Positions 1 through 64,000 of a DNA stretch of 64,000 bases are shown here, one piece after another; within the stretch, counting starts at the first letter, position 1; each line of letters starts with the position of its first letter. The notes under the pieces are model-generated. The model ran no database searches, was not told the origin of the DNA, and saw only the letters and a list, made by a program, of their open reading frames with translations. Source of the stretch: Cyathus striatus (Eukaryota > Basidiomycota > Agaricomycetes > Agaricales > Nidulariaceae); the NCBI GenBank assembly GCA_025738555.1, contig JAOVFP010000007.1, positions 4,960,001 through 5,024,000 on the forward strand, read 5' to 3'. The translations under genes were made by a program, and so were the position numbers.

Positions 1-2122
1 ATATTTTAAATTGTTATTTCTGTGCTTATTCCGTGCTTTCAGGTAAGGCTGAGCAGAAACCTGGTCCTTGAGGCAAGAAGCGTGGCCTACCTAGTGAGAG
101 TGTCGAAACACCTCCAAAGAAACCTAAAGGTATGCTTGTGATTCGCTTACACTCTATCCCCTACTTATCTTACTCTAGCCAAACCCAACATCAATACATG
201 CATAACGTGATCTGTTAGCCGCAGGAAAGCTGCAAACCCGGTACCATCTGAGTCAGAAAGTGAGACAACCCTGGAGAAGGAACCCATGAAGAGGCTACGA
301 CACCAACATAAAAAGCATAACGAAGATGATGTGTCCTCAGACTCAAGTGAACATGAAGCTGGTGGCAATGATGGGCTGGGCAGTGATGATGATGATGACC
401 TTCATCAGTTGGACATGGCTGCTGTGTGAGATCAATTGAGTGCTGAAGTACGTATCCTGAATTTGTTCTTACTCCATATACTAACAGTCTGCTAGCGTGT
501 TCATGTTGCTTCGGCTTTTCAAAGCCAATCTACCAGCCAGTCCCAGGGACATCCTGTGGGCACGGTAAGTCCTCAGCTGTATTCATTCTCTGCTCTAACA
601 GCTTTGTTGGTAGCGCACCCACACCCACAACCTGGCACAAGAGCGAGAACTACCTGGACCCCACACTGTAGCACAGCCACCAAGTAGGAATGCGGAGGAA
701 GAGAATCACTATGGCAATGAGGGGTCTCATGACATAGAGAACAATGGTGACGCACCTTATCAAGTATGTGACTCTTATCCCATAACTATCCTTCGAAGCT
801 TTCTAATTAATTTTTTTTATCCCTAGAAGCGAAATCGTCGAGCTGACCAGCGTTTTGCGGAGGTATGTCTCCTGTTCATTTCTTATTTCATAGCTCACAT
901 CTGCATGGTAGCGTCCTCATTGGGAGGTGAGGGGGGACCACCAGTCTTCAATTGTTCAACCCTCTTCCCGAGCAGGGTCTGTTAGTGATGATGACGTAGA
1001 GGATTATTATGTGCCTCCAGCGAGCCGGTCAAGTCTTATCCGGCTAAAGGACCAACCATTGGAATTCCAGTACCTTTTGAAGACAGGTATACGGCACTAC
1101 CATCGAGCTGCACTTTCGACAACATTCTATCCAAAGATCGATTCAAACTATACTCCGATTCGAATTTTTTTACTTCAAATTGCGGAACAGAAGGGCTGGG
1201 ACGAGCTAGCTTATCAACTACGTACTAACTTTAATATTGGTAATGAGGGTGCTAAAGTAGTAAGTCATTATTCTATTACAGTGTTGACTTGTAGTCTGAT
1301 ATACTATTTGTGTTAAGCTTCACCATCGCTTAGGGATTCTACGCAGCAAATCTAAACGTGTCGTTTCGCCAATTGTTGGGCCGTACTATGGTATTGATAC
1401 TAAACGTACTGTTGATGAACGAAGATCTCATGTACTGGCTCTTATTAATGATGGGGACTATGTCTATCCAAGAACACCGGTGTGCAATTTAGATTGATTT
1501 GTATACTTTCTCATTGTTCATGTGTATTGTAGGCTGGGAATATTATCAAGAAGGAACCGTATCAACATCCATGCATAATTGCTGGTCTTCAAGGTTATGT
1601 TTTCATGAGCACACGTCAGAAGGATGCACTTGCTGTTAAGCATGCAAAGATATTCAAGTCTTCCTATAACCGGAAGCCAGAAGAACTTGAGGTTACGATT
1701 TCTATGGTTGCAATGATTGCAACCGCTGTAAGTTCCCTACATATAGTTACTGTTATAGTATTACTTAACTGATATTGTACATTTAGATCCACTCTGCGCT
1801 TTCTGATTGGCAAAGTGGTGAGAAGCGAACTTCCGAATTTAATGCAGATATGCTTGAAGACATATACATTGGCCATGTGACGTCTCTTAAGAAAATTCAT
1901 GATATGAGTCTGACAAAGTACCATGTCATGATGTATAAGATATTCTTGTTATGCAGGTATGTTTTCTAGTTAAATGCATTGTATATTAAAAACACTGTCA
2001 CTTACATATGCAGAACTGAGACAATGTCGGGCAATGATGTTTTCTCAAAGGTACAGAAAACATTGGATTTTGATGGAATGAGTGATGTTTCTGATGCGGA
2101 ATTGGATGATGGTGTGGTATAA
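1..2122 (+). CDS. DUF6532-type protein, 3' part of a spliced gene
   Basis: The gene enters from the left edge and ends at a TAA at 2120-2122. Apparent exons are separated by short GT-AG introns, for example after 1257, 1481, 1728 and 1955. The N-terminal part is Lys-, Ser- and Asp-rich (AKPNIN-like basic stretch, then a DDDDD run near 390-410) and looks disordered. The conserved part runs from about 1040 to 2010: a helical region with FLLQIAEQKGWDELAYQLR, then KEPYQHPCIIAGLQGYVF, then VSMVAMIATA-IHSALSDWQSGE. This order matches the DUF6532 family, which is expanded in Agaricomycetes and of unknown function; the family call is from recall. TGA codons at 69-71 and 427-429 lie in the frame I follow, but the second could instead be part of a GTGTGAG splice donor. 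A paralogue lies at 48395-51196 beside a transposase. Confidence 0.6.
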
Positions 2123-2264
2123 TAGATATTCACAATATTGCTTAGGTATTAGATTTAATATAAGCTCATTGTTGAAATGTTAAATATTATGTCAGATATT
2201 CAATATCAAAAGTAATATTTAATTTATTATATGTCATTGAGATTACTTTAATTATGTATTCTAG

Positions 2265-2400
2265 TGCTATAATTATATGTTCTAGTGCTTTAATTATGTG
2301 TTCTAGTAGTATAATTATATGTTCTAATGTTTTAATTGTACATTCTAGTAGTAAATTATGTGTTTTATTAGTATAATTATATATTCCTTTTAAAGTACTT
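2265..2400. repeat. AT-rich short tandem repeat, TTCTAGTGCTATAATTATG-like
   Basis: About six imperfect copies of a unit near 20 bp built on TTCTAGT and TAATTATRTG follow the 3' end of the DUF6532 gene. The stretch from 2123 to 2930 has no gene. Confidence 0.7.
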
Positions 2401-2523
2401 AAAGCAATGATACATATTTAAAACTAATATGCAATAATTAGTAACTAAATTTTAATTTCAGCCATCAGAATTGATCACAAATATGTATAATTATGCAGGT
2501 AAAGTAGTGTAATTATATAAGGT

Positions 2524-2692
2524 ATGCAGTGTAATTATATCTACTTACAAACTAATTATATATATGTACAAGCTAATTATATCTACATACAAACTAATTA
2601 TATCTACATACAAACTAGTTATATCTACTTACAAACTAATTATATCTACTTACAAACTAATTATATCTACTTACAAACTAATTCAAGCTGTT
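2524..2692. repeat. Tandem repeat, TACAAACTAATTATATCTAC unit
   Basis: Eight or so near-identical copies of a roughly 20 bp unit. The apparent open frame across it is only a translation of the repeat. Confidence 0.85.
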
Positions 2693-2933
2693 GCTTATCT
2701 TGTGTTGCGTAATTAGGATGAATTAGTATGAGTTAGTATGATTTAGAGATAATTATTTCCATAGAAGTTGCGCCCAAGTCATAATTCTGCAAGATTAGCA
2801 TAATTATGGTAATTCTTATAATTACTGCTAATTAGATGGATTTATTATAATGAGGACTAATAACATGTAGCTAGCTATTAATTTTGATGAAGTATGTCTA
2901 ACTCAACTAAATTATAGATCTCAAGTTTTCCTG

Positions 2934-4366
2934 ATGAGAGTGCCCATGCCAATGGCCAATCAGGATGTGGCTGGAATTGGTAATCTAGTCACACCTCAAG
3001 AAGCTTCCCCAGCTACTGAGGCTCAAGTGCATGGCAAGAACCAGGATGCAAGGCCCCCTATCGATGACAATGCCACTTGCATCCATGAACTGGAGGCTGT
3101 GCTTGCTGCAGTGGAAGCACAGCTGGCAAATTATCAGCCCCAGCTCTTCAGCATGGCAGCAGAACCGGAGACACTAGCCGCTCTGGCAACACTTGTGCCA
3201 AAAGATGTGCCCAAGCAGGCTTTAGTTGGGCCAATTGTTCCAGGTTTCAAAATAGATGCACTGGATTCTGGTGAGTGTTTTACTGTCTCGTTAAACTCAT
3301 CCCCACCCGCTCCCCCCCTGCCATATTCCCCATTCCTCCATACACCTGCACACCCACTACATGCCCTCACCCATGACATGCCCTCACCCACTACATGCCC
3401 ATACCCACACCCACTTGTACCTGCACCTGCCTGCTACTATGCAGTTTTCCTGTCCCCATCCCACCATCATTGATGCATGCTGATGTGCCTGTTTTTCTTC
3501 CTGCCTGCAGCCATCCCACTGAAGGTAGATGCCACATTTGCTGCATATGTGTATGTGCCATATTCAGCTTTGACAAAAGCCACACACATTAAAGCCCTGT
3601 GGGGTGATGAAGCGGTGATCATTACAGCATCCGGGCTATCCACCAAAGGGCTGGATAGGTCCAGTGAGCACAACATCTTGACACTGGAATGGATGGACAT
3701 GTTGGAGGTTCACATTGCAAGGACTAGGCACCACATTAGTGATCAGCATGCTGATGCCTTGAAGGCTCATCAAGCTATTATACTCAAGCTTGCCAGCTGC
3801 CAGGGAGCAGAAGCAGATGCTTGGCCATTGGCTGTCACATATGACATCCAGCAGCAGGAAGCTGCCATGGCCAACCATGCACACAACCTGTCCACACTGG
3901 ACATGGTGGCTTTGCAATTGGTCACCAACCAGCTGCTCCTTGCCTGCAGCCCGCATCCCCAGCCACCTGTGGCATCAATGTTTCCCACTGCCTCCCATCA
4001 CTCCCCTTCCAAGCAACCAGCCCATCACCCATCCTTTCTGCCTGACTCACTCAGCAAATGGCAGTGCCCGAATCCTGGTGAGTCTGTGTGCTTTCAATGT
4101 GGGGCTGGCAGTCATTTCCCCAAGGACTGTTTGGCCTTGCAAACAAAGACAGGATGACCGACTGCATGCCTCATGGGTGACACCAGACACCTGAACAGCC
4201 TCTGTGCACCTGACCATTCCCCTTATTGCTTCCGGTGGGCAAAGGAGTCTGCCTGCTCCTTCAGCGCTTGCACCCATTTTCACAGCTGCTCCATCTGTGG
4301 CAGCACCTCACATGGCACAGGCAGATGCACCACCAGTGCTCAGTGATCCTCACTGGATCAGAGCTC
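2934..4366 (+). pseudogene. Gag-like protein of the DIRS-order element, spliced, with zinc knuckles
   Basis: Exon 1 runs from an ATG at 2934 to 3270, an intron with GTGAGT and CTGCAG borders covers 3271-3510, and exon 2 continues from 3511. The second exon carries a CCHC knuckle (CFQCGAGSHFPKDC, about 4090-4131). A second Cys/His cluster follows at about 4227-4340 (YCFRWAKESAC...CSICGSTSHGTGRC), a pattern typical of gag-like proteins of fungal YR retroelements. TGA codons at 4155-4157 and 4344-4346 break the frame between and after the two clusters; both would be Arg if the first base were C. The gene is then cut by the element at 4367. The protein would bind element RNA in a particle; this role is from family knowledge. 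Confidence 0.6.
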
Positions 4367-5663
4367 TTTACACTTAGCCATGTGTTCTGTACGGATCCGC
4401 GCAGAATCCGTGCGGAATCTGCACAGATTTTTTTCATTTTGGCAAAGGTTTTTTTGGGTCTGTACAGATTCCGCACAGATTCCGAAAATTCTGTATGGAT
4501 TACACAGAATTCCTCGGAATTCTGCATTACAGACCTGAAAATTCTGTACAGATTCTGTACAGAATTTTATTATACTTATTTCCTTGCATGTGACACTCTG
4601 CATTAAGCATGACACTAGGGGTTGAGTGTGATACTAGGTGTTGAGTGTGACACTAAGTGTTGAGTGCGACTAAGCATGATACTAAGTGTTGAGTGTGACA
4701 CTATACATTAAACATGACACTATGCATTAAGTGTGACACTAGGTGTTGAGTGTGACTAAGCGTGACACTAAGCATTGAGTGTGACACTAAGCGTTGAGTG
4801 TGACACTAAACGTTGAGTGTGACACTATACATTAAACATGACACTATGCATTAAATGTGACACTAAGCGTTGAGTGTGACACTAGGTGTTGAGTGTGACT
4901 AAGTGTGACACTAAGCATTGAGTGTGACTAAGCGTGACACTAAGCATTGAGTGTGACACTAAATGTTGAGTGTGATACTAAACATTGAGTGTGACACTAT
5001 ACATTAAACATGACACTAAGCATTGAGTGTGACACTATACATTAAACATGACACTATGCATTAAGTATGACACTAAGTGTTGAGTGTCACACTAAATGTT
5101 GAGTGTGACACTATACATTAAACATGACACTATGCATTAAGTGTGACACTAAGCGTAGAGTGTGACACTATGCATTAAGCGTGACACTATGCATTAAGTG
5201 TGACACTATACATTAAACATAACACTATACATTAAGCATGACACTAAGTATTGAGTGTGATACTCTGTATTAAGTGTGACACTAAGTGTTGAGTGTGACA
5301 CTATACATTAAGCATAACACTATACATTAAGTGTGATACTACACATTGAGAATGATACTATATATTGAGTGTATCATGGATTTTGTATAGTGTGACACTT
5401 TTCACCTAGGGTTACACTTGACATGTGTGACAAGGCAGCAATGCATAAATCCACACAGAATCCATGCAGAATGTGTATGGAATCCATATAGAATAATCAC
5501 CTCTAATAATAATAATAGCTACTATATAAATTCTGTATGGTATCTATACAGGTCTGTACAGGTCTGTACGGATCTGCACGGAATCTGCACGGATCCGTAC
5601 GGAATTTTCGGATTCCGTGCGGATTCCATATGGATCCGTACAGACCTCTTGGGGGAGTGTAAA
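4367..5663. mobile_element. Non-autonomous TIR element with TTTACACT ends and satellite core
   Basis: The element interrupts the gag-RT region of the DIRS-like element. Its ends are inverted: TTTACACTTAGCC at the left and the reverse complement of TTTACACTCCCCC at the right. Inside each end is a shared motif, CTGTACGGATCC, followed by repeated CGGATTCCGTGCGGAAT-like palindromic pieces. The middle is a satellite array. There is no transposase. I could not fix a target duplication. The same TTTACACTCCCCC end occurs on the element at 14877-16152, which has almost the same size. Confidence 0.65.
4600..5400. repeat. Satellite array, GTGACACTAAGCGTTGAGT unit
   Basis: About 40 degenerate copies of a 19-21 bp unit (GTGACACTANRCRTTGAGT or the ...TACATTAAACAT variant) fill the core of the TTTACACT element. 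The two unit types are interspersed, as in a higher-order repeat. Confidence 0.9.
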
Positions 5664-7251
5664 TTACTGCTGGATCACCACACTGCTTGATGCTACAGCC
5701 ATTGAGCAGCTTCTTGCCAGCTTGGGCATTCTGGAGGAGTGGGCCCATGTCCTTGCTGGCATCAAAAGCAGTTTCAATGTAGGTGTGCCAGCCTCATTGG
5801 ACTGCACTCATTTATTTCCCCAACCATGCATCCTCCTCACTAGACCCTGCATGCGTCAAGGAATACATTGCTGGGGAGCAAGCCACCAGTTGGTATTCCA
5901 AAGCATTCATACCACAAGACCTGGAGGCCATCACTGGGCCCTTTGTGGCTTCCTTGCTGAGCCTGGTGCCCAAGCCTCATTCTGAGGCATGGAGGCTTAT
6001 GCAAGACCTCTCCTTTCCCCATGACAACCTGGCCATCCCATCGGTCAACTTGCTCATTGACACCAATGCCTTCCCTACTGAGTGGGGAACATTTGTGGAC
6101 ACTGCCACCCTCATCCTGCCCCTTCCACCAGGCTGCCGTGCAGCCACCTTCAACATCATGGCAGCTTACCATATCACACCAGTGGCACCCTTGCAGCAGA
6201 ACTTCACCTGTGTGATGTGGAATGGTCTGGTCTACGTCGACCATGCTGTCTGCTTTGGTTTGGCATCCAGTGCTAGGTGTTTGGCCAAGTTGCAGATATG
6301 CTACTCACCATCTACTGTGCATCTGGATTCCACCTCATTGTGAAATGGGTCAATGACTTTCTAGTAGTGGCCCTTCCCACTGACACATGGTCCAAAGATG
6401 ACTTTATCAGCCTGACCAGCTGCTTAGGCATCCTGTGGAGTGCACAGAAGATGAGACTGCTGGCACCAATCCAGAGGTACATCAGCTTCAACTGGAACCT
6501 CAATACCAAGTCCATGGCACTGCCCCAGGACAAACTGGCCGCACTGCTCAAGCTCATTGAGGAATGGAAAGTACCTGGCGCAAAGTTTTGGCAGCACCAG
6601 GCAGCAAGCCTTCATGGCAAGCTCATCCATGCCTCCTCAGTGTTTCGGGTGACACACCCCTTCCTTCGCTTGGTCACCCAGTTCTCCAACAGCTTCCTGT
6701 CAAAGTGTACACCACTGCATGTATCAGGTGCAGTAGCCATTGACCTTGACTGGATCTGTTACCTTCTCCAGTCATTGCCCAACTCCGTCCCTCTCTGTGA
6801 TCCCACCCCCATCGACATACAGTGGTGGGGGGATGCCAGCTCTTCCTTCAGCATCAGCATGGTGGTACAAGGCCACTGGGCAGTGTGGAAGTATGTACCT
6901 GGTGTGCAGGTTGGCCCCCTTGAGGAGTGGGACATTGGCTGGGTGGAAGCTGTTGCTGTTGAGCTGGGGCTTCGCCTAGTGCTGCAGCTGGGCATTATCG
7001 ACCCCAAGCTTCATTCCAGTGCATCATTCTTAGTGCGCTCTGACAATCAAGGTGTCATGGCAGTGACCAACTCTGGTCACTCCCGCAGCAGGAACACCAA
7101 TGCAGTCCTCAAGCACATTTTCGGCCTGCTGGCTTGCAACAGGCTAGCACTGCAGGCAGAATATGTGCCCAGCAGACTAAACATCTCCAATGCACTCTCA
7201 CTCAGGGACATCCCTGGTTTCCTGGCCGGTTTCAGTGGAGTGGCTCAGCAG
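5664..7251 (+). pseudogene. Reverse transcriptase and RNase H of the DIRS-order element
   Basis: Reverse transcriptase sequence begins near 5690 (WAHVLAGIKSSFNVG) and continues through PQDLEAITGPFVASLLSLVPKP and MQDLSFPHDN to the palm. The frame shifts near 5815 and again near 6270. The first catalytic motif reads FNIMAAYHITPV, where families of this type have FD. The second reads WVNDFLVV where YVDD/WVDD is expected. Both Asp-to-Asn changes fit G-to-A at CpG. RNase H follows in the same frame (WWGDASSSFSISMVV near 6820, VRSDNQGVMAVTNSGHSRSRN near 7040, EYVPSRLNISNALS near 7165). A donor GTGAGC at 7252 splices it to the tyrosine recombinase, giving one polyprotein. Inactive on motif grounds. 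Confidence 0.75.
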
Positions 7252-7322
7252 GTGAGCTTACCTCTTCCCATGCATCTTTCCCACCTACTAATATCACTGT
7301 AATGCCTGTGCGTGCCTTCCAG

Positions 7323-8038
7323 CTGGCACCTGCAGCAACACCTGGTGAATTTGTCATGGTAAATGTGGCTCCTCTCCAGCTGGTGCCATCTACTCTCCAC
7401 CCACACTGTGCTGCCAGCCAGTGCATTTATCTCTGGCATGGCACCAACATTCCCACACCATCTGTTCTCGAAATCCCAGTCATCCAACATGCATGGGCCC
7501 TGGCACTGTGGGCCTCGCTGGATGAGGCCACCAATTATGGCACTGGCCTCCAGAAGTTCCACATATTCTGTGACATCTTCTCTGTTGCTGAGGAGGCTTG
7601 CCTTCCTGCCACCTTTCCCCTGCTCCACTCCTTTGCACTCTGGGCAGTGACTGACCCAGACATTCATGATGCAGGCTTCACCAACAGTACAGTTTTTGAG
7701 ACCATGTCAGTGTCCACTGCACGCAAGTACCTTGCAGCTATCCATGCCTGGCACCTGGCACAAGGCTGGCCCCCCCATTGACTGAAGGTGATTGTGAACA
7801 CCTTGAGTTCTCATTATGCAGCATGGCCCACATGCAAGGTGCTTCCTGGAAGTGTCCTCCTCACCTGCCAATCACCCTTGAGATGCTTCTGCACCTCAAG
7901 TCAGTGCTGTCGTGATACAATTCATTCAATGTGTGTATCTTGGCCATGGCCATGGCCACTTTCTTTGGGCTAATGCGGTTTGGAGAAGTAGCTGTCCCTA
8001 CCTGAGCTGCTTACAGGCCAGATCGTTACCTGTCTCAC
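7323..8038 (+). pseudogene. Tyrosine recombinase, N-terminal part (split gene)
   Basis: Follows the intron at 7252-7322 in frame with RNase H. The stretch SVSTARKYLAAIHAWHLAQGWPP (about 7710-7780) is the core-binding domain of fungal tyrosine recombinases. A run of seven C at 7769-7775 carries a one-base frameshift, after which the frame reads on through HLPITLEMLLHLKS to MAMATFFGLMRFGEV, the start of the catalytic domain with its first conserved Arg. TGA codons stand at 7913-7915 and 8003-8005. The foldback element is inserted after 8038; the rest of the gene resumes at 11190. Confidence 0.7.
8032..8038 (+). repeat. 7-bp target duplication, left copy (GTCTCAC)
   Basis: GTCTCAC directly abuts the left end of the foldback element and is repeated at 11190-11196. 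Removing the element and one copy gives a continuous recombinase reading frame. Confidence 0.85.
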
Positions 8039-8057
8039 CATAAGTGTCAGCCATCAT

Positions 8058-8118
8058 GATCATTTTTTGCCCTGGTAAAATGATTGTGGCAATCATTTTA
8101 CCAGGGCAAAAAATGATC
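8058..8118. repeat. Perfect 29-bp stem, 3-nt loop, left subterminal hairpin
   Basis: The arms 8058-8086 and 8090-8118 are exact reverse complements around a TGG loop, containing TTGCCCTGGTAAAATGATTG. The right end of the element has the same hairpin at 11110-11170 with loop CCA. Confidence 0.95.
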
Positions 8119-8119
8119 G

Positions 8120-8595
8120 CTTAGGCGATCAAATGTGATCATTTACCATAGAATTAGCAGAATATTACTATGCTCAAATGTGATCATTTACAATAATACT
8201 AGCAGAATATTCCCATGCTCAAATGTAATCATTTACATAGGACTAGCTAATTGCTCACACTCAAATGTGATCATTTACTATAATACTAGCAGATTGTTCC
8301 CATGCTCATATCTGATCATTTACAATAGGACTACCACAGTATTCACACACTCAAATGTGATCATTTACATATTACCACCAGAATATTCTCACAATCAAAT
8401 GTGATCATTTATGATAATACTAGCAGAATATTCCCATGCTCAAATATGATCATTTATGATAATACTAGCAGAATATTCCCATGCTCAAATATGATCATTT
8501 ATGATAGGACTAGCAGATTGTTCCCACACTCAAATGTAATCATTTACTAAAATATTAGCAGAATATTCCCACACTTATAAGTGATTATAAGTGAT
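8120..8595. repeat. Tandem array, left arm, unit about 46 bp with TGATCATTTAC
   Basis: Around ten copies of a unit combining TGATCATTTAC, ACTAGCAGAATATTCCCATG and CTCAAATG. The inverted counterpart is at 10500-11100. Confidence 0.9.
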
Positions 8596-8629
8596 CATTA
8601 GGTCATGCAGGTGGCATAATAGGTTGTTC

Positions 8630-9260
8630 ATGTATGTCACACATTGTCACACTTTTTGACACGTCACATTTTGTCACACATTTAGACATGTCACACATGT
8701 CACACATTTAAACACGTCACACATTGTCACACATGTCACACATGTCATACTTTTAGACATGTCACACTTTTAAACATGTCACACTTTTTCACCACATGTC
8801 ACACTTTTTGACATGTCACATTTTGTCACACACATCACACTTTTAGATATGTCACACATTTAAACACATCACACATTGTCACACATGTCACACATGTCAC
8901 ACATTTAAACACGTCACACGTTGTCACACATGTCACACTTTTAGACACGTCACATTTTGTCACACACATCACACTTTTACATGTCACATTTTATCATGTA
9001 TATCACACTCTTACATATATTACACATTTACATATGTCACATATTCCACATTTGTCTTGTTGTTTATAGCTGTCACACTTAGCTGTCAAACTTCTCACAT
9101 TTGCTTGTATAATACTCCTGTCATGTAGTCACATAGGTTACATTTCCAAATTCATGTTATACAACATCTGTTACAACCATTATATTCATCACACATGTTA
9201 CATATCCCAACACATCACATTTATTCACATTTTGTTCACATGTCACACATCTCTCATTTG
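8630..9260. repeat. Tandem array, left arm, GTCACACATTTAGACAT-type units
   Basis: Degenerate repeats of GTCACAC with TTTTAGACAT or TTTAAACAC spacers. The inverted counterpart is at 9840-10470. Confidence 0.85.
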
Positions 9261-9839
9261 TAATACTGTACCATTTAAATCAGTTTGAAATAGGCAAAAT
9301 GTTGACATCATTTGATGCTTTCTGACATGTAACTGTCAAATTATTAAAATGGCAAATTTATCACAAGTTGCATTTTCACAGTATTATGTTAGTCAGACAT
9401 CTCATATATGTCACATTTTATGTTTCAAAATCTGATGGTAAATGTGATGAAATGATCACACAGCAGATATTTGCAATTCTGTAACAATGAAAATTGAACA
9501 GTAGTGAGCACTGTTAAGAGAGACACAAGAAATCATATAGCCCATTGGTTAGTCAAGAAAAACATCTGATTGGCTGATAGAAAGTGTGACAAAGATATAA
9601 GTAATGTGACAATAGAAGTAATAATTGAATGGAAGATATAGATATGTCAACATAACCAGACCAGATAACATGTGATGAAGATACAGAATACATATTAAGG
9701 TTAGTTAGACAAAATTAGTATCTAAGTACAGTTATGTCTACTACAGAATCTGACTGTCTTATTAAAACATAACATTGTGATTACCAGAAAGTAGTGTTGA
9801 CACAATGGAGAAAGTACCATAACAAGCAAGTGATATGAG

Positions 9840-10470
9840 AAGGAAGTGTGATATGTGTGACAAATGTGAGAATATAACAGGTGTAATATTGACATATAAG
9901 AGATGTATAACATGTGTAATGAATATAATGGTTGTAATAGATGTTGTGTAACATGAATTTGGAAATGTAACCTATGTGACTACATGACAGGAGTATTATA
10001 CAAGCAAATGTGAGAAGTTTGACAGCTAAGTGTGACAGCTATAAACAACAAGACAAATGTGGAATATGTGACATGTAAATGTGTAATATATGTAAGAGTG
10101 TGATATACATGATAAAATGTGACATATGTAAAAGTGTGATGTGTGTGACAAAATGTGACGTGTCTAAAAGTGTGACATGTGTGACAACGTGTGACGTGTT
10201 TAAATGTGTGACATGTGTGACAATGTGTGATGTGTTTAAATGTGTGACATATCTAAAAGTGTGATGTGTGTGACAAAATGTGACATGTCAAAAAGTGTGA
10301 CATGTGGTGAAAAAGTGTGACATGTTTAAAAGTGTGACATGTCTAAAAGTATGACATGTGTGACATGTGTGACAATGTGTGACGTGTTTAAATGTGTGAC
10401 ATGTGTGACATGTCTAAATGTGTGACAAAATGTGACGTGTCAAAAAGTGTGACAATGTGTGACATACATG
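9840..10470. repeat. Tandem array, right arm, GTGTGACATGTCTAAAA-type units
   Basis: Reverse-complement counterpart of the array at 8630-9260. Short open frames through it are repeat translations. Confidence 0.85.
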
Positions 10471-10499
10471 AACAACCTATTATGCCACCTGCATGACCT

Positions 10500-11100
10500 A
10501 ATGATCACTTATAATCACTTATAAGTGTGGGAATATTCTGCTAATATTTTAGTAAATGATTACATTTGAGTGTGGGAACAATCTGCTAGTCCTATCATAA
10601 ATGATCATATTTGAGCATGGGAATATTCTGCTAGTATTATCATAAATGATCACATTTGATTGTGAGAATATTCTGGTGGTAATATGTAAATGATCACATT
10701 TGAGTGTGTGAATACTGTGGTAGTCCTATTGTAAATGATCAGATATGAGCATGGGAACAATCTGCTAGTATTATAGTAAATGATCACATTTGAGTGTGAG
10801 CAATTAGCTAGTCCTATGTAAATGATCACATTTGAGCATGAGCAATTAGCTAGTTCTATGTAAATGATCACATTTGAGCATGGGAATATTCTGCTAGTAT
10901 TATAGTAAATGATCACATTTGAGCATGGGAATATTTTGCTAGTCCTATGGTAAATGATCACATTTGAGCATGAGCAATTAGCTAGTTCTATGTAAATGAT
11001 CACATTTGAGCATGGGAATATTCTGCTAGTATTATAGTAAATGATCACATTTGAGCATAGTAATATTCTGCTAGTTCTATGGTAAATGATCACATTTGAT
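10500..11100. repeat. Tandem array, right arm, GTAAATGATCACATTTGAG units
   Basis: Inverted counterpart of the array at 8120-8595 with a few more copies, so the two arms have changed in copy number since they formed. Confidence 0.9.
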
Positions 11101-11189
11101 CGCCTAAGCGATCATTTTTTGCCCTGGTAAAATGATTGCCACAATCATTTTACCAGGGCAAAAAATGATCACGATGGCTGACACCACTC

Positions 11190-11640
11190 GTCTCACAGCA
11201 CCTGCCTAGTGACGCAGGATGCAGATGGCCATCCTTACGCTTGCCTGCAGCTCCCTCATGCCAAGACAGCAGCCCCAGGTGAAGTGCAAGATGTGTTTCT
11301 GATGGCACAAGAAGGACTATGCCCACTGCTCACCCTTCGCCACCTTGCGTTAAATGTTCCAGCTGGCTCACAGTCTGCCCCATGCTCAAAATGGCAGCGA
11401 TTGGCCGCATTAATGACATCCTCACTGCTGCTGGCTGAAGAATGTCCTTTGGACACTCCTTCCAGATTGGTGGTGTGTCATTCTATCTGTCCAAGGGTGT
11501 GTCCCCAGAAATTGTATGGCTGCATGGCTGCTGGTGCTCCTTAGCATATGAGGCATACATACACACCTTCGAGTGCATTGCCTCTCGCCATCTTGCAGAC
11601 CAGATGAGGGTTGGCTGCACACAGGTGCCGTGGTGGTTAT
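11190..11640 (+). pseudogene. Tyrosine recombinase, C-terminal catalytic part
   Basis: Continuation of the gene broken at 8038. The frame reads DADGHPYACLQLPHAKTAA, then LTLRHLALNVPAG, then after a frameshift near 11440 GHSFQIGGVSFYLSKG, WLHGCWCSLAYEAYIHTFE and ASRHLAD. In active fungal relatives the first motif has HSFRIGG (the HxxR box), and the last has a GRWRS-type stretch before the nucleophile Tyr. Here Gln replaces the catalytic Arg, while Cys, Cys and His replace other Arg. Each is a single CpG transition from an Arg codon. The Tyr (EAY) remains. The enzyme would be dead. Confidence 0.75.
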
Positions 11641-11783
11641 TTGTTTGGGTGAGTGACACACTCTGTTTTGCATCCAGGGCCAGTAAACTGATCCATACCC
11701 CCCAACCCCTCCAGCTACTATCCCCGCAGCCAGCATGCTAGACCTTGTTGGATTGGTATGCATGTGCTTGAAAGTTGGGAGTC

Positions 11784-13597
11784 TTAGAGGAAGAGATTCT
11801 TTTCCTGACAGAATCGGCGATATTTCTTGGCCTGAGGAAGGGCATGGTCGTCACTACTACTGTTCATATGTTTTGTACCATGCAGAGGACTTTGAGACTC
11901 TGGTGTGGCAACCAGTGTCGAGACATCTGACAATGGGGACATACCAGGTAGCATAGCTTCAACATCGCCGGGAGGACTAGAGGTACCAATCTGAGTAGGT
12001 GGAACAGATGACTCATTGGAGCCAGAGTACAAGACAATGAAATTGTTAATTCCATCTACAAGTCTCTTCCCCTTGACGTTGCTATGAGTGCAACTTCTTG
12101 TAACACACATCTACAATAGAAGAAAGCACATTCGTAAGTCTATCCATTGAAAAGTGTATGAATGAAGACAATGCTTACCAGTCGAATGCAAGTATGTGAA
12201 ATACCTATATAAGAATGTGTCAACCAATTGTTTTTCACAATTCTGAGGTTCTGGAGGAGAGGCTTCAAGTAGGAACTCGCAGGATGCAAGGGTGGTGAGG
12301 AAGAGGGTGATGTGATGGCAGGCGAGGAAGTTAAATATGAATCAAGCTTTGTTTCCAAAACCGTTAGTGGGGATTGAGGTATGACAAGGGTAGAAGGCAA
12401 GGACAAGGATGTCAGTGTGGGACAGTCGACAAGTGTGAGCCCTTCATTCTCGCTCAATGACCTTGTTGTGTAACCCAGCAAATGATGGATATCGGACCAG
12501 CCGACATAACTCTTGACTGATCTGATGATTGGAGGAAGCACAGGAAGAATAGCAAAAACAGACTCTTGTTCCAACGATTCAAAATCTGGGAGATGTTCAC
12601 TTAAAAGAACAACAGGTTTGGACACTGCTGCAGAAGCGAATAAATTGAGAGGCATGGGAATCCAGAGAGCTTCGAGAGAATTTTGAGAATCCTGAGAAGG
12701 AAAAGCAGAAGCAGAGAAATCATGAACAACATAGGTGGTATTACAAGGACCATCATAGGAACTAGAATTATGAGAGCTAGAATCATAAGCAGCAAGATCA
12801 ATCACATTCAAAGAAGCAATGGGATTGTATAAAGCAACAGGTGTTTCGGAAGGAATGGGAGTGATCTCTTTGACCTTGGGATCTTGCAGCATCATAGTAG
12901 TCGGTTCAGCTTCGGAGCAAGCTAATGCCTCAGGGTTTAAATCATCTTCAAGACTTTTTGCTCCGTCAGCATTCTCGAGTGTGCTCACAACGCCTTTCTC
13001 TTCAATCCCGGGATCTTGCAGCATCACAGCAGCAGCCTGAGCTTCTGAAAGAGCTACCAACTCAAGTGCAATATCCACTTCTATACATTGACCCTCATCA
13101 GCATCCTTCAGTGTGTCCACAAACACCTCAAGCTCTAGCTCTATTTGATTGTCCTCTATGGTCTTAATGAAAGCGGTGGCTTCTCTGGCACTATCCATGG
13201 GCTGCATGTACAGGGAGCACAACTCGGCCAGAAGAGTGTCAGTATCCTTCAGTCCATTCACCTTGTCCTTGAAGGGATCTGAAGAAGTACATTTACTTTC
13301 AGAATGAATATCTGTTTTCCTGTCTTTCCTCAAACCTTGAACAAACAGAATGACTGAGGGCTGAGCATTCGCCAGTAGGGTTAGCACCAATATACTAGCT
13401 ACACAGGAGGACATGGAACTGTTGACAGGCCTGAAGAAGTCTGCCACAACAGGTTGGCGCTTCTTGACACGCTTAGTATCTGGTAAGGAAGAGTTATGAC
13501 AGGGGGGAGAGAGAGATTGAAGAAAGAACTGCATACACGGGGCGTAAGATGGAGTGGAAGAGCTGGGGTTTGAGGATTCTGCTGGAATATTGTCCAC
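11784..13597 (-). CDS. Unidentified spliced protein, copy A
   Basis: A 485-residue frame starts at 13597 (MDNIPAESSNPSS) and runs to 12140; an intron follows with a GTAAGC donor near 12175 and TAG acceptor near 12113. The next exon continues to about 11784 (FIVLYSGSNESSVPPTQIGTS). It is Ser/Pro- and acid-rich with repeated VMLQDPxxxEK blocks, and seems largely disordered. A basic segment TKRVKKRQPVVADFF near residue 42 could be a nuclear signal. I do not recognise the family. A second, shorter copy lies at 17003-17987 in the same orientation, at about 85-90% nucleotide match by eye. It is not clearly part of a transposon. Confidence 0.45.
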
Positions 13598-13669
13598 CAG
13601 AACTAAGTAAAAGAGATGCCAGAAATAAGAAAGAACGAGGGCTCAAAGCAGAGTGGCGACTTGGTAGAG

Positions 13670-13970
13670 GTGGCTTGCAGCAAATACTGGGACTTTGAAG
13701 TGCTGCAAGGATCCTACCAGAATACAAGATGACATTGCTAATGGATGATAAGAAGAGAACCAAGGAAGAAATAGAGTGTGGGCTGGTCAAGTAGGAAAAG
13801 AACAAGATATTTGGCTGACTTCAAGCAGACCTAGCAGTGAGCACTTTTGGGAACTTTGAAGTGCTGCAGAGATCCTACCAGATACAAGATGACATTGCTG
13901 ATAGACAAGAAAAAAAGACCCAGACAGGAGATGGGGTGTGTGCAAGTGAAGAAGGTTTGAGGTAAAGAAC
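13670..13970. repeat. Imperfect tandem duplication of about 160 bp
   Basis: A block starting TTTGAAGTGCTGCAAGGATC (near 13693) is repeated from about 13855 with scattered changes, both copies followed by GATGACATTGCT. It lies just upstream of copy A of the unknown gene. From 13970 to 14870 I see no gene. Confidence 0.7.
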
Positions 13971-14876
13971 AAGATACAGAATAGGTTGACCCAAGCCCGC
14001 CTCCTCTCCCAGAAAGATATTGCATTGGAGTTAGGATTGATATAAACTCCGCCAATAATGGTAAAGGATCACGCACACAGCCCAGTCTAACAAATTTCAG
14101 AGTCATGATACAATCCAAGAGCTGGTAAACCAGACATGGCCTACAAGCATGCTAGACAGTGTATGTAGCTCTGAGAGAGAAAGTAAGCATCCATATAAAC
14201 CATGGCATATACATAAATTTCTCACTCATACTACTCCGAGAACAGGGCATTACAGCATAAACTTTATGAAGTAGATATCATTGCAAATCTTGGCACATGC
14301 TGTTATTCATCCCACCAACCACATTGCTGGTACTGTAGGCTGTCCTGATGTGGCCATGAAGGGGTAGGGTGGGGTAAGCATGATTCATAGAACCACTAGT
14401 GCTTCAAGCTGAGCATTCGGATGCCACAGCACTCAATAGACATTGAGCAGGCAGTGTGGTGAATGGGGAGTCCAAAATCGAAGGTAGCATAGTGTTGCAT
14501 CATTACTCTACAATGGTGTACACTTGAAAAACGTACTGCCCAGCCAGTATGATTGACACCTGGGAAGGACAGTCTTCTGTTCAAAGCGTAACAATGGAGG
14601 CATTGCGCAGCTCAAACTTTGTCCCATTTCATGGCAGGACACATACAGGGAGCTATGGGGGACACTACAATGTCTAACCTATAGTATATCTAACTTGGAT
14701 CAACCTCAGTACTCAACGTAATCAGATTATAGGGAATGCACACACACAGACACACATAACCAGCATAGCCAGTATCTGTATTGCAACACAATCTCCGTAA
14801 TATCATGTCTTGTAGGATTTATAAAGTCCGTTTGATGTACACATATGTGAAGGCTTATATTTCGCTTTTTCAGTAC

Positions 14877-16152
14877 TTTACACTCCCCCCCCCTTCACCA
14901 TGAATTCACATGAATTTCACATGAACTTCATGTGATTTTAAATATTTTCTAAAAAGCATAGGTTCATGAACTTTCATGTATTTTAGGTGAAATTAAAGTG
15001 AAAATATAGTGAAATTCATTCAAAAATATGGAGAAAATGAATTTATTTATTGATCATGTGACTAATTTACATATTACAAAGCAACAATAATATTACATAA
15101 TATCCCCCAACTTCCTGCCCTTGCACTCGATGTCCCATCCCCTGCTTTCCCATGCCTCCCGCTCCTCCGCTCACTGTGCGCCTCATCCTGCTCGCTATCC
15201 CACCCCTCTGCTCAATGTGCACCTCATCCTACTCGCTATCCCCGCCCCTCTGCTCACTGCGCACCCCTTCCTACTCGCTATCCCCGCCCTTCCGCTCGCT
15301 GTGCACCCTATCCCGCTCGTTATCCTGCCCTTCCGCTCACTATCCTGCCCCCCACTCACTATTCCGCTCCCTGTGCTTGTTGTGTGCTCTAACGCGCTCG
15401 CTATCCCGCCCCTCCCGCCCCGCCATCCCGCTTTCCCGCGCTCTTGTTGTTACTGTATTGGTTCTTGATAGAGAAAGAGGAGGAGGGAAGGAGTGAAATA
15501 GGGGAGGAATGAGGGTAGAAGGATAAATGAGTGGAAGGGAGGAAGGAGAGAGGGGGGAGAGGGAGGGGGGAGAGGGAGGGGAGAAGGGAGTGAATAATAG
15601 TGATGTGGCAAGAAGCAAGAATCAACAATGGTGCGATGTGTTTTGGTCATGTGATATGTCAATCATGTGACAAAGTATTAGAAAGCGGAGGGTTGATGGG
15701 GGTATATAGTGTGGGAAATAACTTTTCTATGCAAGTTCTTATGGTGTAGTGGTTAATTGCTGAACTGTGGGAAAAACTATTAGTCATCACTCAGAGGCTG
15801 TTAGTTCAATTCTGACTGGAGTCATTATTTACTATGTACATTTATTATTATTATTATTAGTAAGCAACACCATGAAATACAATTGAAGCTCATTACTATT
15901 GTATAAGCTCCATGTGAATTTCTGGTGAAATTTATGTGAACTTCACCAAGTGACATGAAAATTCACCTGAATTCACATGAATTGGTGAAATTCATGTGAA
16001 ATTCAGGTGAAATTATTAGCAGTGTTCTCACTGAAATTCAGCAAAAATAATTTGAAAAAGTTCACCTAAATTTCACATGAACTTCACATAAACTTCACCA
16101 ATTCATGTGAATTTCATGTGAAATTCATGTGTAAGGGGGGGGGGAGCATAAA
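14877..16152. mobile_element. 1.28 kb TIR element with TTTACACTCCCCC ends
   Basis: The left end TTTACACTCCCCCCCCC and the reverse complement of the right end (TTTATGCTCCCCC) match, and both are followed by CACATGAATTTCACATGAA motifs. The subterminal zones at 14900-15010 and 15905-16135 are mutually inverted and themselves made of short ATTCACATGAATT palindromes. The core holds a C-rich stretch (15110-15450), a G/A-rich stretch (15470-15590) and a tRNA-like segment. No transposase. The end sequence and length match the element at 4367-5663. Confidence 0.65.
15733..15826 (+). tRNA. tRNA-like sequence, possibly a SINE head or degenerate tRNA
   Basis: TGGTGTAGTGGTTAATTGCTG resembles a Pol III A box and D arm, and AGTTCAATTCTGACT resembles a B box and T arm, with spacing suitable for a tRNA with an intron or long variable arm. 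The acceptor ends do not pair convincingly, so I would not assign an amino acid. Confidence 0.3.
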
Positions 16153-17002
16153 GAGCTCCATTGCTGGGAGCCTGGAGGCTTTTACTGTAAATCTCAAGAA
16201 TGAATGAATGAACACCTTGCGGACACCTGCAATTCAGAAGTCACAGTGTTCTGTTCATTGGATAACAGGGCTATGGCTACGGGTTCACAGTGGATAATCA
16301 GGTTTGGCGATGAAGACTATTGTATGTGTTCTTTTGGCAGACCAGAGCAGTGAGGAGTGCTAAAAGCATAACTATATAGGTATACTGTAAATTGATGAAT
16401 CTAAAGGTACCCAATCACTGGCATGTCTATTTCTGATGATATTTCAGTCCATCCATGACTTTCATGGCTTATGCAGCCACAGCCAGAGGAGACCTCGCTT
16501 GGTGCATGGAGGCAGCGGGTATCAGTATCATGTTGCTTGTCACTATCTGAGGCCCAGGCAAATCAACTGTGCGATGGCAGATGGACCATGGAGAGTCAGA
16601 AGTTTAAGCTTGTGAACACTTTTTGCTGGGATCTACAGAGGATGAACAATCAGGCCTTTGCATTTACGTTCTGCTCTCTTGGATGGACCTACTAGGCGAG
16701 AGAGTTTGGAAACGATGGTACTCTTAAGTATAGCATATACAAATCCATGTACTACCACATGATCTTACAACAAACAGTTCCCATTCTTTCAAATGAATCC
16801 AATAATTTGAATCACACAAGTCTATTAGATGCTAAATAGCAGGCAGCAATACTGTAAGATCGCATCAACAAATAACGAAACAATTCACACAAGATCCTAG
16901 CTGAAATGAAAAAAAAACCTAATGAACTACCCCCATAGAGTGTGAAAGTGAGAGGTAGAAATGAAGATATTGCTGTGAGAGGAGTGTCTCCAAGAATTAT
17001 GA

Positions 17003-18133
17003 TCAAAAAGAAATGAATGTGTTCTTGATGGTCCCAAAGAATGTCCATAGTGCTTGTCCCTGATCACGACTAGATGGATGCTCCGAGATCTGAACATCCA
17101 TGTTGACCAATTCACTGGGCATGGATCCTGGAATTGTAAGAACAAAATTCCCCTCTTCTACCACTGCCAGCTGAACAGCCTGAACCTTCAGCTTCTTCTC
17201 TGGAGGTAGTTCACCATTCACACAGTCTGCATCTCTATGACATTTGGAGACTCGCCAAGAGGTACTAGACTTTGGTGTGCATGTGCTTGAAAGTTGGGAA
17301 TCTTGGAGGAAGAGATTCTTTTCTTGACAGAATTGGTGACATTTCTTAGCCTGAGGAAGAGTGTAATCATTACTATTATTGTTTGTATGTTTCGTACCAT
17401 GTAGAGGACTTTGAGGCTTGGGTGTAGTAACCAGTGTCGAGACATCTGACAATGGGGACATCCCAGGCAGCATAGCTTCGATGTTGCCGAGAGGACTAGA
17501 GATATCAATCTGAGTAGGTGGAACAGATGACCTGTTGGAGCCAGAGTATGAGACAATGAAATTGTTCAACTTCTTGTAGTGTGCATCTACAATAGAAGAA
17601 AGCATGATCGTAAGTTTATCCATTGAAAAGTGTATGAATGAAGACAATGCTTACCAGTCAAACACGAGTATGTGAAACACCTATATAAGGATGTGACAAC
17701 CAATTGTTTTTCACAATTCTGAGGTCCTAGAGGAGAGGCTTCAAGTGGGAACTCGCAGGATGCAAGAGTGGTGAGAAAGAAGGTGATGTGATGGTGGATG
17801 ATGGAGTTAAAGATGAATCAAGCTTCATTTCCGAAACCACTGGCAGGGATTGAGGTATGACAAGGGTAGAAGGCAAGGACAAGGGTGTTGGTGCAGGACA
17901 GTCGACAAGTGTGAGCCCTTCATTCTTACTCAATGACCTCATTGTGTAACCCCACAAATGATGGATATTGTATGGAAAGCCAGACAACCATGCTCAACTA
18001 GATCGAAACAGTTGAACTCCAACCTTTGAAAAGATGGCAGTCGCTTAGATATGATCTTAAGCACATCTTGTTTGGCCAGAATTTCGGTTAATTGCTTAGT
18101 CCAAGCTTCTAGTCTTACTGTATTCAGATGCAA
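17003..18133 (-). pseudogene. Unidentified protein, copy B (truncated paralogue of copy A)
   Basis: Homology to copy A begins near 17955 (IHHLWGYTMRSLSKNEGLT) and runs through the same intron to 17390, then continues further than copy A, to SSTCTPKSSTSWRVSKCHRD and a C-terminal LPPEKKLKVQAVQLAVVEEG stretch. The sequence upstream of 17955 is unrelated to copy A, so the N-terminal two thirds are missing or replaced. Function unknown. Confidence 0.4.
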
Positions 18134-18990
18134 ATATAAGACTTGGTATTACAATAGAGTACTATAGCATGTGTTGTTACTAATTATTTTGTACATTCAC
18201 TTAAGTTCAATAGATACAATTGAGAAATAAGATGCTAAAAAAGTGTCTATGTAGTATATACCTAGCTTTGAGATGAAATCCTGCAATAATAAGTGTGTGT
18301 CATAGCCGTACTTTTCCTACCTTATTTCTGCACTTCTATTCCGCACTTTCCACACTCTCTGCACTCTCTGCACTTCTTAACTTGTAGATATCGTCCTTTC
18401 ATTTCTACCCTTCCGCTCTTCTGACTGAAAGTCGCCGAGCTTATGTCACCTTACTCATCCGGTTCTTATCCGCTCTCCATTATGCTTTCTCTATCTTACC
18501 CCAGGTATACTTGTCTCAGCATTCCTTTCAATCCTTAGTTCGTCCTTGGTACATATTGTATTCAAACCATACTCCACCTTCCACCACCATCTTATTATGT
18601 TTATCAAATAGTATACTATTACTCATTCGTTCACCGGTCATTGGTGAAGTCATATAGTATTTAAGTAACACAATTTGTACTACTACTACTCAGTTCGAAT
18701 ATTGACTAAGTTACTATCCTCCTTACTTGTCTTTGAGTTCTACTCAACTCTGGCTTGAATCGTTGCCTCCACAGTAACAACTCTGCACTCTGCACTCCAC
18801 ACTCCTGTTCCTCTCTTTCTCTGCACTCCTGTCTCTCCCTTCCACACTTCGAAATACCTGGACCATGAGAATGACAAGGGGTGCAGCATATAAGCTGAAG
18901 CTGACGGTCCTTCTGTCCTGCACTTCCCTACCTTACGCTCCCGACCTTACATAGAAATACCGGTCTTGACAGTATATTCGAACTCACACC

Positions 18991-20520
18991 TTGAGTTCTC
19001 ATCCTTACTCACATCTTTTGTCTATGGCTACTAGGACCGAAGGTCCCCGCACACGAAAACAAACTGCTTTAGAACTTGAGGCTGCTGAAGCACTGCCTCT
19101 GTCTATCAGTGCTATCGTAGCGCAACCTTCAGGTTCTACGTCTACTACTATCCATCGCCCATTGTTACCTGCACACAGCATCCATTTCCACCCTCACTCC
19201 ATTCCTCTTGCACCAGTGGAAATGGAACAAGCTGCTACCATACCTGGTCTCTCTCACACCACTCCCACATCTGAAACCCACTCTGCTTCCGCTTCCCAGC
19301 ATGGGGAACAACAGGCAAGCCAACCTGCTGTACCTCCTCCCACGATCCCAGTGGAGGAACATACTGATAACACCACACCTGCACCACAAGGTGTACCACA
19401 AGGCGCACCCGGAACAGCCCCAGGAGCTCCTGGAGGCTCAGGTGATCCTGACGGTTCAGATGATCCAGATGGCCATTCACATGGTGGTCATTGTTGCTCT
19501 CGTTGTCGCTCCTGCACTCATTCCCACACTCGTTCTCACTCTCACTCTCCATCCGATTTTAATCGCGAGACCTTGAACGCAATTCTGCATCTTGCAGAAT
19601 CTCTCGCAATTAGGACTCCGACCTCTCACATATTTCAGCATAAGGTCAAGGAGCCTGACACTTTCGACAGCGTGAGTGTTACCAAGCTGGAACCCTTCAT
19701 CCTACAGTGTCTCCTAGTTTTCCGCAATAACAAGACCATGTACCCCACTGACTATTCCAGAGTCAATTACACCATTTCCTATCTGTGGGGTACAGCCATG
19801 AATCTATTTGCACCGCACATTTCTAGCGGTACCAATGAGGACTGGATGTCCTCTTGGCCACGCTTCCTTGTAGTCCTCTGCACTCACTTTGGTCTTGCCG
19901 ACCCTACTAGTGACGCGGAATCATGCATTATGTTTATCCACATGGACGATAACCAGCGCATCGCTACTTACAAGGTAAAGTTTAACGAGTGTGCTTCTTT
20001 ACTGGACTGGGGTGAAACTGCCCTTGCAGCCCAGTACTATTGTGGGCTCTGCTCCTGCATCAAGGATGACCTCGCTCTCCTTGATTTGCCTCCTACCCTA
20101 GGGAATAGGAAGTTCCTGGCTCAGAAGGTCGATATGCACTATTGGAAGCACCAGGCAGAAAAGGGTTTTGAGTCGAAGTCTTCAGATAATGCAGCATCCA
20201 TGAGTACTACTAATAAGTCTCACTCTTCGACTCCCCCCAAACCATCGACCTCCACACCATCCTCAGGAAAACCTACCAGCACCCCACAAACGCCAGCTGT
20301 CGACCTGAGTAATAAACTTGGGAAAGATGGTAAGCTGACCCCTGAGGAATGCAAACGCTGCATGAACAGCAACCTCTGTCTCTTCTGTGGGAAACCTGGT
20401 CATCACGCTAAGGACTGCCATAAGGCATCCTCCTCAGCAGCTAAAGCTCGTGCTGTGACCATCCCCACACCTGCTGTCAAAGACTCTATTTCGAACTCTG
20501 AAGAGAGCTCGAAAAAATAG
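18991..20520 (+). CDS. Gag of the Ty3/gypsy element
   Basis: 509 residues. An internal ATG at 19024 (MATRTEGPRTRK) is an equally good start. The N-terminal third is Pro/Thr/Gly-rich with a His/Ser-rich run (HSHGGHCC...CTHSHTRSHSHS). The middle is the retrotransposon gag domain (FDSVSVTKLEPFILQCLLVF, then MNLFAPHISS...W and TYKVKFNECASLLDWGE). A CCHC knuckle lies near the C-terminus (CLFCGKPGHHAKDC, about 20376-20417). The frame is intact, unlike most of the window. The stop TAG directly follows six A, and protease lies in the -1 frame. Confidence 0.85.
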   Translation: MSSHPYSHLLSMATRTEGPRTRKQTALELEAAEALPLSISAIVAQPSGSTSTTIHRPLLPAHSIHFHPHSIPLAPVEMEQAATIPGLSHTTPTSETHSASASQHGEQQASQPAVPPPTIPVEEHTDNTTPAPQGVPQGAPGTAPGAPGGSGDPDGSDDPDGHSHGGHCCSRCRSCTHSHTRSHSHSPSDFNRETLNAILHLAESLAIRTPTSHIFQHKVKEPDTFDSVSVTKLEPFILQCLLVFRNNKTMYPTDYSRVNYTISYLWGTAMNLFAPHISSGTNEDWMSSWPRFLVVLCTHFGLADPTSDAESCIMFIHMDDNQRIATYKVKFNECASLLDWGETALAAQYYCGLCSCIKDDLALLDLPPTLGNRKFLAQKVDMHYWKHQAEKGFESKSSDNAASMSTTNKSHSSTPPKPSTSTPSSGKPTSTPQTPAVDLSNKLGKDGKLTPEECKRCMNSNLCLFCGKPGHHAKDCHKASSSAAKARAVTIPTPAVKDSISNSEESSKK

Positions 20521-20558
20521 AGTGCGGCCCTCAGGTTCCTGTACAGACTGAGGGCCGC
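20512..20558 (+). promoter_or_regulatory. Candidate -1 ribosomal frameshift signal between gag and pol
   Basis: Six A (20512-20517) sit immediately before the gag stop TAG. Six bases later begins a perfect 11-bp stem, GCGGCCCTCAG (20524-20534) with CTGAGGGCCGC (20548-20558), around a 13-nt loop. The pol frame is the -1 frame and is open from before the slip site (from 20517) into the protease. Site, spacing and stem fit a classical -1 frameshift signal, though the heptamer is GAAAAAA rather than the ideal AAAAAAA. Confidence 0.6.
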
Positions 20559-21135
20559 GTTGATCCCTCCTGTACACCCAGGGAGATCTGCCTCAATGCA
20601 TCCGCTCTTTACGACCCCCAAGCATTACATGTTTGTTTATTATCTACTTCTGCATCCGATTCCACACTTTCTTTTTCCTTTTCCACACTAGTAGATTCTG
20701 GTTCAACCCACTGCTTTGTAGACTTGTGTTTTACTCGGTTGCACAACCTTCCAACCACCCCATGCACCCCTATTCCTTTAAAGCTCTTTGACAGCTCCTC
20801 GAACTCTATACTTACTCAAGTTGCTACAATTCCTGTAACTTTTCCATCTGGTGAATGCATAACTATGGACTTTTATATCACTCCACTTGACTCATCATGC
20901 TCTGTGGTTTTAGGTTTCAACTGGCTCTCCCTATACAATCCGTTGATTGATTGGACTGAGAGATGTATCTTAGGATTCCAAACCACAGCATCACACCCGT
21001 TGTTTCCGTCTTCATCGACGACCTCTGAGGAAGCTTCTGCGCTTCCGACCTCTGTTTCACCAGATGCAAACCCACTTCCGCAACCTACAAATCTGCAAAT
21101 ATCCTTAATCAACACTGCCACATTCCTTCGTGCTA
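20517..21135 (+). pseudogene. Gypsy protease and start of pol
   Basis: Read in the -1 frame relative to gag. The aspartic protease motif LVDSGSTHCFVD is near 20690-20725, followed by VVLGFNWLSLYNPLIDW, the usual flap and C-terminal part. The frame continues to ISLINTATFLRASKLEGAQ near 21150, normally the linker just before reverse transcriptase. The following coding sequence is RNase H, so reverse transcriptase is missing. Confidence 0.7.
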
Positions 21136-21700
21136 GTAAGCTCGAAGGTGCTCAAACATTTAGGATACAACTGGGAGTTCTCTCCTGCTTGCCGCACAGC
21201 TTTCGATTTGCTCAAAACGGCTTTCACCACTGCGCCAATCCTCACCCATTGGATTCCTGATGCACAACTCATTGTTGAAACTGACGCCTCCAACTATGCA
21301 TTGGCAGCCATCCTCTCCATTATCACTGAAGATGGCGAAATCCACCCTATTGTGTTCCACTCCTGCACTTTTACCTCCCCCAAACTTAATTACGATACTC
21401 ATGATAAGGAACTTCTAGCTATCTTCGAGGCCTTCCGCATCTGGCGCCATTACCTCGAAGGTGCGGGCTCTCCAATCGACGTCATTACAGACCATAAAAA
21501 CCTGGAATATTTTTCCACAACAAAAATCCTCACCCATTGACAAGCCCGTTGGTCAGAGTACCTCTCTCAGTTTCACCTAATCATTCATTTCTGTCCTGGC
21601 AAGCTCAGTACAAAGCCGGACTCGTTAACTAGATGCTGGGACGTCTACCCTAAAGGGGGGGATAATGACTATGCAAAGGTTAATCCGCATAATTTCCGTC
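21136..21700 (+). pseudogene. Gypsy RNase H with reverse transcriptase deleted
   Basis: YNWEFSPACRTAFDLLKTAF (near 21170) is the sequence that normally follows the thumb of gypsy RT. Then come the RNase H motifs ETDASNYALAAIL, HDKELLAIFEAFRIWRHYLEG and ITDHKNLEYF. The RT domain of about 200-300 residues, with its YxDD box, is absent, so a deletion joins the linker to RNase H at about 21150-21170. A TGA at 21538-21540 stands where relatives read RRQARWSEYL; the preceding His is also an Arg-to-His CpG change. Confidence 0.75.
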
Positions 21701-22509
21701 CCATGTTCACTCATTTCCAGCTCCAAGCCTTGCTTCGAGCTACCGCACTCATTTTTCTGACCTTACATGCCAGCGTAATCATGGATGTTGAACAACTCCA
21801 CAATGACATCCTCACTGCGTTACCTTCCGACCCCATTGCACGCATTTACCTTGCTAACCCAGTTAACCGGTGGTCTGTTGATGACAAAGGTTTTCTGCGT
21901 CTAGACAACCGCATTTGGGTTCCTACCTCTTCCGACTTTCCCGACCTACGACTCCGCGTTCTTTCGTACAAACACGATCACATCATTTCTGGCCACTATG
22001 GCCAAAACAAAATGTTAAACTTGATCCGCCGCGAGTACACCTGGCCTGGTCTTCGTACCTTTGTAAAAGATTATTGTAAGTCTTGCACCACTTGTATGTG
22101 TAACAAACCACAATGACACCGGCCATATGGAACTCTAAAGCAATTGCCAATTCCTGAACAGCTGTGGAACTCGATCTCAATGGATTTCATTGGTACACTA
22201 CCGACCTCATCCGCTTATGAGAAAGAGTTCAATGCGGTACTTGTTGTTGTTGATCGTCTTACAAAGCAAGCAATATTCATTCCTACTACGAACAAGCTTA
22301 CCTCAGAAAAGCTCACCGAGCTTTTCGTCCTCCATGTTTTCTCTAAACATGGTATTCCATCTCATGTTACATCGGATCGAGGAAAGGAGTTCATCTCCCA
22401 CTTTTTCTGTTCTTTAGGTACCATTCTCAATATGAATCTTCATTTCACTTCTGGTTATCATCCAGAGGGCGACGGTCAAACTGAACGCACTAATCAGACA
22501 CTGGAACAG
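21700..22509 (+). pseudogene. Gypsy integrase, N-terminal half (split)
   Basis: The HHCC zinc-binding domain is visible (HDHIISGHYGQNK...CKSCTTCMC, 21970-22100). TGA at 22114-22116 interrupts NKPQ-HRPYG where Arg is expected. The catalytic core follows: SMDFIGTLP (first Asp, near 22178), TSDRGKEFIS (second Asp, near 22370) and GYHPEGDGQTERTNQTLEQ with the catalytic Glu near 22485. The giant element begins right after the target duplication GGAACAG at 22503-22509. Confidence 0.8.
22503..22509 (+). repeat. 7-bp target duplication, left copy (GGAACAG)
   Basis: Repeated at 62563-62569. Joining the integrase halves at one copy restores the frame through EQYIRIYCNYQQ. Confidence 0.85.
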
Positions 22510-22609
22510 GAGGGGTGTCAGCCAAATTTATCATTTAACAGCAGTGTTATATGATATGGGATATCATATAAGGTCTGAGTTTTATGAGTGAGGCATATAC
22601 TATATGTAT

Positions 22610-23640
22610 ATACAGGCTATTCATAAGTACTCATTACTTTATGCTTATTATTATTGTGATAGTATTATGGGTACTCATAAGTACTCATTACTTTATGTTT
22701 TCTATTATTATTGTAATGGTACTGTGGGTAATCATAAGTACTCATTACTTTGTATTTCCTATTGTTATTGTAATGGTATTGTGGGTACTCATAAATACTC
22801 ATTACTTTATGCTTTCTATTATTATTATAATGGTATTATGAGTACTCATAAGCACTCATTACTTTATATTTGCATTTTTATTGTAATGGTACTGTGGGTA
22901 ATCATAAGTACTCATTACTTTGTATTTCCTATTGTTATTGTAATGGTATTGTGGGTACTCATAAATACTCATTACTTTATGCTTTCTATTATTATTATAA
23001 TGGTATTATGAGTACTCATAAGCACTCATTACTTTATATTTCATATTGTTATTGTAATGGTATTGTGGGTACTCATAAATACTCATTACTTTATGCTTTC
23101 TATTATTATTGTAATGGTATTATGGGTACTCATAAGTACTCATTACTTTATGCTTGCTATTATTATTGTAATGGTATTAGGAGTACTCATAAGCACTCAT
23201 TACTTCATATTTCCTATTGTTATTGTAATGGTATTGTGGGTACTCATAAATACTCATTACTTTATATTTCCTATTGTTATTGTAATAGTATTAAGAGTAC
23301 TCATAAGTGCTCATTACTTCATATTTCCTATTGTTATTGTAATGGTATTATGAGTACTCATAAGCACTCATTACTTTATATTTCCTATTTCTATTGTAAT
23401 AGTATTAACAATACTCATAAGTACTCATTACTTTACATTTCCTATTGTTATTGTAATGGTATTGTGGGTACTCATAAGTACTCATTACTTTCTTCTTCCT
23501 ATAATTATAATAATGCTATTATGCTTACTCATAGGTGCTCATTAATTTATATTTCCTGTCATATTGTAATGTTATGTGTACTCATAAGTACTCATTACAT
23601 TTTTGTTTTCTATTATAATTTATTATTGTAATGCTATTAT
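22610..23640. repeat. Left tandem array of the giant element, unit about 58 bp
   Basis: About 17 copies of a unit with ACTCATAAGTACTCATTACTT and TATTATTATTGTAATGG. The long open frames over it are repeat translations in three frames. The same unit occurs in reverse complement at 45045-46530. Confidence 0.95.
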
Positions 23641-23709
23641 GTGTACTTATAAAACTCATTTATCTAATATTGATTCATCATTTACAAAACTATATATTAT
23701 ACAATTTAT

Positions 23710-26700
23710 CTAATCTTCTATCTCATATCTATCAATTGGCTCATATGTATCTGCATCTACTAGATCATCCATATAAATTTCCCCATTTATATCATCATCT
23801 TCTATATCACTATCCTCCATATCTTGGTCTTCCATATCATTATCTTCCATATCTTCATCTACCATGTCTTCACTCATTCCAGACTTTGTACTTTCCAATA
23901 TAGAGTAATCCTTTGATGACAATACTGACAAATCTATATATTCCTTTGTCCAATCTGGATAATAATTATGTTTTTTAAACATGGGCAACCACCATTCCAT
24001 ACAGCTCTGTGCTAGCCTATAACATAATGCAGCTTGTTTTAGTGCATAAGCTGTGACTCCTTGTCTGATGTCAAGCCCAACCTTAAAGTTATACTCTCTA
24101 GTATCAGTTATAGTCCTCCACCAGTCCTCTTTCCATTTATAGTATGCAATAATTCGTTGCATTTCTTCACTCAGAATAAGTAATTCTTCAGCCCATCTGT
24201 CTCTTCTTGCATGTAATTTAGCCCATTCCACTTTAAGGCTTTCATTAACACCATTATCATTATTTCCTGAGGTATTATTAGAAACCATCCATATCCATGA
24301 CATCTCATATCGACCACCACTTGAAGGATCATCTGGATCTTTCCCAGGCCCTCGAATATCCTCTGGTTTAAGCTCAAGTAAATTTTCCTGCCAATTTCCT
24401 TTTGGATCAAGAACAGTAAGTGCTGTACAAGCTGCTCGATACCTGTCTGCACTGTGTTGTGTTTTGTTTTCAAAACACTGATACAAAGATTGCACACAGG
24501 TATTAAATTTATTTCCTGTTCCAGATGTGTTCAGTCTCTTAAACTCTTTTAGAGTTGAAATAATTCTTCTTTGACGTCGAACATCAGCTAATGCATCTTT
24601 TGCCTGTGCAATTCACAATCTTAGTTCTGAATCTGCTACTTTCTTTATTGTAGAAATAGAGCACAGCTCAGTGGAAAGTGATGATGGAAGATATAGTGGA
24701 AGGATCTCAATTTTAATAGTGTTTGTGGTTATATCAGAAGATCCAATCTCATGTAGTGCTTTTATTGCAGGGATTATCACAGTAGCTGCTTCTGGCATAT
24801 AAGATAATTGAACCTCTTGCCATTTTTGAATTCGTGATACTAGAGCATTCTGTTTATCTTGAAGATCAGCTAGGTGTCTTGATGATAAATTCTTTTTCAA
24901 TTTCGAAATTTCAAACTTCAATACACGTCTAAGTAATAAAATGAGATATATATATATAAAGTTAAAATTGTAACCTACTGTTGTTCTTCAAGCTCCAATG
25001 CAAGGAACAAAAATTTAGTTAATGTCATTTTATGTTTTGAAACTATTCCTTTTTCAGATGCAGCACTCTCCTCATGAGTTAGTTCTAGTCGAACATCTTG
25101 CAATGTAGTAGCTAGCAATATATTAGACTTCATTTAAACCAAAATTTGTATACTTACTGCACTCAGGCTCTTCATATGGATTTGGGCCCTTATGATCTAT
25201 ATTCCATGCTAATATTTCTTCTTCCCATTTTTTTGTTAAGGGAGATGAAAAGGTCAAGTTAAATTTATCAAAAATTTCTCTGTGTTTTTCACTCATTAAT
25301 ATTGCTTCATTAAATCTCCTAACAAAATGCAAACCTGAATTGAATTTATTAATTATGTAGTTCAACAACAAATTTAAACACATACGAAATCCAATTGTCT
25401 TTTGAAAATTCCAACTACTCCATTGATCATTTAATACTTCATGTCGAGCTGCTGGTCCCATTTCTCGTGTACTTGGACGAAGAAGATTACTACTTAACCA
25501 TGTTGTCTCAACTTCCTCCCCACAAGTACGACCAGCTCCTGGAAAGTATGCCAAAGCAAAGTTGCTGCGGCATGAACTTCCATGTCCATTTATATGCCAA
25601 GATGGAACTCCAATATCAATCTTTGTATTAGAAGGAATTTGCATTTCCTCAGGAAATTTTTCCATTTGTTTTCTCATGTTCTTTGACCATTGACATCCAA
25701 TGTCATATGTAATCATAATCCATGGAAGTAAAACACCAGTTAGAGCAGAGAATAAAATGTAATCCACATTACAATATCTGTATAAAGTATAGTAGATTAG
25801 TTATTTTTATAATGAAATATTCATACCTTTCTCCTTTTTGCAAGTCACCTGCACCATTTTGGCAGATTAAAGTATGTTGTGAGCAAATTACAAGTGCAGT
25901 CCCAGTCACTGAATGTCCTGGGGCAGAGCATACACCAGCTTGAAGTATTGCATCATGTGCAGAATCACATGTATTAATCTAATAGGTCTATTAGTGTGAT
26001 GTTTGATCATATAAATATTTTAGCACCTCAGGATTTTCTTTATGTGTTGCAAGGTATTTCTGATAACTCTCTTCTTCCACGAAAGGTCCCCAGCCAGGCA
26101 TTAATTCAATATCTTTAATTCCACATTCCTTGCAGTTTAACTTAAAATTAGCATCAACTGCTAGATACATAATATACAGAAATCTAATAGTTCAATGTTG
26201 CTTAGATAGATTCAAGAATTAATAAAAATATACTTACTTTGATAACTCTGAATTTTTCCAATCATTAGGAAGATTCTTATTTGGATGAGGACATGCTGGA
26301 CATTCTACTGTCAATCCTCCATTTTTTGTGCCACTTATTCCTTCTGTAAATTGACCTCAGCCAGCACGTTTGCACATGAATAAAATTCTCCATATTTGTA
26401 CCACATGCCGAAATTCATTGTAGCGGCTCTTTATATTTGAGCATCTTAGTCGGTGTATCTAATATTACTTTCTACTGACCTTTTCATTCTCCAACTTGCA
26501 CTTGTCAGTTTTCAACATAGAGTATGGTACCAGTCATACAGATTTGTTTTGCTTTGAAGTGTGAGCTCATGAAATGTATCAAGGCACTCAAATGTAAAAG
26601 CAGTTTGTGGCCTAACAAAACTTGCTGGAAACCAACCTGCATGCATTAGCTGAGCATATTGTGGGATAGATGTATGCTTGCTGCAGTTACAAAAAAAGGC

Positions 26701-27543
26701 TGAAACATTATGAATCCCAGTATTATCCACAATAACTAAATTTGTGGGAGTGTCAACTGGATCTGAGCACAATGCTCCCCCATGTCCAAGATGCACATGA
26801 AGTCCAAGATTCTTCAGAGTTTCCCTTTCAAAATAGAACTCATTCCAGTACTTTGCAATGCCAAATATTAATATGCAGAGGCAATTGTGCATGCACTGCT
26901 ATAAGACATTTTTTGCACTGGAGTAAACCACCATTAAAGCAATCTTTACACTTGTAACAACCAATTTCATTCTTGCAAGCTGAACATTTTTCCTCATCTG
27001 AATAGTCTCCTTTTCCATCATGGTGAAGAAGTTCATTAAGGAATTCATCCTGATATTGTAATCACTCTTTCATTTTTGCCTAGATAGTTAATCAGATGTG
27101 TACATTATAAAATACAATAGACTAACTGATGATGTTTGGTCACGTTGCCTCTTAGATTTCAATGGTGGATCATTCTGAACTGCCTGTTCATTGGCAATTA
27201 ATTCAATACTACTTTCACAGAGTTCAACTTCCTGAGAAACCAAGTCATTGCAGGTAATTATATCATTTTGTTTGCTATGGTCAATGTCACGATGCCACTG
27301 TGACTCCTTCACCACTTTCTGCCTTCCTTCCTTGTCAATAATTTTAAGTGATGTAATTCGTGATGTATTATGCAAGCTAGAACTTTGAGGCTGAGATCCT
27401 AACTGTTGGAATTTTTCCTTATCTTTTTCACTTGTAGCCACTTGAGTTCTCACTGCAGGCCGAGACTGGACTGAGTGCTTAGACTGTTTCTGAGTAGCCA
27501 CTGGTGCTTCTGCTGTAGGAGATACATCACGTTTTTGAGGCAT
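23710..27543 (-). pseudogene. KDZ transposase with CxC2 cysteine cluster
   Basis: Starts at 27543 (MPQKRDVSPTAEAP) with several short introns. Exon 2 has a zinc ribbon (CSACKNEIGCYKCKDCF...CKKC, 27000-26905). The CxC2 domain follows (LGLHVHLGHGGALC, VDNTGIHNV, YAQLMHAGWFPASF, LTLQSKTNLYDWYHTLC). The KDZ core is at 25123-25850: MITYDIGCQWSKNMRK, WHINGHGSSCRSNFALAYF, GAGRTCGEEVETTW and TREMGPAARHEVLNDQ. The C-terminus is coiled-coil-like, ending in a highly acidic tail (EDMEDNDMEDQDMED). Damage: TGA at 27062-27064, 26512-26514, 26357-26359 and 24613-24615 (minus strand), plus one frameshift near 26850. KDZ proteins are DDE-type transposases expanded in mushrooms. As the only KDZ gene in the giant element, it probably moved this family. 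Confidence 0.8.
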
Positions 27544-27621
27544 GAGTGTGAGAGATCTGGGGTGGGGAGAGCAGTGTGCTGCTGTGTCATGTAGGACATT
27601 TGTACATGGACCCAATACCAC

Positions 27622-28830
27622 ATGTTAACAGATCAGTGAACTTCCAAAAATAAATCGACACTTTGAATGGTCAATCTGCATGAAATATCAGATTATCAGA
27701 CTGGATCACCTGCGATTTTACATTAAACAGTGCGATTCAGCCCATGATGTATTCATAAAAGGAACTAGCTTGACACATGACATGCGACATTTATTTAGAA
27801 CTAGATTAGCCCAGCACATGGCAAACTTGAGGCAATGCCGCAAAGTCACCGAGTAACATCAATGTCAGTTTTAGCAGCCATTGTTATGCCTTCCTTCCTT
27901 AGGTTAGTGCTACAATGAGTCCTGATAAGAAACCAGTGAAAGCAAAGCAAACATGTGGCTGAATCAGGTAAACATAAATGATGAGTAGTACTAGACTATA
28001 GTAAGGATAGGTGTCTAGTCCCATACTTCCCAATCGCCCACATCCTCCAAGGTAATCAACTATGTTCCTGTCTATGTGCCCACCTCACTCCATTCCCCTA
28101 CCCTCAGGCTCTTCGATCTCCATCATTCGTAGCCCCTTGTCCTTCTCCAATGTAGTTCCCAATAGCACTACTGCTTTATTGTCCCCATACCGAGTTGACG
28201 TGTTTATTACCAACGGGACAGGTGTTGAGGTGTCGGTATCACCATCATCTTGACGCAGCATTGTGCTTGCCAGCGGAACTAGGTGTCACATCCAAGTATG
28301 CTGTGTCGATGCCATTATCACCAATGGGACAGGTGTTGAGGAAGGGGGGAGGAGGAAGGAGCATGATGAAGCATCGAGGTCTTGACAATGTGTTTTCCAG
28401 CGGAACTTGGTGTCATCATCGTGACAAATGGGAGGAGAGGGGGAGAGGTGTCCAGATAATGCTAACACCGTTGTATATGAGGTGTAATGAGATTGCGTAG
28501 TCGGGAGTGAGAAGAGATGTCGGTGGTTAGTATTGCTGTTATCACAGTCTTGATGCAAAGGAGGCAGGCAGGGAGGTGGGAGGAGGGGATTCTAGAAGAC
28601 TGAATAATGCTGGTGGCCAGTTTCTATGAGGTATGATGACACTGAGATCGTGAGGTAGGAGGGAATGTCAAGACAAGCAGGGGGAGGCTTACATGGTATC
28701 AATGCTGCATGCATGCATTGAGCACATGGCAACAATGACCTGCTATAACAAGGTTCTGTTACAGTTCTTATGTACCTAACGCTGCTGTACCCCTTTAAAT
28801 ATAAATGTTAGTGTATATGTTAACATATAG
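27622..28830. other. Gene-free stretch with short direct repeats
   Basis: No supported gene. A phrase AATGGGACAGGTGTTGAGG is repeated with changes (near 28212 and 28324), as is CCAGCGGAACT (near 28272 and 28396), suggesting an old duplicated segment of about 110 bp. Confidence 0.5.
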
Positions 28831-28990
28831 CTACTCACTGGTGCCGGCACCTCCAGTGAAAAGTCTGTCAAGGCGAATCGAGGTGGATCAAGTTGGGATC
28901 GAGCCGAATCAAGCAAAGCACACAGCGCTGGCAGAATTTACAAATATGGACCCTAGCTCGATTTAATCAAGTGGAATCAAGTAGCAATTA
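28831..28990. repeat. CCAGTGAAAAGTC end with GAATCRAG subterminal repeats (left)
   Basis: CCAGTGAAAAGTC at 28853 is followed by repeated GAATCGAG, GGATCAAG and GAATCAAG words. The inverted counterpart ends at 36425. The flank TACTCAC lies just left (28832-28838) and just right of the counterpart (36431-36437). Confidence 0.55.
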
Positions 28991-29599
28991 ATATTATAAA
29001 TACAGTTGGGAATGTACGAGTGGAATTGAGATGAAACGCTGAATGGAGCACTGATCAAGCACATTGGGCCTGCCCCCTGCTACTCCTGCCGCTACCCCCT
29101 CTCCTTACCCTACCCTCCCCCTTTGCTACCCTCCCCTCCTACACTACCCTCCCCCCTCAACCAGCTCCCACAGCTAATATCACTCCCCTCAATCACTCTA
29201 GTAGCCCCTTCTACAACTCCACCCTAGCTTGGCCCTCGTTTCCTCAGATGTATCTCTATGAATAATGAATAAGTGAAATACTAATGAAGATATTTGGAAA
29301 TATACACTTCACAACTTTGCTGATAGCCCCCCCAAGTAAAACGAAAGTTGGCTTCAGTTCTGCATGGAACAGCAGTGAGGCTTGATGTGATCGAAAAGAG
29401 TCAGCGAATGGTAGTAATGGTGCTAGAGTGCTGCATAGCTGGCGATTTCACGATCGTGCGAATGCTGTAATGGCGTGACTATCAATATATAATTAGAAAA
29501 CACGTGGGAGATGTTTTTAAGGGAAATACACTAAACTAAATAAGTATATAATAAAGTAGATGAAAGTAGATTATGTAATCATCCCAATGGCCTGCAATT

Positions 29600-29715
29600 G
29601 AATGCGCGGCTTTGATTAGTCAGCATTTGAAAAGCACGCTCTGGGAACGCGCGGCTTTGATTAGTCAACATAAAAAGCGCTCGGAGTTAATCGGTAATAA
29701 GCGTTCACAAGCCAT
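29600..29715 (+). promoter_or_regulatory. CpG-rich block with duplicated CGCGGCTTTGATTAGTCA
   Basis: CGCGGCTTTGATTAGTCA occurs at about 29607 and 29650 in a short CpG-rich island surrounded by CpG-poor sequence, about 0.8 kb upstream of the Rep/helicase gene. The two copies look like duplicated binding sites. Promoter function is an inference. 28990-29600 has no gene. Confidence 0.35.
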
Positions 29716-30449
29716 GCTTTAGCCGCATTGAAACATGCAGGCAGTATTTCAGCTCAGTTCTTTCTCTTCCTTCACTCCCACTTTGACACACCCCACCCTC
29801 ATCATACAGTAAGTCATTTAGTGCGATAAATTCGTTAAAAATCCTTATATTTCTATTTTTTAAACAGCTGGAACTGTTCTTATTATCATCACCCTGTTTT
29901 GTCTGGAAACTTTGGTAATTCCAAAGTTTTTACATAGCTCCCTTTTACAGGATCTTCTCTAAATTGAGATTGAACCTTTTGGTTCTCTTGAATTATTTGT
30001 TTTTGTTGTCTGGACTTTTCTGATAGTAAAAATAAATTCAGTTTGTGTATAAAGAAAGTGTATATCTGCTGCAGCCGTCTTAGGCATTACAGTATTAAGA
30101 GAATTAGTAGACCAAGGTGAAGTACAGTGAAGTCCTACTTCCCTGGCCTCCCTTTACGGGTGTTTGCCAGTTGCTATACAGCTCTACTTAGTAGAGTTGG
30201 GACTGCTCTCTGTGCACAGTGTGTAGGGAGATTGGTGTAGTGTGTGTTACTACCCCTTCCTATTGGAAGTAGCTCCACTATCAACTACTGCTGTTCACAC
30301 CGATTTCACTATTTCTTGATAATATTGGGATAGCTCAGCTAGATCAGAGTGAACTCTTTTCTGTTTACATAGCACTACATTAATTATGTATGTAAAACTG
30401 TGTATGTGTATTTGAACTTACTAACATATGTAAAAGGTCCACACCTCCA

Positions 30450-33400
30450 GCAACACCTGAACATGCATGTGCTCATGTGCGTCAAGCTGAGCGTGATGCA
30501 CGTACATTGGACAGTCCTGAAAATAGGCACATACCTGAGCCTTCTGTTTCACCTGCCATTCCTCAATACAGGCATCTTCCTGCAGATATTGCTGCAATGC
30601 ATGCCAGACTTCTCCTTATTCCTGAGCCTATTGGCAGAGGGAGAGGTAGGGGGAGAGGCAGAGGCAGAGGCCAAAACAACATTCCTCCTGATCCTGTTGG
30701 ACCCGTTGGTAGAGGCCAAGAAAGAGGTCAAGGTCAAGGGTGAGGAAGAGGAAGAGGAAGAGGTCAGAACAACAATAATCCTGAACCTACCCTCAGAGGT
30801 AGGGGAAGAGGGAGAGGAAGAGGAAGAGGAAGAGGAAGAGGAAGAGGAAGAGGAAGAGGAAGAGGAAGAGGAAGAGGAAGAGGAAGAGGAAGAGGAGAAG
30901 GTGTCATACAATGGGTTAATCCTGTTATAAATCCAAATGTGAATGATAATCCCATAAGTTTAATTAATACATATATTCATCAATAATAGATTTAATATAT
31001 ATTTCAGGCTCCATTACAATTTCATCATTGGAATCCTCCAGGTGTTGATCCAGCAGCTCCTATACCTGCTGCACAACCTGATATTGTTCAGGTGCATATA
31101 TCATTAATACTTTACATTTTAAAATTCTAACATTTATTGCTTTATAGAATATTCGATGGGCAGTCCCCATTCTTGCTGATCCAGTTCTATTGCCTATGTA
31201 TGATCTTCCCATACCTCCCAGGTGAATTCGGATACCATTAGCCAGAAGGCCTTATAATCCTAATTGGCCAAAGTTTACCATTGGAAAATTGGAGATAATT
31301 TGTCCTGATTGTGGAGCTTTACATTGGGAAAAGGAACGATTAGCTAAATCATCAAAATTACACCCTAAGTTTGGCATGTGCTGCTTTTCAGGAAAAATTA
31401 AATTGCCACGATGGGAGCCTGCCCCTCCTGAACTACAGAATTATTTGCATGGAAATAATACCAACTCAAGAAACTTCCATAAACTGATCAGACAATATAA
31501 TAGTGCTTTAGCTATGACATCAATGGCAGCAGGTGATATTGATCGAAGTGTAATGGGTCATGGTGGTCCATATACCTTCAGAATTCAGGGAAGAGTTTAT
31601 CATTTTTCTGGATCTCTCTACCCTGAACAGGGTCAGAATAGAAGATATGCCCAGCTATATATCCATGATGGATCAGAAACTGAACAGGAAACTGCACAAA
31701 GGCAAATAGATGCTCATTCTGCAAATGGAGAATGTCTTCATCATGTTATGCTAGCATTACAGCACATGTTAATGTGTGATCATCCTGGCGTTCAATTATA
31801 CCAGCAAGCCAGAGATCATACTCAACATATGGGACCTAATGAAAACTGTTTGATTACTCTTATAGCTAATCCTCAAACTGATCAACGTTGATATAATAAT
31901 CCAACTGTTAATGAGATTGCTGCTATACTACCTGGAGATGGTGATCAACTGGAAAACTCAAGAAGCATTATTTTGCATCTACATGGAGGAACACTAATGC
32001 AAATTAGTGAAGTTAATCCACTTTACTGGACACTGCATTACCCACTATTGCTGACAACTGGACAACTGCTTTGGCATCCAGAAATTAAATATGCAAACAA
32101 TCAGGAGGTGGATGATGTAGAGTTTATGGATGCTCTAAACCCTGAGCAGGAAAATAATATTCGTCCTGAAAAACAGAAACATGTTTCTCAAGCTGAATAT
32201 TTTTGCTATTATTTACACCCAAGAGTAGGGGAACAACTTCATTTATTCTTCTCAAGAAAATTATTTCATGAATTTATTGTTGATGTATGGGCATGCTGTG
32301 AGCAATGTCGCTTAAATTGGATCACATTTAATCAAAGGACAATCCGTGCAGAATCATACCAGACCTTAGTCAATGCTGTTACAGCTAATGAAAATGTTCA
32401 GGGTGGTGACATTGGCCAGAGAATTATTCTTCCCTCTTCCTTTACAGGTGGTGCAAGGTATATGATACAGAACTGTCAAGATGCATTGGCTATCAATCGT
32501 TATTATCATGGAGCTGATCTCTTTATCACTGTTACTATGAATCCAAGTCATCCAGATGTTAAAGATGCTTTGGAAGCAGCAGGCTCAGGACTAACACCCA
32601 ATGACCGTCCTGATATTGTAGTCTGTATATTCCGTCAAATGCAAGCTGATCTCATCCACCGCATATATAAAGAAGGAATTCTGGGTCGTGCAGTTGCATA
32701 TGTCTATACTATTGAATTTCAAAAGCGTGGATTGCCACACATGCATATGATTGTCTTTCTGGCTCCTGATGCAAAGTTACGAACTGCTGAGGATGTTGAT
32801 AGTATGCTCAATGCTGAAATTCCTGATCCAGACACACATCCAGAACTTCATGATTTGGTTATGAAATTTATGATTCATGAACCATGTGGTCCCAATAATC
32901 CAAATGCCAGATGCATGAAAGATGGACGGTGTTCAAAAGGATTTCCAAAACCATTATGAGAACAAACTGTTATTAATGAAGATTCTTTTGCAAAGCTTAG
33001 AAGAAGGCCAGGAAGAAAATACAAGCTTCCAAATGGCACAGAAGTTGATAACCGTTGGGTGGTTCCTCACAACTTATTTCTACTATGGTTTTATTATTGT
33101 CATATCAATATTGAATGCATTTCTTCTATTAAAGCAATCAAATATATCTACAAGTACATTTACAAGGGACATGATCGCACCACCATGAAATTTGGTACAG
33201 CTCAGGATGAGCCCAAATTATACTTGGATGCTTGCTATGTATCAGCTCCTGAGGCTGTCTGGCGTTTATACTTTTTTCGACTACATGATGAAGTTCCTAA
33301 TGTCATTTGACTTGCAATACACCTTCCTAATCAACAGACTGTTACCTTTGATCAAACAGCTGCAGATTTACAGAAAGTTGTTCAACAAGCTTCAGAATGA

Positions 33401-35491
33401 GATACTACACTCACAGCATACTTTCAAGCCAATGTAGACCATCCTGAGGCATGCACTTTATTATATCAGGATATGCCAAACAAGTTTGTGTGGAATGCAA
33501 CTCAACATAAATGGACACCACGCCAGAAAGGTTTTGCTATTGGGTGCATATACTATATTCACCCTACTGCTGGAGAGAGATTTTATTTGTGTACACTGTT
33601 GACTACAGTGAAAGGAGCTACTTCTTTTGAAGATTTAAGAACTGTAGATGGTGTTCTTTGTCCAAATTTTCGAGCTGCATGTTTAGCAAGAGGTCTTCTG
33701 GAAGATGATAATGAGTGGCGAGAGTGTCTACATAATGCAGCTCATATAAAAACTGGCAGTCAACTGCGAGATTTATTTGTTGCTATTCTACATGACTGTA
33801 GTCCATCTAAGCCATCTGAACTATGGACTGAGTTCTGTGACAATATCTGTGATGACCTCAGACACAGTATTCAAAATCGCTATCCAAACAGAGATCTCAC
33901 TGATGAGAATATTCATGACTATGGACTCTATAAGATTGAAAAAATATTAAGACGCTCAGGAAAATCACTTTCTGACTGGGAAGAAATGCCACTTCCACAG
34001 GATAATTGGGAGCACATGGAAGAAAATCGTCTTATTGGTGATTATCAGTACAATCGTGCTGAACAGACACATTTAGCAGAACAAAGAATACCAACTCTGA
34101 ACATGGATCAACATGCAGCCTTTGACAGAATTGTAGAGGCAGTTCTCAACCGAACTGGAGAAATATTTTTTCTACATGGACCAGGAGGTACTGGAAAGAC
34201 CTATGTGTATAACACACTATGCTATTTCCTCTGAGGAAGGGATAAAATAGTAATTGTAGTGGCATCATCAGGAATTGCAGCATTGCTTATTGTGGGAGGA
34301 CAAACAGCACATTCAGTATTCAAGATACCTCTGGAAATTGATGAGACTTCTACATGCAGAATTCCACAACAGTCAGAGCTTGCAGAACTTATTATTGAAG
34401 CTGATATGGTAATTTGGGATGAAGCTCCCATGATGCACCGCCATATTCATGAGGCAGTTGATCAAACTTTCAAAGATTTGAGAAAGAATAACAACCCTTT
34501 TGGAGGATTGACTGTAGTTTTTGGAGGAGACTTTCAGCAAATTCTTCCAGTTATTGATAAAGGTTCCAGACCTCAAATTGTTGGTGCATGTCTTAGATGG
34601 TCACGACTATGGGACCACATTGAAGTTCTTCATTTACACCAAAATATGCGACTTGATGTTGCCAATGAAGAGGAGCAAATCTTTGCTCAATGGCAGCTGG
34701 ATGTTGGTCATGGTCGAAATGGTCAAGTTGATGAGATTACTCTTCCAAACAGCTTCAAATGTCCAGATAATACAGTGAATTCATTGATCAATTTTATCTA
34801 TCCAAATATTGATAGTCAAGAGCCAAAGCCAGATGAATACTTCTCAGATCGCACTATTCTCTCAAGTCGTAATGAAGATGTTGATGCCCTTAACAAAAAA
34901 TTACTGGAGCAATTTCCTGGGGAAACTCAGACCTTTTACTGTGCTGATAAAATTGATGATAATAATCCAGAAGCTCATGGAGGTGAACTTCTTTATCCAG
35001 TTGAATATTTAAATGCAATCAATTGCTCTGGACTACCACTGGCACATTTAGAGCTGAAATTGGGATGTCCTGTAATGACACTTCGGAATCTTAATCCTTC
35101 TCAAGGAGTTTGCAATGGAAGTAGAGGAATTATCACACACATGACATCAAGAGTAATAGAAATAAGGTTATTGACTGGGGATAAAAAGGGGACAACTGTG
35201 TTTGTTCCATGTATGAAGTTGTCTCCAACTGAATCACAGGTGCCATTCAAGTTTACACGACATCAGTTTCCACTTCGATTATGCTTTGCAATGACAATCA
35301 ACAAATCTCAGGGACAATCTGTCAAATATGTTGGACTGGATTTTAGAACTTCAGTTTTTACTCATGAGCAATTTTATGTTGCAGTTTCTAGGGTAACATC
35401 AGTAAGAAATATCAAAGTAATTTGGAATGAAAATAGTGATAGAGCAGTTACTTCAAATATAGTGTATCCAGAAGTATTATCACGAACCTAA
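30450..35491 (+). pseudogene. Helitron-type replicase/helicase (Rep-PIF1 fusion)
   Basis: A first visible exon (PEHACAHVRQAERDARTLDSP) leads into a Gly-Arg repeat. After two short introns a frame runs from about 31150 to 35491: a Cys motif ICPDCGALHW, the Helitron-like N domain, an HUH motif in KRGLPHMHMIVFL (near 32730), and the Rep tyrosine region IKYIYKYIYKGHD. A PIF1-type helicase follows with Walker A GPGGTGKT (34178-34201), IWDEAPMMHR (Walker B) and INKSQGQSVKYVGLDF near the end. The normal role is rolling-circle transposition. The frame never shifts over 4.3 kb but contains TGA at 31223, 31889, 32957, 33308, 33398 and 34232 (and at 30741 in the first exon), each plausibly a former CGA Arg codon. 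Confidence 0.85.
30740..30905 (+). repeat. GGAAGA microsatellite coding for Gly-Arg repeats
   Basis: About 25 copies of GGAAGA. In the replicase frame it reads GRGRGR, continuing the imperfect Gly-Arg stretch upstream (GRGRGRGRGRGQNN). RG tracts of this kind bind nucleic acid. A poly-Glu reading in another frame is an artefact. Confidence 0.8.
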
Positions 35492-35553
35492 ATATATTTA
35501 ATAACAGCGCATAATTTGAAGTAGAATAAACTGGGATGAAGAAGTGGGGGGTC

Positions 35554-35625
35554 TGGGGGGCTGCGCCCCCCAGCAAGCCGTCGCCCGTGTGGAGTGGAGG
35601 GGGGGGCTGACAGGCCCCCATAGCG
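35554..35625 (+). terminator. GC-rich hairpins downstream of the replicase, possible Helitron 3' structure
   Basis: TGGGGGGC (35554-35561) pairs with GCCCCCCA (35565-35572) around a TGC loop. A second G-run/C-run pair follows at about 35601-35623. Helitrons end with a short GC hairpin near CTRR. I see no clean CTRR terminus just after it, so the exact end is open. Confidence 0.35.
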
Positions 35626-35966
35626 AAGCACAGGTGTAAGGCTTGTCTGGTACATTATATCATTAATATGGGACTAAAGAGATATTCAGAGGACATACCT
35701 ATACTCTAAAATCACCATTCCCAGCCTTTAGATTGCCTACCACACGCAGATTAAATATGGCAGCCAGCTATATGCGCTACCTTCAGCTTCAAGATAGACC
35801 TAGAGTGATAGGGAAAGTCAGAATGTGGCATTTAAAGCTTAGTGGCAAGAAAATGTGAGATAAAGGGGGGGAGAGAGGAAAGGAAGAAAGGGGAGGGGAG
35901 GGGATCGGAAGAAGTATGGGGAGGGAAAGAAGCTGGGGTGGGAGGAAGGAAGCTGGGGGAAGGAAG

Positions 35967-36213
35967 TGGAAGGAGGCAGAGAAGCGAACTGCACACAGAC
36001 CTTTGACACGACGTCACGATCTGATCAAGAGCCTGAGTTTGAAATTGAAGAACTTCAGCTTGAAGCAGTTAGTGTTGCATTAGTCAATTGTGGAAGGAGG
36101 CAGAGAAGTCAACTGCGCACAGACCTTTGACGTGATGTCACGATCTGATCAAGAGCCTGAGTTTGAAATTGAAGAACTTCAGCTTGAAGCAGTTAGTGTT
36201 GTGTTAGTCGATT
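35967..36213. repeat. Two-copy tandem repeat, unit about 123 bp
   Basis: The segment beginning TGGAAGGAGGCAGAGAAG is present twice in a row with about ten differences, several of them CpG/TpG pairs such as CACGACGTCACG against CGTGATGTCACG. Confidence 0.85.
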
Positions 36214-36362
36214 GTTTGCTATAGGAAAATGGAAAGACAAAAGATGTACAATGTACGAAGGCCAGGTGACAAAGTCCATAGTTTAAAGTGCATGTATAAT
36301 ATTTGAATTGAATGCAAAATAAGCAACAGATAAGATAACGAGTTACTTACTAATAAAAGTTA

Positions 36363-36600
36363 TGTGCAATTCATACTTGACCGCACTTGATTCGGCTTGA
36401 TTCTCCTCAATGGACTTTTCACTGGGCTAGTACTCACCCCCAGTGAAAAGTGGATGTATTGGGATCGAGTGGGAATCGAGTGTGAGTGAGCAGAATCGAG
36501 CTGGATCAATAAAATCATAAAAAATCGATTTCCCTTACAATTTGACCATATACTCATTTATGCTCAATTTAAATTGAGTCTGGTCGAGTACATTTGATTT
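36363..36600. repeat. Two abutting CCAGTGAAAAGT ends, opposite orientation
   Basis: ACTTTTCACTGG (36414-36425) is the inverted partner of the end at 28853. Fourteen bases later, CCAGTGAAAAGT (36440-36451) starts a second end in the forward direction, followed by GGGATCGAG and GAATCGAG words as at 28880. No matching right end for the second copy was seen. From 36600 to 37160 there is no supported gene. Confidence 0.6.
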
Positions 36601-37159
36601 TGTATTCGTTAGCTATTTTATTTTAATATTACCTATTTTATGAAGTTCAATATATTATATTAAAATATAATTGAGTACAATTGAGTACAACTTGTAGATA
36701 CACTAAATACCTCCCCCACCTACACCAAGTCCACTCCACCTCCTCCCACCACCACCAATGCGTCTAACATCTCCAGGTGCAGACTCCGGCTCAATGTTCT
36801 CCAAACAAAAGCTGTTATAATACAAATGTTAGTCACTTTAGATAGATTAGCTACTAGAAATACAACATACTTGTCTATGGAAAGAAAGAAATTGGTGGGA
36901 CACCAAAGCTGCAGTGCTGCAGTCTCTAACATTCCTGTAATGAGATGACAATTCAGCACTCTGAATAAACACAATCGTTAGTAACATTAAGGCCATAGTA
37001 TCCAGCTGCATACCTGATGACCTCGCTCCAACACCAAACCCAACCACTAGAGACAAACGAATAACTTCCTCAAGAATTTGAAAATACGTATAGATCTGAC
37101 CTGTTTCCAGTTCAGTAAACATTAATTCAGATTAACTGTTGCAATCTTACTGGTTGTTT

Positions 37160-37965
37160 TGGATGAATAAAGTCCTGGCGATTCAGTAACTGGCAACAAT
37201 ATTTGGTTACTCTTTTTGTGTAGTCTATTTTCGCTCAGTTATTCTTCCCTCATACTTTTCTCTTCTCACATTATCAACAAAATATATTCTTTCGGATGAA
37301 TGAAGTCCTAGTGATTTAGTAACTGGCAACAATATTTGGTTACTCTTTTTGTGTAATCTATTTTCGCTCAGTTATTCTTCCCTCATACTTTTCTCTTCTC
37401 ACATTATCAACAAAATATATTCTTTCGGATGAATGAAGTCCTAGTGATTCACTAACTGGCAACAATATTTGGTTACTCTTTTTGTGTGATCTGTTTTTGC
37501 TTGGTTATTCTTCACTCATACTTCTCTCTTCTCACATTATTGACAAAGTATATTCATTTTGGATGAATGAAGTCCTGGTGATCCAGTAAGTGGCAACAAT
37601 ATTTGGTTACTCTTTTTTTTAAATCTATTTTCACTCAGTTATTCTTCCCTCATACTTTTCTCTTCTCATATTATCAAAAAGTATATTCTTTCCGGATGAA
37701 TGAAGTTCTGGTGATTCAGTAACTGGCGACAATATCTTGTCACTCTTTTTATGCGATCCATTTTCACTTGGTTATTCTTCGCTCGTACTTTTCTCTTCTC
37801 ATGTTATTGATGAAGTGCATTCTTTTGGATGAATGAAGTCCTGGTGATTCAGTAACTGGTGACAATATTTGGTTACTCTTTTTGTGCAATCCATTTTCAC
37901 TCAGTTATTCTTCCATAATATTTTTCTCTTCTCACATTATCAACAAAGTATATTCTATGAAATTT
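37160..37965. repeat. Tandem repeat, about six copies of a 130 bp unit
   Basis: Each unit begins near GGATGAATGAAGTCCTGGTGA, continues with ACTGGCAACAATATTTGGTTA and ends with TTCTCTTCTCACATTATC. No open frame persists. From 37965 to 38880 I see no gene. Confidence 0.9.
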
Positions 37966-38884
37966 TGGACGCATCACCAACTAGTCACTGGGTATTGCTT
38001 TCCAGAGTGAGAGTCTATTACTGTGACAATCTGTTACATGCTTCTTGACAGTTAAGACTGGTAGTGTAATAGGATTTCAGGGCTCTCTAGTATGTTAGTC
38101 TTCAATGGATCAATGGCTTCTTCACATATTAATTGTTTTTGCTACACGCTACAGGTTTTAGTCTGTCTCACTCAAAGGGTTAGGAGACTTAGGTGTATAC
38201 ATTCAGACTCCTAATACTATTATTGTGCCACCAATCTCATACTTCCACGTCATCACCTCCCTCTTTTTCATCCTTGTGCTGTGTCTTCATCTTCTTTTTT
38301 AGTCGAAGTACTTACTTGAATCTCAGTGCCAACTATCATCATCTCGCATTTTGATCGCTTCGGTAACTCTTTGGGTGGAATTCGCTATCAGGGATGTCCA
38401 AGCAGGAGTATGAAGCACAATATAGTGTTGTCTGCTGAGTGTTCCGGTGCAGTATATTATTAAAATATAGATATAGAAAGCTATAGTTCTAACGGAATTG
38501 TATTTAAGAACTGTAAATACATTGTATAATACAGGGAAGTGGTTTTCAGAAAGACATTTCAATGATAGGGAACAGTTACCCAGGAAAGAATTCAAAAATA
38601 TTACCCTTGTGGCGCACTGTCAAGCCAGAAAAAATTAACCTTTTCCCGCCACATTCATAGATCCCCACTCTCCCTGGCATACCAATTCACCTCGACAGTT
38701 ACTTGAACCTTAACACTCCTACCTGAAAATTCTCCCACTTCGATATCCTCCCACTTCGACATCTCTCACTTCAACATCTCTGGCTTTGACATCTCCCAAT
38801 TTAACATTCTCCAACTCAAAACCCTTCCACAGTCCACCTCGATGTTCAACATCCTTTTCCCCTCTGGTTCTTTCATTGTTTACC

Positions 38885-41282
38885 ATGACCAGACAACAAT
38901 GGACAACTACTGCACAATGGAAGTGGCTTTCAAAAAGGATTCCTGCATTTATCGATGCGAAAGAAAAACGACAAACAACGGCATGGTTTTCTGACATATA
39001 TGAAGAATGGGGAATCGAGTGGGGACGACAGCCACCTACCAAGAAGGAGAAGAAGAAATGGGGCGACAAAGCAGAGATTAATAAGTGGAGAGCTATGTGC
39101 AAGGTAAGCATTTACTTCATCATACTAGAAGATGCAACCTACTGACGATTGATTGTTGCAGCGCCTTAGCATTTGGTTCCCGAACCATATTCGCAACTCT
39201 ACTGCAACTACTCGAAGCCTCCTTTACTCGAAGTTGACAAAGTCCGCCGATGTGAAGGTTCTCCAAGATTGGGAGGTATATAAGATCCTGTATGGAGATC
39301 AACTAGAGCCTCTTATTAGCGCTCAATGGAAAGAATACCAATCCTCCCCACCATCAGACACCGAGCCCAGAAAGACCAAACTTCAATTCAAAAATGCGCT
39401 AATCCAACAGTACTATAGCGAGGAGGGGGCATACATCAGAGCAGAGGTTAAAGACTACCAAGATGAGTTGCACGAGGGGAGTTGTGATGACCCTCCTGAG
39501 TCTGGTGGTGGGGAGACTGACAACCTAAAGTATGAAGAGTAAGTCAGATGTACTTGCATATGATGTGTTAAACTCACATGTACTTAGATCAATTAAAATG
39601 CTCAACGCTTCCATTGCTAAGATGGTCACTAAGTTCTCGAAGTTGACTGGCGGCTGGAAATTTACCATTTTTGCTGGAGGACCATGCCCGTTTTGGGGTG
39701 GAAAGTTAGAAACTGTAATGTATATCAACATAAATGGTTTCATATGATTTGAAAGGTCCTTACAGTCTCATTATAGCTTGCACTATGGTACTGATAAGAA
39801 TGAACAAGATTGGAAAACTTGGATGGGAGATAAAACATTTGTAACAGATATTGAAAATAAATTTGACAACTTCCTCTACGACTGCTTTTGTGAGTGTATA
39901 CATATTCAAATCATATATGCATACAATACTAATGAACATACTGAAGCGGAAGAGGAATGCCTTTCACATAGCCTTGCCAATGACCAGCATCGCACAGTTA
40001 GTCTGAGCAGTGAAAATGATTCCAGTAATCAGGATGAAGAGCAGGCCACAGAGGGTGGAGGTGAGCATGGGGGCAATGATGAATGCGAAGAGAATGAAGG
40101 TCCAGACAAAGAGGGCTCTCATGTGGATACAGAACCTCACATGCTACCTGTCGAATATGTCAGAACTTCTGATGGCCGCTGAATCTCCCAGTATGAAGCC
40201 AACCGCGAAGCGAACATAGCTCGAAACGACCTATTTCTTGCTCAGTTGTGCTTGAAGGATCAAAGCACTGATCAGCCACCAAGTCTTGTGAAGCAAAAAC
40301 AGCTCAGAAAACCGAAGACAGTGCATAAGAAATCCGATGATGCTGAGTTCGGTCAGAATACTACTCCCCTTCGCAAATCCAAGCACCTGGAGAGCAGTAG
40401 TGGAAGGTATTTATTTGAATACCTCCCGATTTTGTATCTGTTATCTAATTTTAGTGTGTTGTTCCATCAGTGATATGTCAACCATTTCCAATGACACTGA
40501 TGGTACCATGGCATCTTCTGTTGCGAGCAGTAATGAACAGTTGTATGTTCATTATTTTTGTTTTGTTGCATAGTGTTGATTTAGTTCCCATGTTTCAGGG
40601 GTGGCAGCAATAGTGTGACTTCAGCATCGGTCATCACAGAAGATGATGTTAGGCTGTTACCAGAATATACACACCAGTACATGCGATATCTTCAGAACGT
40701 ATCGTTAGACCCACGCTGGCAAGCTCTGGTGACAGAGTGGAAGAGTTTTGAATTGAGGAAACCAGATATATTAGTATGTTTTTACTATCAGATCATATGG
40801 ATACTTATTCTGAAATATAACAGGCATTTCCCACCTTAAACCGTCCCAGCGAAGTTGGTTGGTGGATTCAATGTCATAGAAGTGTAATAACTGTCCCACC
40901 TATAACAGCTTCGAAGTATGGACAGTCATGGATGAAATGGTGGCTGACCATTCAACCACAGTGGCGTATTTCTGATACTGGGGGTCTCATCAAGTCTTTG
41001 CCCTTGAATACTCACCAGTGGGAGACGTTGTTCCGTGGTGGGCCTTTAGGGTTGTGTTGCATAATTATTTCACTGTCCTGGTGGGTTTCTGCCATTCAGC
41101 AAGTGCCAGATGACTCAATGGGTAAACTTTGGGATGTGGTTGACGATATGACTTGGGTGTTTAGGCAAGTCGACACCACACCTGTGCTTTCAGGCACGAA
41201 GCAAGGTACCAGTAAAGAAACCACTCCAAGGCCAAAGAAAGTGTACATATTATTGTCCATATCTATTATCCTTTGTAGCTGA
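38885..41282 (+). CDS. Spliced unknown protein of an Agaricomycete family, KDZ-element cargo
   Basis: Starts at 38885 (MTRQQWTTTAQWKWLSKRIP). Exons are joined at about 39101/39162 and further downstream. Recognisable parts are an N-terminal Trp-rich block (WFSDIYEEWGIEWGR), then RLSIWFPNHIRN, an acidic middle (QDEEQATEGGGEHG), a segment QYEANREANIARNDLFLAQL, and a C-terminal block GWWIHCHRS...SWMKWWLTIQPQWR...FRGGPLGLCCIIISLSWWVSA. I recall this layout from many mushroom proteins annotated only as hypothetical. TGA at 40180-40182 interrupts GR-ISQYEANRE where relatives have a basic residue. It lies inside the giant element with no sign of its own TIRs, so it may be passenger or accessory gene. 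Confidence 0.5.
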
Positions 41283-42560
41283 TTGTATTATATCAAGTCG
41301 TTGAAAGTAATTGGGTATGATTATGAGAATAACCCGACTACCTTAAAAGGTAATGGGAATTTTAATACTTCTTTTTCTTTATCTAGTCATGATAGATTTA
41401 GTATATTCATTTTAATCTCTGCCTTATTCAAAGTGATACGCATGTAAAAGAAATGCAACGTACCGTAAATTTAAATTCTTTACGTCTCGATTTCGAGACA
41501 CCAGTACCGAGTGCGTCGAGTGAGGAAACAGCGGGGAGGGGCTGAGTTCCCGCGCCGCCTCCCATAATACACCAAGGGATTAAACAAATAAACCTATTAA
41601 AACACATACTCCGCCTCAGTACTGGTTTTAAAATCCTTAAACCAATAAAATAACGTATTACTTTACCTTTCAAAAGAACGACGTTGCATTCTGTACAACG
41701 AGTATCAGACACCCAGAGCAGCCAAAATGACTAATGACAAAGTCAGCACGCGATACAAAGTATGGAGATTGACAGAACACGGACTTACTAAATCCCCAAG
41801 ACCCAGACCCTGAACCACTAAGACATGAGATCAGCAAGCTTGAGTGACGACGACGAGGCGACGAGACAACGAGACAACGAAACAGTGAGACAGAGAGGGA
41901 GAGCGCGAGAAGTGGGGAAAGGAAGAAAGAACGGAACAAGAATGAGTACCCCAACGGTCAGGAGTTCACGTGGGAATGGAAAACCGACCCGTTAGACCGA
42001 TGTAAATGAAATTGATGCGAGCAGCTGCCGCTGCCGCATCGGCTGATTACCCGATTAGGAAGGTAACCGATAGAACGCTCAAACGAGCGCGCGTCGCAGA
42101 AAGGGAGCGCGTTGGGTTATGCGCACGATTGGTTGACCGCCGCCTGGGCGCTGACGACGCATTACCTTACACCTGGGCCGGGGAAATACCGGATCTCAAA
42201 TAGAGTTTTATTACTACGCAATTTGTAAGTAGAGTAGGTAGAAAATGTATATAGTAGACGAAGAGGGAAGAAATAAGGCAGGAACTGCCAGGCATTCTTC
42301 CCTCCCACTGACAGGGTGTGTAAAGACGAGAATCAGATATAGTTACGAGACGTTTTGATACCGAGAAATACGTACCGCGATACTGAATTGAATCTGAACT
42401 TGACTTTGAATACTTTGACGCGTGAACGAGAATAGCCCGAGTTTAAGTTGTTCTAATTTTAACTTGTTCTAAATTTGGATTTAATACAATTGCACCCCTC
42501 GAACTTACTGACTTCGCACCTCGGGATTTAAGTTGGTTTATTATATTTGGGATTTATATT
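41283..42560. other. Gene-free stretch with a CpG-dense block at 41830-42200
   Basis: No supported gene. The segment from about 41830 to 42200 is unusually rich in CpG for this window and contains a small inverted repeat (GTCTCGATTTCGAGAC near 41484). It could be a solo LTR or promoter island; I found no flanking duplication to decide. Confidence 0.35.
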
Positions 42561-42820
42561 CTAAGTATTAACTAAGCTAACTACTCTCGTCGCGTGACTC
42601 AACAAAAGCATCGTATTTTCTACTTTCTACACTTATTTACATCTCTTCTTAAATCAACTTTTCAACTTACCTTGCTATATCTACTACTAATGCTCATATT
42701 CTGTTTTTGCTTTATACATAATATGACTTATCTTACCTCTTTGAAGCTCGTACTGAATATATGTTATTATCTGCGATTACATTAGTTGTACTGAATCTAA
42801 GTGCACAATTAATTTTCAGG

Positions 42821-42862
42821 TCACAAGGGAATTTGTTTAGAAACAAATTCCCTCGTGACTTC
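42821..42862. repeat. Perfect hairpin with AGGGAATTTGTTT arms
   Basis: AGGGAATTTGTTT pairs with AAACAAATTCCCT across a 2-base loop; the flanks GTCAC and GTGAC extend the stem with one mismatch. A similar hairpin follows 110 bases later. Confidence 0.85.
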
Positions 42863-42929
42863 AATTGGAGGTATTTAGTTCAGCACTCTTCCAATTCGTC
42901 GACGTTACTATTAGCGCGTAGTTTGCAGG

Positions 42930-42975
42930 TCGTGAGGGAATTAGTTTTCTGTAACTAATTCCCTCGTCACTTTAG
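42930..42975. repeat. Perfect hairpin with GAGGGAATTAGTT arms
   Basis: GAGGGAATTAGTT pairs with AACTAATTCCCTC around a TTCTG-type loop, flanked by GTCGT and GTCAC. It shares the AGGGAATT core with the hairpin at 42821. Confidence 0.85.
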
Positions 42976-42999
42976 TCATTACTATCCTCAAATCATGTC

Positions 43000-45040
43000 G
43001 GTCAAGACTTTCTATATTTATTTCTCTGCCTGGCACCATCCGGGACACGCGTCGCACCATCCCTACCCCAAACACCCCCACCCCCACCGCATTGTCTAGG
43101 ACATCAGCTTCCTCCAAAGACATCGATGCCACGACACGTGGCAGCAAGCGTTGGTGCTGCTTCAACTCGACATCCATGGTTCATCAACGCATGTGGAACA
43201 AGGTGAGCCCATCCCTCACACAGCCTCATCCTTGCCTGGTTTCTCACACCCCCCACAGCATCACCTCTGCTTCTTCAATGGCTGCCTCATGTTGTTAAGC
43301 CACCCTCCGCAATGCCATCTTGCCAACAATGGCCCCTAATGGCCCCCTCCATCCTTCTCCCCTGCATCTCGGTGAAGATCTGGTGGGAACGGCATCGGAG
43401 CCATGCCATCCACTTATTCCCTGCGTCCCGACGACGTAGGTAGGAACAGTTTCGAGGCCTCATCGCCTAGCCTTGACAACTCTCTCCTCTCCCTCTGCGT
43501 CATAATGAGGACGACATTTCCAGGGGTTTCCAAATCTTTTGGCACAACCTCGTCTCCTACCACCCCACGACCTCGCCTCCAACCAGCCTAACCCCCTCAT
43601 CCCACCTCCCTGCTCGACGTCCCAGTGGCGCAATGTCACCCACCTTCATTAACGGCCCTAGGCCCTCTCCCTGGCCCCAGAACTAGCACCTCCCTTCAAC
43701 CTGCACCACCCCGCCATCTCGTCGTTTTCACGCACCTAGTCCCCACCAACAAAATGACCCTGCCATCTTGCACGATCTTATCACCACCTTCTACCACCAC
43801 GGCTTCACGATAGAGCGATACCCCAAAAGATTGATTGTTTCGTGGCCTTTGGAGTTTGGCAAGGATTATGTGAAGGCTGCCACCAGTGTGGCGGGACACT
43901 TAGGGCTGAACAGAGGGATCCTTGTTTTGTTGATTTTGTTGTACGTTCCTTCCTTCTTTCTTTTTAGTTCAGATACTAATGATACATGAAGGCTTTCCTT
44001 ATAGGATACCTCCTCCTCCAAACAGGCCACCAAATAACCGAGTCTTCTCGGGGTTTAGGTACCGTTGGATTGGAAAAATAAGTGGATGAGGGGTGTTGTT
44101 GTTCATGTTGAGAGTATGTTTCTTTCCTTCTTCCTCCCCTCTATTTCTTGTTCTTCTTTTTCAATATGTGCTGATGATACTATGATATTATAATAGATCA
44201 AGAACACCCCATCTCAGAACAAATTGAATCATACTGTCCACCCAGTATCCATGATTTTGCATGTACAAGGTTACACACCAGTGCCTCTGCACCCAATACA
44301 TATTATATCGGACGCACAATGAGGGATTCGAGGACGGGGGAGTCTTGATCCACACCACCACTTCGCCTCCTACCATTGCCTCACCCTTTTGTACCACTAC
44401 CACCTGGCCATCTCACACCACCACTCATCATGGCGTAGCCGTCTTGCACCTCCTCTTACCCCTCCCCCTTCACGACGGAGACAGTCTCCACTACCATGTC
44501 CATCAAGTGCACAGAGATGCTATGTCTATTGTCCACCGCAGCCTTAACCACCGCCACCATTCCTCTTCCTCCTCTCCTCCTCTCTCCTCCCACACCAGCG
44601 GTATCATCATTTTGACGACTCACCTAGCAGTCATTTCTTCCACCGCTACAACCACCTCACTGCTAATAACTTGTATCATAACCTCCCATCCCACTTCCTT
44701 GTCTCCTACCTTAACCACCCCTTTACCTCAATAACATGAATGCAGTGTCGGTTCCGGTGGACAGAACAGTGTTGACACCAACATCACTCACCTCAAGTTG
44801 CCTCTCGCACTTATCCATCTGCCCACTTCTCTCCCTCCACCACCACACTGTATTGCCCATGATGGCCTACCACCACATTCCACTTCCTGTTTTACAATGA
44901 CACTGGCAGCAGTGCCTCTCACTCTTCCATGACACTACCACCCTGTTACCATGATTCATTGTAGGTAGTTGGTATATGTAGCTTGTATGAATATTTAGAT
45001 AGTACCTTAGTATAGCAATAATATTTGTTATTATATACAC
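43000..45040. other. C-rich gene-free stretch
   Basis: Low-complexity C- and CCAC-rich sequence with short open frames but no domain I recognise. One fragment (RLIVSWPLEFGKDYVKAATS, 43820-43880) reads like protein but has no supported exons around it. Confidence 0.4.
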
Positions 45041-45044
45041 AATT

Positions 45045-46530
45045 TATCATATGAGTACACATAGTAGCATTACAATAATAATAGGAAGCATAGAGTAATG
45101 AGTGTTTATGAGTATAATAGTAGTATTACAATAATAATAGAAAGCATAAATTAATGAGTACTTATGAGTACCATAGTAGCATTACAATAATAACAGGAAG
45201 CATAAAGTAATGAGTGCTTATGAGTACACATAGTAGTATTACAGTAATAATAGAAAGCATAAATTAATGAGTACTTATGAGTACACATAGTAGCATTACA
45301 ATAATAATAGGAAGCAGCATAAATTAATGAGGACTTATGAGTATCATAGTAATATTACAATAATAATAGGAAGCATAGAGTAATGAGTGTTTATGAGTAT
45401 CATAGTAGTATTACAATAATAATAGGAAGTATAAATTAATGAGGACTTATGAGTACCATAGTAGCATTACAATAATAATAGGAAGCAAAAAGTAATGAGT
45501 ACTTATGAGTACACATAGTAGCATTACAATAATAATAGGAAGCATAGAGTAATGAGTGCTTGTGAGTATCATAGTAATATTACAATAATAATAGGAAGTA
45601 TAAATTAATGAGTGCTTGTGAGTATCATAGTAATATTACAATAATAATAGGAAGTATAAATTAATGAGTACTTATGAGTATCATAGTAATATTACAATAA
45701 TAATAGGAAGTATAAATTAATGAGTACTTATGAGTATCATAGTAGCATTACAATAATAATAGGAAGCATAGAGTAATGAGTGTTTATGAGTATCATAGTA
45801 GTATTACAATAATAATAGGAAGTATAAATTAATGAGTACTTATGAGTACCATAGTAGCATTGCAATAGTAATAGGAAGCAATAATAATAGGAAGTATAAT
45901 TAATGAGAACTTATGAGTACACATAGCAGGATTACAATAATAATAGGAAGCATAGAGTAATGAGTGTTTATGAGTATCATAGTAGTATTGCAATAATAAT
46001 AGAAAGCATAAAGTAATGAGTGCTTATGAGTACACATAGTAGTATTACAGTAATAATAGATAGCATAAATTAATGAGTACTTATGAGTACACATAGTAGC
46101 ATTACAATAATAATAGGAAGCAGCATAAATTAATGAGGACTTATGAATATACATAGTAGCATTACAATAATAATAGGAAGCATAAAGTAATGAGGACTTA
46201 TGAGTATGCATAGTAGCATTACAATAATAATAGGAAGCAATAATAATAGGAAGCATAAAGTAATGAGTACTTATGAGTACACATAGTAGCATTACAATAA
46301 TAATAGGAAGCAATAATAATAGGAAGAATAATTAATGAGTGCTTATGAGTACACATAGTAGTATTACAGTAATAATAGAAAGCATAAATTAATGAGTACT
46401 TATGAGTACACATAGTAGCATTACAATAATAATAGGAAGCAGCATAAATTAATGAGGACTTATGAATACACATAGTAGCATTACAATAATAATAGGAAGC
46501 ATAAAGTAATGAGGACTTATGAGTATGCAT
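45045..46530. repeat. Right tandem array of the giant element, inverted
   Basis: About 27 copies of a unit of about 55 bp with ATTACAATAATAATAGGAAG and TAATGAGTACTTATGAGTA, the reverse complement of the array at 22610-23640. Its last part lies beyond the 15.7 kb insertion, at 62274-62450. Confidence 0.95.
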
Positions 46531-48394
46531 AGTAGCATAGGGTCTAACATGGGTGGACCCAGGTCTTACGCGGGTGGCACCCGCAGGTGACTAGCAAATT
46601 CGGGTTGGGTGCATGCATACCTGCGGGTACCTGCACTCACCCGTTCCCTGAACCCTGTTTAGACCCTACAGCCATCGCACCGCGCAACAATCTTTCTCAT
46701 TTTGCTTCTCCTGATCCTAAATCTACACCTATTACACCAATTCTTTTTGAATAGTAAGGAATAGCATGCTGTAAAAATGTTCCATGAATTAGCTATTCAA
46801 AATACTCACACTCCTATGGACTATATGCAAAACAAAATGGGGGGTTTGGAGAATTTAGTGAATTTCAAAAATTCTGTGGCTTGTATCACCGTAAAAAATC
46901 AGGAATAATCACTCTTAAAGTATACAGTTATTGAAGACAAGCAATAATTTATATTTTCTATTACTTTTATTGACCTGTGCGTGTCATATCTTTATAGAAT
47001 TACAGATTGTGTGATATTCACCATCTTGCATGACATCAAAACTTTATTTATAAACTGATCCAGGACTTCGGCACTACTAATTTTGAATGGCTTTGCAATG
47101 AATAATTGACTGTCATGCCATGTATGCTGATCAAAATCCATTCCCATCCACCATTTTGCATATTTGACCAGCTTCCCTGCATCAAGTATATTAAATATTT
47201 TTCAGTAACATTCATAAAGTACTATGCTATCTCCCCATACAGATTTTGTAAAAATTAGAAGAGGGAGAAAAGAGTTATGAAGACATCATGTTTTCTGTCA
47301 CATGTGACGCATGACGGTTGTATACTGTACCTAATTATGTAGTGTGCTCGCTAATTAATTTGAAGTCAATTACTTCATAATTGTATTCCCCATCAAATTT
47401 ATTAATTAAATACCAAAATACCATTCAAAGTTCATTCTAATACATCATACAATGAAACATCTGCATAGGTATAACAAGGGGGCACATGGATCGGAATTTC
47501 CCACTGGGGGTGGGGAGGGTAGGTAGGGCCGAAGGCCCAAAACAAAATTTATGGAACCCTCTATACAGTACTGTACCATTACGACTGAATGTTCATGATT
47601 TTTTAGCATGACACTGAAGTTTAGTTCATTGTTCAGTTCATACCTAGATTTGGTGCATGACATTAGCCAAATTTGTTCAAAGATATAAGGGCATGCTGAA
47701 GTACTGGGACAATGGGACAATGCATTATAAGTAGCCCAAGAAGAACAATGATGTGTTGTCTCATAATAACTTATTTAGAAAGTCTTGATGGTGGTCCAAG
47801 CAATGGAATTAACATTTAAACACCATAGCATTCAGTAAAGTAGCTCCACTGAATTCACATTTGCAATATCTAAGGTGAGATACATTTCTAATGCATATTT
47901 CATCAGGAAAAACCTCAGCAGCTATATTAGCAAATAATCTTGAATTTTAGCTCAGATAAGTAGAAAATAGTTAAAATAAGGACAATAAGGACAATAAGGT
48001 AAAATAGTAAGGCCCCCTCCTTATTTCGAAAAAATAAGTACATTTTAGTACAAATAAGCTGGTATGGGTAGATAGTAGATATAACTTGGTGAAATATAGC
48101 TGCTTATTTCATCGATTCAAGTATGTATAAGGAACAGATATAGCAGAAAAAGATGTAATTAGGTGTAAGTATTGATACATTAATATGGTGTAGAGCGAAA
48201 TAAGGGAGCATTTGTCATAATGTCAGTTGTTGCCTTGCAGTGATATCACTTCATTTACTAATGAGAGTGCAATAGAAAGGGCAATAAACAATTCATTAGT
48301 GGTTTGATAGTAAAATAAGTAGCACTAATCAAGTATGTACACAACTAATTAAGTACGGACAATGCTATATGCAAGAGATTGGTATCATTATTAA

Positions 48395-51196
48395 TTAATC
48401 CTCAGTCATATATTTACTTAAGTCCATGACTGGGTTAAGATGCTTTCTGCCCCTCTTTGGAACAGTAACAGGCTGATTACTATGAAGGGTATATATAAGT
48501 ATATGTTGCATACATATATAAGATACATGACAAGGGAAACTCACCTTACGCATCGATATAGCTTGTGCATAATAGCATGAAATGCTTTGGGACATTGTTC
48601 TTGTACAGCTTCAAGGCTCTCCATGTGGTATTGGTAGGTGGGTGCAAAAAGGTTCCCATCAAAGCTCTTTGCCAGCCTTATACCATCCTTCCATTCCATC
48701 AGGGCTGCATAAACCTGAAGAATGATCTGAATTAAACTCGGTAACAGAAAGAGTGAAGTGGTTCTCTTACAGCTGTTGCTCCAAGAGCAACCATAGCAAT
48801 TGGGAGCTCAGGTTCTTCAATCTGATCCATTTCGATGTTGTATTGTGTTACAGCTTCATGTCCAAGGGATGACGAGTGAGCAAAGTAGCTCGTCTTCAAT
48901 GTTTCGGATATGGCTATATTCAAATAGGGCGTGTCCAGTTGTGGAACCCAGGTCTATATATGTACATGACATAGTGTGAGAGTGATATACAAATTAAATG
49001 AATAGCAGCTTACCGAAGTTCCTGACCACTCTCCTGGAAAGATATACACACCGTGATTGTCGAAAAGAGTTGCAACGCATGTCTCACACTTTTTTCCAAG
49101 CCCCAATTCATAGACAGCAATATGGGCAGCAGCATTAGTCTTTGATGGACCTCGAGTGGCTGCGAAGCGGTCCAGAACCTAAGTAAAAGGTATCAAAAGA
49201 AACTATACCACAATGGAAAATAAGGACCCACTAAATTGCCAAGCTTTATACAGAAGTCAGGATCGAATTCCAGTCGTTCCTTGATATCATCCATTTTATC
49301 AGACTTGTAGAGCTCTGCTGCGGCAAATAGGACCTCCAGTCGAAAGGCATCGCACTGTTGGAACTCTGGCCAGCTGTGGTCCTTCAAGAGCTTCATGCTC
49401 TCGGATTGAATCACCTTCGTGACGAGAAACCGAATCTGCATATATTGATCTTTCAAATGAAGGCCCTTCCCGTTTGGTGTAGTAACGAGTCTTGTATGTG
49501 AGGGCCAATCATCGTGAGGGGCGCGTGACTTTTCTTTAGTTGGCTTGCAATCTACAATAATTGGTTGCTAGATAAGAGGAGAAGATAAGTATGTGAATAT
49601 CGGAACATAGAGTACAGCTTCACCTCTTTCTGAAATGCAATTTCACGGCGAAGCTAACAGTGAGCAGTGTCAACAGTGAGCAGGTGCAGCATAACGAAAT
49701 CCACTTACAGACTTCTTTGATGCAGCTTTCTTCAACTCGTGTTGACGTTTATGTTGCTTCGATTTAGGCTGCAGGCTCGCCCCATCTGATGCATAGTCTG
49801 CTTTGTACTCAGAGGTTTGAGGGAGCGAGCCACCCACAGACGATGACTGGCTGTGTTGGGTGGATACCCACACTTCAATATCGTCTTTGGGTGTAGAAAA
49901 TAGGCTGGTAGCTTCAGGGAATGTTCCAGTCTTCAGCATTGGTTCCCTAACAACAGGTTCCTAGTGCGATAGATAAGCTATAACAATAATGCTGTGGTCC
50001 ATGAGAAATAGACAGCTTACATCTAGCATTATATCAAGTTCAGCCTCATCGTCATCATCATCACCCTCCTCCCCGCTCTCCTCTTTCGAAGATTTCGATT
50101 TGGTATCTTCGGTATGTCCATGACTTTGCTTGTGCTCACTTGAATCTTCAGTGTCAGCTTCAGCCTCAGCCTCGTGGGACACAGCAGCTGTGGGTTTGGT
50201 GGGGCATTTAACTGAGGCGGCGGTTTTCCTAGGGGCTACGTGGGCGGTAAGTTGCTTTCGTAATTTTGCGTAAGTTGACGTACCTTGCACCTGGCCCAAA
50301 GATTTCGATTTGGTATCTTCGGTATGTCTATGACTTTGCTCATGCTCACTTAAATCTTCGGTGTCAGCTTCAGCTTCAGCCTCAGCCTCGTGGGACACAG
50401 CAGCTGAGGGTTTGGTGGGGCGTTTAACTGGGGTGGCGGTTTTCCTAGGGGCTACGTGGGCGGTAAGTTGCTTTCGTAATTCTGTGTAAGTTAACGTACC
50501 TTGCACCTGGCTCTGGGTCTGAGGTATGGACTCAAAGGACTTCATTGAAGCCTGGAAAGTGACAGCGTTGTCCGATTCCGCATCACTTTCTATAATTAAA
50601 GCCTTTGATCTTTGTTCTAAATGAGTTACCTGTCATCAGCATTTCTCATCATCAAATGAAGCGTCAAAGATCAACAAACCGTGTTTCTTCCCTCCCCTCT
50701 TCTTCTCTCCCTCCACGAGCACCTTGTTATTTTCTGAATTCTTCTTTGCGCGTTTCTTCTTTGCTGGTACGTCGGGATTTTGCTGAATGTTAAACTGTTC
50801 TGTCTCTGAAGCTATTATTCTTTAGTGCGTTTCTTGGTTTGATAATTGATTGCAACTTACTATCTGTGCTATGACGCTTGCGCTTTCCACCCTTCTTTGC
50901 TCGTGGTGCCTCACCACCTTTCAGCGGCAGCCAAGCTAGATCCCAGGTATAAGTAACTGTTGACATTTGTGTTATTTGTTGAGCTTACCTGGATTTAGCA
51001 GCGCATTCTTCTTTGCCTGTCGAGTTCCTGTTGGAGAATTTCAGGTAAGTACTGGGAACGTTCGAAGTTGAATGAAGTACTGACCACTCGTCGCCACGTC
51101 ATCAATCATCTGCCGCTCCTCAATCTGTTGCATAATCTTATTTTTCCTGCGAGTTTCATTTGACTTCATGGTACGTTCACTTGTTGACGCAGGCAT
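48395..51196 (-). CDS. DUF6532-type protein next to Plavaka transposase
   Basis: Starts at 51196 (MPASTSERTMKSNETRRKNK) and ends at 48395, with about ten short introns. The N-terminus is basic, followed by an internal duplication of about 75 residues (TYTELRKQLTAHVAPRKTAT and TYAKLRKQLTAHVAPRKTAA, 50290-50500 and 50050-50290) and an acidic run. The conserved region is at 48560-49460: IRFLVTKVIQSESMKLLKDH, RLEVLFAAAELYKSD, PELPIAMVALGATAVYAALMEW, YQYHMESLEAV. This is the same family as the gene at 1-2122. I found no in-frame stop in the conserved exons. Role unknown; its divergent placement beside a transposase suggests an accessory function in transposition or regulation. Confidence 0.6.
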
Positions 51197-51418
51197 TGTG
51201 GGTTGCTATTCTCGATGGAGGAGAGTTGAGTGGGAGGGATTGGTGGGTAGGAATTGGTGGTAGAGACTAGGAAATGAGGATGTGGCATAAGGAGTAATGT
51301 AAGTTTTAACTTGTCATTCGACTTTCCTGTACCGAACTGTGCGCTAACTCTTGGTCCTATCCTCAGACATTTACTTATTCAATTTATACATCATTTCATC
51401 TTTGTATCTAATTCATCT
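51197..51418. promoter_or_regulatory. Shared intergenic region of the divergent DUF6532-Plavaka pair
   Basis: About 220 bp separates the DUF6532 start (51196) from the preferred Plavaka start (51419). It must hold both promoters. No specific site can be called from sequence alone. Confidence 0.4.
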
Positions 51419-54400
51419 ATGGCGACTCGAGAATACACATGTGCTGCTTGTGAAACACCTAACCTAACGTCCTTGGGCCTTGCTTCACATATTCGACAAA
51501 GTCAAGACCCCTTCTGTCAACAATACTATGAATTAGAGGCTAATCAACAAGCATCGATTCAGCAAGTTGAACACGAGTCTTCAAAGGACTCGGGAGTGGG
51601 AGTGACTCCTTTCTTGGGTGATGCATTTGGATCAGCCACCGACTATGGCAATGATAACTTTGGCCAGGACGATGGAGATGAGATAATAGGAGCTCATCCC
51701 TGCATTGATGGAGATGATGAGGAGAGTATGGATGATGAGGATTGTGACGAGGAGGCTCAGGCTGCTGCCGCCGAAATGGAATACAATTGGGAGCCGGCTC
51801 ATCAGGATCAACATGAAGACCACGACATGGATGAAGATGACCTAGACGATGATTCAGCCTTACACAATGTGACTCAATCTCAGATTTGACAAGAAATTGT
51901 AGCACACCTCGCCGCCGAAGAACGTGCTCACACTCAGCATCCTTTAATTACACGGTTTTCGGACATATATCCTACCTCCAAACCTGGTGCAGTGCTACAC
52001 CAATCAAATCACTTGGATGAGGTCTATCACCACAACATCAGTGGTCTTATGAACCCTTGGGCACCGTTCACCTCAAGACTTGATTGGGAAGTCGCAAAAT
52101 GGGCAAAATGCCATGGTCCAAGTTCCACCGCATTCTCAGAACTTCTGGCTATCGATGGGGTGAGCAGACTCAGTGCTCTGTATGTTTGTGTCTTTTATTG
52201 CGTTATTGATGTTTTACCTATAGCTCCAGGAGGCACTTAACTTATCATACAAGAACACTGCACAGTTAAACAAGATTATTGATACAAAACTCCCTGGAGG
52301 GCGTCCCAGATTTCAACGCCAGGAGGTTCTTGTCGATGGCCAAGCGTATGAGCTATATTCCAGGAATATTATAGAGTGTGTTCGTGCGCTATGGGGGGAT
52401 CCTGAGTTCACTCCTCACCTCATGTTCGAGCCTCAGCGACAATTTGTGGATGAGGACCGTAAATCTCGGCAGTACCATGATATGCATACTGCAAAATGGT
52501 GGTGGTCAATGCAGGTACGTCCTTATTCTTTCAGTGTTGTATCTCTCTAATATTTAACCTGAAGTGAAAGGTGGAGGCGCAGTCAGGCCAAAAGGATTGT
52601 ACTATTGTACCTATCCTTGTATTGTCAGACAAGACTCAACTTACAACATTCCGAAACAAGACAGCCTACCCTGTGTATATGACGATTGGCAACCTCCCCA
52701 AGCATATCCAGTGGAAGACTTCATGAAATGGGCAGGTTTTGCTAGGTTATCTTCCGACATCGAAGCTTGATCATATTAAGAACAAGTCTTCCAAACGGCG
52801 AACCCTTGTGAACCTCTTCCACGCGTGTATGGACTTTATCTTGCAGCCACTTCAAACAGCTGGACACGAGGGGATTGAACTCATCAGCGGTGATGGCGCT
52901 GTCCGCTGGTGTTACCCCATTCTTGCAGCGTACATTGGTGATTATCCAGAACAAGTTATGGTGACTATCATCAAAACTGGGTTATGTCTTTCTTGCCCTA
53001 CTCCACGCGATGGCATTGGCGACTCACCCATACATTTACCTCCTCGTAATGATACTCCTATTCGCACTGCACTGGCTGCAGTCCCAGAAGGTTCAACCAC
53101 ATTCAACAAAGCTTGTATGGCAGCTGGAATAAAACCGGTTCCATATCCATTTTGGAGAAACCTCCCTTATGTCAACATATATCGGTCCATCACGCCTGAC
53201 ATTCTACATCAACTCTTCCAAGGAATTATAAAGCATGTCATTGGTTGGGTTCGTTCAGCTGTAGGCGATGCCGAAATTGATGCAAGATGTCGTTGTCTCC
53301 CTCCGAGCCACCATATCCGCTTATTCATGAAAGGAATTTGTAATCTTGCTCGTGTCACTGGGACAGAGCATGATCAGATTTCTCGATTTCTATTAGCTCT
53401 TGTCATTGACATTTGGCTCCCTAACTGCTCCACTATCTCCAACCAACGCTTAGTTCGTGCCATGCGTGCTATTCTCGATTTTGTCCAGCTAGCTAGGTAT
53501 CCAGTACATTCAGATGAGACGCTTGGCCTTCTTGACGCTGCTCTCAAGAGTTTCCATGATAACAAGAGCATCTTCGTTGATCTGGGAATCCGAAATCAGT
53601 TCAATATCATCAAGTTGCACTATGCTCAACATTACCGATTTTTTATAGAACTCTATGGTACAACCAACAACACTGACACACAGTACACTGAGCGGCTTCA
53701 TATCGATCTTGCTAAGAATGCCTACAGTGCCACAAATAGCAAGGATGAATTTTGCCAAATGACATTGTGGCTGGAACGCAAGGAGCGGATTTTCCAGCAT
53801 GACAAGTTTCTCCACCGTCATTTCTTCAGTGTACCAACTCTAACTGCTCACAAGCCTTCACCTGTGCCTGAACTAGTTCCTTTGCGAACATTGAGGATGT
53901 CAATACACCCCTCATGTCGAGCTGTCACCTTCACAACTCTACAAGATGAATATGGTGCACTAGATTTTGAAGCCGCCCTAGCTCGAATGGTAGTTCAGGC
54001 TCAGCATCCTGAAATTACGGACCCCCGTGTGATTCACCGTGAAAGTGATAGGCTTCCGATGTTATGTCAATCGGTATCAGTCTATCATCGTCTCAAGTAT
54101 GTTAGCCAGGATCCCTTTGCCTCGGATGCTGCAGCCCAAAGTGTGGTTGATTCAATACATGCCCAACCATCATGCATTGGAAAGTATAATATAACTATTC
54201 CTGGCTGCTTCGATACAGCTATTGTGGATTTCGAAGACAAAAAGTCTAATGGAGTAGACGGTATGTACTTAATTATAATTGCTGGGTATTACCAACTAAA
54301 GCTTTACTAGGACATGCTGTCACTCAAATTTGATGTATCTTCTCACTGCCATCTTGTGCATCTGCCGAATGGTTCAAGGGTGATCCTCCATCAAAACATT

Positions 54401-54669
54401 TTGCCTATGTGGAGTGGTTTACTCCTTTCTCAGCTGCTGCGATCAACCCTGCCTCCCTTCTCTACAAGGTCACGTTTCTTCGAACAGCAGGAACCCAGCG
54501 GTTGTCAAGTGTCATTCCGGTCAATCTAATTAAAGCAAGTGCACATTTGTTTCCTTCTTTTGGTCCAAAAGTGCCAGAGAGTTGGATTTCGAGCACTGTA
54601 CTTGATGACTGCAAGACTTTTTACATCAACCCTTTTAATAATAGATTCCAATACTCTACAATTGTATAA
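51419..54669 (+). pseudogene. Plavaka-family transposase
   Basis: I prefer the ATG at 51419 because it directly precedes a C2H2-type finger (YTCAACETPNLTSLGLASHIR). An acidic linker follows, then PGAVLHQSNHLDEVYHHN. After introns come the Plavaka core motifs: VPILVLSDKTQLTTF...AYPVYMTIGNLPKHI (52610-52700), LISGDGAVRWCYPILAAYIGDYPEQ (52880-52955), DILHQLFQGIIKHVIGWV (53200-53250) and TDTQYTERLHIDLAKNAYSATN (53670-53740). The C-terminal exon begins after an intron at about 54262-54310. TGA codons at 51887-51889, 52724-52726 and 54331-54333 stand where Arg is expected; no frameshift was seen. Plavaka proteins are DDE transposases of basidiomycete elements. Confidence 0.85.
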
Positions 54670-55113
54670 TTGAATAATATAAATAACCATTGCCATAATA
54701 GTGTCACTTAAATATCAATGTTGTGAAACAAGGTACATATAAGATCAAGAAAGTTAACATAAGTACAGTGCCCTCAGTCACTTCTCATCACCTGACTTGG
54801 CAGGAGTACATCATTGACACTCTAACTCGAACTACATTTTGACAGCACATTTTTTCGACTTGGAAACACATTTTGTCACATTAGATAGACTAGTTCTACT
54901 ACTACAGTGCTTTCCAAGTCAATTGGACAATTTTTTTTTTCGATCCGCTGAAAAAATGAAACAGACCCTATTACATAATAGGGTTATACCATATACGGAA
55001 ATTATTACATAATATTTATTGGCGAGCGATGATATTATGATTCCTCCAGGCACTTTGAGGGATGTGACAATGAGATGTTTACTCTTTCACAGCATAAGCA
55101 ACTTGTTGGACAT

Positions 55114-58100
55114 TCAGACCCATTCTGTAAATGATTTAGAAAAGCTGAAGGGCAATAAATTATAATATAACACATACTTGTAAGCACTCATGTATCTCCA
55201 ACAGTGACGAAAAAATTTGTGGATGTGTGTTGAAGAAACTGCATCCAAACATTTAGGAACTAACTCCTGGGCCTTTTTAAATGTTCCATCAGTGAGGCCA
55301 CGAAATTCTATAGATTTATGAGACATAATGTTAACTGAGTATTATAATATCAATATCATCAGGAAAAACCCCAACAGCTAAATTAGTGAAAATTCTTAAA
55401 TTTAAGTCCGAGTTAAGTGGAAAATAGTCAAAATAAGGACTATAAGAACTCTAAGGTAAAATAGTAAGGTCCCCTCCTTATTACAAATAAATAAGGAGAT
55501 ATTTGTATGAATAAGCTTGTATAGGTAGATAATAGGTATAACTTCATTAAATTTAGTCACTTATGTTGCCACAATTTAGCATAATTTCTCAATAGAAGTA
55601 TGGCAAAGGATCTTTTAAAGCAAAATAAGAAGGAATTTATTGTAGCATATAGATTGCCATACATTACTAATGTAATATTTATACAACATAGTCTCATTAT
55701 AACAATAAACCAAAGACATAACATATGCACTTCATAACATCCAGCAGTACCTCACTTAACAACAACTATAGCACTCCTTCATGACTCACTCAAGCCAGTA
55801 ACAGTGCCAGGAGACTAGTTCAGGGACCAGAGAGAGCAAGCATGGACAAGTGGTAAAGCGAGACAAACAAAGTGAGCCATGGAATTTTGAGACAAGAAAA
55901 GCAGTGGGGGATCAAGGACAGAGCCAAGCAAACATAGGGAGTTAGGTCCAGGGTATTACATTGACTGAACCAGGGAGCAGCAGCCAGAGAGGACAGTAAA
56001 GAGCGAGTACAATAATGTTGGTTACAACATAAGCATGTTCAAACTATAATACTAATTTACATGATAAGCACATAAATAACAGGTAAGGCAACCAAAGACA
56101 TACCAGACACATGAAGACTCCATTAACACGAGCAAGAATCCAGCAGGTAACAGCGCAAGGCCAGCCATACAACGAGTAGATACTCAGTCCCGGAGGTTTG
56201 CGTGACAGAGTAGAAATGGAGCAGGTGCCCAAGGTACATGGGTCAGAGCATTTGCGGTAGAAGGCCAAGATCTTGGTGGACGAATGGGGAACAAGTGAGG
56301 GATGCGATGGGAGGGGAAGGGAAGGAAAGAGCGGCAGAAGGAGGTCAAAATCATACGTTACTTGTGTACGTGTCAAGTTGAACATGCACGTGATACACAA
56401 TCAATGACAAATAAGGAGAAGCGGTCACGCACTGGCACTAACTTAGTAACTTTCTCACTTGCCATCAACTTGCTATTTGAAGCTAACTTAAACCCCCAGA
56501 TACGTCTTCTCCTCTTCAGTTTTGTGTTAGTACATAACTTGTAAGTAATTTCACTTTTATATAGTGTTTTATTGTTCACTTCAAATTTACTTACAGATTA
56601 GTTGTTACCATTAACCACAAGTAAGTAAACTTATGTAACACTATGACTCAGAGATAAAGATCATTTATTATCTGTATCCCTTGCCGTGACAGTAGTCTCT
56701 ACTATAAATTATACTGGATAGTATTATATATGTATTTTCATTAGTCAATGTAATATATATAACACATACATGACTTGTCATAATTCAAACTGGAAATAAA
56801 CTTGATGCAGTGTTTAAAATGATATTCTCTCTTAAAGGACTATCATAAATTTATCTTGCACTTTAGCTAGTATTTTATGCTAAAACTTGCTTAAAATCCT
56901 AATTTTCATTAAGGGAAATTCCTGTAATGCTTATCAACACTTATCATGTTCATATTAGGCCATATAAGTACAATTAAGTTCGAATTACTTGATATTAGTA
57001 ACATTTGAGCATGGGTAAATCTTAGTATTACTAATTTCACTAATTTAGCCGATGGGGATTTTCCTGATGATGAACCTACTGTATTTTGCGAGACCCCACA
57101 CCATCTCAATTGGATTGAGCTCACAATGAAATTTCGGAAGAAAGAGGCATTTATGGCCAGATCCTTCAATTACTAGTTGAAGAAGTGGCTTTTCTGCTTT
57201 AAAATCTGGTTGTAGAGCAAGTACCCGCTGCATGCAACAATCAGATGCACGAGTTTGATCATGTTCATCCATATCAGAAACTCCTCGAGCACCACTGGTT
57301 GAATTATCAGAACCTTCTATTTCATCTTGCTTCGATCGCGCCTCCTTTAGTGCAGCCTCACGAGCAGCCTGAGATAGCCTGCACATTTTGCAGATACCTA
57401 CCAAGCTAGATCCATGTTTCTGTTCAAGTTCAGCAAGCAATCCACACTCTCGCAATACCTGCTCCATTCCTTTGGTTTACCAGCCAAGGAATTTCCATCC
57501 TTATCAACACCTATATAGTCCAATGAAAATACCATGGACTGTACTTCACTAGTTGAAGGGTTAATAGTGTCATGGATAATAGGCTGTTGACCCCCAGGCC
57601 ATCGATTCATCTTGTGGGCTAGCAATGCATCTGCTGCAAAAGCCTCATGTGCTGATGAGCAGTCAAATATAAAGACAGCAACACCTTCAGGAAACTTTGC
57701 ATTAGAAATTTCAATCGCATCTTTTGTCTGATAAAATAGATTGTTAATAAATGTACATTTCTCAGCTGTAATGAGATTACCTGAGCAATTAATTGACCCA
57801 TATCCCACCATGGATCATGATTTGCACCCGGAAAAATAATCCTATGAGCATCAAAACTAGGAATGCGGTATGAAGTGAATGGTGCTGGTGGGGGTGGTGG
57901 GATCCATTCATTTTCATGCTCTCGCATAGTTCTAGCTGCAGTAGCAACAGGAGTTCTTGTATTTTTTGGTTTTCTTTTTACTGCCCTTGCTGATGTATTT
58001 GCTGGAGTTGTTTCCAATTCAGGTTCTGGTGGAGGCTTTGGATGCTCAGGCAGCAACATTTGTGCTGCGATCTCCTCTTCACTGAGAGCGAGTCGGCCGC

Positions 58101-60176
58101 AAGCTTCAATTATAAACTCAGAGACATGTACAATTCATCCACGTTCTTTTTTTCGAAGTGGTTGTTGACCATCGCATGCCCAAACATAGTTGTCAAGATC
58201 ATTGGCATGAAAGCAAGCTTCATCATGGAATATAGGATAATGGATCTTTTGACCATCACTTAGATTTGGCTTTATCTCGACAAGGTCATCACCGTCATAT
58301 GCATTGGCAAACCTGAATGGATTGATGTTAATCTATGAAAAATCTACAATAAATCATACTTACGGAAGGACTTGAGTGTGAACATAATTCAAAAACTCGT
58401 CACGAGAGATAATAACATCAGGCCGCTCATGTCCATCAATGTATACACCCTTTTTAACACACGACATTCGATATCCAAGCTGTTTAAGCCATGCTATAGA
58501 AGTTGTTTCACCAATTGTGTCTTCTATACCAAGACTTGGGAAAAGGAACTCATTCACATAGCGTCGTAGTTTAGGTGCATTTAACTATTACAATAATTAG
58601 TGTTTGAATTGAATATAGAAAGTGTACACATACTCTGCCAATAAATCCTCCATTGTCAACTGGTATTTCTCCCTTCAACCAATTTTGAATTGCAGAGTTA
58701 ACTTCTGATCGATCTAAATAGGACACATGCTGTGCACCTTTACCCTGTCTATTTTCGGGAAGTTGTCCAGTTTTTAGGACATGTAAAGCCATTGAACGTA
58801 ATGAATGTTGAAAGTACGTTCCTCGGTTGCAACATAATGCAATTGATTCACTGGCATTAGTCGCAGGCTGGATTTTAGCAAGCTGCTTCTTAAGAGAATG
58901 CCGTGTCCTCCATGGTGCACTTTTTATCTGAGTCTTCAGGTTTGCACACTCAATCGTAAATTTGAGTCGCAGATCATTGTATTGTGAAATAGCCTCCAAG
59001 TCCAATAGCTTTTGCGCTGCATTGTTATCAGTAAGAACAGTCTTCTTACTTCAATATTGGCTCTTCAGCCTCTCAACATTTCGGGCTAATCAATCATGTA
59101 AACGCATAAATTCTGCATCAGACAGTTCTTTTTTTTCTGAGCTATCTTTTTCGTCGTTGGGTGAGCAGCTAGACTTGGAGCTACTGTCATTTTCATCACT
59201 CGCATGTGTTACGATGCCACTGATATCAAGCTGTTAAAGTGCTAAAGTGTCAGAACTGAAATTTACGAAATATAATGTTTCCTACTACTAAGGCTTCGCT
59301 TGGAACATGTAAATTCCCTTCTTCACAGTTCAGCGATATGGAATGAGAGTCAGATCAACTGGAATCTTCAACACTTGTATATGTTACAGTGCTACTGGTG
59401 TCGAGCTAGTAGTCTTTAATAAAATATACTTATCAGATATGTAAATTTTGTACCTCTACATTTTCATATGAAGTGTAGACAGACTTATAATCACAGAGGG
59501 GAGGAGGTGAAGTATTCCTATCTAAATCTTCATCCTGTGTAGTTACAAAGTTCAGTAACAAACCGAGAAAAGGAAAGAATATTTTTAACATGACTCACGG
59601 TACTGGAGGCATCATTTACTGACTCTTCTTCCTCCTGGCGTGCTTCTTGTATTTTTTCGAGCTTAAACTTCGATGGTCTGGCCTAAGCATACATGTATTT
59701 CATGTTAAAATTGTAACAGTCAGATGTAATACAATAATTACCTGGAATATCGATGCAATTGATGGCTGCATTTGAATAGCTCGAGCCTTCTTTGTCTTGC
59801 CACTGGTATTTCTTCAGTTAGTTGTGCGAGCAATTTTGGCTGTGCGCTCCGGAACAATGTCAGCGATCTCGTGTCTTTCCTTCCGCTTCGTCATCTGAAC
59901 CAAAAATGTCAATTAATATTCTGCAAATAGACTTGATCTCATGCTTACCATGAGCTGTTTTTTCTCATCTGCAGAATTACCATGAGGTCGAGAAGTCAGA
60001 AGCTCGACATCTGAATCTTCTTCTGACAGTGCTTCTGTGACAGTTGGCATGTATGTGGTATCACATACAAGATCTGGATCATTATGTTCTTTTGAAATGC
60101 TGCCAATCTCTCCACGTTTAGCTGCTTCTCGTCGAAGGGCAGCATTTTGTCTCGCACTCTGTTTCTTCCTAGGCAT
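55114..60176 (-). pseudogene. Tc1/mariner-like DDE transposase, spliced, with an element in one intron
   Basis: Starts at 60176 (MPRKKQSARQNAALRRE). Visible parts in order: an acidic segment, a helical DNA-binding part (LRLKFTIECANLKTQIKSAP, 58970), SIAWLKQLGYRMSCVKKGVYIDGHERPDV (58400-58520), the first Asp in FHDEACFHANDLDNYVWACDG (58170-58230), VAVFIFDCSSAHEAFAADAL (57650) and LFLPKFHCELNPIEMVWGLAKY (57085-57150) with the catalytic Glu. The final exon, RGLTDGTFKKAQEL...FFRHCWRYMSAY, lies across the insertion at 55170-55310. Damage: TGA at 59094-59096, 59051-59053 and 58135-58137 (minus strand) and one frameshift near 57478. Confidence 0.75.
55357..57069. mobile_element. 1.7 kb CATCAGG mini-element inserted in a transposase intron
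   Basis: CATCAGGAAAAACCCCAACAG at the left is matched by the reverse complement of the right end, CATCAGGAAAATCCCCATCG; the match continues through GCTAAATTAGTGAAA. It has no transposase. Its ends and subterminal region match the 12.7 kb element around it, so it looks like an internally deleted relative. The site lies between the GTAGGT donor and CTATAG acceptor of the mariner transposase intron. Confidence 0.75.
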
Positions 60177-60639
60177 GGTGCAGGCTTCAACAATGAAATC
60201 CCTGGTAACCAGCAATTTTTTCATATGAATACATCAGTTTGTAATCCAAATTGTATTTGTAATGTTCCTGTGCTCTCGGAGGAGCTGTCAAAATTATATT
60301 GCCTGGTCCAAGAAGTGAAATGCCGTGGGAAAAAATAGGTTGACATCGTAAATCGACATCTTTTGATGGGTTTCCTCCCCAAAAAAATATTTAAAAAATC
60401 CGAAAAAAAATCTTTCCCCTTAAACTTCAAGTGCTGGAAATGTGACCGAGAGCACTGTAGAGCTGCTACTTATATTGTATAAAAGTTCCTAATCATGAGC
60501 GAATAGATCCTAATCATGGATAAATTGTGACCAGTAAGTACAAATAAGTAACTTTAAACAAAAATAAGAGAGGTGTAGTCCTTTTAATTACTAATTATAC
60601 CTTTTTTTGCTTTTTTAGCAGGTGGGGTTTTTCCTGATG

Positions 60640-62150
60640 CTTCACAACATTACTCATTTTCTAAATTAGTTATACACAAATTCATCATGGAATCTCTCAG
60701 TATGCAATTGAAGATTAACACACTGGTGCCAAATGATCTATTTCCATCAGATTCTGGATTTCAGTAAGCAATGCCAAACTGTGAACAGGTGCAACTCTGA
60801 CTTCGAGGCATGGTGAGAGAAAAAAATGTAAAAATACAATGTATTCATCTGAATCTTGGGAAGAGCATTAGGGTACTTATTTCACATAATTTACATGTAC
60901 TGTCACCTTGAACTGCTCGAGAAATTTTTGAAAAAGTAGGCCTATTTTATTTCAGCTGAACCTTTGTTCAAACTAGTTTGTGATGTGTCACAAATCAAAA
61001 AATTGTTCAGTTCACGCAGGTACCATTATGCATCACTGAACAATCAGTCATAATAGTACAGTAGTCTTATATCAGGTTTTGTAGTGCATTCAGTGAATTA
61101 TAATTGGCTTATATTCCATTTAATGTCAATTCCTGTGCTCAGCAGCATCACTTGTGGTCATTTGGGCATTATAATTGATTTGTCAGAGCTAAGATGACAA
61201 ATTATTATCTTATCTATGATTACCTCATCAATGACTCTTGAAGCCAACTTAGTTTTCCATTCTAAGCTACAGCTAGAAAGCTAGTTGCTAACTATTAATG
61301 ATGGCAGCCTGCTCTAGCACCTCCAGCACCACCAAGAATCCTTGACTCTGAGGGCTTTTCTATCTGCCCTGATTGTGGAATACAACTCCATTGTGCAAAC
61401 CTTGGCCTAGCCAATACTCTTAAAGACTATGACAAGACAAATGCATCCCAGCAGGAAGACAAACCAGAGACATTACTGGTTCATAATAAAGTCCCAACAG
61501 AAGTGGTTGATGGACTAGCTAGCACAGAGAATCAGAGATTGGCAGAGGGGATAAGAACAGTGGTGAGGGTGCAAACAAAGGTGGAATTCCTGACACTGTA
61601 ACACATGAACCCACTATTCAAGGCTCTGTGGATCTAGCCTCTAGAGCAATGTGCATCAAGATTTGTCACAAATCTGGACACAAGAAACACACATTTTAAA
61701 AGGCTCTTGACAAACTTCCAAGTGATAATACAGTATATTATATAGCCCAGGTATCTGCACAGAATACTGTAGTACAGAACTACAATGTGAATGCTGAGCA
61801 AGGGCACAATATCACCTCTATCATGGTACTGTGTGGATGGACTTGCAATGTGTGTAAACTGAGCAAGGAAGGAGACAGAGGTGTTAAGCGGGTCTGAAAG
61901 TAGCCGGATCTTTGAGTATACTAAAAATAGACCTCTTTCCGCATTTGGCAATAATTGGCTTATGTAAGGTAGGTAGGTAGAGCAACAAGGCAGTTTCACC
62001 CCAGGTCTTTTTTTCCAATCTGTGTGCCCCCTTGAGGTATAAGTACACTAATATACACTGCAATATATAGAAACCATCAGTCCACTGATACAACACGAAA
62101 GTTTTGCATAGGTAGGAGAACAGGTTGGCTGAGTTTAAAATTCATATTTT
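60640..62150. other. Mostly gene-free, with a small Cys-containing fragment
   Basis: A short frame near 61320-61560 reads ILDSEGFSICPDCGIQLHCA, reminiscent of the CPDCGALHW motif in the Helitron-type replicase, but no neighbouring homology supports a gene. The rest is AT-rich and featureless. Confidence 0.3.
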
Positions 62151-62562
62151 TCACCCGCGTATCCCCCTTCACCTGCAGGTGACACCCGTTCACCACCCGG
62201 GTGGATGCTAACCCGCACGGGTGACGTAATTTCGGGTTAGCACCCGGAATATGCTAACCCGTGTTAGTCCCTATAGTAGCATTACAATAATAATAGGAAG
62301 CAATAATAATAGGAAGTATAATTAATGAGTACTTATGAGTACACATAGTAGCATTACAATAATAATAGGAAGCATAAAGTAATGAGTACTTATGAGTACA
62401 CATAATACAATTGTAATAATAGTAGAAGCATAAAGTAATGAGTACTTATGAATAGCCTGTATATACATATAGTATATGCCTCACTCATAAAACTCAGACC
62501 TTATATGATATCCCATATCATATAAGGCCTATGATAAATGAGAAATTTGGCTGACACTTATG

Positions 62563-63352
62563 GGAACAGTACATCCGCATTTATTGTAACTACCAGCAAG
62601 ACAATTGGGCCCTACTCCTCCCCCTCGCTGAGTTTACTTACAATAACGCTCCTACTGCCACCACAGGTGTTTCTCCCTTCTTTGCTAACAAAGGTTATAA
62701 CCCAAACCTCACAGTATACCCCGAGCGTGACATTACTGCTGCCCGCGCCCACAAATTTGCTATCAATCTCGATGAACTTCACCAGATGCTCAAGTCTGAG
62801 ATAGCAGCTGCTCAGAAGCGCTATCAAGGACCTGTGGACAAGAAGAGACTCCCCTCTCCTGAGTTTCCAATTGGTTCCAAGGCTTTCGTCAAAGCTGAGC
62901 ACTTCCGCACTACCTGACCTACACGAAAGTTCACCGAGAAATACCTAGGTCTGTTCGAAGTTATTGCCTCTCCTGGTACTCACTCCTGCACTCTCCGACT
63001 CCCGACACCTACCATTCTGTACACCCTGTCTTCCACACCTCCATACTTGAACCATCCACTGAGAACACTATACCTGGTTGTGTTGTTTCACCCCTTCCAC
63101 CTGTCGAATTCGAAGATGGCGAAATTGAATACAAGATCGCCAAAATTCTAGACTCGAAAATCGATAAACATCTCAAGTGCAAACTCAAGTACTTCATACA
63201 GTGGAATGGCTATCAAGACACCGATGAGGAGTTCTCCTGGCTACCTGCATCTGAGTTGGATAATGTGGCTGAGTTTGTTGAAGAGTTTCACACTCAGTAT
63301 CCCAATAAACCTGGGCCTAAAGACACTGAGAAATTACTTCATCCCTCTTAGT
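62563..63352 (+). pseudogene. Gypsy integrase C-terminal half and chromodomain
   Basis: Resumes with the duplicated GGAACAG and reads EQYIRIYCNYQQDNWA, then after a frameshift near 62620 LAEFTYNNAPTATTGVSPFF. TGA at 62915-62917 interrupts FRTT-PTRKF where Arg is expected. The GPY-like part (KYLGLFEVIASPGTHSCTLRLP) is followed by a chromodomain (KILDSKIDKHLKCKLKYFIQWNGYQDT...FSWLPASEL, 63140-63260), the mark of a chromovirus. The frame ends near 63352. Confidence 0.8.
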
Positions 63353-63394
63353 CTCACACCTCTGACTACTCCTATTTTTTCACTTCCGCATTTC

Positions 63395-64000
63395 CATGAG
63401 TGTCAGCCAATATGATCATGAAAAGCCCTGGCTTTTTTGATCACCATGATCATAAAAGCCAGGGCTTTTTTTGATCACCTGCTATTATATATTTACTAAT
63501 GAATCTATGGGTTACTAATGAATTTAGTAGTGATCATAGGTGATCATAGGTTAGTTCAAGTGCATATTCACATACTATTACTAATAATTTCCAAGGTGAT
63601 CATAGGTGATCATAGGCCATTTCAAGTGTGTATTCATATACTATTACTACTAATGATTTTAGAGGTGATCATAGGTGATCATAAGTTATTTCAAGCATGT
63701 ATTAACATATTATTACCACTAATGATTCTTGAAGTGATCAAGGTGATCATAGGTCATTTCAAGTGTATATTCACTTATTATTACTACTAATATTTTTGGA
63801 GGTGATCAAAGGTGATCATAGGTCATTTCAAGCATATATTCACTTATTATTACTACTAATAATTCTAGAGGTGATCAAAGGTGATCATAGGTCATTTCAA
63901 ACATGTATTCACATATTATTACTACTAATCATTCTGGAGGTGATCAAAGGTGATCATAGGTAATCCCAAGCACATATTCACATATTATTACTACTAATCA
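63395..64000. mobile_element. Third GTGTCAGCC-family element, left end only
   Basis: The end CATGAGTGTCAGCC is followed by an imperfect hairpin with a CCA loop (about 63419-63472) built on AAAAGCCCTGGCTTTTTT, then by a tandem array. This is the same plan as the foldback element at 8039. The right end is outside the window. Confidence 0.8.
63525..64000. repeat. Tandem array, unit about 60 bp with GTGATCATAGGTGATCATAG
   Basis: Eight copies up to the window edge. The unit holds two or three GTGATCA words and TATTATTACTACTAAT. The open frames across it are repeat translations. Confidence 0.9.

Follow-up and report, generated by a model that had tools for sequence, protein, structure and literature searches.

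The window, a 64,000-nt stretch of Cyathus striatus DNA, contains three elements of a family of DNA transposons that make 7-bp target duplications. A KDZ transposase probably moves them by pairing an end of the type CATRA-GTGTCAGCC (C-type) with one of the type GAGKG-GTGTCAGCC (G-type), and it would cut the target with a 7-base stagger. An initial annotation of this DNA had described a palindrome-ended family with 7-bp duplications; the observation was confirmed and its interpretation is partly supported. The features are as follows.

8032–8038: left copy of the 7-bp target duplication GTCTCAC, element 1
8039–11189: element 1, fold-back, arms of ~1.2 kb
8039–8052 (+): C-type end of element 1, CATAA plus core GTGTCAGCC
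8058–8118 (+): perfect hairpin, element 1 left, 29-bp arms, 3-nt loop TGG, DNA-fold z −12.1
8129–8575 (+): 45-bp subterminal tandem array, element 1 left, rich in TGATCA
10528–11099 (−): 45-bp subterminal tandem array, element 1 right
11110–11172 (−): hairpin, element 1 right, loop TGG, DNA-fold z −11.9
11176–11189 (−): G-type end of element 1, GAGTG plus core
11190–11196: right copy of the 7-bp target duplication GTCTCAC, element 1
22503–22509: left copy of the 7-bp target duplication GGAACAG, element 2
22510–62562: element 2, 40,053 bp, KDZ-bearing, with nested inserts
22510–22523 (+): G-type end of element 2, GAGGG plus core
22531–22587 (+): terminal dyad, element 2 left, 27-nt arms, 3-nt loop GGG
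22621–23620 (+): 57-bp subterminal array, element 2 left
23713–27540 (−): KDZ transposase gene region, element 2, limits estimated from open frames
31226–35491 (+): Helitron-type ORFs (Helitron_like_N, PIF1 helicase) in element 2, likely a nested insert
45050–46538 (−): inner portion of the split right-hand subterminal array of element 2
46539–62272: nested insert in element 2, AGGG..CCCT ends
62285–62451 (−): terminal portion of the right-hand subterminal array of element 2
62485–62541 (−): terminal dyad, element 2 right, loop GGG
62549–62562 (−): C-type end of element 2, CATAA plus core
62563–62569: right copy of the 7-bp target duplication GGAACAG, element 2
63388–63394: left flank of element 3, GCATTTC
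63395–64000 (+): element 3, C-type end (CATGA plus core), hairpin and 69-bp array

Five copies of the nine-base core are present in the window (8044, 11176−, 22515, 62549− and 63400; chance expectation 0.39), all at the places where a common core end had been reported for the three elements. The 107-Mb source genome has GTGTCAGCC at 1241 places, against 249 for the reversed control. Joined to an outer GAGKG it was found 261 times (control 1) and joined to an outer CATRA 400 times (control 0). Chance occurrence of the core is ruled out by these window and genome counts, and one core with two outer-end types is found at hundreds of transposon ends in the genome. When end types were scored, CA[TC][AGT]A was taken as C-type and everything else as G-type, which includes the variants CACTA, AAGGG, GAGGC and GAAGT.

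Both complete elements have one CATAA and one GAGKG end and exact 7-bp duplications, as the initial annotation had it. Element 3 is 2,048 bp long and extends to C7:5025442, its far end (GAGGG) lying beyond the window; its flanks GCATTTC and ACATTTC, the right one outside the window, agree at 6 of 7 letters. The first 100 places listed include 21 convergent neighbouring pairs less than 8 kb apart, of which 20 were picked by hand as the C1 sample (the pair at 6408901 was left out). Exact 7-bp duplications at a fixed boundary, 5 nt outside the core, were seen in 14 of its 16 mixed pairs and in 0 of 462 cross-paired controls. L018 and L024, both lacking a duplication, were excluded from the mixed and same-type counts because the outer pentamer could not be recognised at one or both of their ends. 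A second batch was selected deliberately by KDZ linkage, by size or for having same-type ends and therefore gives no genome-wide success rate. All 40 tested end pairs together, with end L055 counted in two pairs and L045/L046 resembling a partial copy of L043/L044, gave exact duplications in 21 of 32 mixed and 0 of 8 same-type pairs (Fisher p 0.001). Copies without a 7-bp duplication, which had been named as evidence against the family, make up 11 of the 32 mixed pairs, two of them off by one letter; the larger part of the mixed pairs, in the C1 sample as in all, bears the expected signature.

Every sampled element with an exact 7-bp duplication has one C-type and one G-type end. Among adjacent canonical pairs less than 8 kb apart, 30 of 35 were mixed, against 48% expected (p 3.5e-6). 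Other duplication lengths were rejected, since each of the 21 exact cases matches over exactly 7 letters at the fixed boundary; with a free boundary, L021, L028, L031, L034 and L035 of the C1 sample gave overlaps of 8–10 that reach into the pentamers. A fixed target sequence was likewise rejected, as the 21 sites show no strong preference. The same-type pairs are few (8), one of their ends is also used in a mixed pair, and several combine different subfamilies; they may therefore be mispairings or recombinants and not failed transposition. All 18 mixed elements that were examined have inverted arms that start at position 6, the first base of the core, and align over 133–1415 bp from there, while the outermost 5 nt form no inverted repeat and the outer pentamer alone differs. 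In 2 of 2 same-type elements the arms start at position 1. Arms alike from the core inward, with only the pentamer different, suggest a transposase that requires one end of each type.

Element 2 is inserted in a retrotransposon of Ty3-type appearance. The insertion site is uninterrupted in 20 copies of this retrotransposon (91–99% identity over 148–150 nt), and the window copy matches 1–80 and 74–150, an overlap of 7 nt. As had been stated for the largest element, element 2 carries a KDZ transposase. The KDZ domain (PF18758) lies in two pieces, 25126–25800 (130.4 bits; cut-off 26.6) and 25799–26173, and the KDZ-associated N-terminal CxC2 zinc cluster gave 122.5 bits at 26515–26898. Stops separate the pieces of the gene (introns or decay), so this copy may be inactive; a 97%-identical copy lies inside C7:4354239-4380580. 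The nested insert of 15.7 kb, bordered by ATAGTAGCAT on both sides, splits the right array and carries a Plavaka transposase (52727–54310). That KDZ belongs to this insert was rejected, the KDZ gene lying to its left and Plavaka inside. In a scan of twenty ORFs from element 2 and the inserts within it, the transposase-type matches above the cut-off belonged to KDZ/CxC2, Helitron and Plavaka, and neither a hAT nor a P-superfamily transposase was matched among them. Element 1, with no KDZ match among the matches listed, is likely non-autonomous.

A hairpin with a 3-nt loop had been described inside each end. It is present in elements 1 and 2, where in the left dyad of element 2 the inner stem is whole and the outer stem decayed, but it is not general: of 70 distinct ends, 39 show a clear palindrome, centred 34–36 nt inside the core, corresponding to 5 of 17 end clusters, and in one cluster of seven ends (L017/L020/L023/L032 type) none was found. 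The fixed-place TGA and TCA sites are more constant than the palindrome. With L002 and L003 left out of the cluster counts (CATAA-core, the inside not end-like), TCA stands at positions 6–10 in 17 of 17 clusters (null mean 1.9) and TGA at positions 27–30 in 15 of 17 (null mean 1.6). The long inverted arrays described earlier exist in elements 1 and 2, the right one of element 2 being split. Hairpins and arrays had also been held to differ completely between members; this did not hold, since TCA and TGA recur at fixed places and TGAKYR is enriched in the arms of 20 of 20 elements tested, the motif and the site windows having been picked after inspection of the ends. Seemingly unrelated arrays have a short motif in common, TGATCA or TGAGTR, of which the left array of element 2 has TGAGTR and no TGATCA.

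Among the listed loci with related KDZ genes, 7 of 19 have an inward-facing end 2.2–3.8 kb downstream (random 2.2%; p 1.1e-7); at the other 12, the 6 kb downstream hold no canonical end. The same count, made on downstream ends of the listed KDZ and Plavaka loci, gave 0 of 4 for other KDZ and 0 of 9 for Plavaka, the transposase checked as a possible alternative owner of these ends; upstream, an end lies within 40 kb of 2 of the 9 Plavaka loci. Element 2 and nine further KDZ pairs with two ends comprise five with an exact duplication, one with 6 of 7 letters and four without a match. End sequence correlates with KDZ identity (Mantel r 0.65, p 1e-4, 15 loci), also with one locus per clade (n 9, r 0.40, p 0.008). 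Four other loci of the KDZ clade of element 2 have ends with 0 TGATCA and 4–5 TGAGTR, four loci of a second clade have 4–6 TGATCA and 0 TGAGTR, and in two further clades (five loci) the spelling is mixed; such correlations can arise from shared descent alone. Within the clade of element 2, an element 2-type end lies within 5 kb downstream at 4 of 4 listed loci of 92–100% identity and at neither of the two listed loci of 82–89%. The pentamer class beside the 3' side of KDZ changes between clades (10 G-like and 5 C-like of 15) and is therefore not bound to one side of the gene. That KDZ drives these elements, as first proposed, is upheld insofar as KDZ is their likely mobiliser, and the two conditions named beforehand as refuting, copies without a duplication and ends tied to a different transposase (here Plavaka), turned out mostly in favour of the initial reading.

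In the mechanism that we propose, the KDZ transposase would cut at the outer pentamer and would read the core and the TGA/TCA sites in a fixed register. The terminal palindrome would then act as a platform of four sites, with the tandem arrays supplying further sites of the same motif. Arm-to-arm conversion would keep both inner ends of one element alike, and a requirement for two unlike outer pentamers would hold the pentamers apart. Short elements such as element 1 would be non-autonomous and moved in trans by motif-matched KDZ proteins. We more tentatively suggest, at somewhat short of even chances, a two-end rule for KDZ by which a C-type end joins only a G-type end, while families exchange palindromes and arrays freely if the TGA/TCA register fits their transposase. 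On this reading the inner arms would be copied between ends, so that the whole difference is concentrated in the five outer letters. The rule is comparable in logic with the 12/23 rule of RAG/Transib and, if true, would give a transposon a simple means of holding down one-ended and same-end events as its long arms homogenise.

Asymmetric ends are common among transposons, and the elements could be plain Kyakuja (KDZ) transposons whose pentamers are drifted left and right ends, with no pairing rule. The same-type pairs without duplication would then be artefacts of pairing neighbouring ends, with which the combination of subfamilies in several of them agrees, and 7-bp duplications already occur in Kyakuja (PMC12730594). 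We consider this explanation unlikely: the asymmetry ends exactly at the core, up to 1.4 kb inside it being alike (18/18), the same two pentamer classes recur across clusters with strongly diverged inner sequence, and the class at the KDZ 3' side is not constant. Still less probable is that the palindrome is recognised as a folded structure, a cruciform or single-strand hairpin, and not as double-strand sites. Some families do have strong DNA-fold scores (z to −12), and 11 hand-chosen ends of the element 2 family show stem co-variation, with 85.9% of cells paired against 29–52% when slid and 8 both-side changed pairs against 1–3; arm-to-arm copying at palindromes can, however, yield co-variation without selection. 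The loops of L030 and L036 are inverted left versus right, as after a hairpin flip. Against folding, a clear palindrome is missing from 12 of 17 clusters, with 31 of the 70 ends, the palindrome-less cluster of seven ends keeps sites at 28 and 60, its members L017, L020 and L023 have exact duplications, and the duplication of C8:2527486/2546975 is exact despite the loss of half the palindrome at one end.

It is very improbable that another transposase, for example of the hAT group, moves the elements and that a few of them just carry KDZ genes along as passengers. The hAT7 families of rust fungi also make 7-bp duplications (PMC12730594), and a near canonical end is missing at the 12 listed KDZ loci mentioned above. 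Such a passenger role is at odds with the spacing of KDZ and end in the seven linked cases, with end sequences that track the KDZ clade, with the transposase types matched among the scanned ORFs of element 2 and with the lack of a downstream link for the listed Plavaka loci. The pairing of C-type and G-type ends by KDZ remains our preferred reading.

Few cut-and-paste transposons reach the size of KDZ elements, which are plentiful in some mushrooms, yet the literature consulted says little about how they move or what their ends look like. The present genome offers hundreds of ends, a clean 7-bp signature, same-type pairs as an internal control, and transposases and ends whose sequences form a natural matched series. 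Among the listed matches of published text to the letters of GTGTCAGCC only unrelated ones, mostly primer-type by their look, were found, and titles and abstract openings, largely outside subscription journals, yielded no work on KDZ terminal palindromes or mixed ends.

The 7-bp duplication, at first thought distinctive, is by itself not new, as it is known for Kyakuja, a KDZ lineage (Kojima 2025, PMC12730594). The elements share with Kyakuja the KDZ transposase, the duplication length, occurrence in Agaricomycotina and one CA-initial end, and in these features we regard them as Kyakuja-like within the KDZ superfamily. Kyakuja termini were published as 5'-CA..TG-3' without terminal inverted repeats (PMC12730594), whereas the present elements pair a CA.. 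end with a GAG.. end (..CTC-3') and have frequent palindromes and subterminal arrays; their outermost 5 nt are not inverted repeats, but long inverted arms begin at the sixth base. PF12851 (TET/JBP), found in TET+ Kyakuja families, had 0 matches here and 0 in control genomes too. In Marasmius oreades KDZ elements are abundant and their terminal inverted repeat motif was characterised (PMC8290104); the motif is in a supplementary figure of that paper, and overlap with the present ends is possible. Zisupton and Dileera have a related transposase domain and 8-bp duplications (PMC12730594), in contrast to exactly 7 in the 21 exact cases here.

The active KDZ1–KDZ3 of Cryptococcus are likewise TIR-type basidiomycete elements with a KDZ transposase and CxC zinc cluster; their inverted repeats measure 139–241 bp and their duplications 8 bp (KDZ1) or 4–8 bp (KDZ2, KDZ3), and the accessible text describes neither mixed ends nor a palindrome (PMC12810828). 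Giant KDZ elements, ~30 kb in size, are described from Ectocarpus, where they have nested inserts and extra genes, and one is cited from Chlamydomonas; an end architecture as found here is not described in the accessible parts of that report (PMC12477816). Galileo/Foldback of Drosophila has long inverted repeats, internal tandem repeats and 7-bp duplications as well, chimeric copies without duplication are known, and extra transposase sites in the repeats were proposed (PMC3573991). Its transposase belongs to the P superfamily and not to KDZ, and a mixed outer pentamer is not described in the parts of that source consulted (PMC3573991); Galileo/Foldback is alike in its working and no relative of the elements reported here.

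The genome searched comprised 107,453,461 bases in 24 contigs, with the window at C7:4960001–5024000; its KDZ, CxC2, Plavaka and Helitron domains, and the appearance of its split genes, point to a probable basidiomycete of mushroom type. All five copies of the nine-base core GTGTCAGCC reported for the window were present at their places (0.39 expected from shuffles), and genome-wide the core occurred 1241 times versus 249 for the pattern read backwards. With the outer pentamer included, CATRA-core (the C-type end) gave 400 matches and its control 0; GAGKG-core (the G-type end) gave 261 and its control 1. At C1:200354 and C1:252998 (ends L002 and L003), the sequence after the 14-mer CATAA-GTGTCAGCC is alike in the two copies but not end-like, and the 14-mer seems to be part of another repeat family.

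The first 100 core places on contig C1 gave 21 convergent pairs of neighbouring cores less than 8 kb apart; 20 were sampled, 16 of them mixed (one C-type and one G-type end). An exact 7-bp duplication, starting exactly 5 nt outside the core, was found in 14 of these 16. It was absent from the same-type pairs L032 and L036 and from L018 and L024, pairs without recognisable pentamers, and when left flanks were set against right flanks taken from different elements, none of 462 combinations matched. A second batch of end pairs, selected rather than random, brought the total with elements 1 (8039–11189) and 2 (22510–62562) to 40; exact duplications were seen in 21/32 mixed and 0/8 same-type pairs (Fisher p 0.001). 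Two mixed pairs match at 6/7, one being element 3 (63395 to C7:5025442), and nine show no match. The predicted 7-bp duplication was exact in 21 of the 32 mixed pairs and absent or imperfect in 11.

Element 2 interrupts the integrase-like region of a retrotransposon (18970–22502 and 62570–63351) that, judged by eye, looks Ty3-type and has a chromodomain-like tail. A 150-nt query joining both flanks with a single copy of the duplication returned 20 uninterrupted retrotransposon copies (91–99% identity over 148–150 nt). The window copy aligned in two pieces, 1–80 and 74–150, and their 7-nt overlap is the target duplication.

In the range with complete lists of both end types (C1, C2 and C3 as far as 3.86 Mb), 30/35 adjacent convergent pairs of canonical ends (CATRA-core or GAGKG-core) closer than 8 kb were mixed versus 48% expected from end frequencies (p 3.5e-6), in line with the initial annotation of one CATAA-type and one GAGKG-type end in each of the two complete elements. 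Eighteen mixed elements were compared in full, namely elements 1 and 2 and sixteen from the C1 sample. In all 18 the inverted homologous arms begin at base 6, the first core base, and align over 133–1415 bp with 64–99% identity; in two same-type elements they begin at base 1. Because the arms of mixed elements start at the core, the two ends differ systematically in the outer pentamer alone. The hairpin variant is common to both ends of an element (GGA in L019, GGT in L037/L038, GGC in element 3), a sequence pattern which suggests arm-to-arm conversion. On the simplest reading, conversion would remove end differences while something, most likely the transposase, would require the pentamers to differ. 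In L030 (C1:2271936–2277082; CCC/GGG) and L036 (C1:5884494–5890190; GAA/TTC), the two hairpin loops are reverse complements of each other, left against right, as though one of the palindromes had been turned round.

DNA-fold z-scores for the 95 nt next to the core on its inner side were about −12 for element 1, −10 for L019 and L025, about −2 to −7 for most others and about 0 for the L017/L020/L023/L032 end type; most flanks were near 0. When 70 distinct ends were grouped into 17 sequence clusters, a clear palindrome centred 34–36 nt inside the core appeared in 5 clusters (39 ends); its arms are about 27 nt long, and a loop of 3 fitted best in four of these clusters. The remaining 12 clusters (31 ends) did not stand out from shuffles, or were single partly deleted ends; the hairpin described just inside each end is clear in 39 of 70 ends. 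Stem letters co-vary among 11 hand-chosen ends of the element 2 family, where 85.9% of stem cells were paired versus 29–52% when slid, and 8 stem pairs had changed on both sides versus 1–3. With site windows set after inspection of the ends, TCA occurred at 6–10 in 17/17 clusters (null mean 1.9), TGA at 27–30 in 15/17 (1.6), TCA at 39–43 in 11/17 (2.0) and TGA at 59–66 in 11/17 (3.2). This short-site register is more constant across clusters than the palindrome, which reads naturally as four putative TGA/TCA-type sites, two per strand. One half of the terminal palindrome is gone at ends of C8:2527486/2546975 and C12:1723737; the C8 element retains an exact 7-bp duplication.

The arrays have many periods (e.g. 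45, 57, 69, 70 and 102 bp) and a common motif, TGAKYR, first chosen by eye and enriched about 3–10 times across the initial 700 bp of each arm in 20/20 elements. The five members of the element 2 family contain TGATCA 0 times and TGAGTR 20–41 times; the other fifteen contain TGATCA 10–84 times (a palindrome, hence counted on both strands). In a count of all 6-mers in 8 families, TGATCA and its two shifts ranked first in 6. Given this motif and the TGA/TCA register across clusters, the view that arrays and hairpins differ completely between members had to be abandoned.

The largest element, as annotated, carries a KDZ transposase:

25126–25800 and 25799–26173, minus strand, KDZ domain, directly inside the left array of element 2
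26515–26898, minus strand, CxC2

The range with full listings contains 19 loci related to this KDZ gene. A canonical end facing inward lies 2.2–3.8 kb downstream of 7 of them, versus 2.2% of random positions; the other 12 have no canonical end near, which counts against the link. Such an end was found downstream of 0/4 other KDZ loci and 0/9 Plavaka loci among those listed. Copies with 92–97% protein identity (C7, C8, C10) have element 2-type ends 2.5–4.3 kb downstream; among the loci listed, two with 82–89% identity do not. Exact duplications flank KDZ-bearing elements including C7:4354239–4380580 (26 kb), C2:2326621 (37 kb), C3:1980708 (17 kb) and C8:2527486 (19 kb). Ten two-ended KDZ pairs gave 5 exact duplications, 1 at 6/7 and, again counting against the link, 4 without a match. 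KDZ gene identity correlates with end identity over 15 loci (r 0.65, p 1e-4) and with one locus per clade (r 0.40, p 0.008); motif spelling tracks KDZ clade in two clear clades and is mixed in two. The proposal that KDZ drives the elements is favoured by the downstream ends and correlated sequences, and weakened by the 12 loci and 4 pairs just described.

The KDZ stretches of C3:1980708–1998003 and C3:2024640–2041943 are identical in inverted orientation, with a common 7-base flank at the C-type end and different flanks at the G-type end, a pattern suggestive of an inverted duplication, or of recombination, in which one breakpoint fell at an element end. Element 2 also holds Helitron-type ORFs (Helitron_like_N, PIF1; 31226–35491) and a 15.7-kb nested insert (46539–62272) with a Plavaka transposase inside, a 10-bp flanking repeat ATAGTAGCAT and AGGG..CCCT ends, which fit neither Plavaka terminus type, TGT..ACA or CATCA..TGATG, in the text of PMC12730594 covered.

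From the observed ends, duplication, empty site, mixed pairing, KDZ proximity and correlated sequences, we infer a mechanism in which the KDZ protein would bind the core and TGA/TCA sites, pair one C-type with one G-type end, cleave at the pentamers and insert with a 7-nt stagger. Non-autonomous elements would be moved in trans, the arrays may provide additional binding sites, and the palindromes might be maintained by site selection together with arm-to-arm copying.

By domain content, element 2 and its like belong to the KDZ superfamily, to which the short elements are joined through the sequence of their ends. Mixed outer pentamers, palindrome register and a shared array motif were not found in the literature text covered; the terminal motif reported for mushroom KDZ elements in the supplement of PMC8290104 lies outside this comparison. 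The 7-bp length, initially thought distinctive, is not new, because Kojima 2025 (PMC12730594), in the part covered, gives 7 bp for Kyakuja, a lineage that these elements resemble in duplication length. According to the same text, Kyakuja follows a 5'-CA..TG-3' rule, from which one end departs here, and is reported without inverted repeats, whereas the present elements have long arms from base 6 inward. Galileo/Foldback elements, as described in the portion of PMC3573991 covered, likewise have 7-bp duplications and long arms containing internal repeats, but differ from those described here in their transposase.
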